NCBI GenBank assembly: GCA_903844775.1
Contig: CAIMUZ010000110.1
Coordinates: 1-49,274, forward strand
DNA from: an uncultured Burkholderiales bacterium
Lineage (GTDB): Bacteria > Pseudomonadota > Gammaproteobacteria > Burkholderiales > Burkholderiaceae_C
Direction: 5' to 3'
DNA length: 49,274 nucleotides
Numbering within the stretch: position 1 is the first letter of the stretch; every line of letters begins with the position of its first letter. Positions 1 to 49,274 of the stretch are shown piece after piece. Position numbers and translations under genes: made by a program. The notes under the pieces were generated by a model that was given only the letters and a program-made list of their open reading frames with translations, had not been told where the DNA came from and did no database searches.

Positions 1-550
1 CACCCGAGCGGCGTGCAGGGTTGGTATCCCACACCACTGGATGCCCACCTGCCAACACAGCCAGTCTGGCAATCATCCGGCCCAAAACACCATGGCCCAC
101 AATCAAATCGGGTTGCTGTGTGCCGGGCGCGCTGTGAGCGTGATAGGCCGTGGCAGCCAAAGCAAACAAGACACCTTGCTCGGCCAATGATTCTTGGATG
201 GGCAAAGCGCGTGCTGAAGGCACGACCAATTTGGAGGCAGAGCCACCAAATAAATTTTTAGCTTCTTGGAAGCATTGTGAGCCTGGGATGTAAACCCGCG
301 TGCCCACTTTCAAAGTGGCTTGATCGCCTGCATCGACCACACGGCCCACGGTTTCATAACCCGGCACCAAGGGGTAGCCCATACCTGGGAAAGCGGGCAT
401 GGTGCCATCCCAAAGCAGGCGCTCTGTGCCAGTGCTGATGCCACTGAACTCAACCTCAACTTTGACGTCTGCCGCACCCATTTCCGGCAAGGACAAAGCG
501 GTCAATGCCAATGACTTGGGTTGCTGGAAAACGATAGCGGTGGACTGCAT
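1..550 (-). CDS. bchC: BchC, 3-hydroxyethyl bacteriochlorophyllide a dehydrogenase (partial, runs off left edge)
   Basis: Reading the minus strand from an ATG at 550 gives an open frame to the window edge of about 183 residues, starting MQSTAIVFQQP. It contains the BchC-family signature FSGISTGTERLLWDGTMP followed by FPGMGYPLVPGYE, and then the start of a nucleotide-binding fold (GHGVLGRMIARLAVLAGG). BchC oxidises the hydroxyethyl group to the acetyl group of bacteriochlorophyll a in the cytoplasm. The family N-terminus fits this ATG, yet no Shine-Dalgarno sequence precedes it and the predicted promoter sits almost on top of it, so the message may be leaderless. It follows crtF in the same direction after a 58-bp gap with its own promoter, as in the crtEF-bchCXYZ arrangement of other purple bacteria. 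The C-terminus and any bchXYZ lie outside the window. Confidence 0.93.
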   Translation of the reverse strand, partial: MQSTAIVFQQPKSLALTALSLPEMGAADVKVEVEFSGISTGTERLLWDGTMPAFPGMGYPLVPGYETVGRVVDAGDQATLKVGTRVYIPGSQCFQEAKNLFGGSASKLVVPSARALPIQESLAEQGVLFALAATAYHAHSAPGTQQPDLIVGHGVLGRMIARLAVLAGGHPVVWDTNPARRSG

Positions 551-553
551 GAC

Positions 554-571
554 TGTATATTTACTCTTACA
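554..571 (-). promoter_or_regulatory. PpsR/CrtJ-type box at bchC, promoter-proximal
   Basis: The 18 bases match TGT-N12-ACA exactly on both strands. On the minus strand the box reads TGTAAGAGTAAATATACA and covers the presumed -10 region of bchC. PpsR/CrtJ is the redox- and light-responsive repressor of photosynthesis genes in purple bacteria. No ppsR gene is in the window, so the regulator is inferred. Confidence 0.75.
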
Positions 572-579
572 ATGATTTG

Positions 580-597
580 TGTCAACAAATATTTACA
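580..597 (-). promoter_or_regulatory. PpsR/CrtJ-type box at bchC, distal, containing the -35
   Basis: This is a second exact TGT-N12-ACA dyad (minus strand TGTAAATATTTGTTGACA), separated from the first by exactly 8 bp. Its end is a perfect -35 hexamer TTGACA (585-580), and 17 bp further on is an AT-rich -10 candidate inside the first box. One box over the -35 and one over the -10 is the architecture described for bchC in Rhodobacter. Confidence 0.75.
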
Positions 598-608
598 AAT
601 TAATTCAA

Positions 609-1802
609 TTATGGGTGTAAACCCTGAGACTTTCGCCCCGCCAAGATCTGCGTTTGCAAGGGCATGGGATTAGGCACAAGTTCCAAGTTCGAGAAGCCCG
701 CCTCTGTCATCATGGCCATCAACTCTCGGGCTGTACGCAACCGGCCAGCACCCATGGCCAACAGGTAAAAATGGAAATACGCATCGCCGTGAGGTGTTTC
801 GTCGGGCTCTTGGGCCATGGGTTCTGCCAAGAGCAAAGTGCCGCCTACAGGCAGCGCTTCGTAAATGGCGCGAAGCGCAGTTTTCACATCGGCATCGGGA
901 TGGTCGTGGGCCACACGGATCAAAGTGACCAAGTCGGCGCCACGGGGAAGAGAGTCTTCTAAAAAACTGCCTGGATTGGCTGTTGCGCGATCAGCAATGC
1001 CTTGACGCTCAAAATTAGCGCGGGCAAGGGCCGCAACTTCAGGCAAGTCAAATAACTGCAGCTGCAAGTGCTTGGCATGTTGTGCCAAGCGACCTAAAAA
1101 GGTGCCTTGGCCACCCCCCACGTCGAGCACGCAGCGATGTTCGTCAAACGAGTAGCTGGCAAAAATTTCATCTACCACAAAGGGCTGTGAAGCAGACATG
1201 AGGTTGGAGTAGCGCTGAAATTTTTCAGCTTGTGCTGCGTTCGTGGCTGCGCGTTGCGCGTTCTGCTCTTCGATGGTGTAGGGCCAGTATTCGGACATGG
1301 CGCCTGGCTGTTCTGTGCCCTTGAGCATGGCCACAGGATCTTGCATGTCTTGGTACAACACAGCGTGGTGTTCAATCATGGCGCGAATGCCAACATGACC
1401 CGCTACAGGCGCTCCCAAAGCACCCAATCCGTAGCGGCCCTCACTGCGCAAATCCAGCAAACGCAAGGCCAGTGCCGACTGTAACAATCGTTGCAAGCCA
1501 GCCACAGGCAGGTTGGTAAATTGGGCCAACTCTTCAAGGGTGCGGGGTCGTTCGGCCACAGTTTCCAATATGCGCAAACGCACACAGGCCAAGAGCACCT
1601 GTGAATAAACAAAACCCGCCATCAGATCGAACACTTGACGCGCGCGGCGCTGCGTGATCCATCGGGTCAGAGGATTTGAAACACTCCAGCGGTACAAAGA
1701 CGTGCTGGTCATCATCCGATCCCAGACTGCTGCCAGAGAGTCCTGCCAAGGTGTCTTGCGACTCATACCTTGTGCAGGTGAGGCCAGATCCAGCGTTTTC
1801 AT
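609..1802 (-). CDS. crtF: CrtF, carotenoid O-methyltransferase
   Basis: A 397-residue protein with an N-terminal winged-helix dimerisation region (about residues 55-130) and a C-terminal SAM-binding Rossmann fold; motif I is VLDVGGGQG at 225-233. This is the layout of hydroxyneurosporene (demethylspheroidene) O-methyltransferase, which methylates the tertiary hydroxyl group of acyclic carotenoids on the way to spheroidene or spirilloxanthin. The length is normal for the family. It lies 51 bp downstream of crtE on the same strand and just before the bchC promoter. The carotenoid end product cannot be decided because crtA, crtC and crtD are not in view. Confidence 0.92.
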   Translation of the reverse strand: MKTLDLASPAQGMSRKTPWQDSLAAVWDRMMTSTSLYRWSVSNPLTRWITQRRARQVFDLMAGFVYSQVLLACVRLRILETVAERPRTLEELAQFTNLPVAGLQRLLQSALALRLLDLRSEGRYGLGALGAPVAGHVGIRAMIEHHAVLYQDMQDPVAMLKGTEQPGAMSEYWPYTIEEQNAQRAATNAAQAEKFQRYSNLMSASQPFVVDEIFASYSFDEHRCVLDVGGGQGTFLGRLAQHAKHLQLQLFDLPEVAALARANFERQGIADRATANPGSFLEDSLPRGADLVTLIRVAHDHPDADVKTALRAIYEALPVGGTLLLAEPMAQEPDETPHGDAYFHFYLLAMGAGRLRTARELMAMMTEAGFSNLELVPNPMPLQTQILAGRKSQGLHP

Positions 1803-1853
1803 GTGTGCGTCCTGTACTTGGCGAAAATTAGAAAATGCAATGAAAAAGGGCGA

Positions 1854-2750
1854 TCAATGAGAAACGCTTTGCGTGGAGCTGGCCCGGTAAGCATTGCAAG
1901 CGGCACGGGGTACCAAGCGCTCAGACTCTTGCATCACCAACTCACGCATCGACTTGGCGTTAGGGCCTTCTGGAATGGAATCTGAAGCGGCTTGAATGAG
2001 TGACTCAAAATGTGCAATGGCGCCTGAAAGACCCAGGTTGGCAATGGCATTGGGCCTGTCGTGCTGTGCGTCCTGACCCACGGGCTTGCCCAAAAGATCG
2101 GCTTGCCCCATCACGTCACGAATGTCATCGGCCACTTGATAAGCCTCGCCCAAACAGTCGCCCAAGGCTTGCCATTGCTTGGGGTCTGCGCCTGCGCTCA
2201 ATGCGCCTGCACTGGTGGCGGCAACAAACAGCGCACCGGTTTTGGCGCGCTGGTATTGCATGAGAGAAACGCGAGACTCTGACTCCCAAGCTTGACCCGC
2301 CACAATGCCCGAAGGCATGCCCACACAAGAGGCAATGATGTGCATCAAAGCAGGCAAGCGAAGCGGCGATTGGCTGGCTGCTGCCGCCAAAGTTTGGAAG
2401 GCCAAAACGATCAGGGCGTCGCCCGTCAACACGGCCAAAGGCTCGCCATAGGCGAAATGCACAGAGGCACGTCCACGTCGTGTCGATGCGTCGTCAAAAC
2501 AAGGCAGGTCATCGTGAACCAAGGAGGCGCAGTGCATGAGCTCAATGGCCACTGCAACGCCTTCGCTCAAACGGGGGTCGTCCATGCCACACGCCTGAGC
2601 AACAGCCAGGGCCAATTGGGGCCGAATACGCGCACCGCCAGGAAACACCGCATGGCGAACCGCACCCGCCAATTTGGGAGGGCAACTAGGGTCTTCAGCA
2701 GCCGCTAACGCCATTGCCAAACATTGTTCGATTCTTGTAATTGCCTTCAT
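1854..2750 (-). CDS. crtE: CrtE, geranylgeranyl diphosphate synthase
   Basis: A 298-residue trans-prenyltransferase with the first aspartate-rich motif DDLPCFDD (D80, D81, D86) and the second DDIRD (D208, D209, D212). These bind the magnesium-diphosphate of the allylic substrate. The short polyprenyl synthase type plus the position between bchO and crtF points to CrtE, which makes the C20 precursor of carotenoids and of the bacteriochlorophyll tail, rather than to IspA. The ATG at 2750 has a good ribosome site (GGGAG, 6 bp upstream). The gene probably starts its own transcript from the dyad-rich region at 2787-2830 and is cotranscribed with crtF. Confidence 0.92.
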   Translation of the reverse strand: MKAITRIEQCLAMALAAAEDPSCPPKLAGAVRHAVFPGGARIRPQLALAVAQACGMDDPRLSEGVAVAIELMHCASLVHDDLPCFDDASTRRGRASVHFAYGEPLAVLTGDALIVLAFQTLAAAASQSPLRLPALMHIIASCVGMPSGIVAGQAWESESRVSLMQYQRAKTGALFVAATSAGALSAGADPKQWQALGDCLGEAYQVADDIRDVMGQADLLGKPVGQDAQHDRPNAIANLGLSGAIAHFESLIQAASDSIPEGPNAKSMRELVMQESERLVPRAACNAYRASSTQSVSH

Positions 2751-2786
2751 GCTTGTCTCCCGTGGGTGTTGAAATCATTTGGCAAG

Positions 2787-2804
2787 TGACAACTTGAGTT
2801 GTCA
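2787..2804 (-). promoter_or_regulatory. Variant PpsR-like palindrome at crtE
   Basis: TGACAACTTGAGTTGTCA is an 18-bp palindrome, perfect apart from its two central bases. It is the size of a PpsR box, but the outer triplets are TGA/TCA instead of TGT/ACA. It ends exactly 8 bp before the canonical box at 2813, copying the bchC spacing. It lies 37 bp upstream of the crtE start codon. Confidence 0.5.
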
Positions 2805-2812
2805 TTCAAATG

Positions 2813-2830
2813 TGTAAACAAATATAGACA
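2813..2830 (-). promoter_or_regulatory. PpsR/CrtJ-type box at crtE
   Basis: An exact TGT-N12-ACA dyad in the gap between bchO and crtE (minus strand TGTCTATATTTGTTTACA). Its TTTACA end could serve as a -35. With its neighbour it forms a two-box operator for the crtEF transcript. Confidence 0.7.
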
Positions 2831-2873
2831 CATCAAATGAACCTGTCAACGGTAGTTGCATTGATTTTTTAAA

Positions 2874-3803
2874 TTAAATGCCACTCGCTCTGGTGGAAGG
2901 CTGGCCCATGGGCCAAATCACATTGGCCACCCACTCGGCTTGCTCTTCATGTGCCAGGTGCCCTAGGTTGGGCAGAGAAATGACGTCCTGAGTCCGAAGA
3001 TGTGGAAGTGTTTCGGCCACGCGATAGGCCACCGACGGCGGCACAATCCAATCTTGCGAGCCAACAATCAAAGACAGGGGGTCTTGCAGCGAGCGAAGTC
3101 GCTCCCAAAAGGTTTGCAAATCCCAGTGCGCCATCATGTAAAGCGCAGCTTGTGAATGGGACGGGTTGCTGATCAAAGTTTGGTAAAGCTTTCTGCCTTC
3201 GTCATCAAGTTGTGAGCCCGTGCCCTCCATCAGCTTGTGCAGCACGGAGGGGCGAGCTGCTTGCCATGCAAAGAGCTCAGGCACCCATGGCGCCTTGATC
3301 AGCACCTTGGCCAAGGGTGAAAAAATTTGTCCTGCGACACCGTCTAAAGGCAACAAGGCACCGTTCAAAGAGACCAAGCGTTGCGGCTGACAATGCCCAT
3401 TGAGTGACAGCATGCAGGCCACGGCTGCGCCAGCAGAATGGCCGACGATGATGTCTGGTTTGATTTGCATTTGTGTCAGTAACTCAGCCACGCCTGCTGC
3501 CATGCCCGGAATTGAAAACAAAGTGGGGACGTCGGCAGCCTGCGGCATCGAAGTAAAGCCATGCCCCGGAAAATCGATCGCGATCACGGTGTAGTTGTCG
3601 CTGAGCAAGGGAATCAGGCCGCGCCATGAATGTGTCGAGGCGCCTGTCCCATGCAACAGCAGGATGCTTGTTGCCCTTGGGTTAGGGTGCTTTGCCCATT
3701 GCACATGCCAGCGCAGTCTTGGCGTTTCAATGAAACTTGAAAGCTGCCGCAGCGGCCAATTTCGGCCATCGGTGTCCCAATTCAAAGCTTGGCGTGGGCT
3801 CAC
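2874..3803 (-). CDS. bchO: BchO, alpha/beta hydrolase of the magnesium chelatase operon
   Basis: A 309-residue alpha/beta hydrolase. The nucleophile elbow is GHSAGA (S123), the oxyanion region is HGTGAST at about 51-57, the acid is probably the Asp of GSQDW and the His that of LGHLAHEE near the C-terminus. The N-terminal stretch with WDTDGRNWP followed by LRWHVQ is typical of BchO, the magnesium-chelatase-associated hydrolase whose reaction is still unproven. The frame opens with GTG at 3803, preceded by AAGAGG at good spacing; the nearby ATG is out of frame. It follows bchD by 13 bp, so bchI-bchD-bchO form one operon. Confidence 0.88.
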   Translation of the reverse strand: MSPRQALNWDTDGRNWPLRQLSSFIETPRLRWHVQWAKHPNPRATSILLLHGTGASTHSWRGLIPLLSDNYTVIAIDFPGHGFTSMPQAADVPTLFSIPGMAAGVAELLTQMQIKPDIIVGHSAGAAVACMLSLNGHCQPQRLVSLNGALLPLDGVAGQIFSPLAKVLIKAPWVPELFAWQAARPSVLHKLMEGTGSQLDDEGRKLYQTLISNPSHSQAALYMMAHWDLQTFWERLRSLQDPLSLIVGSQDWIVPPSVAYRVAETLPHLRTQDVISLPNLGHLAHEEQAEWVANVIWPMGQPSTRASGI

Positions 3804-3816
3804 ATGCAGCCTCTTT

Positions 3817-5616
3817 TCAAGATCGGCCCGCCACCGCGCGAACTGCTTGGTTCAAAGAATTGGCGCCGGCATAAGGCAAGGCCAGGTATTGCGCGCCCAT
3901 TGCTTTGGCCAGATTTTTGGCAGCATCTTGCGCTTGGGGCGAGGTGTCCACCAGCAAGGTGCTAAAGCCTCTCAAGCGCATTTCTGTGGCCGCCGCCAAA
4001 GCGTCCGTGGCAGCCTGCGCGCGACCCGGGCGACCATCCCGCGCAATGTTGCCTTTGCCATCCGTGAGCAACACCACAATGGGTGTCTCGCCTTTTTTTC
4101 TCAACTGATCTGCCAACAGCATCGATGCATCAATGGCATGGGCCAAGGGCGTACCACCACCGCCAGGCAAGCCGGCCAAGCTTCTTTTGGCGCGTGCCAA
4201 AGAGCGAGTTGGAGGCAAGATCAACTCAGCCGTTTGACCCCTGAATGCGAGGACGGCCACGCTGTCGCGCCGAACATAACAGTCCGCTAACAACAACTCT
4301 ACGGCACCTTTCGCCTCGGCCAAACGATTCAGGGCAGAGGAGCCAGAAGCGTCGACCACAAACACCGTGGTGGTCTGGCCCGATTGACGAAAGCGAGTGA
4401 CATGGAAGTCTTCTTTGCGCACCACGATGCGTTGTTTTTGCCCATCCGAGATGGCTTGCTGTCGCTGCCGAAGTTTTTGCCAAGGGGCGGCTGCCCTGAG
4501 CGTTTCAAGCACATTGATGCGTTGCCCCGCACGCGGCTCGCCTTTGCGTGCGCCCACGGGCCGTCCGCGCAATGCGTTTTTTTGCAGCGCGCCTGAGCTG
4601 CCAGAGGTCGGTGTTTTGGCGCGCTGTAATTTGCCGATTTTCAAACTTGCCAACAGGCCAGAAGGAATGGCGGCTTGGGCGGCTTCAAGCACCAACTCAG
4701 CTAAATTTTCAGGGAGGCCGGGGTCTTCGTCTTGCGCTTCTTCTTGATCGTTGTCTGCATTGGACTCGTCCTTGTTCTCAGCATCAGGAGTGTCAGGCTC
4801 TGGTGGTGATTCAGTGTCTTCAGGTGTGTCTTGCGCCTCATTCTCAGGCGGCGCTGCTGGCGGAAGTCGCGTCGCGCGAGGCGCAAGTACCAACCGCGCC
4901 GCAACACCGGTGTGTTCTTCTTCAACTGTGCTGCTGCCCGCCAGCGCAGCAGCGGCCCGCGCCACGCGCACAGCAAAAACGCTGGCCCTGAGAGAGTCAA
5001 TGCCGAGCGCCAATGCAGCGGCGCACAGGGCTTGCACAGCCTCGTCGCCTATCGTCACTTGTGACAAACGCTGCCGTGCATTCAGGACTTCTTGAGGCGT
5101 CCAATCGGGCCCTGCTTCATCCTCGTCTTGCGCGCCCATCAGCAAACGAAAGGCCAGTCGATCGGCCAGGCCCGCTGGCATTTGCTCGTCTTCGCTGGCG
5201 CCTTCATCGAGGGCTACCAAGCCCAAGCGGGCCTTGGCCGATGTGTCTAAACCATCCCGTTGCAAAGCCACCACGCCGGAGTCAAGGACGCTGCCAAAGC
5301 GGGCCGCAGAGGACAGGCTCATGCGCTCCGCCATGGCCAAAACCAGCACACCGCCATCGGCTTGCGACAGCAAACCTCGAAGGGCAATGGGCTTGCCTGC
5401 TTGCAGCGTTGCACCCAGGTCAAGCCCGCCCAACAAAGCCGTGTCATTGATGTTCAGGGGCACGCGCCGAAGCGGCGTATCTGTTGGCAAGAGGCTTTTT
5501 AAAAGCGCCAGCCACTGGTCTCGGTTGTCACAAGCAGGGGAGCGAAGTGCCACACCGCCCAGACCCACTGGGTCGACTGCAAAAAGTGCAGCAATGGTTG
5601 CGGCGTCGCCTTGCAT
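3817..5616 (-). CDS. bchD: BchD, magnesium chelatase subunit D
   Basis: A 599-residue protein in three parts: an N-terminal AAA+-like module with a degenerate nucleotide site (about 1-235), an acidic and proline-rich linker (about 245-300, dense in Glu, Asp and Pro), and a C-terminal von Willebrand A domain from about residue 405. The VWA domain has a MIDAS motif DASGSS and the strand VVLLTDGKGN. BchD links the BchI ATPase ring to BchH for Mg insertion into protoporphyrin IX, the committed step to bacteriochlorophyll. It starts 18 bp after bchI and belongs to the same operon. bchH is not in the window. The length is normal for the family. Confidence 0.93.
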   Translation of the reverse strand: MQGDAATIAALFAVDPVGLGGVALRSPACDNRDQWLALLKSLLPTDTPLRRVPLNINDTALLGGLDLGATLQAGKPIALRGLLSQADGGVLVLAMAERMSLSSAARFGSVLDSGVVALQRDGLDTSAKARLGLVALDEGASEDEQMPAGLADRLAFRLLMGAQDEDEAGPDWTPQEVLNARQRLSQVTIGDEAVQALCAAALALGIDSLRASVFAVRVARAAAALAGSSTVEEEHTGVAARLVLAPRATRLPPAAPPENEAQDTPEDTESPPEPDTPDAENKDESNADNDQEEAQDEDPGLPENLAELVLEAAQAAIPSGLLASLKIGKLQRAKTPTSGSSGALQKNALRGRPVGARKGEPRAGQRINVLETLRAAAPWQKLRQRQQAISDGQKQRIVVRKEDFHVTRFRQSGQTTTVFVVDASGSSALNRLAEAKGAVELLLADCYVRRDSVAVLAFRGQTAELILPPTRSLARAKRSLAGLPGGGGTPLAHAIDASMLLADQLRKKGETPIVVLLTDGKGNIARDGRPGRAQAATDALAAATEMRLRGFSTLLVDTSPQAQDAAKNLAKAMGAQYLALPYAGANSLNQAVRAVAGRS

Positions 5617-5634
5617 AAGTAGAGTCTGCGCGCC

Positions 5635-6693
5635 TTAAGTGTTGAGTGCTTTAGGCTTGGGCGCGGTGAGTTCTGCCAGCGCTCTTTCGACGCGCGTCGA
5701 GGAGCCAGAATCATCAAGCGGGTTACGCCGAAGTCGATGACGAAGCGCAGAGGGCGCTACCCGAATCAGATGAGTTTGCGTAACTTTGGAGGCACCTTGC
5801 AAAGCAGCCTCGGCCCGCGCCGCGCGAACCAAAGTGAGATCGCCGCGCAAGCCATCGGTGCCCAAGCTCATGCAAAGTTGGGCGGCAAACTCTCGGGCTT
5901 CATCGGGAATGGCCACATCCGGTAAACGTTTGCGCGCAGCCACAATGCTGCGCCTGACGCGGTCGTCTTCTTTTTTCCACACATCGGTAAAGGCTTGTGG
6001 GCCTTGCTCGAAAGCGTCTCGGCGTTTCACCACTTCCACGCGTTGTGCCAGCGTGTCGGGTGTTTTAACTTCCACGGACAAGCCAAAGCGATCCAACAAT
6101 TGGGGCCTTAACTCACCTTCTTCCGGATTGCCGCTGCCAATCAGTACGAAGCGGGCGGGGTGCCGCACACTCAGGCCTTCCCGTTCCACCACGTTTTCCC
6201 CCGAGGCAGCCACGTCAATGAGCAGGTCGACCAAATGGTCTTCCAGTAAATTGACCTCGTCGATGTACAAATAACCCCGATTGGCACGCGCCAAAAGTCC
6301 GGGCTCAAACGCTTTCACGCCTTGAGAGAGGGCGCGTTCCAAGTCAAGGGCGCCGACCACCCGGTCTTCAGTGGCGCCCAGTGGCAGGTCAACCACCGGC
6401 ACACTGACCAGATGGCTTTTTTGGGAGGAGGGTACTGATTTGCTGGCTGCGGCTGCGTTCGCCAAACAGTCTGGGCACTTGGCATTTTCGGGGTCGCAGC
6501 CATAGGGGCAACCCACCACGGCGCGCATTTTGGGCAGCAGGGCAGCCAAGGCTCGAACTGCCGTCGATTTGCCGGTACCACGGTCACCGAACACCAAAAC
6601 ACCCCCAATGCTGGGGTCGATGGCAGTCAGCATGATGGCCAATTTCATGTCGTCCTGGCCAACAATGGCAGAGAAGGGGAAGGTCAAAGACAT
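5635..6693 (-). CDS. bchI: BchI, magnesium chelatase ATPase subunit I
   Basis: A 352-residue AAA+ ATPase. Walker A is GDRGTGKST (36-44), Walker B is YLYIDEVNLL (141-150), and the sensor region is GSGNPEEGELRPQLLDRFG. Four cysteines in two pairs (C62/C66 and C73/C76) form the small insert common in bacterial BchI proteins. BchI forms the ring motor that drives Mg insertion with BchD and BchH. It is the first gene of the bchI-bchD-bchO operon and diverges from dxs across 137 bp. The ATG at 6693 begins the typical MSLTFPFSAIVGQDDMK, although no strong Shine-Dalgarno sequence is visible. Confidence 0.95.
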   Translation of the reverse strand: MSLTFPFSAIVGQDDMKLAIMLTAIDPSIGGVLVFGDRGTGKSTAVRALAALLPKMRAVVGCPYGCDPENAKCPDCLANAAAASKSVPSSQKSHLVSVPVVDLPLGATEDRVVGALDLERALSQGVKAFEPGLLARANRGYLYIDEVNLLEDHLVDLLIDVAASGENVVEREGLSVRHPARFVLIGSGNPEEGELRPQLLDRFGLSVEVKTPDTLAQRVEVVKRRDAFEQGPQAFTDVWKKEDDRVRRSIVAARKRLPDVAIPDEAREFAAQLCMSLGTDGLRGDLTLVRAARAEAALQGASKVTQTHLIRVAPSALRHRLRRNPLDDSGSSTRVERALAELTAPKPKALNT

Positions 6694-6758
6694 CTGATTG
6701 AATATGAAGGTTAAAACGGGCTGGATGGCAAAGTGTCAACTTAAAAAATTATACAAAG

Positions 6759-6776
6759 TGTCAATTTAACTTGACG
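6759..6776. promoter_or_regulatory. PpsR-like dyad between bchI and dxs
   Basis: TGTCAATTTAACTTGACG fits TGT-N12-ACA with one mismatch in the last base. A half-site TGTCAAC lies 7 bp to its left from 6734. The right end overlaps a possible -35 for dxs (TTGACG at 6771, with TAAATT 16 bp on). A single regulator could therefore affect both divergent transcripts. The site is weaker than those at bchC and crtE. Confidence 0.4.
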
Positions 6777-6830
6777 TTTTGTCAAATCCAGTTAAATTAT
6801 GTGCTCATTGAACAGATATTGAGGCAAATG

Positions 6831-8717
6831 ATGAGTGCCCTGCTTGATTGGATTCAGTCCCCTGCACAGCTTAGAAAACTGTCCCGAGACAACTTGGCCC
6901 CTTTGGCTGCAGAGTTGCGGGAGCGTTTGATTCAGTCGGTTTCGCAAACGGGCGGGCATTTCAGCTCCAACTTGGGAACTGTTGAGCTCACTGTGGCCCT
7001 GCATTACGTTTTCAACACGCCTGAAGACCGTTTGGTATGGGATGTAGGCCATCAAACCTACCCCCACAAAATACTGACGGGCCGAAACTCGCAAATGGGC
7101 AGCATGCGCCAATTGGGTGGTTTGAGCGGCTTTCCGCGCCGTGAAGAAAGTATTTACGACGCCTTTGGCACGGCCCATTCCTCCACCAGCATTTCGGCCG
7201 CATTGGGCATGGCCATGGCCGCCAAACAAATGGGCAGCCGTCGCAAAGCAGTCGCCATCATTGGCGATGGCGCTCTCACTGCGGGCATGGCCTACGAGGC
7301 CTTGAACAATGCAGGCGCGAGCGATTGCAATGTGCTGGTGATTTTGAACGACAACGACATGTCCATCAGCCCACCGGTTGGGGCCTTGAACCATTATTTG
7401 CATGAATTGATGAGTGGTCGGTTTTATGCCGATGCCAAAAAAATTGGCAAAGAAGTGCTGAAAAATGCGCCGCCTTTGTATGCACTGGCGCAAATGCTTG
7501 AACAGCAAACACAAAGCTTCATTCAGCCGCAAACCATGTTTGAAAATTTGGGCTTTGAGTACACAGGCCCAGTGGATGGGCACGATGTCGATGCGATGGT
7601 CGACACATTGAAGAGTTTGTACAACAAACCGGGCCCGCAGTTTTTGCATGTGGTCACGCGCAAGGGCAAGGGCTATGCCAAAGCAGAAGCCGATCCTGTG
7701 GCTTATCACGGGCCCAGTAAATTTGATCCTGTTGTGGGTATCGTGAGCGCCGCGGCGCCTGTCCCTGCAAAGCCAACGTTCACGCAAGTGTTTGGGCAAT
7801 GGCTTTGTGACATGGCTGCAAAAGATGAGCGCTTGGTAGGCATCACACCGGCCATGCGTGAAGGCTCGGGCATGGTGAAGTTCAGTCAACAGTACCCACA
7901 TCGCTATCACGATGTGGGCATTGCCGAACAGCACGCGGTGACCTTTGCAGCCGGCATGGCCTGCGAAGGCTTGAAGCCTGTGGTGGCCATTTACTCTACC
8001 TTCTTGCAACGTGCTTATGACCAACTGATTCACGATGTGGCCTTGCAGAATTTGCCTGTGGTGTTTGCACTCGACCGGGCTGGATTGGTCGGTGCAGATG
8101 GCCCCACACACGCTGGTATGTATGACATTGCTTTCACGCGGTGCATTCCCAACATGAGCATTGCGTGTCCTGCAGATGAGGCCGAGTGCCGACAGTTGCT
8201 CAGCACCGCTTACGCGCAAGACCATGCTGTCACAGTTCGTTACCCTAGGGGTGCGGGTGTGGGTGCTCAAGTGGGCACTGACTTAGAAACTTTGCCTTTT
8301 GGCAAAGCTGAAATCAGGCGTGAAGGACAAGGCGTGGCGTTGCTCGCATTTGGCCCACTGCTTTACGAAGCCCTCAAAGTGGCTGAAGGCATGAACGCCA
8401 CGGTGGTCAACATGCGTTGGGCCAAACCCCTGGACCTTGAAACATTGAAAGAGATTGCGCTTTCACACGATCGCCTGGTCACGCTGGAAGATGCCACCCG
8501 AATGGGCGGTGCAGGCTCAGCCGTCATGGAGGCTTTGCACGACATGGGCATTGCCATGCCCGTGTTGGCGGTGGGCTTTGAAGATGAATTCACAGAGCAC
8601 GGTGATCCGCAGAAGTTGATGCAGCAATATGGCTTGACTGCCCCCGGTATTCAAAAATGCATTGAAGATTACTGGCCTGATTTGAAGGCCACACCCGTTT
8701 TGAGGGCGGTGGGCTAA
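6831..8717 (+). CDS. dxs: 1-deoxy-D-xylulose-5-phosphate synthase
   Basis: A transketolase-like, thiamine-diphosphate-dependent enzyme that condenses pyruvate and glyceraldehyde 3-phosphate in the first step of the MEP isoprenoid pathway. The ThDP motif begins GDGALTAG at residue 145, and the pyrimidine domain carries [17 protein letters not shown] with the catalytic Glu. The frame is open further upstream, but the ATG at 6831 is the best start: GAGG lies 6 bp before it and the protein then begins [11 protein letters not shown], as in other Dxs proteins. An ATG one codon earlier is possible. Its stop overlaps the hemA start (TAATG). Placement beside bchI suggests isoprenoid supply for bacteriochlorophyll and carotenoids; another dxs copy elsewhere cannot be excluded. 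Confidence 0.95.
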
Positions 8718-9970
8718 TGGCTGTTTGGACCTTAGGGCTGAATCACAGAACTGCGCCGCTTGATTTGCGCGAACGCTTCGCGTTTGCCTCCGAGAGGTTG
8801 GACCAGTCTTTGAAAGGTTTGCGTCAAAGTTTTGCCACCCACAAAGAAGTCGCTATTTTGTCCACTTGCAATCGAACAGAAATTTACTGTGCCGGTGATG
8901 AAGTTCAAATTCCGCAAACTTTGAGCTGGTTGGCAGATGCAGGTAAAACACAAGTAGATGTGTTGGCTTCGCACACCTATCGCTTTGAAGGAGATGCTTC
9001 TGCCCGTCATGCGTTTCGAGTTGCCAGTGGCCTTGACTCGATGGTCTTGGGTGAGTCGCAAATTTTGGGGCAATTGAAAGAAGCCGTTCGCATGGCCGGC
9101 GACTCGGGTGCCTTGGGTACCACCCTGAACCAATTGTTTCAGCGCTCATTTGCAGTGGCCAAGGAAGTCAGAAGCACCACTGAAATTGGCGCGCATTCCA
9201 TCAGCATGGCCGCCGCCGCGGTGCGCTTGGCGGGCCGCATTTTTGAAAATATCAAAGAAACAAATATTTTGTTTGTCGGCGCTGGTGAAATGATTGAGCT
9301 TTGCGTGGCGCACTTTGCAGCCAAGTCGCCTAAAACAATCACCATTGCCAACCGCTCGGCAGAGAGAGCCGAGCTGCTGGCGCAAGCTCATGGGGGGCGA
9401 AGTATCTCTTTAGCAGATCTGCCAAAACGCTTGCATGAGTTTGACATCGTCATCAGTTGCACCGCCAGCACCTTGCCCTTGATTGGATTGGGGGCCGTTA
9501 AAAGTGCATTGCGCAAGCGAAAAAGCAAACCTAGTTTCATGGTCGATTTGGCGGTGCCGCGCGACATTGAGCCCGAGGTCAAAGACCTTCGAGATGTGTA
9601 CCTTTACACCGTGGACGATCTCACAGAAGTCATCAACAGCGGACAAGTTCACAGGCAAGCGGCTGTGCTCGATGCTGAAGTCATCATTGACGATGGCGTA
9701 CAGAAATTCATGTCGTGGTTGGCGCATCGCAGCGAAGTGCCGCTGATTCAAGAGTTGAATTTTCAAGCAGACGCTTGGCGTCAGGCCGAGGTATTGCGCG
9801 CGCGCAAATTGCTTGACAAAGGGCAGGGTATTGAGAGCGTTTTAGAGTCGCTTTCAATGGGCATGATGAAGAAAATGCTGAATGGCCCTCTGCGTGAGTT
9901 GAATCACACAGAAGAGCCGCTGAGGGTCAAGGCGCGCGAGGCCGTTAAGCAAATGTTTTTGAGGCCTTAA
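8717..9970 (+). CDS. hemA: Glutamyl-tRNA reductase
   Basis: A 417-residue GluTR of the C5 pathway, which reduces glutamyl-tRNA to glutamate-1-semialdehyde, the precursor of all tetrapyrroles. It starts [20 protein letters not shown] and carries the catalytic cysteine in LSTCNRTEIY (C51). The substrate region has GLDSMVLGESQILGQ, and the NADPH fold has FVGAGEMIEL. It overlaps dxs by one base (TAATG), so the two are translationally coupled and supply the two precursor pools of bacteriochlorophyll. Betaproteobacteria normally have a hemA elsewhere; whether this is the only copy or a photosynthesis-dedicated duplicate cannot be told here. Confidence 0.93.
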   Translation: MAVWTLGLNHRTAPLDLRERFAFASERLDQSLKGLRQSFATHKEVAILSTCNRTEIYCAGDEVQIPQTLSWLADAGKTQVDVLASHTYRFEGDASARHAFRVASGLDSMVLGESQILGQLKEAVRMAGDSGALGTTLNQLFQRSFAVAKEVRSTTEIGAHSISMAAAAVRLAGRIFENIKETNILFVGAGEMIELCVAHFAAKSPKTITIANRSAERAELLAQAHGGRSISLADLPKRLHEFDIVISCTASTLPLIGLGAVKSALRKRKSKPSFMVDLAVPRDIEPEVKDLRDVYLYTVDDLTEVINSGQVHRQAAVLDAEVIIDDGVQKFMSWLAHRSEVPLIQELNFQADAWRQAEVLRARKLLDKGQGIESVLESLSMGMMKKMLNGPLRELNHTEEPLRVKAREAVKQMFLRP

Positions 9971-10019
9971 CAGGGCGATAGCACCTTATTCAAAGTCGAT
10001 GGCAAAGAGTTTGAGATGT

Positions 10020-11243
10020 TTAAGGGTGGATTTTTTGCGACGCTGCATAACCGCGCAAGCTGGCGACATTTTCGATCACAATGTCGCTCGAGTTTGGCAT
10101 GCGTGAGGCCGCTTTCTTGGCGATCTCGGCCGTTCTGAAGGGGCCATCCACAATCAAGAATTTCACATCGCTCGAACCCTCTGCCCGTACTGGCACGATG
10201 TAGCTTCGTTTTAACCACTCTTTGCCTGCGATTTCATTTTGCGCATCCTGCACGTTGGTGAAAGTTTGAAACTCTAAGACGAAGTGATCTTGTGGCAATG
10301 TCATGAGCCATCGCTGGCCTTGCAGGGCCACTTCTGGCACTTCACGGGCATCTTTGCTGAGGGGGTCATTTTTAGCTGAAGAAAGAGTCTCTTCTGATTG
10401 AACCGCCTTCAGATTCTTGCCTTTGGGTGTAAACAGGCCCAACAGTTTCTCGCCAAATTCAGGGTGGAGAACAGCTGACACGCCCACAGAAATAGACAGC
10501 AGACCGGCAACAATGATGACCCAAGGCAATACCCTCTTTTTTTGTTTTGAAGAGGTTGAGGCTTTGATTTCAGGCGCAGCGTTATTTTTGGTGGCGGACT
10601 TGCTTGAGTTGGGGGTTTCAAGCTTGGGCGCAAGATTTTTTTTCTCAGCTTTGGCCAGTTGGCTGAAGAATTCGATGGCTATTTCTTCTGTGCCATTTCG
10701 GCGTGCTTGCTGAATGGCATTCAGTTTTTGTTCTTTTGTGGGCATGCTCAATGCCCAGGTGTTGAGTCGTGGATTATTGTCAAAAATGGCGGTGTTGGAA
10801 GCGCCACTGGTGTCAAACATCAACAAGGCACCAATGCCAGCTCCCGGAAAATTTTCTAAGAGCTTTAGCAAGATTTGAAGGTCTTTTTCTTCGAGGGCGC
10901 TGGCGTTTTTCAAAAGCCAAATTTTGTCTGGTGTGCCTTTGTTAAAAGGGCGGGTCGCAAGCTCAAAAGACATGCTGTTCAAAATGGTATTGAACCGCTC
11001 TAGCAAACCTTCTGTGTCGGCTGGCAAGAATATTTCAAGGGGCGTATCTGGAAATTCACGGTTGACTCTTTGAACGACGACTTCACCGTAGTAGTCCAGT
11101 AACTCTTTGTGATCGCTTAGTAAGACCAGGCTCTTATTGTCATTGCGCAGGGAGGTGAGTGAGCTTTCGAGTTGCAAACGATCGACAGCCCTGAAAAAAA
11201 TTTCAGGGTTGGGGTTGGGAGTCTGATCTTTGAAGCCACTCAT
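10020..11243 (-). CDS. DamX-like membrane protein with SPOR-type C-terminus
   Basis: A 407-residue protein in three parts. Residues 1-190 look like an AAA/DamX-type N-terminal region without a Walker A motif. A Lys/Ser/Asn-rich cytoplasmic stretch leads to one transmembrane helix (about 240-262, VLPWVIIVAGLLSISVGVSA). A periplasmic part ends in a SPOR-like fold of about 75 residues (FVLEFQTF, then YIVPV, FLIVDGPF and AEIAKKAASRMP). SPOR domains bind denuded peptidoglycan at the division septum, so a role in cell division is the likely reading. It runs convergent with hemA and starts 29 bp downstream of the HMA gene in the same direction. The N-terminal assignment is by architecture only. Confidence 0.6.
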   Translation of the reverse strand: MSGFKDQTPNPNPEIFFRAVDRLQLESSLTSLRNDNKSLVLLSDHKELLDYYGEVVVQRVNREFPDTPLEIFLPADTEGLLERFNTILNSMSFELATRPFNKGTPDKIWLLKNASALEEKDLQILLKLLENFPGAGIGALLMFDTSGASNTAIFDNNPRLNTWALSMPTKEQKLNAIQQARRNGTEEIAIEFFSQLAKAEKKNLAPKLETPNSSKSATKNNAAPEIKASTSSKQKKRVLPWVIIVAGLLSISVGVSAVLHPEFGEKLLGLFTPKGKNLKAVQSEETLSSAKNDPLSKDAREVPEVALQGQRWLMTLPQDHFVLEFQTFTNVQDAQNEIAGKEWLKRSYIVPVRAEGSSDVKFLIVDGPFRTAEIAKKAASRMPNSSDIVIENVASLRGYAASQKIHP

Positions 11244-11272
11244 GTATCAAGTGGATTCTAGTGCCCCCAACA

Positions 11273-11551
11273 TCAGGTCATACGGCCGATGGCACAACTC
11301 ACAAATGATTTGGCATTGGTAATGCCGGCTTGTAGGCCAGCGACCGAGCCTTTTTCTGGGTAGCCCATGGCGCGCAACTTGTCGATTACCGCTTGTTTGA
11401 TGGACGCCTCGCCAGAGAAGCTGACCAATTGCTTGTCTCGGTCAATCGTCAATTCAGCGACTTTGGCAACGCTGTTGATGCCTTTGACAATCGAATTTTC
11501 GCAGCCGCCGCATTTGATGTTTTCAACTTCAATTTCAAAAGTTTGAGTCAT
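11273..11551 (-). CDS. Heavy-metal-associated (HMA) domain protein, copper-chaperone-like
   Basis: A 92-residue protein. The first 68 residues are an HMA ferredoxin-like fold with a metal site IKCGGCE (the usual form is MxCxxC, here KCGGC), followed by a short C-terminal tail. Such proteins carry Cu(I) in the cytoplasm to P-type ATPases. No ATPase is adjacent, so the metal and partner are uncertain. The start has a strong ribosome site (AAGGA, 7 bp before the ATG). It may be cotranscribed with the SPOR gene. An FNR-like dyad lies about 82 bp upstream. Confidence 0.8.
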   Translation of the reverse strand: MTQTFEIEVENIKCGGCENSIVKGINSVAKVAELTIDRDKQLVSFSGEASIKQAVIDKLRAMGYPEKGSVAGLQAGITNAKSFVSCAIGRMT

Positions 11552-11632
11552 TTTGTTTTCCTTTCAGAAGCCCCGCTGTGTTAATAAAACGGCGGTACGG
11601 TGTAAGTGTGCGCTTTGATACTGCATTATTGG

Positions 11633-11646
11633 CTGATTTAAATCAA
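11633..11646. promoter_or_regulatory. FNR/ANR-like box
   Basis: CTGATTTAAATCAA differs from the FNR/ANR consensus TTGAT-N4-ATCAA at one base and is palindromic over its core. Its centre is 88 bp upstream of the HMA start codon (minus strand), compatible with class II activation if transcription starts about 47 bp before the ATG. It could equally serve grx, 136 bp away on the plus strand. Confidence 0.4.
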
Positions 11647-11781
11647 TAATTAGAACGAAATAAGTACTAATTTAGGGCTTCCTTTTTGGTCACTCTTGAT
11701 TTGACTGGAAAGTGGAAGGCAGATCATGCTCACTTAGAATTTGATCTATTCTTCTTTTATCCCTGAACCATCAACTTTCAC

Positions 11782-12024
11782 ATGAGCCTCAAAATCCTTG
11801 TTTATTCCAAGTCGGCTTGCCCGCAGTGCGAGTCAGCCAAAATGATTCTCAAGTCCAAGTCCTTGGCTTATGAAGAGATCAAAATTGATGACGAAGCCGA
11901 GCGCATGGCGTTCTACGAAAAATGTGGCCCTTCAGTTCGTCAAATGCCTCAAATTTTTATCAACGACCAGCGTGTGGGTGGGCTGGCTGGATTGCAGGCC
12001 GCATTGGCGCAACTTCCACAATAA
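11782..12024 (+). CDS. Glutaredoxin
   Basis: An 80-residue thioredoxin-fold protein with the dithiol site CPQC near the N-terminus, the cis-proline loop VRQMPQIFI and the glutathione-binding GGLAGLQ near the end. It would reduce protein disulfides or glutathione-mixed disulfides in the cytoplasm. The central proline of the classic CPYC site is kept while the aromatic residue is replaced by Gln. It is convergent with the yghU-like gene, whose stop is 27 bp away. It resembles GrxC-type proteins but is too short to assign a precise symbol. Confidence 0.85.
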   Translation: MSLKILVYSKSACPQCESAKMILKSKSLAYEEIKIDDEAERMAFYEKCGPSVRQMPQIFINDQRVGGLAGLQAALAQLPQ

Positions 12025-12050
12025 GCAAGCCTGTAAGCGCCGGCCTGGCG

Positions 12051-12923
12051 TCAAGACTTAGCTTGCAACTTGTCTTGCGTCTGGGTTAAAAAATCGCTCG
12101 CATCGTGGCGCTCATGCAGCTGAGTTTCCAGCGGGCCCATCACGCGGTTCACCATGCGTCCGCGTTGAACAGCCGGGCGAGCTTCAATTTCATCGGCCCA
12201 GCGAATCACATGGGTGTATTCGTGTACTTGTAAAAATTCACCAGATTCGTACCGTTCGCCTTTGGCCAAACTGCCATACCAAGGCCAAATGGCCATGTCG
12301 GCAATGGTGTACTCGTCGCCACCAATGAAGCGGTGTTGTGCAAGTCGCTGATTGAGCACGTCCATCTCACGTTTGACTTCCATCGCAAAGCGGTCGATGG
12401 CATATTCAATTTTGGTAGGCGCATAAGCGTAAAAGTGTCCAAAACCGCCGCCTAAGTATGGCGCGCTGCCCATTTGCCACATCAGCCAAGACATGCACTC
12501 TGTGCGCTTCACCACATCGGTGGGCAGGAAGGCTTTGAATTTTTCTGCGAGGTAAAAAAGAATCGAACCCGACTCAAACACGCGGACAGGTGCGGGACCA
12601 CTGTGATCTAGCAGCGCTGGAATTTTGGAGTTGGGGTTGACTTCTACGAAGCCGCTGCTGAACTGCATGCCTTCGTTGATGCGAATCAGCCAAGCATCGT
12701 ATTCAGCGCCAGCGTGGCCCAGTTCTAGTAACTCTTCCAGCATCACGGTCACTTTAATGCCGTTGGGTGTGCCCAAGGAATAAAGCTGGAGGGGGTGTTT
12801 GCCCTTGGGCAGTTCTTTTTCGTGCGTCGAACCTGCAACGGGCCGATTGATGTTGGCGAAACGGCCGCCATTGGCCTTTTGCCAGGTCCAAACTTGAGGC
12901 GGGATGTAGTTGGAATCGGTCAT
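12051..12923 (-). CDS. yghU: YghU-type glutathione transferase / disulfide-bond oxidoreductase
   Basis: A 290-residue GST-fold protein, close to the roughly 288 residues of E. coli YghU. The N-terminus (YIPPQVWTWQKANGGRFANI) matches the long leader of this class, the thioredoxin-like domain contains LYSLGTPNGIKVTVMLEE, and an all-alpha C-terminal domain follows. YghU binds two glutathione molecules and has disulfide reductase activity. A ribosome site (AGGAA) precedes the ATG. It sits next to a glutaredoxin gene but in convergent orientation, so a shared thiol-redox theme is possible without cotranscription. Confidence 0.87.
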   Translation of the reverse strand: MTDSNYIPPQVWTWQKANGGRFANINRPVAGSTHEKELPKGKHPLQLYSLGTPNGIKVTVMLEELLELGHAGAEYDAWLIRINEGMQFSSGFVEVNPNSKIPALLDHSGPAPVRVFESGSILFYLAEKFKAFLPTDVVKRTECMSWLMWQMGSAPYLGGGFGHFYAYAPTKIEYAIDRFAMEVKREMDVLNQRLAQHRFIGGDEYTIADMAIWPWYGSLAKGERYESGEFLQVHEYTHVIRWADEIEARPAVQRGRMVNRVMGPLETQLHERHDASDFLTQTQDKLQAKS

Positions 12924-13051
12924 TTCATTTCCTTATTTGCTTGCGTCTAGTTTAAATGATTCAAATTTTCTTGACCTATCGCATACCACCTTGTGTGAAG
13001 TAGGGCGCACATTAACGGGCTGAATCTTCTCTACTTTCGCAAAAAACCGAT

Positions 13052-14272
13052 ATGTTGATCCAAGAACTGCCAGCCTATGAAACACTCCGACAAAGCGGCT
13101 TAGAGTCTGGGCTGCGCATGCTACAGCTCTGTGGCAAAAGTTTGCTACCTGTGGTTCAAGGGGGCATGGGGGTTGGTGTTTCCGCAGGCGGGCTGGCGGG
13201 TGCCGTTGCCAGTCTGGGTGCTGTAGGCACCATCTCATCGGTTGATTTGCGGCGCTTGCACCCAGACTTGATGGCGCTGACGGGCAAGTTGGACAAAGAG
13301 CCAGATGCGAGACAACAAATTGAAAGTGCCAACTTGGTTGCGCTGGATCGGGAAATCAAGCGGGCACAACTCATTGCCAACGGTCGTGGCCTGATTGCAG
13401 TCAACATCATGAAAGCCCTGAGCCAATACGTAGGCTATGTTCAGCAGTCCTTAGCGTCGGGTGCAGATGCCATCGTGGTGGGTGCGGGCTTGCCTTTGGA
13501 CTTACCTGAGTTGGCCAAAGATTTTCCTCTGACAGCGCTCATTCCTATTTTGTCCGATGCACGTGGTGTTCAATTGGTGGTGCGCAAATGGGAGAAGAAA
13601 GGCCGCTTGCCTTCGGCCATTGTGATTGAGCATCCAAAATTGGCCGGTGGCCATTTGGGTGCAGCCAACATACAAGACCTGAACGATCCTCGATTTAATT
13701 TCGACGTGGCCATTCCCGCTATTTTGGAATTTTTCAAAACGGCCGGACTTGAGGGTCAAATTCCCTTGATTGCCGCAGGCGGTATTTCATGCCGAGAGGA
13801 CATTGCGCGTTTGCAAGCCATGGGCGCATCTGCCGTGCAATTGGGCACTGCCTTTGCTGTGACGCAGGAGTGTGATGCGCCATTGTCATTTAAAGAGGTC
13901 TTGGCGCATGCAAAGCCAGATGACTTGCAGGAATTCATCAGCGTTGCAGGGCTTCCTGCCAGAGCCGTTAAAACACCATGGCTTGAGAAATACATTCGGA
14001 TCGAGTCTAAGTTACAAGAACGTGCGCATGTGAAGAAGAAATGCAACATGTCATTTGACTGCTTGCAACACTGCGGCCTGCGCGATGGCCAATCAAAAAT
14101 GGGTCAATTTTGCATTGATCAGCAACTCGGCCATGCTTTAACCGGCGATGTACAAAAGGGCCTCTTTTTCAGAGGAACTGGGGTGCTGCCATTTGGCGAA
14201 AACATTCGACCAGTCAAGGAGCTGATGAGCTGGCTGATGAGTGGCGAATCACCGCTCCGCCATTCTTCTTAA
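13052..14272 (+). CDS. Nitronate monooxygenase-family flavoprotein
   Basis: A 406-residue FMN-binding TIM-barrel protein of the 2-nitropropane dioxygenase/NMO family. Visible are the N-terminal PVVQGGMGVGVSAGGLAG, the central IEHPKLAGGHLG with the conserved His, and the phosphate-binding IPLIAAGGISCREDIARLQAMGASAVQLGTAF split across two loops. NMOs oxidise alkyl nitronates, but many members have other or unknown substrates. The C-terminal 80 residues contain a Cys cluster (CNMSFDCLQHCGL) common in this subgroup. The ATG at 13052 lacks a clear ribosome site, and the ATG at 13118 is an alternative start. It is divergent from yghU. Confidence 0.78.
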   Translation: MLIQELPAYETLRQSGLESGLRMLQLCGKSLLPVVQGGMGVGVSAGGLAGAVASLGAVGTISSVDLRRLHPDLMALTGKLDKEPDARQQIESANLVALDREIKRAQLIANGRGLIAVNIMKALSQYVGYVQQSLASGADAIVVGAGLPLDLPELAKDFPLTALIPILSDARGVQLVVRKWEKKGRLPSAIVIEHPKLAGGHLGAANIQDLNDPRFNFDVAIPAILEFFKTAGLEGQIPLIAAGGISCREDIARLQAMGASAVQLGTAFAVTQECDAPLSFKEVLAHAKPDDLQEFISVAGLPARAVKTPWLEKYIRIESKLQERAHVKKKCNMSFDCLQHCGLRDGQSKMGQFCIDQQLGHALTGDVQKGLFFRGTGVLPFGENIRPVKELMSWLMSGESPLRHSS

Positions 14273-14370
14273 AATTTGCGGTGGTCCTCAATCAGCGCGA
14301 ACTGATTCCCAATTCGTGTTACTTTCTAGTCCACCGAAGTGCGCCAAACAAATTGAAGAGTGCCAGTCCA

Positions 14371-15201
14371 TTAAAACAACTGTCCCGCACACCAAATGAT
14401 CGCTGGAAAGCTGGCCACCCAGGCCCAGAAAAATCGGTTCAATCCAAAGAACCAAAAAACAAGAAAATGAAACAACGCGGCAATCAAACAGTAGGCTACT
14501 GCCAGACTGGTGTGTAACAGGGCCAATGGGGCAGCACATTCCCACAAGATGAATGTCCAACAACCGATCGCCGATAGCCAGGGTTGACGAAGCCAATGCT
14601 GCTGATTCAAGGGGCCATGAATGGCCGCGTTTAAGAAAATGGTCATGGCGCTGCCATCACGCCACTCTGCCTGGAGAAGCTTGACGGCGCCCGAAACAAA
14701 GTAGGAGGTGATAGATTGAATCGTGATGTACCAGAAACATGTACGCCAACCCAACTCTGCATTGTCAAAATACCTCACGATTTGAGCAATGAGCAGGCCG
14801 GTGAGGACCACCAAGGTCATGAAGTCACTGCCGCCATTGAAGGCGCCACGCCAACGGATGAGCACCGCTAAATTACTGACGAACAAAAAGCCCACGTTGT
14901 AAAGGCTGGCACCTTGAAAAGCCAAACTCATCAGCGCAATCAATCTTGCCCACAGAAGCCCTCGAAAAATAGGTTCTGAAAATAAGAAATCAAAGCCAGC
15001 CCGAATGGCCCTATGGGGGATGTCCCGTCTTTGAATGGCCCATGACCACAGTCCCGCGTTGTGCATGGCTTTGCGCATGCGCAAATATTCAAGCGTTTGA
15101 ATGCCCGCGCTCAAAGCAAACAATAGCTCTAGCGCGCGAATGGCCCATGGCGTACTCAAGCTCATCGGAATTAGTCCGTCAGACGCGATGCCCCACATCA
15201 T
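14371..15201 (-). CDS. HTTM-like polytopic membrane protein
   Basis: A 276-residue protein with about six or seven hydrophobic segments. The order of conserved pieces resembles the HTTM domain (related to vitamin-K-dependent gamma-carboxylase and its bacterial relatives): GGSDFM, YFVSGAVKLLQAEWRDGSAM, then a late segment with NRFFWAWVASFPAIIW. No enzymatic function is assigned to most bacterial members. Its ATG overlaps the stop of the upstream gene (4-bp overlap), so the pair is translationally coupled and likely forms a complex. It ends convergent with the NMO gene, 98 bp away. The family assignment is moderate. Confidence 0.5.
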   Translation of the reverse strand: MMWGIASDGLIPMSLSTPWAIRALELLFALSAGIQTLEYLRMRKAMHNAGLWSWAIQRRDIPHRAIRAGFDFLFSEPIFRGLLWARLIALMSLAFQGASLYNVGFLFVSNLAVLIRWRGAFNGGSDFMTLVVLTGLLIAQIVRYFDNAELGWRTCFWYITIQSITSYFVSGAVKLLQAEWRDGSAMTIFLNAAIHGPLNQQHWLRQPWLSAIGCWTFILWECAAPLALLHTSLAVAYCLIAALFHFLVFWFFGLNRFFWAWVASFPAIIWCAGQLF

Positions 15202-15713
15202 GATCTAGCCTCGGCGGGCGAGGTCATCATCACATGGGTATGAATGGTTTGCGTGCTGCTGTCTAGCAACATGCGCAATTCAAATTGCTTTTGTGAATAC
15301 GTGGGGTATTTTTCAAGTAAAACACCATCGACAAAGTGCGACACCATCTGGTAGGTGACCAACTGCCGGGGGTCATCGCCCTCAGGCAAGTCGTGCAAGT
15401 CTGCCCAAAAGTGATCAATCAAGTTTTGCTGTGCCAAACCTAAATTGGTTTCTGGATTGTGAAAAAGACACCAGAAATTTTGAGGTAGGCGAGGGTAAAG
15501 ATGAACCCATTCTGACCACACCATATCGCCCGTGGCGCTGGCTGTGGCAGCGCGGGCATACAGGTGTGGCACATACCCTACAGCATGGAAGAACTTCCAA
15601 TTTGGGAAAAAAGACCGGAGAAGAAACAACCATGGCCCCCTCATGATGGGCGTTTTGTAAATCATGGCCAGTACCAGCACCAAGAAGTAAGCGATGACCC
15701 AATAAACAGTCAT
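15198..15713 (-). CDS. Uncharacterised protein paired with the HTTM-like protein
   Basis: A 171-residue protein with one N-terminal hydrophobic segment (VIAYFLVLVLAMIY) and a mixed alpha/beta soluble part of about 145 residues containing FFPNWKFFHAVGYVP and the C-terminal TIHTHVMMT. I do not recognise a family with confidence. The four-base overlap with the downstream HTTM-like gene and the identical strand indicate a two-gene operon and a probable accessory role for that membrane protein. A TGAAGCGC inverted repeat lies just upstream of its start. Confidence 0.55.
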   Translation of the reverse strand: MTVYWVIAYFLVLVLAMIYKTPIMRGPWLFLLRSFFPNWKFFHAVGYVPHLYARAATASATGDMVWSEWVHLYPRLPQNFWCLFHNPETNLGLAQQNLIDHFWADLHDLPEGDDPRQLVTYQMVSHFVDGVLLEKYPTYSQKQFELRMLLDSSTQTIHTHVMMTSPAEARS

Positions 15714-15729
15714 GGTTTCAAGAAGATGC

Positions 15730-15758
15730 TGAAGCGCGGAAATATAAAAGGCGCTTCA
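15730..15758. repeat. Inverted repeat TGAAGCGC, 13-bp loop, upstream of the HTTM pair
   Basis: Eight-base perfect arms at 15730-15737 and 15751-15758 flank an AT-rich 13-bp centre containing TATAAA. It sits 17 bp upstream of the 15713 start codon, where an operator or a 5' UTR hairpin would be expected. No regulator is assigned. Confidence 0.4.
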
Positions 15759-15878
15759 AGCCAAGGAGTAAGCCAAAAGGGCTGATTTTATGCAGGATTT
15801 CTGCAACTGCGGCAGGGATGCCGGAGAGGCTATTTTATGGAAAAAATAACGCTAATTTCTGATCTTTTTTTCTTGGCG

Positions 15879-16442
15879 TCACAGCTTCATGCTGCTCAAT
15901 AGTTGGCCTGTAAATTCATCAAACAGAGGCATGGGCCCTTGAGGGTCCTTTGCTAACTCATCAATGCGGCGCAATGATACGGCGTCCTTCCAGTAGGGCG
16001 ATAACTGAAAAGCCAGAACTTCGACATCCGACATAGGGCCGCCTTGAAGGGCTAAGCTTTCAACGGAGTCTTTCGATAGCTTCGAAAAGTAGTCTGCCTC
16101 GACAGTACAAAGGTAACGCTTGGCGGCCACATGAAGCCTGATGGGCTCTGTCACATCAGAACCAAAGTAGCGTTCAAGCCAATTTGCCCCAATTTTTTCG
16201 TGCTGATCGTCAATGCCCAGCGCAGCAGGATGATCGCCCAATTGATGCACCATGTGGCCTATGTCGTGAAGCAATGCGGCCACAACCACTGAATCCGATA
16301 AGCCTGCGGCGCGAGCATGGTAAGCAGACTGAACTGCATGTGCGAGCTGGTTGATGAGTGTTAAACCATAGAGCCCATTGGCGCGGCCTGCATAAATCGA
16401 TGATAAATCGGCTAATGCTAATTCATGCTTGTTTGGAATCAT
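15879..16442 (-). CDS. Phosphonate-operon HD-domain oxygenase-like protein (PhnZ family)
   Basis: A 187-residue HD-domain protein with H35, the LLHDIGHMVH motif (H59, D60) and further His residues (HEKIG and RLHVAAKRYL). The YLCTVEADYFSKLS and LQGGPMS stretches mark the family found in phosphonate degradation operons. PhnZ of this family is a di-iron oxygenase that cleaves 2-amino-1-hydroxyethylphosphonate to glycine and phosphate, using the product of the dioxygenase PhnY*. No PhnY* gene is present here, and a Thr (T28) appears where characterised PhnZ has a substrate-loop Glu, as far as I can align it by eye. Its substrate is therefore open. It is the last gene of the phn operon, 23 bp after phnW. 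Confidence 0.75.
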   Translation of the reverse strand: MIPNKHELALADLSSIYAGRANGLYGLTLINQLAHAVQSAYHARAAGLSDSVVVAALLHDIGHMVHQLGDHPAALGIDDQHEKIGANWLERYFGSDVTEPIRLHVAAKRYLCTVEADYFSKLSKDSVESLALQGGPMSDVEVLAFQLSPYWKDAVSLRRIDELAKDPQGPMPLFDEFTGQLLSSMKL

Positions 16443-16465
16443 TTGGGTTTTGATTGAACTTGAAT

Positions 16466-17566
16466 TTACGAGATGACACCAAGATCACGAAGCGTTCGTG
16501 AAGTGGCCTCTGTCGCTTTGAAAATGTCTGTGGCATCGATGGCCCCTATACAACCTACACGAAAAGTTTCAATTTGCGTGAGTTTGCCCGGATAAAGAAT
16601 AAAGCCCTGTGCTTTAACACCTTCATATAACTTAGAGAATTCAAAATTGGGATGATCAGGCGAATGGAAAGTCACGATGATGGGGGCTTGAACGTCGTCC
16701 GCTAAATAGGTACGCAAGCCAATGGTTCTCATGCCGGCCACCAAGGCCGCACAATTTTTTTGATACCTAGCATTGCGCGCAATGACGCCACCTTCTTCAT
16801 GGAACTGATCCAGTGCTGATCGCAAAGCAGCAACCACATGCGTTGGCGGCGTGTAGCGCCATTGACCTGTTTTCTGCATGTAGATCCATTGGTCATGCAA
16901 ATCCAATGCAAGAGAGTGTGAATTGCTTTTAGAATTTTGGAGTACGTCTTGACGCACAATCACAAAACCCATACCAGGGACACCCTCAAGGCACTTTCCA
17001 GAGGCTGCAATGAGTGCGTCAATGGGCGTTGTGGTGAGGTCAATCGGAATGGCGGCAAAGGAGCTCATGGCGTCTACGATCAAATGTCTTTTTTGCGCAG
17101 CCACCACAAGGGCAATGTCATGGAGTGGGTTCAAAATACCCGCACTGGTTTCACAGTGCACCATGGCAACGTGCGTAATGCCTGGGTCTGCAATGAGGGC
17201 GGCCTGAATTCGCTCAGGGCTTGCAGGTTCATCTTCAGCGTGCTCTAAAACCACCACATCTTTTTTCTGATAGCCCAAGATGCGCACAATTCGCTGACAA
17301 TAGGCGCCATTGCTGGGCACTAAAACTTTGCCAGTTTGGGGCACCAGGCTTCCCAGTGCAGCTTCTACGGCAAAAGTGCCGCTGCCTTGCATGGGGACGC
17401 ACACATGGGTTGCTTGGCCCTTGACAATGTCTACGATGTCGTTGCAAACCGATGCAGTTAATTGATTGAAAGAGGCGTCCCAAGAACCCCAATCTGACAA
17501 CATAGCTTCTTTGGTTCGAGAGGTGGTTGTTAAAGGTCCGGGCGTTAAAAGAATGGCTTTTGACAT
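16466..17566 (-). CDS. phnW: PhnW, 2-aminoethylphosphonate:pyruvate aminotransferase
   Basis: A 366-residue fold-type I PLP enzyme. The Schiff-base lysine is K191 in [15 protein letters not shown], preceded by the PLP-ring Asp in [10 protein letters not shown] (D165). It transfers the amino group of 2-aminoethylphosphonate to pyruvate, giving phosphonoacetaldehyde and alanine. The N-terminus [11 protein letters not shown] is typical, and the ATG has a strong ribosome site (GAGGAA, 6 bp upstream). It starts 9 bp after the alcohol dehydrogenase. With phnY and phnA in the same locus, its product is expected to be oxidised rather than cleaved directly by PhnX, which is absent. Confidence 0.93.
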
Positions 17567-17575
17567 ACAGTTTCC

Positions 17576-18673
17576 TCAGGGAACAATGGCAGCACGCAAG
17601 ACGCGTTGTGATGCCGCATCTGACATGGCTTGTGTTACTTCATCGAGTGAATATTGCGCATCCACCAAGTCGGCAAAAGGATAATGCACTTTATTTTTCA
17701 CCACAAAATCCAATGCTTCAATCAGATGACGCGGGTGATAGTTATGGACACCGCGAAGAGTGATCATTTTTTTGACCAATCGGTTGGCATCGATGGTGAC
17801 GTTAGCGCCTGGACTGACCAAACCAGCAATCACGTAAGTGCCGCCAACTCGAACCATCTCAATTCCAAAAGGGAGCGCGTCAGCAACACCGCATACCTCG
17901 ATGACAGCATCAGGTCCCTCGGGTTTGCAGTGTGACTCGATATCCTTCAATAACTTTTGGGGGTCACTGCTGGCGTCTAAGGCAATGTCAACTCCAAATC
18001 GTTTTGATTGCGCGCAACGTTTTGGATTGACATCAAGCCCGATCACGGTACGAGCACCGCGAGACTTGGCCAACGCAGCGCCATACAGCCCCAATAATCC
18101 CAATCCCTGAATGACCACCGTGCTGCCAAGGCGAATATTTGAGGCTTCTGTGACCGCTACCATGGTGGCGACACCACAATTGACAGGGGTCGCTTCTGCG
18201 TCTGTGATGGTGTCTGGCAAACGCAGGATCCAAGATTTAGGGAGCACATAGCAATATTCAGCAAACCCACCATGATGATGGGGGGCGGTAGTGACCGCCA
18301 TGTGGCCATACTTTTCAACACCGTGAGACTTTTGCGGTAAATCCAGAACTTCTGAAAAGTAGTTTGCCCCTGGTATGAAGAACTCACTCCATGTAATTCG
18401 GTCATTGACAGACAGTGAATCACCGCGCATATCGTGCGTTAAGCCTTCGCCAAGTGCCACGATGCGCCCCACAATTTCGTGGCCAAGAAGGCCCGGACAT
18501 GGACTGGGACGATGGCCATGATAGGAGTGAATGTCTGATCTGCAGATGGTCGACATGCTGACTTTGACCAAAGCTTCGTTCGCGTTTGGTGCGCGAATGG
18601 GATAAGACTGCACTTGGAAAGGCGCATTGGGCGCAGTGTAAACAGCAACTCGTCCAGAGGCTGGAATGGTCAT
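17576..18673 (-). CDS. Phosphonate-associated zinc-dependent alcohol dehydrogenase
   Basis: A 365-residue medium-chain dehydrogenase. The N-terminal catalytic domain has the Zn-site Cys in MSTICRSDIHSYHGHRP and LGHEIVGRI with the Zn-site His and Glu. The nucleotide-binding fold begins STVVIQGLGLLGLYGAALAKS with the acidic GLD after it, typical of NAD specificity. This subfamily occurs repeatedly in phosphonate catabolic operons, but its substrate is unproven; hydroxyethylphosphonate or a hydroxylated aminophosphonate are candidates. It overlaps phnA by four bases (ATGA). The usual four-Cys structural zinc lobe is not seen; that stretch instead carries the short ANYFSEVLDLPQKS. Confidence 0.8.
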   Translation of the reverse strand: MTIPASGRVAVYTAPNAPFQVQSYPIRAPNANEALVKVSMSTICRSDIHSYHGHRPSPCPGLLGHEIVGRIVALGEGLTHDMRGDSLSVNDRITWSEFFIPGANYFSEVLDLPQKSHGVEKYGHMAVTTAPHHHGGFAEYCYVLPKSWILRLPDTITDAEATPVNCGVATMVAVTEASNIRLGSTVVIQGLGLLGLYGAALAKSRGARTVIGLDVNPKRCAQSKRFGVDIALDASSDPQKLLKDIESHCKPEGPDAVIEVCGVADALPFGIEMVRVGGTYVIAGLVSPGANVTIDANRLVKKMITLRGVHNYHPRHLIEALDFVVKNKVHYPFADLVDAQYSLDEVTQAMSDAASQRVLRAAIVP

Positions 18674-19926
18674 GCGTTGGTCGCTACGCCATTGATAGCG
18701 AAGTCGAATATAAAGTGGCTCTTGAGGGGGCCATGCGCCGCTCGATCAGCATATTTCTGATTTAAAGGTCGATTCAAAATGAACGGGACGCGCGCTTCTG
18801 CCACCGCACCATGGCTGCGCAATCTGGCATCGTTTAGATTCGACAAGTCATGATCAGCAACGCTAGCACCAATGACGGTTCCAGCATCGCCAATGACGAC
18901 AACATCACCTTCACGGTCTGCTGGCAATTCAAATTGATGACAAGCTTCATCTTTGGTCAGCGCCAGTTCAACACCTTCAATCCCTTTGACTTTGGCAATG
19001 ACTTCTTGCACAGTGAGTTGCGTGTCACGCATCCAGATGCGCACAAAACCACCCAAGGCACCATGGTGACGCACAAAGGCATCCGTGATAGGGCAAATAA
19101 CTTGGGTTGTTCCTTGACCAAACGCATGATCAAGCATGTCTTGAAGGAAGATGACTTTGGGCTTGCCGTCTGGCAAAGACTTGTCATTCATGCCGTGATC
19201 TGCCGTCAAAGCTACGACGGCACCTGATTCAGAAAGGCGACCAAATGCATCATCGAGCCGCTTGTAAAACGTGTTTGAAACTGCATCACCAGGTGCGTAC
19301 TTGTGCTGAATGTAGTCGGTTAAAGACAAAAATAACAACTCAGGTTGATCACGCTCGAGCAATTTAATTCCAGCCTCAAGCACAAACAAAGACAGGTCCA
19401 TGGAGTACATGTCGGGTTGGGGCATGCCCACCAATTCGAGCACGTTGGCAATGCCATTTTCTTCAAGAGTGCATTGACTTGCAAATTCTGAAGAGAAGCT
19501 CACGTTGCCACGTGAGAGGTCTAGACCCTTTCCAAGTTGTTTACGAAGCTTGTCTTTGGCGGTAATGGAAACCACTTTGGCGCCCGCATTGGCAAATGTG
19601 GCCAAGATGGTTGGGCTTCTGAGGAGTTCAGGACCTGTCATGACAACGGCCTCACCGTTTTCATTCAGATAGTAGTTACCAGAAATGCCATGCACAGAGG
19701 GGGGTGCACCGGTAATTAGCGACATGTTGTTGGGGCAGGTAAAGCTAGGTACGGTGCCATTGGCAATGCCCGAAAAGCCCTCACGCATGAATTTCTCAAT
19801 GTTGGGAAGGATGCCGTCTTTAAGGCCTTGCTCAATGTATGCAGGGTCACCGCCATCGATACAGACAACAACGACGGGTTGATGGGGCCAGCTGTAACTG
19901 ACGCCATTGAGTTCAAGTTTGTTCAT
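18670..19926 (-). CDS. phnA: PhnA, phosphonoacetate hydrolase
   Basis: A 418-residue alkaline-phosphatase-superfamily enzyme. It cleaves phosphonoacetate to acetate and phosphate using two zinc ions. The first metal ligand is D24 (VVVVCIDGGDP) and the nucleophile T63 lies in VPSFTCPNN. Further ligands are in LSLTDYIQHKYAPG and LTADHGMNDKS, with a late His in DARLRSHGAVAE. The length matches the known enzyme. It lies 16 bp after phnE in the same operon and completes the PhnW-PhnY-PhnA route. It should not be confused with the unrelated E. coli yjdM, once also called phnA. Confidence 0.93.
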   Translation of the reverse strand: MNKLELNGVSYSWPHQPVVVVCIDGGDPAYIEQGLKDGILPNIEKFMREGFSGIANGTVPSFTCPNNMSLITGAPPSVHGISGNYYLNENGEAVVMTGPELLRSPTILATFANAGAKVVSITAKDKLRKQLGKGLDLSRGNVSFSSEFASQCTLEENGIANVLELVGMPQPDMYSMDLSLFVLEAGIKLLERDQPELLFLSLTDYIQHKYAPGDAVSNTFYKRLDDAFGRLSESGAVVALTADHGMNDKSLPDGKPKVIFLQDMLDHAFGQGTTQVICPITDAFVRHHGALGGFVRIWMRDTQLTVQEVIAKVKGIEGVELALTKDEACHQFELPADREGDVVVIGDAGTVIGASVADHDLSNLNDARLRSHGAVAEARVPFILNRPLNQKYADRAAHGPLKSHFIFDFAINGVATNA

Positions 19927-19942
19927 TTATAAATTTTAAAAA

Positions 19943-20734
19943 TCAAATGCTCCAGCGTCGAATTCGCGCTGAGATGACGTCAACCAAGGAAACAAAAACT
20001 ATGATGATAAACAGTATTGCGGCAGTTTCTGCGTAATCAAAGCCGCGAATTGATTCGTGAAGCACAACGCCAATACCACCGGCGCCGACCATGCCCACAA
20101 CAGAAGCCGACCGAACGTTGGATTCGAATCGGTAAAGAGAATAGGAGATCCAAAGGGGGAGAACTTGCGGGATGACACCGTAGAGTATTTCTTCTAATGG
20201 ATTTGCGCCAGTTGCCCTGACACCTTCGACGGGCCGTGGGTCAATGGCTTCAACGGCTTCAGCAAAAAGTTTGGCCAAGACTCCAGTGGTGTGAATCCAA
20301 AGCGCCATCACGCCCGCAAATGGACCTAAACCAACGGCCACAATGAACAGCATGGCAAACACCATTTCGTTGATGGCTCGAAAGGCATCCATGAGACGGC
20401 GCACAGGTTGATAAACCCAAGCGGGCACAATGTTTTCAGAGCACAACAAGCCCAACGGAACAGCGCAAAAAATTGCCAACACAGTGCCCCAGATGGCGAT
20501 GTGAACTGTGATAACCATCTCACTCAGGTAAATACGCCAATCGTGAAAATTAGGGGGAAAAAATTCTTTGCTGAACACAGCCATGTTGGCTGAGTCAGCA
20601 ATGAGTGCCATTGGGCGTATTTCTGCGCCTTGCCAGGACCAGATGAGCATCATCAATACAACACCCCAAGCCAGCTGCGCCAGCAAGCTGGTGGGTGGCG
20701 GTGAAAGCGGAATGTCTTTGATGGTGGGTTTCAT
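19943..20734 (-). CDS. phnE: PhnE, phosphonate ABC transporter permease
   Basis: A 263-residue inner-membrane permease with about five or six membrane spans. The EAA loop contacting the ATPase is [20 protein letters not shown], followed by the conserved [22 protein letters not shown]. It forms the channel through which phosphonate bound by PhnD is moved with energy from PhnC. The gene follows phnD by 30 bp. No clear Shine-Dalgarno sequence precedes the ATG. The single permease gene fits the PhnCDE type with a PhnE homodimer. Confidence 0.92.
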
Positions 20735-20764
20735 GGTCGTGACAAGCGCAGATGAAGCCTCAAA

Positions 20765-21730
20765 TTATTTGGCTTTTGCCAAAGCTGCAAGCTTGGCATC
20801 GATGTCAGCAATCTTGGTTTGCTTTTCGGCGGCGGACATATTGGCATCGGACTCAAACTTCATGCGATCTTTGAACAATTCGAGTTGACGGATGGGAATC
20901 AATTGGGCGTCAGTGGAAGCCTTGAAGCCAGCCAAGCGATACATGTTCTTTAAAATTTCTTTTTCACGGTCATTCTTGCCATAACCGACGACGAAATCTT
21001 GCACTTTCTTTTTCACATCAGAAGGCAAGTCTTTACGCCAGACCAAAGGATCACGAGGAATGAGGGGTGAAGTCCAGAGAATACGAATTTGATCCATTTT
21101 CTCGGGTGATTTTTCCTTCATTTTCTCGGTCATTTCGCTGTTGCTGGTGGCGACATCGACTTGTTTGTTCAAAACAGCCAAGAAATTGCCTTCATGATTG
21201 GAGGAACGCATGACTCTGAAATGCGTTTTGGGGTCCAATTTATTGAGTGTGAAAACATAATAAGTGGGGACCAGTGTGCCTGATGTAGAAGAAGGATCGC
21301 CAATTCCAAATGAGTATTGTTTTCCATTCTGTAAAACTTGATCGAGCGTTTTAACGGCTGAATCTTTGTGTGTGATCAAGTAGGAGTAGTAGCCTGGCGT
21401 ACCGTCTAGGTCAACAAACTGAGCGAAAACTTCGCCTTGCGAGCGATCGACTGCATCAATCGCTGCTTTGTTGCCGTACCAGGCAAGTTGTACTTTGTTA
21501 AAACGCTGGGCTTCAATAACGCCTGCGTAGTCTGTGGCGTAAAAGCCATTGATTTTAATGCCGGTGGCTTTGGTCATGTCTTCCAAAAACGGCTCCCACA
21601 TTTGTTTCATGGCGCCCGCTTTTTCGGTTGCAATGATGCCAAAGTTGAGTTCCTTGATGTCTGAGGCGTTGGCAATGGTTGCCGCACTGATGGCCAAGGC
21701 CGAGAGGAGGGTCTTCATGGTTTTGAGCAT
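20765..21730 (-). CDS. phnD: PhnD, phosphonate-binding periplasmic protein
   Basis: A 321-residue solute-binding protein with an N-terminal signal peptide (MLKTMKTLLSALAISAATIA, likely cleavage after ANA). The mature part begins with LNFGIIATE and contains GFYATDYAGVIEAQRF and FGIGDPSSTSGTLVPTYYVF, the phosphonate-binding loops of the PhnD family. It delivers 2-aminoethylphosphonate or related compounds to PhnE. It follows phnC by 44 bp. The start has AGGA seven or eight bases upstream. Confidence 0.93.
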   Translation of the reverse strand: MLKTMKTLLSALAISAATIANASDIKELNFGIIATEKAGAMKQMWEPFLEDMTKATGIKINGFYATDYAGVIEAQRFNKVQLAWYGNKAAIDAVDRSQGEVFAQFVDLDGTPGYYSYLITHKDSAVKTLDQVLQNGKQYSFGIGDPSSTSGTLVPTYYVFTLNKLDPKTHFRVMRSSNHEGNFLAVLNKQVDVATSNSEMTEKMKEKSPEKMDQIRILWTSPLIPRDPLVWRKDLPSDVKKKVQDFVVGYGKNDREKEILKNMYRLAGFKASTDAQLIPIRQLELFKDRMKFESDANMSAAEKQTKIADIDAKLAALAKAK

Positions 21731-21774
21731 GTTTAATCCTAGATAGAAGTAGTTGAGGGGAGGGAAGGGAGGAA

Positions 21775-22614
21775 TTAAAAGTTTGCAGTGGGATGTAAAT
21801 GAGGTGAGTTTTTTCCGGTTTGAAAACCGAATGACGCATCGGGTGGCGTTGCAAAGAGCTCAGAGGCACTGCTGCCATATAGTTCGGCCAGTAAATCGGG
21901 GGTAAGTGCTGCCGAGGGGCCGTCGTAAACCACGCGACCGGCATTCAGTGCAATGGTTCGCGGGCAATATCGAACTGCAAACTCCACCTGGTGAAGTGAT
22001 ACCAGAACGGTGCATTTGTTTTCGCGATTCATTTGTTGCAGAAGGTCCATGACCTTTCTAGAAGACTCTGGGTCTAAGGAAGCAATAGGTTCGTCGGCCA
22101 AAATGACTCGGGCCTTTTGAACCAAACACCTTGCCAACGCAGCCCTTTGCTGCTGGCCGCCAGACAGGGTGGCAGCACGTTGCCACGCAGTTTGCTCTAT
22201 GCCAACTGATGAAAGTGCTTCCAGGGCTTTTTGACGCTGCTCAACGTTAAATCGCATGAACAGACTGCGCCACCAAGGTGTTTCGTAAAGCTGCCCAATC
22301 AACACATTTGTGATGACTGGAAGTCTGTTGACCAAATTGAATTGCTGAAAGACAAATCCAACACGATTTCGGACTTGTTTATAACCAGGCATGAGTTTGC
22401 CGTTGGATTGAACTGTTTGACCCAATACATCAATTTCGCCGCTATTGGATGTCACAAAGCCTGGCAAGTGTCTGAGAAGCGTTGATTTTCCGGAGCCTGA
22501 TGCACCCAGCAACGCAACCATTTCACCTTCTTCAATTTGAATGGACACCTTGTCCAATGCTTGACAGGTGGCAAACGACTTACTTAACTCTCGAGTGACG
22601 ACCGCATAGGGCAT
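21775..22614 (-). CDS. phnC: PhnC, phosphonate ABC transporter ATPase
   Basis: An ABC ATPase with Walker [10 protein letters not shown] (37-45 from the chosen start), a Q-loop in [11 protein letters not shown], the signature [15 protein letters not shown] and Walker [16 protein letters not shown]. It powers PhnDE uptake. The frame is open to a TTG at 22671, but that codon lies inside the GntR-type dyad at 22666. The ATG at 22614, giving [14 protein letters not shown] and 279 residues, matches the family start and is preferred, though its ribosome site is poor. It is the first gene of the seven-gene phn operon. Confidence 0.9.
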
Positions 22615-22665
22615 GGAAATTTCGCTGTCATTGAATTGCAATGAAGCGAGCTTAGAATTTGTATG

Positions 22666-22681
22666 TGTCAAGTTGTTGACA
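22666..22681. promoter_or_regulatory. Operator-like dyad for the phosphonate GntR regulator
   Basis: TGTCAAGTTGTTGACA has six-base inverted arms (TGTCAA/TTGACA) around a 4-bp centre. It lies in the divergent phnC-gntR region and contains a perfect -35 hexamer TTGACA (22676-22681) for the plus strand, with TTTATT 18 bp on. GntR-family repressors bind such dyads over promoters. A related half-site TGACAACTT occurs at 22725, next to the GntR start. Confidence 0.5.
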
Positions 22682-22734
22682 ATCTACGATTCAGTGCAAT
22701 TTATTTTGATTGATTAATATTCAATGACAACTTC

Positions 22735-23421
22735 ATGACGTTCTCCAGAAACTTGGGTGTGCTTAAACAAAACTCTTTGCCCTCATTGGTTCAAGATGAG
22801 CTTGAACTCATGTTTCGAAAAGGTAAGTTCACACCTGGGCATCCCTTGCGAGAGGCAACACTGGCCACCCAGTTGGGTGTTTCGCGTGGACCTATTCGTG
22901 AAGCATTTCGGTCATTGGAAGAAAAGGGTTTGGTCACGGTTGAAAAAAACCGAGGTGTATTTGTTCGCGTCATTACTTCACAAGAAGCAGACGATATTTT
23001 TGAAGTACGTAATGCGCTTGAAAAAATCATTGTTTCGCGCATTGCAAAAGCGCCAGATTGCCTTCATAACTCTGGCCTGCCACAGCTTCTAAGCAGAGCC
23101 ACTAAGTTGGCTGCCAAAGCAGACTTTTCAGGTTGTCATGCATTGAATATTCAGTTTCACGAAAGATTGGCCGAGCTGGCTGGCAATCACACACTTCTTA
23201 ATACCTATCGCCGATTGGTCAATGAACTGTCCTTGTTTCGGCAGCAAGCGCATGCCAGTCAAGCGGATGCCTCCAGCTTAAAGCAGTCAGTTGAAGACCA
23301 TAAAGCTTTACTTGAGGCCCTTACTATGGGGGACCAACCAAGAGCCCTGAAAGTACTCAAATTGCATGTGGGTGAAAGTCGAAAACGCTTGCAAAATATT
23401 CTTTCTAAACCTAAGAACTAA
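22735..23421 (+). CDS. GntR-family (FCD type) phosphonate utilisation regulator
   Basis: A 228-residue regulator. The N-terminal winged helix (about 10-78) has the GntR pattern REATLATQLGVSRGPIREAFRSLEEKGLV. The C-terminal all-helical FCD ligand-binding domain contains FEVRNALE, FHERLAELAGN and the final DHKALLEALTMGD with metal-ligand His residues. Its place, divergent from phnC and 5 bp before phnY, identifies it as the local regulator, probably autoregulated. The inducer may be a phosphonate or phosphonoacetaldehyde, but the sequence cannot show this. Confidence 0.88.
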   Translation: MTFSRNLGVLKQNSLPSLVQDELELMFRKGKFTPGHPLREATLATQLGVSRGPIREAFRSLEEKGLVTVEKNRGVFVRVITSQEADDIFEVRNALEKIIVSRIAKAPDCLHNSGLPQLLSRATKLAAKADFSGCHALNIQFHERLAELAGNHTLLNTYRRLVNELSLFRQQAHASQADASSLKQSVEDHKALLEALTMGDQPRALKVLKLHVGESRKRLQNILSKPKN

Positions 23422-23426
23422 GATTT

Positions 23427-24857
23427 ATGTCATTCAACTCTGAACCCATGCGCATGTGCGGCCGTCGCATTCACCGCGATCGTGTTATTGAAATTGAAAA
23501 CCCCTTCACCAGAGAATGCATTGGTACTGTTCCCAAAGCAACTGTCGATGACATTCGTCAAGCCTTTGAATTCGCACATGCGTATCGACCACGCCTGAGT
23601 CGATACGAGCGCTCCAATATTTTGCAAAAAGCGGCTAATTTAGTAGTGCAGCGTGCAGTGCAAATCAGTGATCTAATTACCCTAGAGTCGGGCTTGTGCA
23701 AAAAAGACAGTCTTTATGAAGCGGGTCGGGTCAGGGATGTTCTAATTTTTGGGGCCAATGCTGCTTTGCAAGATGATAGTCAAACATTTTCTTGCGACAT
23801 CACGCCTCATGGCCGTCAACGTCGTATTCATACTCAACGCGACCCATTGTTGGGGGTTATCTGTGCCATCACGCCATTCAATCATCCTATGAACCAGGTG
23901 GCGCACAAAATTGTGCCTGCGATTGCGACGAACAATCGGATGGTGTTAAAGCCTTCAGAAAAAGTTCCTTTAAGTGCATTGCTTTTGGCAGATATTTTGT
24001 ATGAGGCTGGACTACCGCCTGCAATGTTTCAGGTGGTCACAGGTGATCCCACTGAAATTGCGCATGAATTGTTAACCAATCCTCATGTTGATTTGGTGAC
24101 ATTCACTGGTGGCGTTGCCATTGGCAAGCACATTGCTCAAACTGTGGGTTACCGGCGCACGGTGCTTGAGATGGGGGGCAACGATCCGATCATTGTGATG
24201 GACGATGCTGACTTGGAAGAGGCGGCAATGCTTGCCCTCTCTGGGTCCTATAAAAATTCCGGCCAACGTTGCACGGCTGTGAAACGCATTTTGGTGCAAG
24301 ATAATATTGCAGATGCGTTTGTTGCAAAATTACTTACCAAAACACAGGCTTGGAAGTTTGGCAATCCTGCTGACCCGGATGTTGATATGGGCACGGTGAT
24401 AGACCAACAAGCAGCTCGCTTATTTGAATCAAGGGTCAATGAGGCGGTGGCACAAGGTGCTAAGCTCCTCTTTGGCAATCATCGTGAAGGCGCCTTGTAT
24501 TCACCGACCTTACTTGATCATGTATTGCCACACATGACGCTGGTTCAGGAAGAAACCTTTGGGCCTGTATCACCTGTCATAAGATTTAACAATTTAGACG
24601 AAGCCATTCACATCGTTAACGGAACCGCATATGGATTGTCGTCTGCAGTTTGTACCAATCGATTGGATGTGATTACCCGATTGGTCAATGAATTGCATGT
24701 GGGCACTGTCAATGTTCGCGAAGTGCCAGGTTATCGGTTGGAACTGACGCCATTTGGCGGTATCAAAGACTCCGGCCTCGGCTACAAAGAAGGCGTACTC
24801 GAAGCCATGAAAAGCTTTACCAACGTCAAAACCTATTCATTGCCCTGGCCTGCCTAA
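23427..24857 (+). CDS. phnY: PhnY, phosphonoacetaldehyde dehydrogenase
   Basis: A 476-residue aldehyde dehydrogenase. The catalytic cysteine is C282 in NSGQRCTAVKR and the general base is E248 in TVLEMGGNDP; the NAD fold contains ITPFNHPMNQVAHK and FTGGVAIGK. It oxidises phosphonoacetaldehyde from PhnW to phosphonoacetate for PhnA. The assignment to PhnY rather than another ALDH rests on the neighbours phnW and phnA and on the RCTAVKR motif typical of this subgroup. It is in an operon with the GntR gene (5-bp gap) and the EamA permease (TAATG overlap). Confidence 0.9.
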   Translation: MSFNSEPMRMCGRRIHRDRVIEIENPFTRECIGTVPKATVDDIRQAFEFAHAYRPRLSRYERSNILQKAANLVVQRAVQISDLITLESGLCKKDSLYEAGRVRDVLIFGANAALQDDSQTFSCDITPHGRQRRIHTQRDPLLGVICAITPFNHPMNQVAHKIVPAIATNNRMVLKPSEKVPLSALLLADILYEAGLPPAMFQVVTGDPTEIAHELLTNPHVDLVTFTGGVAIGKHIAQTVGYRRTVLEMGGNDPIIVMDDADLEEAAMLALSGSYKNSGQRCTAVKRILVQDNIADAFVAKLLTKTQAWKFGNPADPDVDMGTVIDQQAARLFESRVNEAVAQGAKLLFGNHREGALYSPTLLDHVLPHMTLVQEETFGPVSPVIRFNNLDEAIHIVNGTAYGLSSAVCTNRLDVITRLVNELHVGTVNVREVPGYRLELTPFGGIKDSGLGYKEGVLEAMKSFTNVKTYSLPWPA

Positions 24858-25699
24858 TGTCTGCTTGGGTGGCTGGTCTGGTTCTCCTGTCGGCGTTGAT
24901 GCATGCAGGGTGGAATTTGTTGGTCAAGAAGGGCGATGACGCTCAGTTAGATACGGCTAAATTTGCATTGGGTTGTAGCTTGATTGCGGCAGTTTGCTTG
25001 CCGTTTGTACCTGCACCCGATCCGCAATGTTACCCTTGGTTAATGGCCACAATGTTTGTTCATGTGGCTTACTTCTTGACCTTGGCAGAAGCCTACAAGC
25101 ACGCAGACTTGTCTTTGGCCTATCCCTTGATGCGAGGTATTGCGCCGATTTTGGTTGCAGGTATTTCCTTCGCCATGGGGGAAATTCTTTCAAGCATTCA
25201 AACCATGGGAATTTTGATCATTGGGCTTGGCATTATGTTGCCCAGTTGGATGGGAAAGCCTTGGCAAACGCGCCATCAAAAAGGTCTAATATTTTCACTT
25301 CTCAATGCTGTCATCATTGCAACTTACACCCTCTTAGATGGATATGGCGTTCGCCTCTCTGGCAACGCGGCATCCTACACTTTGTGGTTATTTCTATTTA
25401 ACTCTTGGGGCATTTTAAGTGTTTTGATTTGGCGCCGTGGCTATGCAATGGTCACAACCCAGCTGTTCAATGGGTGGCAAAGATCCTTTTTGGGCGCTTT
25501 TTTGAGCATGGCCTCCTATGGCATCGTGCTGTGGGCCATGACACAAGCGAGTATTCCTTCTGTGGCTGCACTGCGAGAGATATCTGTTGTCTTTGCAGCC
25601 CTGATGGGCGCATGGTTTTTAAAAGAACCATTTGGACTTTGGCGAATTGCGGGCGCCACCTTGGTTGGGCTGGGCGCTGCTAGCATTCGTTGGAGTTGA
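24857..25699 (+). CDS. EamA/DMT-family permease of the phosphonate locus
   Basis: A 280-residue protein with about ten hydrophobic segments in two EamA repeats. The first repeat contains HAGWNLLVKKG and EAYKHADLSLAYPLMRGIAPILVA; the second ends with ALREISVVFAALMGAWFLKEP. A membrane protein of this type is a recurrent part of PhnW-PhnY-PhnA operons, where its role is unproven; export of a by-product or import of an organophosphonate are options. Its start overlaps the phnY stop by one base, so it belongs to the phosphonate regulon. It ends convergent with the SET gene. Confidence 0.82.
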   Translation: MSAWVAGLVLLSALMHAGWNLLVKKGDDAQLDTAKFALGCSLIAAVCLPFVPAPDPQCYPWLMATMFVHVAYFLTLAEAYKHADLSLAYPLMRGIAPILVAGISFAMGEILSSIQTMGILIIGLGIMLPSWMGKPWQTRHQKGLIFSLLNAVIIATYTLLDGYGVRLSGNAASYTLWLFLFNSWGILSVLIWRRGYAMVTTQLFNGWQRSFLGAFLSMASYGIVLWAMTQASIPSVAALREISVVFAALMGAWFLKEPFGLWRIAGATLVGLGAASIRWS

Positions 25700-25706
25700 G
25701 TACTTT

Positions 25707-25736
25707 AGCGGTTGACTACCGCTCTTGTAGTTTTTT
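25707..25736 (+). terminator. Possible terminator after the EamA gene
   Basis: A six-base stem AGCGGT/ACCGCT with a 5-base loop (25707-25723) is followed by CTTGTAG and six T residues. The gap before the T-run and the short stem make it weak. It overlaps the 3' end of the convergent SET gene. Confidence 0.3.
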
Positions 25737-26285
25737 AATTTCAGACTTAATCTTTTTCAGCTTCATTTTTAATTTTTCAATTTGTTTTTTCTTTTTAGAT
25801 GAGGGCTCTTGATGAGCCAGCATTGTGCCCCTGCACTGATCGCTTCCACACCAGCAGGGGTACTGTAACTTGAGTTTTTTGGTAATGGGCGCATCAATCA
25901 CAAGGCCGTAATCGTAATTAAGTTCATCGCCAGCAGTGATGTTCTTTTTGGCTTTGATAAAGACACGGTCCTTAGTGACTTTAGGAGCGCAATTGGGTGC
26001 GCAACTGTGGTTGATCCATCGCGATGAATTGCCACCATGCAATGCGTCAAGAACCTTGTCATCGCTGACTTGAAAATAAAACGTGTGATTGGGATCAGAG
26101 GGGTCGTGAGGATGCCTGTCTTCTGCTTCTTGTGCGCTGATCATCTCTCCAACATATTCAATGATGACCTCTCCCTTGGGAATGTCGACAAGTGCAAAAA
26201 CACCCTTACCGTGTACATCTGATTTTTTGACCCTGAATTTGCGTTGAGAAGTTTTCAAAACTTGGGGGGGAAATATTTGATTCAT
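25716..26285 (-). CDS. SET-domain protein (lysine methyltransferase-like)
   Basis: A 189-residue protein with a complete SET domain. The N-terminal KKSDVHGKGVFALVDIPKGEVIIEYVGE, the central SSRWINHSCAPNC pseudoknot motif and DELNYDYG are all present. A post-SET CWCGSDQCRGTML supplies zinc-binding cysteines. The last 30 residues are a lysine-rich coil. SET proteins use SAM to methylate lysines; in bacteria the targets are usually unknown and may be histone-like or ribosomal proteins. Homologues are widespread in Burkholderiales. It stands alone on the minus strand, divergent from the OlsB-like gene. Confidence 0.85.
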   Translation of the reverse strand: MNQIFPPQVLKTSQRKFRVKKSDVHGKGVFALVDIPKGEVIIEYVGEMISAQEAEDRHPHDPSDPNHTFYFQVSDDKVLDALHGGNSSRWINHSCAPNCAPKVTKDRVFIKAKKNITAGDELNYDYGLVIDAPITKKLKLQYPCWCGSDQCRGTMLAHQEPSSKKKKQIEKLKMKLKKIKSEIKKLQER

Positions 26286-26357
26286 GACTTTATGTTGCCA
26301 GAAAATCAGCTCAATTTGAAAAAAGAGGACCTGAAATTGGGATAATTGAACTATTGA

Positions 26358-26396
26358 ATGTCATAAATATTTAATATATTCGAAACAGTCATGAAA
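26358..26396 (+). promoter_or_regulatory. Pho-box-like half-sites before the OlsB/PlcP pair
   Basis: ATGTCATAAAT at 26358 and CAGTCATGAAA at 26386 both resemble the 11-bp PhoB half-site (CTGTCATAAAT). They are 28 bp apart, which is not a multiple of 11, so this is not a textbook tandem box. They lie 52-90 bp upstream of the start codon at 26448. Confidence 0.35.
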
Positions 26397-26447
26397 TGAT
26401 CGATGCGCATCATTAACTTCCAAGTTAAACCAAACTTGGAGACACTG

Positions 26448-27290
26448 ATGAAAGAGTTGCCAAACCCCACATTCCCAATTTCGCAGATTGCTTTGCCTCG
26501 GGGGTCACTTCATCAAAGCCCTCAAAATCAAAGTGCAGCCAGCAGCAATCAAGTTTCGAAATCTGCAATCAAAGTTTCATGGGCTAAACATCAGGATGAA
26601 GTAAGAGAAGCCCAAAAACTTCGTTACGAAGTTTTTGCGAATGAAATGGGTGCAAGGCTGCCTGTCACCATTGCGGGCCATGATATCGACTTGTTTGACG
26701 ATTACTGTGAGCATTTGCTTGTCAAGGATGGCGATTCGGATGCAGTCATTGGAACTTACCGTGTTTTGACACCCGTTCAAGCCAAGCGTGTTGGCGGCAC
26801 TTACACAGACACTGAGTTTGATCTAACCCGATTGCGTTTCATGCGTGAGCGCATGGTCGAATTGGGCCGAAGTTGCGTTCACCCTGGACATCGTCATGGC
26901 GGCGTTATTCTGGCTTTGTGGGGTGCGTTATTTGAGTTCATGTCCCGAAATCAATTGGACACCATGATCGGCTGCGCTAGCATTCCGATGCTTCACAACG
27001 GCATTGTCAGTGGTGATGCAGCAGCAAGCATGTGGCGTCAACTTTCTACAAAAAACTTAGCCTCCATAGAGTTTCATGTTCGTCCAAGGCTTCCGTTGCC
27101 CATCGATGAGCTCGACGCTACCTTGCTCGTTGAACCTCCCGCTTTAATCAGAGGTTATCTAAAGTTAGGTGCCAAAATATTGGGTGCGCCTGCATGGGAT
27201 CCAGACTTTAATACAGCTGACTTGCCTATGATGTTGCAAGTCAAAGATCTACCTCTTCGGTACCGAAAGAATTTTGTAGGTGCATCGTGA
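26448..27290 (+). CDS. OlsB-like N-acyltransferase (GNAT fold, ornithine-lipid type)
   Basis: A 280-residue protein from the ATG at 26448, chosen because GGAG lies 6 bp before it; the frame is open to an ATG at 26403. After a roughly 40-residue Ser/Gln/Asn-rich leader comes the OlsB/hemolysin-like acyltransferase domain: EAQKLRYEVFANEMGA, YCEHLLVKD, VIGTYRVL, then FMRERMVELGRSCVHPGHR and a hydrophobic helix. OlsB transfers a 3-hydroxyacyl chain from ACP to ornithine, the first step to phosphorus-free ornithine lipid. No olsA is next to it, so the second acylation would come from elsewhere. The stop overlaps the PlcP-like start (TGATG). The acceptor amino acid is not certain. Confidence 0.7.
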   Translation: MKELPNPTFPISQIALPRGSLHQSPQNQSAASSNQVSKSAIKVSWAKHQDEVREAQKLRYEVFANEMGARLPVTIAGHDIDLFDDYCEHLLVKDGDSDAVIGTYRVLTPVQAKRVGGTYTDTEFDLTRLRFMRERMVELGRSCVHPGHRHGGVILALWGALFEFMSRNQLDTMIGCASIPMLHNGIVSGDAAASMWRQLSTKNLASIEFHVRPRLPLPIDELDATLLVEPPALIRGYLKLGAKILGAPAWDPDFNTADLPMMLQVKDLPLRYRKNFVGAS

Positions 27291-28114
27291 TGTTCAAAGA
27301 TATTCAGGAATTTATGCCGGGAGAAAGTGCGTCAAACAAGCACTACCGTGCAATATTTATTTCTGACCTTCATCTTGGAACGCCAGGCTGTCAAGCTGAA
27401 GCGCTTTTGGAATTTTTAAAAACTCACACTTGCGACACGCTCTATTTGGTTGGCGACATCATCGATGGCTGGCAATTAAGGCGTAAATGGTATTGGCCAC
27501 AAGCGCACAATGATGTGGTGCAAAAATTATTGCGGAAAGCGCGTAAGGGCTGTCGTGTGGTTTATGTGCCTGGAAATCATGATGAGTTTGCCCGTGATTT
27601 TCTAGACCATTCTTTTGGTGGCATTGAAGTTGTAGAGCACGCCGTTCACATCACGGCCGATGGCAAAAAAATGTGGGTCATTCACGGCGACTATTTTGAT
27701 GGCGTCATTCAATTTGCCAAGTGGCTCGCTTATGTGGGAGATACCCTCTATGAAATGGCCCTCAAAGCGAATCGTCATCTAAATTACATGCGTGGGCGGC
27801 TCGGATTGCCCTATTGGTCCTTGTCTGCTTACTTAAAGCACAAAGTGAAAAAAGCTGTCAATTTCATCTCTGATTTTGAAATAGCGGTTGCACGCGAGGC
27901 GCGAAAATTAGGGTATGACGGTGTTGTTTGTGGCCACATCCATCATGCTGAAATTAGAGAAATTGAAGGCGTTCTTTATTGCAATGATGGGGACTGGGTC
28001 GAAAGTCTGACCACGCTGGTAGAGCACCACGACGGGCGCCTGGAGGTGCTTTCTTTCGATCCCTACTCAGAAGTGAAAATAATTCCAAAGACGACTTCGC
28101 TGGTGACTGCTTAA
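27290..28114 (+). CDS. PlcP-like phospholipase C / metallophosphoesterase
   Basis: A 274-residue calcineurin-like phosphoesterase with all metal motifs: FISDLHLG (D26, H28), GDIIDGW (D56), GNHDEF (N96, H97), IHGDYFDG and CGHIHHAE. LpxH-like proteins share these motifs. However, the extra stretches WYWPQAHNDVVQKLLRKARKG and NRHLNYMRGRLGLPYWSLS resemble PlcP of alphaproteobacteria, which removes phospho-head-groups from phosphatidylethanolamine and phosphatidylcholine during phosphate starvation and leaves diacylglycerol. That likeness is from memory of the family, not from an alignment. Translational coupling to an OlsB-like gene supports the lipid-remodelling reading. GTG at 27287 is an alternative start. 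Confidence 0.72.
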   Translation: MFKDIQEFMPGESASNKHYRAIFISDLHLGTPGCQAEALLEFLKTHTCDTLYLVGDIIDGWQLRRKWYWPQAHNDVVQKLLRKARKGCRVVYVPGNHDEFARDFLDHSFGGIEVVEHAVHITADGKKMWVIHGDYFDGVIQFAKWLAYVGDTLYEMALKANRHLNYMRGRLGLPYWSLSAYLKHKVKKAVNFISDFEIAVAREARKLGYDGVVCGHIHHAEIREIEGVLYCNDGDWVESLTTLVEHHDGRLEVLSFDPYSEVKIIPKTTSLVTA

Positions 28115-28132
28115 GAAATGATGGATTTGACT

Positions 28133-28747
28133 TTAAGGGCGCGATGGTGCTACCAGGCGTGCTAAATCTTCTTCTGAAATTGTTTCAAACACTTTCACAA
28201 TTTTCTGTACGCCAGAAACATTGCCAGTACTGATCAAATCAACCACTCTTTTGGCTTCTGCTTGAGTTAAGCGACCCATTAAATAGACGTTGCCACGCTC
28301 AGTCACAATTTGGACGGCAGAAGAGTGGATGTCCTTGGCTTGTATCAACAGTGCTCTTACTTTGGTGGCGATCAATATATCTTGTGCACGCTGTGTCAAA
28401 GAGCTTTCAGGGCTCACAATTAAATCATTGATCACTGATTTGACATTGTCCTGACTTTTTACGAAACGTTCAGCTTGTAATCGCTCACTTTCGTTATTGA
28501 CTTCCCCAGTCAGAAGTACCAATCGGTTATAGCTGCTGACCCTGACATTTGAACTCTTGGGCAGCTGTGATCGCAAGCCCGATTCTGATCGGAGCGATAT
28601 GGCCTCGTCTTCTAACTGAATGCCCGCAGTGCGCCGATCAATGACAACTTTAGTGGCCAATGCCGCACTACCAATGATCAAGGGTGCGCACGCACTTAAT
28701 TGGGTCAGTAAAGTCGCTATAAGAAGGGGTGTGATTAAAAATTTCAT
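28133..28747 (-). CDS. Dual-BON-domain outer-membrane lipoprotein (DolP-like)
   Basis: A 204-residue lipoprotein: a signal peptide ending in the lipobox LSAC, then two BON domains (about 48-115, with VRVSSYNRLVLLTGEVNNESE, and about 125-193, with VQIVTERGNVYLMGRLTQAEA). This layout is that of E. coli DolP (YraP), which keeps the outer membrane intact by binding anionic phospholipids at the division site. A ribosome site (AGAGG) precedes the ATG. It is convergent with the PlcP-like gene (18-bp gap), not next to the yraN-gmhA genes where DolP usually lies. Confidence 0.8.
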   Translation of the reverse strand: MKFLITPLLIATLLTQLSACAPLIIGSAALATKVVIDRRTAGIQLEDEAISLRSESGLRSQLPKSSNVRVSSYNRLVLLTGEVNNESERLQAERFVKSQDNVKSVINDLIVSPESSLTQRAQDILIATKVRALLIQAKDIHSSAVQIVTERGNVYLMGRLTQAEAKRVVDLISTGNVSGVQKIVKVFETISEEDLARLVAPSRP

Positions 28748-28793
28748 TGTGTGCCTCTAAAGAGATGGTTTCAATAAATGAATTGTTGACAAG

Positions 28794-30653
28794 CTAAGAG
28801 CTTGTAAGAGAAAGCAATTGAGGTAAGGCCATTACCCATGAGGGGAACCATGACAATAAAACCGTACCGATGAAAATTGCCATGAGGGCTGGCAGCACAG
28901 ACTGAATCACATCCTTTAAAGATTTTTTAAATACGGCGCTGGCAAAGTAAATATTCATGCCTGCGGGCGGGCATAAAAACCCCATCTCTAAATTGGCCAG
29001 AAAAATAATGCCAAAATGAATTGGATCAATGCCGTAACTCATTGCCAAAGGCAAGAGCAGTGGCACCAGTACGATGATGGCTGCATAGATCTCCATCAAT
29101 GCACCTGCGAAAAACAGAAACACGTTCAGTGCCAGTAAAAACACATACTTGTTGCTCGTGATGCTCTGAACCCATTCCGAAGCCAAATCGGGAATGCCTA
29201 CATCAATTAAATAATTAGTGAGCCCCAATGCCATACCCATAATGAGCAAAATCCCGCCAATGATTTGAGCGGCCTGATATAGACAATTTTGAAAGTTAGA
29301 AAACTTTAATTCTCGATGAATAAGTCCCTGCGTGATTAACGCGTAAGTGACTGTCAAGGCTGCACCCTCGGTTGGCGTTGCTAAACCGGAAATCAGGGAG
29401 CCAACGGCGATGAAGGGCGCCAATATTTCCCACTTGGCCTGCCAACAAGCTTGCTTCAAGCTGATTGGATTTTTGTCCGGTACTGCAGATTGCAATGCTT
29501 GCACATTTTCAAAACGGCCCACTCGCTGCGGAAATGTAATGAAGCGTCCAAAAATAAGCAATGAGAACACCATGACCAAAGCAGGAATAAGTCCTGCAAC
29601 AAACATGGTGTTGATGGGTACGCGAGCCATGATGGCGTACATGATGAGTGGCACGGAGGGTGCCAACAGCACGCCAAGCGAACTTGCGCTGGTGATCAAC
29701 CCAATACTTTTCGATTCTGGGTAGCCTGCCTTAAGTAACAAGGGCAGCATGAGCCCGCCCAGGGCCAAGATGGTCACACCACTGCCACCTGTTAAGGCCG
29801 TAAAACAACTGCACAGAAAGGCAACAGCCAGTACGGTACCGATTTTCCCTGTTCCAAAAACCGACGTAAACAGCTGGCTTAGTCGATGTGCTGCTTGGGT
29901 GTTGGCAAAAATAAGTCCTGCCAATGTGAAGAGAGGCAGCGCAGGCAGGGATGGATTCACTGTAATTTGATAGTGCGAAAGCGCTAACGAGGCCATTGGA
30001 ATGTTCTCTTGAGAAAACAAGGCCCACGACATACCACCCAAGACTAGGAATATAGGGCCGCCCAAAAATAAGAAGCTGGCTAAAAATAGCCCTAGCAATG
30101 GCCCTGGCAATGAAAAACCAAACAGTCCATTAGAAGAATTGAGTGCGATCAAAAAAGCAATCCCAATTCCAATGAACTGATTGAGCCCATTGTCGTGCCA
30201 CCGTAATCCAAATTTAATACCGAGGATGACGAATCCCAATGGCAAGGCACACAAAAAAATCCAAGTCGGTATGCCGTAAGCGATGGTTTGACCGCTTTCA
30301 ATTTCTGATGCCATGAGGTCGTAGCTTGCCAAAGCTAAGATGCCACAAATAAAGACAGAAAACAAAAATATCCAAGCGCGAGCGGAAGCCTGTAAAAAGG
30401 GATTTTTGATGTTTTTCCAAAAAGAACCCAGACTTGTTAAATGCCCCGTTCTTTCGGCAAAAATTGCACCTGCCAGCGAAAAAATCAATCCCAAGTGTTG
30501 CACTAAAACAGGCGCATTGTCGATGCCACTGCCTTGGAACGGACGAAGTAAAACTTCAATAACTGGTATCAGAACCATGCCCAATAGGGCAAGTGATGCC
30601 AACGAGGCATCCCATTGCAAAAGACCCTTTAACCGTTTTGCAGAGGCACTCAT
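28794..30653 (-). CDS. TRAP transporter, fused small and large permease (DctQM)
   Basis: A 619-residue membrane protein. The first roughly 170 residues are a four-helix DctQ-like domain (including FSLAGAIFAERTGHL). The rest is a DctM-like domain with about 12 membrane spans, including SLALSHYQITVNPSLPALPLF, LTGGSGVTILALGG and the late FGIIFLANLEMGFLCPPAGM. TRAP transporters use a sodium gradient to import a ligand captured by a periplasmic protein. It overlaps the binding-protein gene by four bases. The Q-M fusion together with a TatT partner marks the subgroup that is not a classical dicarboxylate transporter. Confidence 0.88.
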   Translation of the reverse strand: MSASAKRLKGLLQWDASLASLALLGMVLIPVIEVLLRPFQGSGIDNAPVLVQHLGLIFSLAGAIFAERTGHLTSLGSFWKNIKNPFLQASARAWIFLFSVFICGILALASYDLMASEIESGQTIAYGIPTWIFLCALPLGFVILGIKFGLRWHDNGLNQFIGIGIAFLIALNSSNGLFGFSLPGPLLGLFLASFLFLGGPIFLVLGGMSWALFSQENIPMASLALSHYQITVNPSLPALPLFTLAGLIFANTQAAHRLSQLFTSVFGTGKIGTVLAVAFLCSCFTALTGGSGVTILALGGLMLPLLLKAGYPESKSIGLITSASSLGVLLAPSVPLIMYAIMARVPINTMFVAGLIPALVMVFSLLIFGRFITFPQRVGRFENVQALQSAVPDKNPISLKQACWQAKWEILAPFIAVGSLISGLATPTEGAALTVTYALITQGLIHRELKFSNFQNCLYQAAQIIGGILLIMGMALGLTNYLIDVGIPDLASEWVQSITSNKYVFLLALNVFLFFAGALMEIYAAIIVLVPLLLPLAMSYGIDPIHFGIIFLANLEMGFLCPPAGMNIYFASAVFKKSLKDVIQSVLPALMAIFIGTVLLSWFPSWVMALPQLLSLTSS

Positions 30654-31675
30654 GGGGATTTAGAGGCGCGGTAAGCTTTAAGGTGCGCAAACACTTCATC
30701 GAAAGTGTCAGCAGGAACCATTTTCCCTCGAATTCTTGGATAGAGCGATTCACTCAATGTGCGCCATTCTTTCAGTTGCTCAGCATTGGGTTTATTGACT
30801 TGAAGTCCGCGTTTTTTCATGGCGTCAACGGCTTCTTCCACTTCTTTCCTGGCTTGTGTCCGAATGACTGCGCCTGCAGAATCGGCAGATGTACGCAAAA
30901 CACTCTGCACTTCAGGAGACATCTGATCCCAAGATTTTTTGGTAATCACAAAAGCACCAACGATAGGCGCCCAATTGATTTCCAACATGTGGGGTGCCGT
31001 ATTGTAAATTTGGGAAGCTAAAGCAAAGTAGGGTGTTGAGGGGACAACATTGATCATACCCGTTTGAATGGAGGGCAGTATGTCGCTAGGTTCCAATGGA
31101 ACAGGGGTATAGCCAAGACTTTTCATAATCTCTTGTTGTTCTGCTTCAGCCCCCCAAGCAAAAAATTTCATTTTTTTGAAATCCTCGGGACTGAAAGCCG
31201 CTTGTTTTGAAAAGAAGCGAACCCAACCCGCATCCCCCCAAGCCAAAACAACATAGCCCTTGTCTAGAAACTTCTTTTCCATACCAGGCCGCATTTTTTC
31301 GCGAACATAGTCAAGTTCTTCCCAAGACCGAAAAGCCAATGGTAAATTTTGAAGGGCGGCAATGGAGGGTTCAATGTCTCTTAAACCAACCACTGAAAGC
31401 AAAGCGGCTTGAAGTTGCCCAATGCGCATTCTGCGAACCATTTCTGCTTCGCCGCCTTGGCTGCCATCGGTAAACACGTTGAATCGTGGTGAACCTGTTT
31501 GACTTTTTTTCCAAGCCTCTCCCACTTCCATCAATTGGCGATGGTAAAGAGAGTTTTTGGGAACCAAGGAGCCGATCTTCAATTGAGCATCTGCAGCCAG
31601 CGAAAGCAAAGGAAGCCCCCATGCGAGGACCAGAATGAATTGAATAATTAATCGATGAGTACGCATTGAATTCAT
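30650..31675 (-). CDS. TRAP transporter solute-binding protein (DctP family)
   Basis: A 341-residue periplasmic protein with a signal peptide (about 1-28, cleavage after LAADA or near it). DctP features include LKIGSLVPKNSLYHRQLMEVGEAWKK, VFTDGSQGGEAEMVRRMRIGQLQAALLS, and the helix region ENVRSKMRPGMEKK-like VREKMRPGMEKK. The ligand is unknown. It lies between the TatT-like gene (15 bp) and the permease (4-bp overlap), so the three form one operon. A partner TatT suggests a hydrophobic ligand, by analogy with the Treponema system. Confidence 0.87.
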   Translation of the reverse strand: MNSMRTHRLIIQFILVLAWGLPLLSLAADAQLKIGSLVPKNSLYHRQLMEVGEAWKKSQTGSPRFNVFTDGSQGGEAEMVRRMRIGQLQAALLSVVGLRDIEPSIAALQNLPLAFRSWEELDYVREKMRPGMEKKFLDKGYVVLAWGDAGWVRFFSKQAAFSPEDFKKMKFFAWGAEAEQQEIMKSLGYTPVPLEPSDILPSIQTGMINVVPSTPYFALASQIYNTAPHMLEINWAPIVGAFVITKKSWDQMSPEVQSVLRTSADSAGAVIRTQARKEVEEAVDAMKKRGLQVNKPNAEQLKEWRTLSESLYPRIRGKMVPADTFDEVFAHLKAYRASKSP

Positions 31676-31690
31676 AGTGTTCAGGGTGAA

Positions 31691-32581
31691 TTAAAACAAG
31701 TTGTCTGTCACGGTCAATAACCACCGGGCACGACGAACCATGACCGTATTGGTTAAGTCAGTTTTGTCTTTGCCATTTTCGATGGCCAGATTCAGTAATT
31801 CTGTGAATGCCTTTTGATCTTGCGTGGCGACTGCCCAATTCTCAGCTTTAGAAACCAAGGGTGCTATTTGATCCTTGCGCCATTGAATGCCTAAATCAAA
31901 ATATTTTTCAGCAATGGCAACTTTTCCACCAGGCTTTGCCAGTTCCAATGTACCCATCATGGAAGCAAGTGCACCATGGTCGAATTGCGGATGGGCTTGC
32001 CATGCCAGCTGTGCTAATTTTAAAACTTGAGGCAAGTCTGCCACGATGTCAGGGCTGTCTTTGGACAAAGATATTGCGCCCGCCCAAGACGTCATAGTCC
32101 AGTAGGCCAGCCCCACATCGTCAGGTGAAATTGTGGGGGTTTGACTTTGCGAGGTATTTTGAAGCGATGCCGCCAGTGATTGATACTTAATACTTAAGGT
32201 GTTCAAGCCATGCGATTTGGCTCGCATGAGCATTTTTGCAGCGCGAACTCTAAGCTGGGAAGCAATTTGAATACTCTCAGATTCTTTTCTATCAGCTTCG
32301 TCCATCAAAAAGACAAAAGCATATTGTGTAAAACCTCTTGTCACAGACTCGGACAATTTAACGTGATCGGGTATCTCTTGAAGGAGTGTTTCTGAAACTT
32401 TTAAATGGTATGCACTGGCATGCATCAGAAGTTCTAAGTCTTCTTCAGTGGAGGCCATTTCTTTGGACAAGAGATCACCAGCATTCCGGAGTAGTTGGTT
32501 TTGAACGGCGCAACCGGTCAGAAAAAACGTTAAAAAGATGCTGGCGATCAGTAACCCAAAAGGTCTAAAGTTTGAGTTCAT
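31691..32581 (-). CDS. TatT-family lipoprotein of a TRAP transporter
   Basis: A 296-residue lipoprotein with a signal peptide ending in the lipobox LTGC, followed by an all-helical, TPR-like body (LLMHASAYHLKVSETLLQ, AYWTMTSWAGAISLSKDSP, ALASMMGTLELAKPGGKVAIAEKYF). This matches the T component (TatT) that associates with a DctP-like partner. The Treponema pallidum homologue forms a trimer with hydrophobic pores. The frame opens with TTG at 32584, but the next codon is the ATG at 32581, taken here as the start. It is the first gene of the TRAP operon, 93 bp downstream of psd. Confidence 0.78.
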   Translation of the reverse strand: MNSNFRPFGLLIASIFLTFFLTGCAVQNQLLRNAGDLLSKEMASTEEDLELLMHASAYHLKVSETLLQEIPDHVKLSESVTRGFTQYAFVFLMDEADRKESESIQIASQLRVRAAKMLMRAKSHGLNTLSIKYQSLAASLQNTSQSQTPTISPDDVGLAYWTMTSWAGAISLSKDSPDIVADLPQVLKLAQLAWQAHPQFDHGALASMMGTLELAKPGGKVAIAEKYFDLGIQWRKDQIAPLVSKAENWAVATQDQKAFTELLNLAIENGKDKTDLTNTVMVRRARWLLTVTDNLF

Positions 32582-32641
32582 CAAGCCAGCCCCTTTTTTT
32601 GAAGAGTTTGATTGTTCATTTGCCCACAGAAACGAGTGAAA

Positions 32642-32673
32642 TAAAAACTACGCAGCCTGCAGGGATAACTGCA
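32642..32673 (-). terminator. Possible weak terminator after psd
   Basis: On the minus strand a short stem TGCAG/CTGCA with a 6-base loop (32673-32658) is followed ten bases later by a T-rich run at 32649-32642. It lies just after the psd stop. The stem is only five pairs, so attenuation rather than full termination is possible. Confidence 0.25.
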
Positions 32674-32674
32674 T

Positions 32675-33553
32675 TCAAGATAACTTTTCAAGCAGTGCTT
32701 GGCCCATTTTAATTCGCTGCCCTGTCGCAATGCCATCTGCTAATTTAAACCCTTTTGGAACAAATACCAGGATGGTAGAGCCGTGTTGAAACCAACCCAT
32801 TTCTTGGCCCTTGTAAGTCTGAACCGCACATGGAATTTCATTCGGGCCGGTGTAGTCAACGTGAAATAGCAAATTGACTGCATGAAGTCGAAGGCTGGCG
32901 ACCAAAATAGCAGCAACAGGCACCATGATGAGGGGTGTGCCATCTTCTAATTCAAAGTTAAGCACTGCACGCTCATTTTTGCAAAAAAGTTGCTCTATGC
33001 GTTTGAGTGCAATCGGATTGACATTCCAGGTGTCGCCGGAAATGTGTGTCACGTGTTTCAGCGTTGCGTTTGCGGGCGAATGAAAACGGTGATACATGCT
33101 GGAAGTTAAGCGCAAAGTGACATAGGTGCCGTTTTTGATGGACTCGACCAGTTCACCTGTGCGTGGCGAGAAGCCCATCAAGCTGGCCAGGCTGTAAGGA
33201 AAACCTTTGGCTTGAAAGACTTGAGTGTGATCAATGGTGCCGCATTCGCCCACAATGGCGTCACAAGGGCTACTCAAGATGTGCTGACGCATGTCAATAG
33301 TTCTGGCGCCGGGCTTTAATTCTCTGGTGAAGCAATCATGCATGCTCTCAAATTGAGTTTTAGCGGCTTCACTCAAATCCAAATCTGAAAAAAGCTTCCA
33401 AACGCCTATCGAAAGGTCGCGGATGATCGGATTTTTAATTTGGCTCCACCAGCCAATGAAGCGCGTCAAGGTAATTCGAGGGATTCGATTGGTCAACAAA
33501 AAGTTCAAGTCCTCCTGTGTGGTGATTCTTTGAATTAATTGCTTCATTTTCAT
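32675..33553 (-). CDS. psd: Phosphatidylserine decarboxylase proenzyme
   Basis: A protein of about 292 residues. The self-cleavage site is HGST in MGWFQHGSTILVFVPKG near the C-terminus (the usual form is LGST), which yields the small pyruvoyl subunit. Upstream are YHRFHSPANATLKH with the catalytic His and HVTHISGDTWNVNP. It decarboxylates phosphatidylserine to phosphatidylethanolamine at the inner membrane. The frame extends to a GTG at 33595, but the ATG at 33553 or the one two codons later, both just after AGGA, are better starts. It diverges from the aminotransferase gene. Whether another psd exists next to pssA elsewhere is unknown. Confidence 0.88.
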   Translation of the reverse strand: MKMKQLIQRITTQEDLNFLLTNRIPRITLTRFIGWWSQIKNPIIRDLSIGVWKLFSDLDLSEAAKTQFESMHDCFTRELKPGARTIDMRQHILSSPCDAIVGECGTIDHTQVFQAKGFPYSLASLMGFSPRTGELVESIKNGTYVTLRLTSSMYHRFHSPANATLKHVTHISGDTWNVNPIALKRIEQLFCKNERAVLNFELEDGTPLIMVPVAAILVASLRLHAVNLLFHVDYTGPNEIPCAVQTYKGQEMGWFQHGSTILVFVPKGFKLADGIATGQRIKMGQALLEKLS

Positions 33554-33612
33554 AGTCCTGTCACTAAATTTAAATAAAAAGATGACTTCAACCACTCATC
33601 TTCGGATTCAAC

Positions 33613-35268
33613 GTGTCTGTTCAACTAGCCTTATCCCTTGGTGCACTTGCGCTTTCACTGCCTTTTATCAAAAGGCGCTTAGAACTTTCTCGAGCTAAGC
33701 ATCCTTCCCTGACGGGTCATTCACGGATGGCCAAACGGGTCGTTTCCTTCTTACCAGGCTATGAATTCACTGAGGCCCAATTCTTTTCATGTGATGGTGC
33801 TCCAGAGTCTGTGGCGAGCAATAGGCGAGCTGCTTTTTATCAACTGGCCAATTTATTGCAAACCCGACATTCAAAAAGTATCGAATTAACCACAGAAGCA
33901 CGAGAGATCATTTCAGACCTTCAGTTCACGGGGGCTTATCGTGTGCCTTTTCAATTCAGTCCCTTGGTACGACAACATTTGAAAGTTGGGGCCTTTATAC
34001 AGTCTGCAGATGGCGTATTTGTGACAGACCAAGACGGACAAAAATTCTACGACCTGACAGGTTCCTATGGCGTCAACGTATTTGGCGCTGATTTTTACAA
34101 AGCCTGTATGAAAGAGGGCTCAGAACGAGTCCAGCAAGTGGGCGCTACTTTGGGTGCTTATCATCCCTGCGTTGCATACAACATCCAGCGTCTGAAGGAA
34201 ATATCTGGATTAGACCAAGTATCGTTTCACATGTCAGGAACTGAGGCGGTCATGCAGGCGGTTCGGTTGGCCAGGTATCACACGGGTCGCAAGAATTTAG
34301 TGCGATTTTGCGGGGCTTACCATGGCTGGTGGGAAGATGTACAACCAGGCCCAGGCAACCCCATGCCGCCGCGCGAAACTTACACATTACGAGACATGCA
34401 CGCCAATTCACTTAAAGTATTGCGGACAAGAAAAGACATTGCTTGCGTGTTGATTAATCCGTTACAAGCCTTGCATTTAAATCAAGGCGCACCTGGTGAT
34501 TCCTCATTGGTTGACAGCAGTCGTAAAGCTTCCTATGACAGAGCAGCCTACACAGCTTGGCTGAAAGAGCTTAGAGAGGTGTGTACGGAGCGAAATATCG
34601 TTTTGATATTTGACGAGGTCTTTTTAGGATTCAGATTGGCCAAAGGCGGCGCTCAGGCATATTTTGATGTGAAAGCTGACATGGTCACATACGGCAAGAC
34701 ATTGGGCGGGGGTTATCCAGTTGGTGTTGTATGCGGACGAGCTGACTTGATGAAGCGGTTCAGATCAGAAAGGCCAGCAGATATCTGTTTTGCGCGCGGG
34801 ACATTCAATGCACATCCACATGTGATGGGTGCGATGTCGGTATTTTTAGAGAAAATTGAGTCCACAGAGATCAGTGAAATCTACGCCAACGTAGAACAGC
34901 AATGGAACAGCCGGCGCGAAAAATTCAATCAAGTGATGAGAGAGAAAGACTTGCCACTGAGGGCCGCCAACATGTCCAGTGTATGGAGCTTGTATTACAC
35001 AGAACCCTCTAGATACAACTGGATGCTCCAATATTACTTGCGTGCAGAAGGGCTTGCCTTGAGTTGGGTTGGCACAGGCCGATTGATTTTCAGCTTAAAT
35101 TACAGTGATGCTGAATTTAATGCAGTCCTTGATAAATTTGTACAAGCATGCGAAAAAATGAAAGCTGCGCAATGGTTTTGGGCACCCCCGCAGCTTACCA
35201 ATAAATTGATTCGGAGACGCATTTTGAAAGAAATGTTTTTCCCGAAAAAGACACTTGAAGCGTCATGA
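33613..35268 (+). CDS. Membrane-anchored class III aminotransferase, GSA-aminomutase-like, function unknown
   Basis: A 551-residue PLP enzyme starting at GTG 33613. A hydrophobic N-terminus (LALSLGALALSLPF, about 4-18) and a roughly 125-residue leader precede a complete fold-type I domain. Seen in order are GVFVTDQDGQKFYDLTGSYGV, HMSGTEAVMQAVRLAR, FCGAYHGWWEDVQ, IFDEVFLGFR and the Schiff-base lysine K362 in VTYGKTLGGGYPVG. It resembles glutamate-1-semialdehyde aminomutase in the core, but the leader and C-terminal tail make a role as HemL unlikely. Proteins of this shape often belong to lipid or secondary-metabolite pathways. Divergence from psd and the lipid genes around it suggest an envelope role; the substrate is unknown. 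Confidence 0.7.
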   Translation: MSVQLALSLGALALSLPFIKRRLELSRAKHPSLTGHSRMAKRVVSFLPGYEFTEAQFFSCDGAPESVASNRRAAFYQLANLLQTRHSKSIELTTEAREIISDLQFTGAYRVPFQFSPLVRQHLKVGAFIQSADGVFVTDQDGQKFYDLTGSYGVNVFGADFYKACMKEGSERVQQVGATLGAYHPCVAYNIQRLKEISGLDQVSFHMSGTEAVMQAVRLARYHTGRKNLVRFCGAYHGWWEDVQPGPGNPMPPRETYTLRDMHANSLKVLRTRKDIACVLINPLQALHLNQGAPGDSSLVDSSRKASYDRAAYTAWLKELREVCTERNIVLIFDEVFLGFRLAKGGAQAYFDVKADMVTYGKTLGGGYPVGVVCGRADLMKRFRSERPADICFARGTFNAHPHVMGAMSVFLEKIESTEISEIYANVEQQWNSRREKFNQVMREKDLPLRAANMSSVWSLYYTEPSRYNWMLQYYLRAEGLALSWVGTGRLIFSLNYSDAEFNAVLDKFVQACEKMKAAQWFWAPPQLTNKLIRRRILKEMFFPKKTLEAS

Positions 35269-35270
35269 AG

Positions 35271-35292
35271 CAGTGTGAATGAATTCACACTG
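35271..35292. terminator. Hairpin between the convergent aminotransferase and YkgJ genes
   Basis: A perfect nine-base stem CAGTGTGAA/TTCACACTG with a TGAA loop starts 3 bp after the aminotransferase stop codon. The following bases (AAAGCTTATTTAATAC) have only short T-runs, so it may be a weak terminator or an mRNA-end-protecting structure for either gene. Confidence 0.5.
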
Positions 35293-35301
35293 AAAGCTTA
35301 T

Positions 35302-35784
35302 TTAATACTTAAGCGTTTTTGTATTGACAGGCAATAACTTGATGACAGGATATGGGCTCACAACGTAGCCTGGACAGTCATACCGCTCAATGTCTTCGCT
35401 AGAAATGGGGAAAGCGCCGCAATTTGAAAATTTTCTAAAGGGCGAGTTATAAACACCGCATTGAAAATTGCCATTGTCGATGGGCTCAAGAAAAGCACAT
35501 TGTTTGTTCAAGCAACAGTTGCCACACTGCGTGCAAGCCCCCGATATTTGATCGCTTTGGTTCAATCGAACCGCAAAAAATGATTCAACAAATCTTTGAA
35601 CTGGGCCCTGTGATAGGGCCTTGTGATGGATGCGTAACTTGCGAAGAGTTTCTGAGTACTTGAAGACCAACTTTGGTTTAAGAAAAATCAAACCAAAAAA
35701 CAGTGGCAAGATAAAGATGGAAGTTTTTGACAAAAGCAAAATGGCGTTTGTCAAAAGTTGAACTGAATATTTTTTCAAAATCAA
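35302..35784 (-). CDS. YkgJ-family cysteine-cluster protein
   Basis: A 160-residue protein with one N-terminal membrane segment (about 14-34, AILLLSKTSIFILPLFFGLIF) and a C-terminal cysteine cluster: ACTQCGNCCLNKQC, then CGVYNSPFRKFSNCGAFP and DIERYDCPGY. This fits the YkgJ/Fli-B-like family thought to bind a metal, probably zinc or an Fe-S centre. Its function is unknown. The only in-frame start found is TTG at 35784, so the true start is unsure. It is convergent with the aminotransferase and lies 156 bp downstream of the Mpo1-like gene behind a terminator. Confidence 0.65.
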   Translation of the reverse strand: MILKKYSVQLLTNAILLLSKTSIFILPLFFGLIFLKPKLVFKYSETLRKLRIHHKALSQGPVQRFVESFFAVRLNQSDQISGACTQCGNCCLNKQCAFLEPIDNGNFQCGVYNSPFRKFSNCGAFPISSEDIERYDCPGYVVSPYPVIKLLPVNTKTLKY

Positions 35785-35897
35785 AGTTTTCTCAATGGCG
35801 AAATTGGCTTGTTTGCCGTGTTTGGCTTGTCAAGGCGCATTTCGTTTCCGATCTGCTAACTGATGACGGGAGAATTCCCAAGTGATACTGAGCATAA

Positions 35898-35923
35898 AGA
35901 AACGCCCCGGTAGGGGCGTTTCT
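35898..35923 (-). terminator. Strong hairpin terminator after the Mpo1-like gene
   Basis: An eleven-base perfect stem (arm AGAAACGCCCC at 35898-35908, the other arm at 35913-35923) has a four-base loop. On the minus strand it is followed by TTTATGC, and the stem itself ends in TTTCT. It sits 18 bp after the stop of the 35941-36591 gene. Confidence 0.7.
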
Positions 35924-35940
35924 GTTGAAGGGGGCAAATT

Positions 35941-36591
35941 TTAGTGATACATCTGCTTCGGATTGGTGTCTAGCAGCTCACCTTTCAGCAAATACAAAGG
36001 TGCCTTGTGGTACAAAATGATGTCGTGAAATGGATCTGTCAGTATTTTTGTCATCCAAACCAAGCCCGTTTGAACATCTTTCAGGATGAACAAGTGGATG
36101 GTTCTAAACAACAATCCTGCAACGCCTAAAAATAACCATGAGGCGCCTACTTGACGAACCCATTCTGTCAAGTTGTCCCAAGGCTCAATCAGGCCAAATA
36201 AACCAGGCTCTACATACAAAATCATAGGTAATATGGCCCAAATACTGAGCAATACAATTTTGCGGTTGAGGTTGTACCCCACTTTAATTTCTTCCTTAAA
36301 CTCTTGCGTAGCTTGGTTGACTTCGTCATAACCCAAAGGCTCGAAGAAAAAGTGACCTGATTGACGTGTTGTCATGGAAATCAACCATGCAATCAATGCC
36401 GATATCACAGGATCAATCAGAAGATACACATAGGCGACTACAAAACTTATCGCGCTGATAAAGTGAAGTGTCTGATTGATTCGGCTGTGATGGTAATAGC
36501 GGTGATCATCGAATCGCTGAATTCTCAAGGCTTCAAAAAATGTAGTCACATCGTCTCCAGGTTGAAAATAGTGGCAGCACAAATTGTGCAT
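35941..36591 (-). CDS. Mpo1-like (DUF962-like) membrane protein
   Basis: A 216-residue protein with about four to five hydrophobic segments. The N-terminal half shows the spaced pattern of Mpo1/DUF962 proteins: YYHHSRINQTLHFISAISFV and, after two membrane spans, RQSGHFFFEPLGY. Yeast Mpo1 is an iron-dependent dioxygenase that shortens 2-hydroxy fatty acids. The C-terminal half (DPFHDIILYHKAPLYLLKGE) is not explained by that family, so the match covers only part of the protein. It diverges from the glycosyltransferase gene across a long palindrome with Pho-like half-sites. Confidence 0.45.
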   Translation of the reverse strand: MHNLCCHYFQPGDDVTTFFEALRIQRFDDHRYYHHSRINQTLHFISAISFVVAYVYLLIDPVISALIAWLISMTTRQSGHFFFEPLGYDEVNQATQEFKEEIKVGYNLNRKIVLLSIWAILPMILYVEPGLFGLIEPWDNLTEWVRQVGASWLFLGVAGLLFRTIHLFILKDVQTGLVWMTKILTDPFHDIILYHKAPLYLLKGELLDTNPKQMYH

Positions 36592-36608
36592 GAAGAGATG
36601 GTTGTAGA

Positions 36609-36661
36609 AAATGATGAAATTTCAATGACAAGTTGCGTTTGTCACTGAAATTTCATCATTT
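36609..36661. repeat. 53-bp near-perfect palindrome between divergent lipid genes
   Basis: Arms AAATGATGAAATTTCA (36609-36624) and its exact complement (36646-36661) pair over 16 bases. After one mismatch, six more bases pair (TGACAA/TTGTCA), leaving a loop of about seven. Each arm contains a TTGTCA element, one on each strand. On the plus strand the right arm is followed by a T-rich stretch, but it does not follow a gene, so a simple terminator role is unlikely. Confidence 0.75.
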
Positions 36662-36679
36662 ATTTTTTTCTTAACCTAT

Positions 36680-36701
36680 TTGTCATGAAATTGTTAAATC
36701 T
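36680..36701 (+). promoter_or_regulatory. Pho-box candidate before the glycosyltransferase
   Basis: Two adjacent 11-bp units start TTGTCATG and TTGTTAAA. The first is close to the PhoB half-site CTGTCATAAAT and the second is a weaker copy in the right 11-bp register. The box ends 18 bp before the annotated ATG at 36720. That is short for a PhoB promoter plus leader, so either the leader is very short or translation starts further in. Confidence 0.5.
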
Positions 36702-36719
36702 CCAGTTGATGATGAGTCT

Positions 36720-37913
36720 ATGGATAATTCACTTGATATTCCGATTGTCTTAGAAGACTTCCCCGCCAGCCGACCTTCATTGCGAATAGCTGTCGTGACA
36801 GAAACTTGGCCACCCGAAGTCAATGGGGTTGCTGTAACCTTGTCGAAATTGGTTCAAAGCTTGAGTCAACGAAATCATGATGTTCAATTAATTCGGCCTC
36901 GGCAAGCCAAGTTAGACAGCTCCGACAGAGACTCCAAGCTTGAAGAAGTGTTGATGCGAGGGATGCCGATCCCTCGTTATCCAGAATTAAAACTTGGATT
37001 GCCCAGTAAAAAAACACTGGTCAAGACTTGGACTGTCAGAAGGCCAGATGTTGTTCACATTGCGACTGAAGGCCCTCTGGGCTGGTCAGCTTTGCAAGCA
37101 GCCAAAGTGCTCAAGCTGCCTGTTACATCAGATTTCCGAACAAATTTTCAAAGTTACTCAAAACACTATGGTGTGGGCTGGCTACGAAAGCCCATCGTGG
37201 CTTACCTTCGTAAATTCCACAATGCAACATCTTGCACCATGGTGCCCACCCGCGAACTCCAAAGAACACTTGGTGAGAATGGGTTTTTAAATTTAAAAGT
37301 TGTTTCGCGAGGCGTAGATACGCAGCTTTTTAACTTAAGCAAACGTAACCCCATGTTGCGCCAGTCGTGGGGCGCCAATGATCAGACCAAAGTATTGATC
37401 TCTGTAGGAAGAATGGCGCCGGAGAAAAACTTGGAGCAGGTTCTTAAAACCTTTGAAGCTGTCAAACATCTAGGACCTCATGTCAAATTGGTCATGGTGG
37501 GTGACGGTCCTTTGAAAGAGCAATTCAAGCAGCGACACCCTGATATTATTTTTCCTGGCATGCTGTTGCAAGAAGATCTGGCCGCTTATTACGCAAGCTC
37601 TGATCTGTTTATTTTCCCCAGTCAAACAGAAACATTTGGTAACGTCACCTTAGAGGCTTTGGCCAGTGGCATACCCGTTCTCGCATTTGATTGCGCTGCC
37701 GCTAAGGATTGGGTCCAACCGAATGTCAATGGTTGGTTAGTCCCTGAAAATAACCCCGAAGGTTTTGCAGCGCAGGCAGTCGAAATCTTTAGGCTTCCCA
37801 AAATGTTTAGAGATGTGACTGCAAGCACACGTCAACAAGTTGTGCACTTAGATTGGAGTCAAATTGCTGAGCAAGTTGAATCAGTTTTATGGGATGCCAT
37901 TCGCATCAAATAA
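36720..37913 (+). CDS. GT4-family glycosyltransferase (MgtA/SqdX/Agt-like)
   Basis: A 397-residue GT-B glycosyltransferase. The acceptor-side loop is RIAVVTETWPPEVNGVAVTLSK, and the donor-binding domain has LISVGRMAPEKNLEQVL and the E-x7-E motif in SQTETFGNVTLEALASG. Related enzymes transfer mannose, sulfoquinovose, glucose or glucuronic acid to diacylglycerol. Neighbouring genes make UDP-glucuronate (UDP-glucose dehydrogenase) and, probably, diacylglycerol (PlcP-like), so a glycolipid synthase is the favoured role. The first 20 residues before RIAVVTETW are atypical, and the start is uncertain. Its 3' end overlaps the convergent LplT-like gene by 55 bp. Confidence 0.75.
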   Translation: MDNSLDIPIVLEDFPASRPSLRIAVVTETWPPEVNGVAVTLSKLVQSLSQRNHDVQLIRPRQAKLDSSDRDSKLEEVLMRGMPIPRYPELKLGLPSKKTLVKTWTVRRPDVVHIATEGPLGWSALQAAKVLKLPVTSDFRTNFQSYSKHYGVGWLRKPIVAYLRKFHNATSCTMVPTRELQRTLGENGFLNLKVVSRGVDTQLFNLSKRNPMLRQSWGANDQTKVLISVGRMAPEKNLEQVLKTFEAVKHLGPHVKLVMVGDGPLKEQFKQRHPDIIFPGMLLQEDLAAYYASSDLFIFPSQTETFGNVTLEALASGIPVLAFDCAAAKDWVQPNVNGWLVPENNPEGFAAQAVEIFRLPKMFRDVTASTRQQVVHLDWSQIAEQVESVLWDAIRIK

Positions 37914-39109
37914 AGGATGCCAACTGTCATGACAGTCCCCATCATGATCATGATCCACTGCAATGGAATCGACAAGGCTATTAAGCCGCTGTAGATGCCC
38001 AATGTCACCATCACACTGGCATTTTCATTGAAGCCTTGAACGGCAATTGATCTTCCTGCTGTGAGAAGCGTATAACCTCGATTTTGCAAGAGGGCATTCA
38101 TCGGTACCATGAGCATGCCACCCGCAAATCCTGTCATAAGCATCAGAGGGATAGCAACCCATAGGCTGGTAGAAAAGGCCAATGCAGGCAATGACAATCC
38201 CAACCAAATACCTAGCGGCAAGACTTTATAAGCTTGACGCAAAGCGATCCAATGCCCAGCTGAAGCTGCGCCAAAAATTACACCAAATGCAACCAACGCT
38301 TGTAAAAAGCTTGCTTGTTCGAGTGGCATGTCTAAGGCCTCTTTGGCCCATAGCAAAACCGCAAATTGAACGACAGCACCGATTCCCCAAAATAATGTTG
38401 TGACTGCCAAGGAAACTTTTCCAACGGGGTCATTCCAAAGAATGCGATTACTTTCTATAAAATTTTTAAACAAAGCAATGGGCCGCATACTTTGTTGAAC
38501 GTATTTAACATCAAGGTGTGGAATGCCAAAATTTAGCAGGGCAGCTGCCATGTAAATCACGATCAATGAAAGAAGCGGGCCCGCATATTGGGTTTGAATA
38601 GGCACTGAAAAATAGTCAATGAATGATTGATTGAATTGACTCATGAACGCTAGATCTTTTGACGCAACGAGTAAGCCGCCACAAGCTGTTCCTAATATGA
38701 CGGACATCACGACGGTGACTTCTAACCAACCATTCGCTTTTACCAGAAGTGTTGGTGTGACAGTTTCAGTGACCAGCCCGTACTTGGCAGGGGCATAAGC
38801 TGAGGCGGCCAGTCCCACAATCGCAAATGCCAACATGGGATGAAGGCTGGTAAAAATAAATATCACCCCGACAACTTTGAGTGCATTCATACACGCCATT
38901 AACTTGGCCTTTGAAAATGCATCAGCAACAGGCCCCATCAGGGGCGCCAAAAATACATAGGACAAAATGAAGGAAAACTTGAGCAAAGGCGCCCACCAAC
39001 CTGGATAGCCTTGCTCATTCAAAAAAGCGATGCCCAAAATAAGAAGGGCATTGTCTGCCAAGCCTGACGCAAATTGAGCGCTAATCAGGTAAAAAAATCC
39101 CTTAGGCAT
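37859..39109 (-). CDS. lplT: LplT-like lysophospholipid transporter (MFS)
   Basis: A 416-residue major-facilitator protein with about 12 membrane spans. The N-terminus FFYLISAQFASGLADNALLI and the stretch YAPAKYGLVTETVTP are typical of LplT. LplT flips lysophosphatidylethanolamine into the inner leaflet for re-acylation by Aas in E. coli; no aas is next to it here. It starts only 2 bp after the stop of UDP-glucose dehydrogenase, so the two are an operon. The C-terminus overlaps the end of the glycosyltransferase gene on the other strand. Confidence 0.85.
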   Translation of the reverse strand: MPKGFFYLISAQFASGLADNALLILGIAFLNEQGYPGWWAPLLKFSFILSYVFLAPLMGPVADAFSKAKLMACMNALKVVGVIFIFTSLHPMLAFAIVGLAASAYAPAKYGLVTETVTPTLLVKANGWLEVTVVMSVILGTACGGLLVASKDLAFMSQFNQSFIDYFSVPIQTQYAGPLLSLIVIYMAAALLNFGIPHLDVKYVQQSMRPIALFKNFIESNRILWNDPVGKVSLAVTTLFWGIGAVVQFAVLLWAKEALDMPLEQASFLQALVAFGVIFGAASAGHWIALRQAYKVLPLGIWLGLSLPALAFSTSLWVAIPLMLMTGFAGGMLMVPMNALLQNRGYTLLTAGRSIAVQGFNENASVMVTLGIYSGLIALSIPLQWIMIMMGTVMTVGILYLMRMASHKTDSTCSAI

Positions 39110-39111
39110 TG

Positions 39112-40533
39112 CTATGCCGGAATTTCTTCTTTTTGTGCAAGTCGTTGATTGGCTTTGAAAGTGAGTGCCAGTTGATTGCGTCGACCGATGCCTTGATAGG
39201 CAAATCCCAAGTCTTGAAGCAATTGAGGCTCATACAAATTGCGACCATCCACAATGAGGAGTTGATTCATGCTTTCTTTGAGGATCTCAAAATCGGGATG
39301 GTGAAAGGTTTTCCATTCTGTAACAACCAAGAGTGCATCGGCTTTGGAGGCAGCACTGTAAGCTGAGTCGGCCATATGAAAGCGTTTTAGATGTGCTTCA
39401 TTGGCAGTGTCGTGCTTGACGGCTTCCAATCCCTCGTTTGATGCCAGAGGATCAAATGCACTGACCGTTGCGCCACGTTTTAACAGTTCTTGTACGATGA
39501 CTCGGCTTGGCGCTTCTCTCATATCGTCTGTATTGGGTTTGAATGCCATGCCCCATACAGCAAATTTGAGGCCGCTAAAGTCCTCTCCAAAATACTGGAT
39601 CAAGCGACTCACTAGCAATGTTTTCTGCTGATCGTTCACATTTTCAACAGCGGTCACAACTTTCATCTGACTGCCACAATCAAGTGCAGTTTGAATCAAT
39701 GCGCGCGTATCTTTGGGAAAGCAACTGCCGCCATAACCTGTTCCAGCATAAAGAAAGTCATGCCCAATGCGTTGATCTGCGCCAATGCCTCTGCGAATGC
39801 TGTCTATGTCTGCACCCAATAAATCAGACAAGTTAGCGATTTCATTCATGAACGAAATTCGTGTTGCTAACATGGCATTCGCAGCGTATTTGGTGAGCTC
39901 GGCACTGCGAACGTCCATCCAAATGGTGCGTGCATGGTGTCTGTTAAAGCTTGAATACAGCAGCTCCACTTTCTGGTGAACTGCTTGGTAATTGGGACTT
40001 TTGTCCATTCCTATGACAATGCGATCGGGTTGCATGAAGTCTTTGATGGCCGCACCTTCTTTTAAGAACTCTGGGTTCGAGATCACTTCAAACAAAGAAT
40101 CCTGAATACCTCTTTTTGTTAATTCGTCTTGCAAGCATTTTTGGACACGATAGGCGGTTCCAACAGGCACTGTAGATTTGTTCACAATGACTTTGAATTT
40201 TTTGAGGTGACGCCCTATTTGTGATGCCACTGTCAGGACGTGCTGTAAATCTGCAGAACCATCTTCCATAGAAGGCGTGCCTACGGCAATGAAAATGACT
40301 TCACCGTGTTCAACAGCATCCGCCATGCTGGTGGTAAATTGAATTCGTCCTTCTGTTCTATTTCTCGTCATGAGTTCCTGCAGGCCGGGTTCATAAATGG
40401 GTAATCCCGCTGCATTCAGGGTTGCTATTTTTGCTGCATCGTTGTCTATGCACATCACCTGGTGCCCTAATTCTGCCAAGCAGCCCCCAGTCACCAAACC
40501 GACGTAGCCCGCTCCGACGATAGATATTTTCAT
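39112..40533 (-). CDS. ugd: UDP-glucose 6-dehydrogenase
   Basis: A 473-residue NAD-dependent enzyme that oxidises UDP-glucose twice to UDP-glucuronate. The Rossmann motif is MKISIVGAGYVGLVTGGCLAE at the very start, and the catalytic cysteine lies in GYGGSCFPKDTRAL. FKPNTDDMREAPS marks the UDP-binding domain. The frame is open to 40647, but the ATG at 40533 directly precedes the Rossmann motif and has AAGGAG 8 bp upstream, so it is the start. It is followed by the LplT-like gene. In this setting UDP-glucuronate could serve glycolipid or capsule synthesis. Confidence 0.93.
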   Translation of the reverse strand: MKISIVGAGYVGLVTGGCLAELGHQVMCIDNDAAKIATLNAAGLPIYEPGLQELMTRNRTEGRIQFTTSMADAVEHGEVIFIAVGTPSMEDGSADLQHVLTVASQIGRHLKKFKVIVNKSTVPVGTAYRVQKCLQDELTKRGIQDSLFEVISNPEFLKEGAAIKDFMQPDRIVIGMDKSPNYQAVHQKVELLYSSFNRHHARTIWMDVRSAELTKYAANAMLATRISFMNEIANLSDLLGADIDSIRRGIGADQRIGHDFLYAGTGYGGSCFPKDTRALIQTALDCGSQMKVVTAVENVNDQQKTLLVSRLIQYFGEDFSGLKFAVWGMAFKPNTDDMREAPSRVIVQELLKRGATVSAFDPLASNEGLEAVKHDTANEAHLKRFHMADSAYSAASKADALLVVTEWKTFHHPDFEILKESMNQLLIVDGRNLYEPQLLQDLGFAYQGIGRRNQLALTFKANQRLAQKEEIPA

Positions 40534-40578
40534 GAGGTTCTCCTTTGTTGGGGAGATTCTGGAGATGAAAGATTTCTT

Positions 40579-40611
40579 TGATGTGACTGATTCATGTATT
40601 TTCAGTGACAA
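40579..40611 (-). promoter_or_regulatory. Pho-box-like triple repeat before ugd
   Basis: On the minus strand three 11-bp units in register begin TTGTCACT (40611), AATACATG (40600) and CAGTCACA (40589). The outer two resemble PhoB half-sites and the middle one only in part. The block ends 45 bp before the ugd ATG, a sensible distance for a PhoB-dependent promoter. Confidence 0.45.
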
Positions 40612-40721
40612 AAAATCAAATAGCTGAATGGGTGGGTTGTTAATCAATGCGCTTATGTTCCCCTTGATGTCCGATTTGCAATCAGCAATTGATATGGCCC
40701 AATTTGAGCTGAGTCATCTGT

Positions 40722-40755
40722 ATGTCATAAAATTGTCATGGATTCTGTCAAAAAT
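40722..40755 (+). promoter_or_regulatory. Pho-box candidate before ppk
   Basis: Three near-repeats with cores TGTCAT (40723), TGTCAT (40734) and TGTCAA (40746). The first two are exactly 11 bp apart, the classic Pho-box register, with the AT-rich AAAA between them. They lie 60-94 bp upstream of the ppk start. This is among the best Pho-box matches in the window. Confidence 0.65.
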
Positions 40756-40815
40756 GGTGCAATCGGCCTTTTGATCCTTACCAGGATGTTTTAATTCTTT
40801 GATGGATGCTTACTT

Positions 40816-42906
40816 GTGACAACTCGATCTTTTACAAATTCTGCTTTGGTGGCGCCTGAAGTCGAACTGCTAGACCGCGACGGCAGTCTTTTGGCTTTCA
40901 ATGAGAGAGTTTTGGATTGGGCTAAGCGTCCTGAAGTGCCTTTACTGGAAAGACTGCGTTATCTCTGTATCGTTTCTTCCAATCTAGACGAGTTCTTTGA
41001 AGTTCGTGCTGATTTGCACATGAGTGCCTACCGCAACCAAGACTCAAAGGGTGCATACAGTACCAAAACCTTTGAAGCCATTTACGAAAAAGCCAGAAAT
41101 TTAGTGGCTGAGCAATACAGCCTTTACAACGAAGTCTTGCTCCCGAGTTTGCGCAAAGAAAATATTCAAATTCTTTCCCATGGCGAACGAAATGCCATCC
41201 AGAAAAAATGGGTGCAAGACTATTTCCGAAGAGAAGTAAAACCCTTATTGGTTCCTGTTGGACTGGATCCTGCCCATCCGTTTCCGCAAGTCGCAAACAA
41301 GTCGCTTAACTTTATCGTTCAGCTGTCTGGCAAAGATGCGTTTGGACGAACCAACGACATCGCCATCGTGAAAGTCCCCAGGGTTTTACCAAGGGTGATT
41401 CCACTGCCATCCAAGGTTGCTGGAAGCGGCAAAGCCTTTGTTCTGTTGTCAAGCGTCATTCGCTCCCACCTGAGCGATTTATTTCCAGGACGCGAAGTGG
41501 GCCAGTTCTCTCAATTCCGAGTGACGAGAAATTCTGACTTGTCGGTAGACGAGGAAGAGGTTGAAAATTTACGCACTGCGTTGCGAAAAGGCTTGCAGCA
41601 TCGTCAATATGGTGAGGCCCTTCGGTTGGAAGTTTCCGACAGTTGTTCCGAACACTTGTCGACATTTCTACTCAATCAATTTAGCTTGCCCAGTACAGCG
41701 CTTTTCCGTGCTGCGGGGCCCGTTAATTTGGTCCGGCTTAGCCAATTGATTGATTTGGTCGCAGACCCAGCCTTGCTATTTCCAACCTACCATTCTAGTT
41801 TTCCGAAGCAGTTGCAACAAGGTAGTTCAATTTTTGCGCGGATGCAAAAGGGTGATGTTTTGATCCATCAACCTTTCGAAAGCTTCGATGGGGTTTTGTC
41901 TTTTCTGAAAGAAGCAGTTGAAGACCCGAACGTATTAGCGATCAAGCAAACCATCTACAGAACGGGCAGTGACCCAGCCATGATGAACCTGCTGCGTGAA
42001 GCGGTGCGTCGCGGCAAAGAGGTGACTGCCGTGGTTGAGTTGAAAGCCCGGTTTGATGAGGAAGCCAATATCAATTGGGCCGAGCAACTTGAGTCAGTGG
42101 GTGCGCAGGTTGTATATGGTGTTGTCGGTTTGAAAACCCACGCCAAAATGTTGTTGGTAACCCGGCGTGAAGGCCGCCTATTGAAGCGTTATGGCCATCT
42201 CTCTACGGGTAATTACAACCCAAGGACCGCCAAGCTTTACACCGACCTCAGTTACTTAACATGCGATGCCAAAATTACCGCAGACATGGACACCTTGTTT
42301 GTGCATTTGGCCAGTCCCAGCAGGTTGGGGCGCATGAATAAATTATTGACGGCACCATTTCAACTGCAAATGAACATGGTCCAAAAAATTGAGTCTGTGG
42401 GTTCGGCTGCCAAAAAGGGGTTGCCCGCCAGAATTGTGGCAAAAATGAATTCTCTGACCGATCCCGTGTTGATTCATGCACTGATCAAGGCGGGACAAGA
42501 GGGCGCGCAAATTGATCTCATCGTTCGCGGTGCTTGCATGTTGCCAGCAGGGATACCCGGTAAGACAGAGAACATTCGAGTGAGGTCCATCATTGGACGT
42601 TTCCTGGAGCATTCTCGAGTCTTCTTCTTTGAGGCTGGTGACGTGCAAGATTTTTATTTGTCCAGCGCTGATTGGATGTCACGGAATATGACGCGTCGAG
42701 TGGAATTGGCTTGGCCAGTGACAGATCTTGCACTGCGACAGAGAATCGTGGACGAATGTTTATTGGCCTATTTGCATGACACGCGCAACGCTTGGACGCT
42801 TGAGCTTGATGGCAAATACAGGCGTGTCGAAAAAAGAGGCCATAAAACGCAAAGTGCACAAGCACTGTTGATGCAAAAATATTCAACAGGCAGTGCCAAA
42901 CGCTAA
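40816..42906 (+). CDS. ppk1: Polyphosphate kinase 1
   Basis: A 696-residue enzyme that polymerises the gamma-phosphate of ATP into polyphosphate, reversibly. The N-terminal domain contains FNERVLDWAKRPEVPLLERLRYLCIVSSNLDEFF, and the PLD-like catalytic domains hold the autophosphorylated H442 in VGLKTHAKMLL and the second-site STGNYNPRTAKLYTD. The length is normal. Translation appears to begin at GTG 40816, as no ATG is in frame nearby; the ribosome site is poor. It is followed by sixA after 17 bp and probably sits under the Pho-like box at 40722. Confidence 0.95.
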   Translation: MTTRSFTNSALVAPEVELLDRDGSLLAFNERVLDWAKRPEVPLLERLRYLCIVSSNLDEFFEVRADLHMSAYRNQDSKGAYSTKTFEAIYEKARNLVAEQYSLYNEVLLPSLRKENIQILSHGERNAIQKKWVQDYFRREVKPLLVPVGLDPAHPFPQVANKSLNFIVQLSGKDAFGRTNDIAIVKVPRVLPRVIPLPSKVAGSGKAFVLLSSVIRSHLSDLFPGREVGQFSQFRVTRNSDLSVDEEEVENLRTALRKGLQHRQYGEALRLEVSDSCSEHLSTFLLNQFSLPSTALFRAAGPVNLVRLSQLIDLVADPALLFPTYHSSFPKQLQQGSSIFARMQKGDVLIHQPFESFDGVLSFLKEAVEDPNVLAIKQTIYRTGSDPAMMNLLREAVRRGKEVTAVVELKARFDEEANINWAEQLESVGAQVVYGVVGLKTHAKMLLVTRREGRLLKRYGHLSTGNYNPRTAKLYTDLSYLTCDAKITADMDTLFVHLASPSRLGRMNKLLTAPFQLQMNMVQKIESVGSAAKKGLPARIVAKMNSLTDPVLIHALIKAGQEGAQIDLIVRGACMLPAGIPGKTENIRVRSIIGRFLEHSRVFFFEAGDVQDFYLSSADWMSRNMTRRVELAWPVTDLALRQRIVDECLLAYLHDTRNAWTLELDGKYRRVEKRGHKTQSAQALLMQKYSTGSAKR

Positions 42907-42923
42907 CACAACATCCAGACGAA

Positions 42924-43385
42924 ATGGACCTGATTTTTTGGCGCCACGCAGAAGCATTTGATTCCCTGGAAGGGCAGGATGATTTGTCTCGTACTTTGAC
43001 GCCTAAGGGCGAAAAACAAGCCCTGAGGATGGGGCAGTGGCTAGACCGTCAGTTGCCTGAAGGCGTGCGGGTGATGTCAAGCCCAGCAGTGCGTTGCGAG
43101 CAAACGGTCAAGACACTTGGTCGCAAGGTTAAATACAAATCTGAGCTGCAACCGCAAGGCAGTTTGGACGATTTGCTTGTCACCGTGGGATGGCCTGATT
43201 CCAAAATGTCAGTGCTGATCGTGGGCCATCAGCCTGTTCTTGGGCAGGCCATTGCCTATTTGCTGGGTTTGCCAAATGGCGAGTGTTCAGTCAGAAAAGG
43301 GGCCGTTTGGTGGCTGAGAAGTCGGGTGAGAGAAGACTTGACACAAACTGTGGTGGTCAGTGTTCAAACCCCCGAGCTTCTTTAA
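42924..43385 (+). CDS. sixA: SixA-type phosphohistidine phosphatase
   Basis: A 153-residue histidine-phosphatase-superfamily protein. The phosphate pocket is WRHAEAF (catalytic H8), with the second His in IVGHQPVLG. SixA in E. coli removes phosphate from a histidine of NPr in the nitrogen phosphotransferase system. Here it is cotranscribed with ppk, an arrangement common in Betaproteobacteria and Actinobacteria, so a link to polyphosphate or phosphate signalling is possible. Its last base touches the stop of the convergent histone-like gene. Confidence 0.85.
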   Translation: MDLIFWRHAEAFDSLEGQDDLSRTLTPKGEKQALRMGQWLDRQLPEGVRVMSSPAVRCEQTVKTLGRKVKYKSELQPQGSLDDLLVTVGWPDSKMSVLIVGHQPVLGQAIAYLLGLPNGECSVRKGAVWWLRSRVREDLTQTVVVSVQTPELL

Positions 43386-43844
43386 TTATTCCTTGGCAGG
43401 GCGCCCCGTTTTTAAAGCAGGCACCTTAGACAGCGCTGTCAAGAAAGCTTTGTCACTCAAGCCATTGAGGAGCTTCAGACCCGCTCGTAAAATTTCACTC
43501 TTCTTTGCGCTGTGTTTTAAGTTCAAAGCCTTTTGCTTTAACTCTGCAATGGCCAAGTATTCGTCTTTTGGAAAGGTGAAGCTGTCTCTCACTAACTTAG
43601 GCTTCTTTATTTTTTGGGCTTCAACAGGCTTTGCTGGCAATGCAGGTTTAGATTTCGCTGGCACTTTGGGCTTTGCGACTGTTTTGGCTTTGGCAGCTTT
43701 GGTAGCGGTTGGCGTTGTTTTCTTTGCCGCTGCTTTTTTGACGGGGCGTCGAACAGGTTTCTTGGCTGTGGCTGTTACAGATTGAGGAACAGTTTGAGCT
43801 TTGTCGCTAGCGGCAGGCGCAGGCGTGGTGTTTTCTGTAGACAT
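43386..43844 (-). CDS. Histone-H1-like, Lys/Ala/Pro-rich protein with RHH-like C-terminus
   Basis: A 152-residue basic protein. The first roughly 85 residues are low-complexity and rich in Lys, Ala, Pro and Thr (with repeats such as KKAAAKK), like eukaryotic H1 tails or AlgP. Residues from about 86 look folded: VRDSFTFPKDEY as a possible beta strand, then two helices (LAIAELKQKALNL and KKSEILRAGLKLL), a pattern that fits a ribbon-helix-helix DNA-binding unit. It ends LKTGRPAKE. It follows ppx by 35 bp on the same strand and abuts sixA. A nucleoid or polyphosphate-binding role is possible but unproven. Confidence 0.65.
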   Translation of the reverse strand: MSTENTTPAPAASDKAQTVPQSVTATAKKPVRRPVKKAAAKKTTPTATKAAKAKTVAKPKVPAKSKPALPAKPVEAQKIKKPKLVRDSFTFPKDEYLAIAELKQKALNLKHSAKKSEILRAGLKLLNGLSDKAFLTALSKVPALKTGRPAKE

Positions 43845-43879
43845 GTTTCAAATTCATTCAAGTTAAACAGATAAATAGT

Positions 43880-45397
43880 TTATATCGTTTTTCCATTAAT
43901 TTCAATTAACTCCAATTTCCATGTGGTCTTTTGCCAAGCAATGCATTCTTCCCGCAGCAAATGGGCAGATTGTGGCCATTGTTGCAACCATGTTTTTTTG
44001 CATTGGATCGTGAACTCAGTCGTGCTTCCTTCTACGGCTTTGAGGCTAATGCCTTTGAGGTCAGGATCTCTTCTGGCGTGACAAAGAATAGCGGCCAAGC
44101 GAAGACTCAATAATTGGATCACAAAGTCTGAATTCCGCAATTCAACTTCGAGTTTTTTCAATTTACCCCTGTGTCCAAGAATCAATTGACTGAGCCTGTG
44201 CAGCTCGGACATCGAGAATCCAGGTAAGTCTGCATTGTCTAAAATGTAGGCGCCATGTTTGTGGAAATCACTGTGAGATATGCGGGTGCCAATTTCAAGC
44301 AGATGTGCGGCCCAGCTGAGTTTCTTTTCCAAACGGGCTGCATATTGCGGCTCAAAACTTGATTTATCAACAATGCTTTTGAACAAGCTGACTGCGGTTT
44401 TTTGGACGCGCTCCGCTTGTAAGGCATCGACCGCGAACCTGTTGCCCAATGCGGTGACCATGGTACTGCGCAAGTCGGTGTTTTCTTCGCGTTGTAAAAG
44501 GTCATATAAAACACCATGCCGCAATGCACCCTCGGCAGCATGCATGGAATTAATTTGCATGAGGTCGAAGAGGGCGCACAACACAGCAAGACCTCCGCCA
44601 ATCACTGGTTTGCGATCTTCTTTGAAGCCTTCTAATCTGAGGGCTTCAACGCGCCCTGCTTTGATTAATTTCTCTTTCAGCCAGTCCAAGCCCTCGCGCG
44701 TAATGACTTCTGATGGCCATCCTGCAGCCTGTAAAACGTCAGCAACTGCCCCAATCGTGCCTGAGGAACCGTAGGCAACGTCCCAGCAATTTTTAGGGTA
44801 CAGCGCGATGGCCTCATCGAGAACTGCCTTGGCTGCAACCTCAGCCCATTCGAAGGCAGAGGGCGTGAAAAGCCCATCGGCAAAATACTTCATGGACCAC
44901 TTGACGCTGCCCACGCGGTAGGACTCCATGGTTTGTGGTTTAAAGCCTTGCCCTAAGATCAATTCGGTTGATCGACCACCGATGTCAATCACCAACCGTT
45001 TTTCTTCAGATTGCGGTAATAAATTGGCAACCCCAGAGTAAATCAGTCGAGCCTCTTCTCTGCCAGAAATGACATCGATCGGAAAACCGAATAATTTTTC
45101 AGCGGGCGTTAAGAAGGCCTCTCGGTTCTTAGCCTCTCTGAGAGTTTGTGTGGCAACAGCCCTAACGTGGCTGGGTCCAAAACCCGATAATCGCTCTGAA
45201 AATCGAGCTAAACATTCCCATCCGCGTTCCATAGCGTCCTGAGAAAGCATCCGATCAGCGTCTAGGCCGTTGCCTTGACGCACAGTTTCTTTCAGATATT
45301 CCACTCGCCTGATGTGACCGTGCTCCAACACCCCAATTTCCAAGCGAAAGCTATTTGAGCCCAAATCGATGGCTGCTAATAATTGTCCGTTTTGCAT
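43880..45397 (-). CDS. ppx: Exopolyphosphatase (Ppx/GppA family)
   Basis: A 505-residue ASKHA-fold phosphatase. The two phosphate loops are AAIDLGSNSFRLE at the N-terminus and LVIDIGGRSTEL at about 139-150, and the C-terminal HD-like region contains SWAAHLLEIGTRISHSDFHKHGAYI. It removes terminal phosphates from polyphosphate, or acts on pppGpp; the neighbours favour Ppx. It diverges from pstS across 279 bp with Pho-like elements and is followed by the histone-like gene. The ATG at 45397 starts MQNGQLLAAIDLGSNS, as expected. Confidence 0.92.
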   Translation of the reverse strand: MQNGQLLAAIDLGSNSFRLEIGVLEHGHIRRVEYLKETVRQGNGLDADRMLSQDAMERGWECLARFSERLSGFGPSHVRAVATQTLREAKNREAFLTPAEKLFGFPIDVISGREEARLIYSGVANLLPQSEEKRLVIDIGGRSTELILGQGFKPQTMESYRVGSVKWSMKYFADGLFTPSAFEWAEVAAKAVLDEAIALYPKNCWDVAYGSSGTIGAVADVLQAAGWPSEVITREGLDWLKEKLIKAGRVEALRLEGFKEDRKPVIGGGLAVLCALFDLMQINSMHAAEGALRHGVLYDLLQREENTDLRSTMVTALGNRFAVDALQAERVQKTAVSLFKSIVDKSSFEPQYAARLEKKLSWAAHLLEIGTRISHSDFHKHGAYILDNADLPGFSMSELHRLSQLILGHRGKLKKLEVELRNSDFVIQLLSLRLAAILCHARRDPDLKGISLKAVEGSTTEFTIQCKKTWLQQWPQSAHLLREECIAWQKTTWKLELIEINGKTI

Positions 45398-45455
45398 CTC
45401 AAATCTTCAATCTTGCTCAAAATTTTCATCCAACTGGGTGATTTTGTGTCTAAAT

Positions 45456-45475
45456 TTTGTCATTTTGATGACAAA
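45456..45475. promoter_or_regulatory. Palindrome with opposed TTGTCAT elements between ppx and pstS
   Basis: TTGTCATTTTGATGACAA (45457-45474) is a perfect inverted repeat of two TTGTCAT units around four bases, and one more flanking pair extends it to 20 bp. Each unit resembles a PhoB half-site, one facing ppx and one facing pstS. It is 59 bp before the ppx start. Confidence 0.45.
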
Positions 45476-45551
45476 TTGTTTTTTATTTCTACCGCCCTCT
45501 ATTGGGGCAATCTGCATCCAGCTTGGAATAGTTTGTAGCAGTGTCTAAGAA

Positions 45552-45573
45552 ATGACATGAATTTGTCACAATT
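45552..45573 (+). promoter_or_regulatory. Pho box of pstS
   Basis: Two 11-bp units in perfect register begin ATGACATG and TTGTCACA; both match the PhoB half-site well. A -10-like TAGATT follows at 45580, about the distance seen in PhoB-dependent promoters. This leaves a leader of about 85 bp before the pstS start, with AAGGAG just before the ATG at 45677. Confidence 0.7.
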
Positions 45574-45676
45574 GGAGGATAGATTGGGCGGGTGCTGCAA
45601 AAGTGACCTGAACATCGTTTGGCAAGCCTGTTGCACATACAAACACCAAATTTCAACTCTGAATCAAGGAGTCAAA

Positions 45677-46699
45677 ATGCTAAAGATCAAATCATGGGTT
45701 GCTGCACTGGGCTTAAGCGCCATTGCTGCAACTTCAATGGCGGCCGACCTGACGGGCGCTGGCGCTTCTTTCCCTTTCCCTATCTATGCAAAGTGGGCTG
45801 AAGCCTACAAAGCCAAGACGGGCCAATCTTTGAACTATCAGTCCATCGGATCATCTGGCGGCATCAAGCAAATCAAGGCGAAAACCGTGGACTTTGGCGC
45901 CACAGACGCCCCCATGTCTGCTGAAGAGCTCGACAAAGAAGGTTTGGTCCAATTCCCAGCCATCATCGGTGGCGTGGTTGCAGTGGTTAACATTGACGGC
46001 ATCAAGCCTGGTCAAGTTAGGTTGACCGGTGAGCTGTTGGCCGATGTGTTTTCTGGCGTGATTCCCAAGTGGAACGACAAGCGCATTACAGACATGAATC
46101 CTGGTGTGGCACTGCCTGACGCAGCCATTACCGTGGTACACCGTGCTGATGGATCGGGTACGACAGCTGTGTTCACAGATTATTTGACCAAAGTCAGTGC
46201 CAACTGGAAATCAACAGTGGGTACGGGTGCTGCCGTGAAGTGGCCTGCCGCTTCTTCAGTGGGTGGCAAGGGTAACGAAGGCGTTGCAGCCAACGTCGGT
46301 CGCATCAAAAACTCAGTGGGTTATGTTGAATACGCTTACGCCAAGAAAAACAACATGTCTCACCTGAATCTTCGCAACTTGGCAGGTCAATTTGTGGCGC
46401 CCGATGACGAGACATTTGCTGCGGCTTCCGCCAGCACCGATTGGGCAAAGATTCCAGGCATGAGCATTTATTTGACCAACGCACCTGGTGCTAAGTCATG
46501 GCCCATCACTGGCGCGTCTTTCATCTTGATGTACAAGCAGCCGGTCAACAAAGCCAACTCTGCTGAAGTCTTGAAGTTCTTTGACTTCGCCTTCAAAGAT
46601 GGCAAGAAAATGGCAGCCGATTTGGAATATGTGCCTATGCCTGACGCAACCACAGACTTTATTCGCAAGAGCGTTTGGAACAACGTGAATGTGAAGTAA
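45677..46699 (+). CDS. pstS: PstS, phosphate-binding periplasmic protein
   Basis: A 340-residue protein with a signal peptide (MLKIKSWVAALGLSAIAATS, cleavage likely after MAA or SMA). The mature protein starts with the phosphate-loop LTGAGASFPFPIYAKW and includes GSSGGIKQIKAKTVDFGATDAPM and HRADGSGTTAVFTDYL, the residues that bind phosphate. The frame opens at 45557, but that start lies inside the Pho box; the ATG at 45677 with AAGGAG and a perfect signal peptide is the true start. It is the first gene of pstS-pstC-pstA-pstB. Confidence 0.96.
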   Translation: MLKIKSWVAALGLSAIAATSMAADLTGAGASFPFPIYAKWAEAYKAKTGQSLNYQSIGSSGGIKQIKAKTVDFGATDAPMSAEELDKEGLVQFPAIIGGVVAVVNIDGIKPGQVRLTGELLADVFSGVIPKWNDKRITDMNPGVALPDAAITVVHRADGSGTTAVFTDYLTKVSANWKSTVGTGAAVKWPAASSVGGKGNEGVAANVGRIKNSVGYVEYAYAKKNNMSHLNLRNLAGQFVAPDDETFAAASASTDWAKIPGMSIYLTNAPGAKSWPITGASFILMYKQPVNKANSAEVLKFFDFAFKDGKKMAADLEYVPMPDATTDFIRKSVWNNVNVK

Positions 46700-46708
46700 T
46701 TCAAACAG

Positions 46709-46739
46709 ACACCCGCTGATTCTTCGGCGGGTGTTTTTC
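46709..46739 (+). terminator. Terminator/attenuator between pstS and pstC
   Basis: The stem ACACCCGC/GCGGGTGT, extended by inner pairs and one G-U pair around a TTCT loop, is followed by five T residues. It starts ten bases after the pstS stop and ends before the pstC ATG. It would let pstS be made in excess over the membrane subunits. Confidence 0.8.
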
Positions 46740-46763
46740 TGTTAAGAAGCACAAGAGATTCGT

Positions 46764-47744
46764 ATGAACAATGCAGACAGTTTGATGACCCCCCACAGGC
46801 AGAGTGTTCTGCGCTGGCAGCGGTGGCAAGATTTCTTATTTGAAAAAACAACGATGGTCTTTGCGCTGTCCACTTTGGTGGCCTTGACGGGAATCATCGT
46901 CTCGTTGTTCATCAGTTCATGGCCGGTGCTCACCACCTTTGGCTTCGAATTTTTTTACACAGTTGAGTGGGACATCATCAATTCAAAATTTGGTGGTTTG
47001 ATTGCTATTTTCGGAACCGTTGTCACTGCTTCTATTGCTATTTTGATTGCACTGCCGCTTAGTTTTGGCATTGCTGTATTTTTAACCGAGACATGCCCAA
47101 TGCCGCTGCGCCGTCCTCTGGGAACGGCCATTGAATTGTTGGCCGCCGTGCCGTCCATCATTTACGGCATGTTTGGATTGTTTATTTTTGCCCCCTTGTT
47201 TGCTGAGTTTGTGCAGCCCGCATTGGCTGGCTCGCTGGGTCAAATCCCTGGCATCAGTATTTTATTTACCGGCGCTTTCAATGGCGTGGGTATTTTGGCA
47301 GCCGGCCTTATTTTGGCCATGATGATTCTGCCTTTCATTGCCTCCGTCATGCGCGATGTGTTTGAAATCGTACCTCCTATTTTGAAAGAATCGGCCTATG
47401 GCATTGGTTGCACCACTTGGGAAGTGGTGACCAAGATTGTTTTGCCCTACACCAAAACGGGTGTGGTGGGCGGTGTCATGCTGGGCCTAGGTCGCGCCTT
47501 GGGTGAAACCATGGCAGTTACTTTTGTCATTGGCAATGCGCACAAATTGTCGCCCTCTCTTTTCTCGCCTGGCAACTCGATTGCTTCCACATTGGCCAAC
47601 GAATTTGGTGAAGCTGAGCCCGGCTTGCACTACGCTGCACTGTTCTCTTTGGGCTTGGCCTTGTTTTTAATTACCTTGATCGTTTTGTCCTTGGCCAAAT
47701 GGATGCTGATTCGGGCTGAAGCCAAGAAAGGTATGAAAACATGA
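46764..47744 (+). CDS. pstC: PstC, phosphate ABC transporter permease
   Basis: A 326-residue inner-membrane permease with about six membrane spans after a cytoplasmic N-terminus of about 25 residues. Typical stretches are [38 protein letters not shown] and the EAA-type loop [22 protein letters not shown], followed by [18 protein letters not shown]. With PstA it forms the phosphate channel. It follows the terminator after pstS and overlaps pstA by four bases. Confidence 0.95.
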
Positions 47745-48607
47745 GCACTAGAAGCAACATGGATCCTTCCATCTACGCAAAGCGCAAGCGCGCCAATTTA
47801 ATTGGCTTGATTTTGTCAATGTCGGCCATGGTCATTGGTTTGGTATTTTTACTCTGGATCTTGGCCATCTTGATGTACAAAGGCTTTTCCGCTTTGAGCA
47901 TTGACTTGTTGACTCAAGTCTCACCCGCACCAGGAACACCCGGTGGTGGTTTGTCAAATGCGATTGTGGGCAGTTTGATGATCGTTTTGTCATGCACCTT
48001 GTTGAGTACACCCATTGGCGTCTTGGCGGGCGTGTACTTGTCTGAATACGGCGACAGGAGCAAAAGTGCAGCAGTCACACGGTTTGTGAACGACATCATG
48101 CTGTCTGCCCCGTCCATCGTGATTGGTTTGTTTGTTTATGCTTTGGTGGTGGTGCCCTCTAAGCACTTCTCAGGTTGGGCCGGCACCATTGCTTTGTCAT
48201 TGATTGCCATTCCGGTGGTTGTTCGCACCACCGAGAACATGTTGAAACTGGTGCCAGTCAGCTTGCGTGAAGCAGCCTTTGCACTGGGTGCGCCTAAGTG
48301 GAAAGTCTCTACAACTGTGGTATTAAAAGCGGCCAAGAGCGGCGTGATGACGGGCCTTTTGTTGGCCCTTGCTCGGGTGAGTGGTGAAACAGCGCCTTTG
48401 CTGTTCACGGCTTTGAACAATCAGTTCTTCTCTTGGGACATGAACAAACCGATGGCCAATCTGCCCGTCATGATTTTCCAATTCGCCATGAGTCCCTATG
48501 AAAACTGGGTCAACCTGGCATGGGGTGGGGCCTTGCTCATTACCCTCACTGTATTGGCACTCAACATCATTGCACGTGTTGTGTTCCGTGAAAAAGTCTC
48601 AGTCTAA
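47741..48607 (+). CDS. pstA: PstA, phosphate ABC transporter permease
   Basis: A 288-residue permease with about six membrane spans. It shows the expected [31 protein letters not shown] and the ATPase-contact loop [21 protein letters not shown], then [19 protein letters not shown]. The start overlaps the pstC stop (ATGA). It pairs with PstC in the PstSCAB transporter, which also takes part in phosphate signalling to PhoR in many bacteria. Confidence 0.95.
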
Positions 48608-48628
48608 TCTTTGAACAGATCTACCAAA

Positions 48629-49274
48629 ATGAATACATTACCTGAAACCAAAGAGATCATCTTGGAAGTTCGCAATCTGAACTTCTACTATGGTTCTTTC
48701 CAAGGTCTTAAAAATATTAACTTGGACATCCAAAAGAATACCGTCACGGCATTCATTGGACCTTCTGGCTGCGGTAAGTCAACGCTCCTCAGAACGCTCA
48801 ATCGCATGTATGACCTGTACCCTGGCCAGCGTGCAGAGGGCGAAATTAACTTTGATGGTGAGAACATTCTCAACCCCAAGCAAGATTTGAACTTGTTGCG
48901 TTCGCGTGTGGGCATGGTTTTCCAAAAGCCCACACCGTTTCCCATGTCGATATATGACAACATTGCCTTTGGTGTGCAGTTGTACGAAAACCTGTCGCGC
49001 AGCGACATGGACGATCGGGTGGAGTGGGCCTTGCAAAAAGCAGCTATCTGGGGCGAAGTGAAAGACAAGCTGGGTCAAAGCGGGTTGTCCTTGTCGGGTG
49101 GTCAGCAGCAGCGCTTGTGCATTGCGCGCGGCATTGCTGTCAAACCCGCCATCTTGTTATTGGACGAGCCAACTTCTGCGCTTGACCCCATTTCTACGGG
49201 CAAAGTAGAAGAACTGGTGCACACCCTCAAGAGTGAATACACTGTGGTCATTGTGACTCACAACATGCAGCAAG
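48629..49274 (+). CDS. pstB: PstB, phosphate ABC transporter ATPase (partial, runs off right edge)
   Basis: From the ATG at 48629 the frame stays open to the window end, giving about 215 residues. Walker A is GPSGCGKST, the signature is [16 protein letters not shown], Walker B is [13 protein letters not shown] and the H-loop is [27 protein letters not shown] is specific for PstB. It provides the energy for PstSCA. It lies 21 bp after pstA; the missing C-terminus and a likely phoU lie outside the window. Confidence 0.95.

Follow-up and report, generated by a model that had tools for sequence, protein, structure and literature searches.

A probable PhoB-controlled phosphorus island in Limnohabitans that contains a putative lipid-modifying gene set

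In the parts of the reports that bear on it, accounts of phosphorus-stress lipid remodelling chiefly concern marine bacteria, Pseudomonas and methanotrophs, the PlcP-Agt systems being those of marine heterotrophs, Pseudomonas aeruginosa and Methylosinus (PMC4796936, PMC8528852, PMC9239053). The text of section 13 of PMC4796936 names six contexts in which plcP occurs, and the gene set psd*-amt3-h35941 is not among them. We found no description of that set in the literature searched, which covered few subscription papers. Limnohabitans is a common lake bacterium. Here we present an analysis of a 49,274-nucleotide stretch of DNA (the window), a single contig of a Limnohabitans MAG, in which gene content and promoter motifs point to a likely PhoB-controlled phosphorus island of the genus, combining P uptake, lipid remodelling and a psd*-amt3-h35941 lipid-modifying unit. 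Lipid remodelling would here be part of a genus-wide phosphorus island, and within the island a conserved, Pho-linked set of enzyme genes may make a membrane lipid so far undescribed.

Gene content of the window

The phn genes, olsB-like/plcP pair, psd, GT4 gene, lplT, ugd, ppk-sixA, ppx and pst that the original prediction named are all in place (Table 1). Its gene list was sound in what it named and omitted amt3 and an Mpo1-like gene (h35941), the core of a conserved module, and its description of the P region as continuous was overstated, SET, BON, TRAP and hypothetical genes breaking it up.

At least one NCBIfam model was matched at or above its cut-off by PhnA, PhnC, PhnD, PhnE, PhnW, PhnY, the PS decarboxylase, LplT, Ppk, PstS, PstC and PstA. 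The specific model scored below its cut-off for Phn-HD, the phn alcohol dehydrogenase, the PhnR-type GntR regulator, EamA, SixA and OlsB, which are therefore called at family level. The OlsB-like protein falls under both OlsB equivalog cut-offs (149.6 against 350 and 142.7 against 320 bits); the predicted pair is present, its first member scoring below every OlsB cut-off. PlcP reaches no NCBIfam cut-off and is placed by the calcineurin-like phosphoesterase superfamily; of 29 other genomes searched, 20 have a best match 62-92% identical to the predicted ortholog, and among 300 genomes of the order, its own included, 148 hold matches at E<=1e-60.

Table 1. Features of the window and candidate regulatory sites (scores in bits; paired values are score/cut-off unless stated otherwise)
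Feature	Position	Strand	Remark
phosphonate-associated HD oxygenase-like protein	15879..16442	-	TIGR03276 192.5/214.6, below cut-off
phnW, 2-aminoethylphosphonate-pyruvate transaminase	16466..17566	-	571.5 vs cut-off 296
phosphonate-catabolism-associated alcohol dehydrogenase	17576..18673	-	TIGR03366 283.4/328.1, below cut-off
phnA, phosphonoacetate hydrolase	18670..19926	-	549.4 vs cut-off 407.55
phnE, phosphonate ABC permease	19943..20734	-	302.8 vs cut-off 216.7
phnD, phosphonate-binding protein	20765..21730	-	model above cut-off
phnC, phosphonate ABC ATPase	21775..22671	-	TIGR02315 281.6 vs cut-off 266.1
candidate Pho box, phnC/gntR region	22724..22741	-	p 0.015; overlaps annotated gntR start
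phnR-type GntR regulator	22735..23421	+	220.9/271.5, below cut-off
phnY, phosphonoacetaldehyde dehydrogenase	23427..24857	+	849.4 vs cut-off 635.65
EamA-type phosphonate-associated membrane protein	24857..25699	+	164.5/288.15, below cut-off
SET gene	25716-26285		interrupts P genes
candidate Pho box upstream of olsB-plcP	26358..26375	+	p 0.022
olsB-like N-acyltransferase (Acetyltransf_5)	26403..27290	+	OlsB 149.6/350
plcP-like phospholipase C (calcineurin-like phosphoesterase)	27287..28114	+	superfamily match and orthologs
BON gene	28133-28747		interrupts P genes; directly after plcP
TRAP transporter	28794-32584		interrupts P genes
psd*, PS-decarboxylase paralog	32675..33595	-	TIGR00163 169.4 vs cut-off 111.75
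candidate Pho box between psd* and amt3	33547..33564	+	p 0.0025; overlaps psd* start codon, points to amt3
amt3, class-III aminotransferase with N-terminal hydrophobic helix	33613..35268	+	nearest solved relative: mycosubtilin synthase AMT domain
hypothetical genes	35302-35784 and 43386-43844		interrupt P genes
h35941, Mpo1-like His-rich membrane protein	35941..36591	-	PF06127 20.7 vs gathering score 24
candidate Pho-box-like sites between h35941 and gt4	36614..36697	36614 -, 36639 +, 36680 +	p 0.01
gt4, GT4 glycosyltransferase, lipid-type by nearest model	36720..37913	+	GlcN-PG synthase 149.3/480; glucosyl-DAG synthase 99.9/400
lplT, lysophospholipid transporter	37859..39109	-	443 vs cut-off 297
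ugd, UDP-glucose 6-dehydrogenase family	39112..40647	-	subfamily TIGR03026 425.8 vs 189.8; TuaD 466/700
candidate Pho box upstream of ppk	40722..40739	+	p 0.0025
ppk1, polyphosphate kinase	40816..42906	+	model above cut-off
sixA-like phosphohistidine phosphatase	42924..43385	+	64.2/74.5, below cut-off
ppx/gppA exopolyphosphatase	43880..45397	-	family match
candidate Pho box, ppx/pstS region	45552..45569	+	p 0.022; overlaps first ATG of pstS ORF
pstS	45557..46699	+	model above cut-off
pstC	46764..47744	+	model above cut-off
pstA	47741..48607	+	model above cut-off
pstB, cut by contig end	48629..49274	+	81-95% to pstB of same-genus relatives holding it

Candidate Pho boxes in the window and its relatives

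Promoter regions were scored with a generic PhoB weight matrix rather than one learned from Limnohabitans sites, with p values from 400 dinucleotide shuffles. All six P-gene promoter regions (phnC/gntR, SET/olsB, psd/amt3, h35941/gt4, ugd/ppk and ppx/pstS) give p<=0.025, and six other regions of the window (g15198/phnHD, tatT/psd, hemA, hma/yghU, bchI/dxs and yghU/nmo) give p>0.36, which, for a matrix of this kind, bears out the earlier claim of Pho-like repeats before several of these genes. A two-heptamer scan that required 11 or more matches out of 14 returned 12 sites where 5.15 were expected, half of them (6/12) in the promoter regions.

Among the relatives compared, the box recurs upstream of olsB in 13/16 regions and upstream of ppk in 13/13; it is weaker at pstS (5/11) and absent upstream of lplT (0/4), and two control regions show a single match each (tatT 1/4, yghU 1/4). 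The sixA upstream stretch included in this count lies largely inside ppk. At psd*/amt3 the region reaches p<=0.05 in 62 of 76 loci, and at h35941/gt4 in 61 of 66; where the module is arranged as one operon, a box stands upstream of amt3 in 2/7. Since the psd*-side site covers a start codon, a control was run on start codons, in which 32 of 44 psd starts and 9 of 712 starts of other genes reached 10 bits, the 44 being mutually related and drawn from the 58 psd proteins of the cluster. The psd-internal sequence also ranks 2/150 in a comparison with permuted matrices; composition therefore accounts for part of the box signal on the psd side. The true start of psd* is probably the inner ATG near 33553, and that of pstS may lie downstream of the first ATG, which its candidate box overlaps.

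Most of the tested P-gene promoters thus appear to carry conserved PhoB-like boxes, most control regions being without them. Box placement suggests that PhoB activates amt3, h35941 and gt4, and the psd*-amt3-h35941 set looks phosphate-starvation-induced.

The psd*-amt3-h35941 set and its glycosyltransferase

Psd* scores as a member of its family (TIGR00163) and contains HGST, the GST of which we take to be the pyruvoyl-site motif. A second, canonical Psd is encoded on contig C145 of the same genome; the idea that the window gene is the housekeeping copy was rejected on this ground, and the earlier call of psd stands for the family and gives way to a paralog for the gene. Among the matches listed for Amt3, the nearest by both sequence and fold is the MycA AMT domain, followed by GSAM and by beta- or D-phenylglycine transaminases. 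The mycosubtilin AMT domain aminates substrates of the beta-keto acyl type, and by analogy with this 27% identical structure Amt3 would do likewise. The third protein, h35941, has a weak predicted structure (mean pLDDT 66.9), and its profile finds a single PDB match up to E 1, at E 0.31; a relative in locus L188 reaches 24.8 bits with PF06127, against the gathering score of 24. For the gt4 of the window no PDB sequence matched at 1e-20, and the 518-aa stretch ahead of the GT4 in locus L189 yielded none up to E 0.1, nor any Pfam match up to E 0.01.

The module is kept across Burkholderiales, where 34 of 300 sampled genomes have it, and is present in other proteobacterial classes; its carriers include Hydrogenophaga and Variovorax. 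It is linked to plcP (21 of 23 same-contig pairs lie within 15 kb, in 10 families), and it adjoins plcP, pst or phn in other families too. A P gene was seen in the DNA examined around 30 of 80 module loci, and around 18 of the 56 outside the 24 loci taken as Limnohabitans by titles and amt3 identity rather than taxonomy, so the module can occur apart from such genes; the 80-locus counts retain short loci, which lowers them. We read the module as a putative Pho-regulated lipid-remodelling unit, and we infer that Psd*-amt3-h35941 is a lipid-modifying unit without earlier description.

In the mechanism that we propose, falling phosphate would lead PhoB to switch the island on, and Pst and Phn would import P. 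PlcP would remove phospholipid head groups to leave diacylglycerol, which GT4, with UDP-glucuronate from Ugd, would convert to a P-free glycolipid, while the OlsB-like enzyme would begin an aminoacyl lipid. A membrane-tethered Amt3 would aminate a beta-keto acyl-type substrate in the manner of the MycA domain; its lipid, or a neighbouring one, would also be the target of the Psd paralog and the Mpo1-like protein. Under PhoB, psd* might be activated, unaffected or blocked, its start codon being inside the box. A bolder version, which we hold tentatively and rate below even, is that several proteobacterial classes share a PhoB-switched route of lipid remodelling so far undescribed, formed by Psd*-amt3-h35941 and an exchangeable GT4. 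Starting from a beta-keto acyl precursor, this route would yield a P-free membrane lipid that bears an amine, with glycosylation optional, and PhoB on the psd* start codon would lower decarboxylation simultaneously.

The same four genes might instead serve a Pho-controlled envelope response, decorating a glycan of the envelope or lipid A rather than the bulk of the membrane lipids. Polysaccharide synthesis likewise employs enzymes of the GT4 and Ugd families, the second-best model for gt4 is BshA, which is not a lipid enzyme, and ugd and lplT are found in only 21 and 42 of the 80 loci. However, lipid glycosyltransferases make up three of the four best-scoring gt4 models (none reaching its cut-off), the glycosyltransferase adjoining the module in families f88 and f78 is of the plcP-linked agtL type, and the module itself is plcP-linked, which together make envelope decoration unlikely, although glycan genes may be shared among the unlabelled clusters of neighbours. 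We give still less credit to head-group recycling, by which Psd* would make PE, PlcP would cut it to diacylglycerol and phosphoethanolamine, and Amt3, as a phospho-lyase, would free the phosphate, so that P is recovered and no new lipid is made. This has the merit of giving psd*, plcP and amt3 a common pathway; amt3 is both linked to plcP and of the class-III fold, as is ETNPPL, a phospho-lyase. The transaminases nearest to Amt3 speak against it, as does the N-terminal hydrophobic helix, which would be odd for a soluble substrate; that ETNPPL is absent among the matches listed carries no weight against a phospho-lyase.

Clustering in the genus and comparison with described systems

P-gene clustering exceeds chance. 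Across 90 Limnohabitans genomes every same-contig pair of plcP, ppk and pstC lies within 50 kb, and the same limit holds for phnD and plcP in 18 of 19 such cases, with the caveats that such distances skew short in fragmented MAGs and that the loci are related, so the counts are not independent. Amt3 is present in 59 of the 90 genomes and phnD in 38, of which 4 (31-35% identical) were dropped before distances were counted, as were, as fragments, 3 of 82 pstC genomes and a second ppk piece of G368. In 14 genomes a single contig carries all of phnD, plcP, amt3, ppk and pstC, which in 13 of them lie within 25-50 kb, in varying order. The synteny comparison that the original prediction had proposed as a check thus came out in its favour, the arms recurring as a phosphorus island genus-wide. 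Its placing of phn beside the other arms is right for the genus as a matter of nearness, and the exact placement is local: in G001 a 97% identical PhnD is 109 kb from plcP. Contig NZ_NERY01000001 of Limnohabitans sp. MMS-10A-178, where PhnD is at that distance from plcP, carries the lipid, polyP and pst genes.

It is improbable that these are ordinary neighbours, with function linking only ppk-sixA-ppx-pst and olsB-plcP and the rest caught in a slow-evolving region. The interrupting SET, BON and TRAP genes and the local placement of the phn operon would fit such an account, but one gene set recurs in varying orders in 13 genomes, the module adjoins plcP, pst and phn in other families, and the Pho boxes are conserved. 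That the contig is an assembly chimaera, as a MAG of 235 contigs and 78% completeness and a GC fall from 0.60 to 0.45 along the window might suggest, is very improbable, since G001 has the left and right parts on one 1.8-Mb contig and G387 shows the phnD-plcP spacing again.

Of the clustered P programme originally predicted, then, the recurrent island and the PhoB-like boxes at most tested promoters stand, and proximity to photosynthesis genes is lineage-specific. In G001 some 17-22 kb separate bch genes from plcP, no bch gene was matched in 80-kb regions of G012 and G006, and the bchI/dxs region is boxless; we rejected this proximity as part of the programme.

The phosphorus island resembles several known systems in part. 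Its PhnW-PhnY-PhnA 2-aminoethylphosphonate pathway is ordinary, with all three enzymes in one cluster and, like PhnCDE, above cut-off, and its extra HD and ADH genes are of known phosphonate-associated families. With ornithine-lipid synthesis (OlsBA) it shares an OlsB-like GNAT gene overlapping plcP, and it differs in the sub-threshold OlsB score. With PlcP-Agt remodelling, as far as the relevant parts of the reports go (PMC4796936, PMC8528852, PMC9239053), it has in common plcP, Pho boxes and, in 12 of 14 other Limnohabitans regions, an agtL-type GT4 adjoining plcP. In the window, by contrast, the Agt glycosyltransferase is not beside plcP, the BON gene coming next, and a search of the MAG (78% complete) for agtL matched nothing except gt4 itself; ugd stands beside gt4, as glucuronosyl-DAG would require. 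The MycA AMT domain, the best sequence and fold match of Amt3, is 27% identical over the aligned part, and Amt3 differs from it in being a stand-alone protein with an N-terminal hydrophobic helix.

Phosphorus genes of the window and of Limnohabitans

Contig C110, which is the entire window, belongs to a Limnohabitans MAG of 2.52 Mb in 235 contigs that is 78% complete. The genes that the original prediction had placed in one continuous phosphorus-economy region were all found by profile or sequence matches, some at family level only, while the region itself is less continuous than was stated, because SET, BON and TRAP genes and two hypothetical genes intervene. The left 10 kb carries bchO, bchD, bchI, dxs and hemA. 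The TRAP transporter of the island recurs in the relatives G001 and G012, and in G003 and G009 as far as those contigs extend.

Synteny was compared across 90 Limnohabitans genomes (own MAG included) with per-gene E-value thresholds, by which plcP was present in 71, phnD in 38, ppk in 83, amt3 (a class-III aminotransferase) in 59 and pstC in 82. Distances were counted solely where both genes occupy one contig, a measure in which fragmented MAGs favour short values: plcP and ppk lie within 50 kb in 59/59 cases (53 within 10 kb), plcP and pstC in 47/47, ppk and pstC in 57/57, amt3 and pstC in 31/31, plcP and amt3 in 26/27, and plcP and phnD in 18/19. All five genes share a single contig in 14 of the 90 genomes (the apparently near-identical G014 and G319 each counted), spanning 25-50 kb in 13 of them and 146 kb in G001, and their order varies. 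Despite little fragmentation, G323 (1 contig), G320 (2) and G332 (3) hold all five within 27-41 kb. The clustering side of the original prediction is thus borne out by the synteny comparison it proposed, as the P genes recur close together across the genus, in varying order.

Coordinates of features in the window and in module loci
Record	Feature	Coordinates	Remark
Window	GC gradient	1-49274	~0.60 at 4-6 kb (bch genes), ~0.45 in right half
Window	TRAP transporter with T-component (DctQM, DctP, TAtT)	28794-32584	within the island
Window	pstC	46764-47744	
L189	stretch ahead of GT4	2344-3898	~520 residues without Pfam match; likewise in L187
L174	Methyltransf_11 gene	7111-7800	beside h35941; another class
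L180	Methyltransf_11 gene	7930-8571	beside h35941; another class

Local arrangement around plcP

When the plcP regions of 20 relatives, 14 of them congeneric, were mapped with the window's proteins, two forms stood out. The compact form, olsB-plcP-agtL-ppk-sixA-ppx, occurs in G006, G013 and G014, followed by pst in the first two; agtL is a GT4 glycosyltransferase about 35% identical to the window's gt4. In the long form (G001 and G012), bon, TRAP, psd* (a PS-decarboxylase paralog), amt3, h35941 (an Mpo1-like membrane protein), gt4, lplT and ugd stand between plcP and ppk, with a further 6-10 kb ahead of ppk and agtL retained. Of the 14 same-genus regions, 12 have an agtL-type GT4 adjoining plcP, which is absent there in G008, G015 and the window; G015 and G008 have no GT4 between plcP and ppk, as the window has none after plcP. 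A search of the 78% complete MAG with agtL matched gt4 alone.

At the window's phn position, G001, G012 and G006 carry no phn operon; the PhnD of G001 is 97% identical to the window's and lies 109 kb away, and in G387 phnD and plcP are 6.5 kb apart, as they are in the window. In G007 and G016, olsB-plcP is immediately preceded by an HD gene and by phnC and phnD (G007 also phnE), these phn genes at 54-70% identity. Just upstream of olsB, G004, G007, G014, G016 and G017 encode an HD protein that shares 37-45% identity with that of the window's phn genes. PstC identity among close relatives (pstC of G001, G005, G347, G365 and G368) is bimodal, 93-98% versus 67-69%, and pst is reversed in G001, so pst looks replaced in one sublineage.

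Distribution of the psd*-amt3-h35941 module

Named genomes were scanned with amt3, which gave at least 575 relatives; the loci of the best 80 hold psd* (77), h35941 (72), gt4 (65), lplT (42), ugd (21) and plcP (16). Record titles include Limnohabitans, Curvibacter, Hydrogenophaga, Hylemonella, Variovorax, Paucibacter, Polynucleobacter, Malikia, Zoogloea, Sulfuricella and Methylocapsa; three MAG records titled Akkermansia (L101), Bordetella parapertussis (L110) and Chitinophaga (L154) look mislabelled, because their module loci resemble those of Burkholderiales. A P gene lies within the examined neighbourhood of 30 of the 80 loci, of 18 of the 56 outside the 24 taken as Limnohabitans, and of 13 of the 36 non-Limnohabitans loci with at least 20 kb examined.

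Among 300 genomes of the order, amt3 occurs in 34, plcP in 148 and both in 31 (odds ratio 13, p 7e-8, kinship ignored); 21 of 23 same-contig pairs, from 10 families, lie within 15 kb, and the remaining two are separated by 406 kb and 1.06 Mb. Across 398 genomes of the phylum, amt3 was found in 25, 20 of them outside the class. In forty further neighbourhoods psd* and h35941 are each present in 39, h35941 being missing from one contig of 4.4 kb, and 32 have a gt4-type or agtL-type GT4. Module genes are co-directional in families f79 and f53. At the annotated loci L189 and L187, operons of other families, GT4 forms the end of a ~900-residue protein, and no PDB match was found for the L189 stretch ahead of it. 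A methyltransferase gene, which we take to be PmtA-like, adjoins h35941 in two loci, one from f88 and the other from f85.

Predicted Pho boxes and known systems

The Pho-like repeats of the original prediction reappear as predicted sites: with a weight matrix built from a PhoB consensus, which may not be the host's own, 6/6 P-gene promoter regions of the window reach p<=0.025, and the other regions tested give 0/6, all p>0.36. In the window and relatives at p<=0.05, upstream boxes were found for ppk (13/13), olsB (13/16), ppx (9/12), pstS (5/11), phnC (3/3), gntR (1/1) and gt4 (3/3), with single matches for tatT (1/4, none ahead of the window's tatT) and yghU (1/4). SET (3/4) and ugd (2/4) share their regions with olsB and ppk, respectively. 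No box was found upstream of sixA (0/12), dctP (0/5), bon, lplT or g15198 (0/4 each), hma (0/3), or bchI, dxs, hemA or nmo (0/2 each). The count for psd* is 0/5 because its annotated start lies too far upstream, the box sitting at an inner start codon.

Both divergent module promoters of the 80 loci carry conserved boxes at p<=0.05, psd*/amt3 in 62/76 and h35941/gt4 in 61/66, against 8/80 inside amt3, 4/78 inside psd and 1/68 in the convergent gap. The real matrix beats 150/150 column-permuted matrices at both promoters, and ranks 58 inside amt3, 79 in the convergent gap and 2 inside psd. The second locus set gives 22/33 for psd*/amt3, 28/39 upstream of h35941 and 2/40 inside amt3, with 2/7 upstream of amt3 in operon-form loci; by family, psd*/amt3 boxes number 5/5 in f88 at p 0.01, 2/3 in f85 and 0/2 in f78. 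The psd*/amt3 box spans the psd* start codon, and that it is a mere by-product of start codons can be rejected, because 32/44 psd start codons match versus 9/712 of other genes.

To the observed gene identities, linkage and predicted boxes we add a proposed reading, in which PhoB would control the island, PlcP-derived diacylglycerol would be turned into glycolipid, and amt3 may have an amino-lipid role. Three papers describe glycolipid formation by PlcP-Agt from PlcP-derived diacylglycerol (PMC4796936, PMC8528852, PMC9239053). The psd*-amt3-h35941 module is the part of the island for which a targeted literature search found no description, and the island as a whole is a variant, new in form, of known P-stress gene sets.
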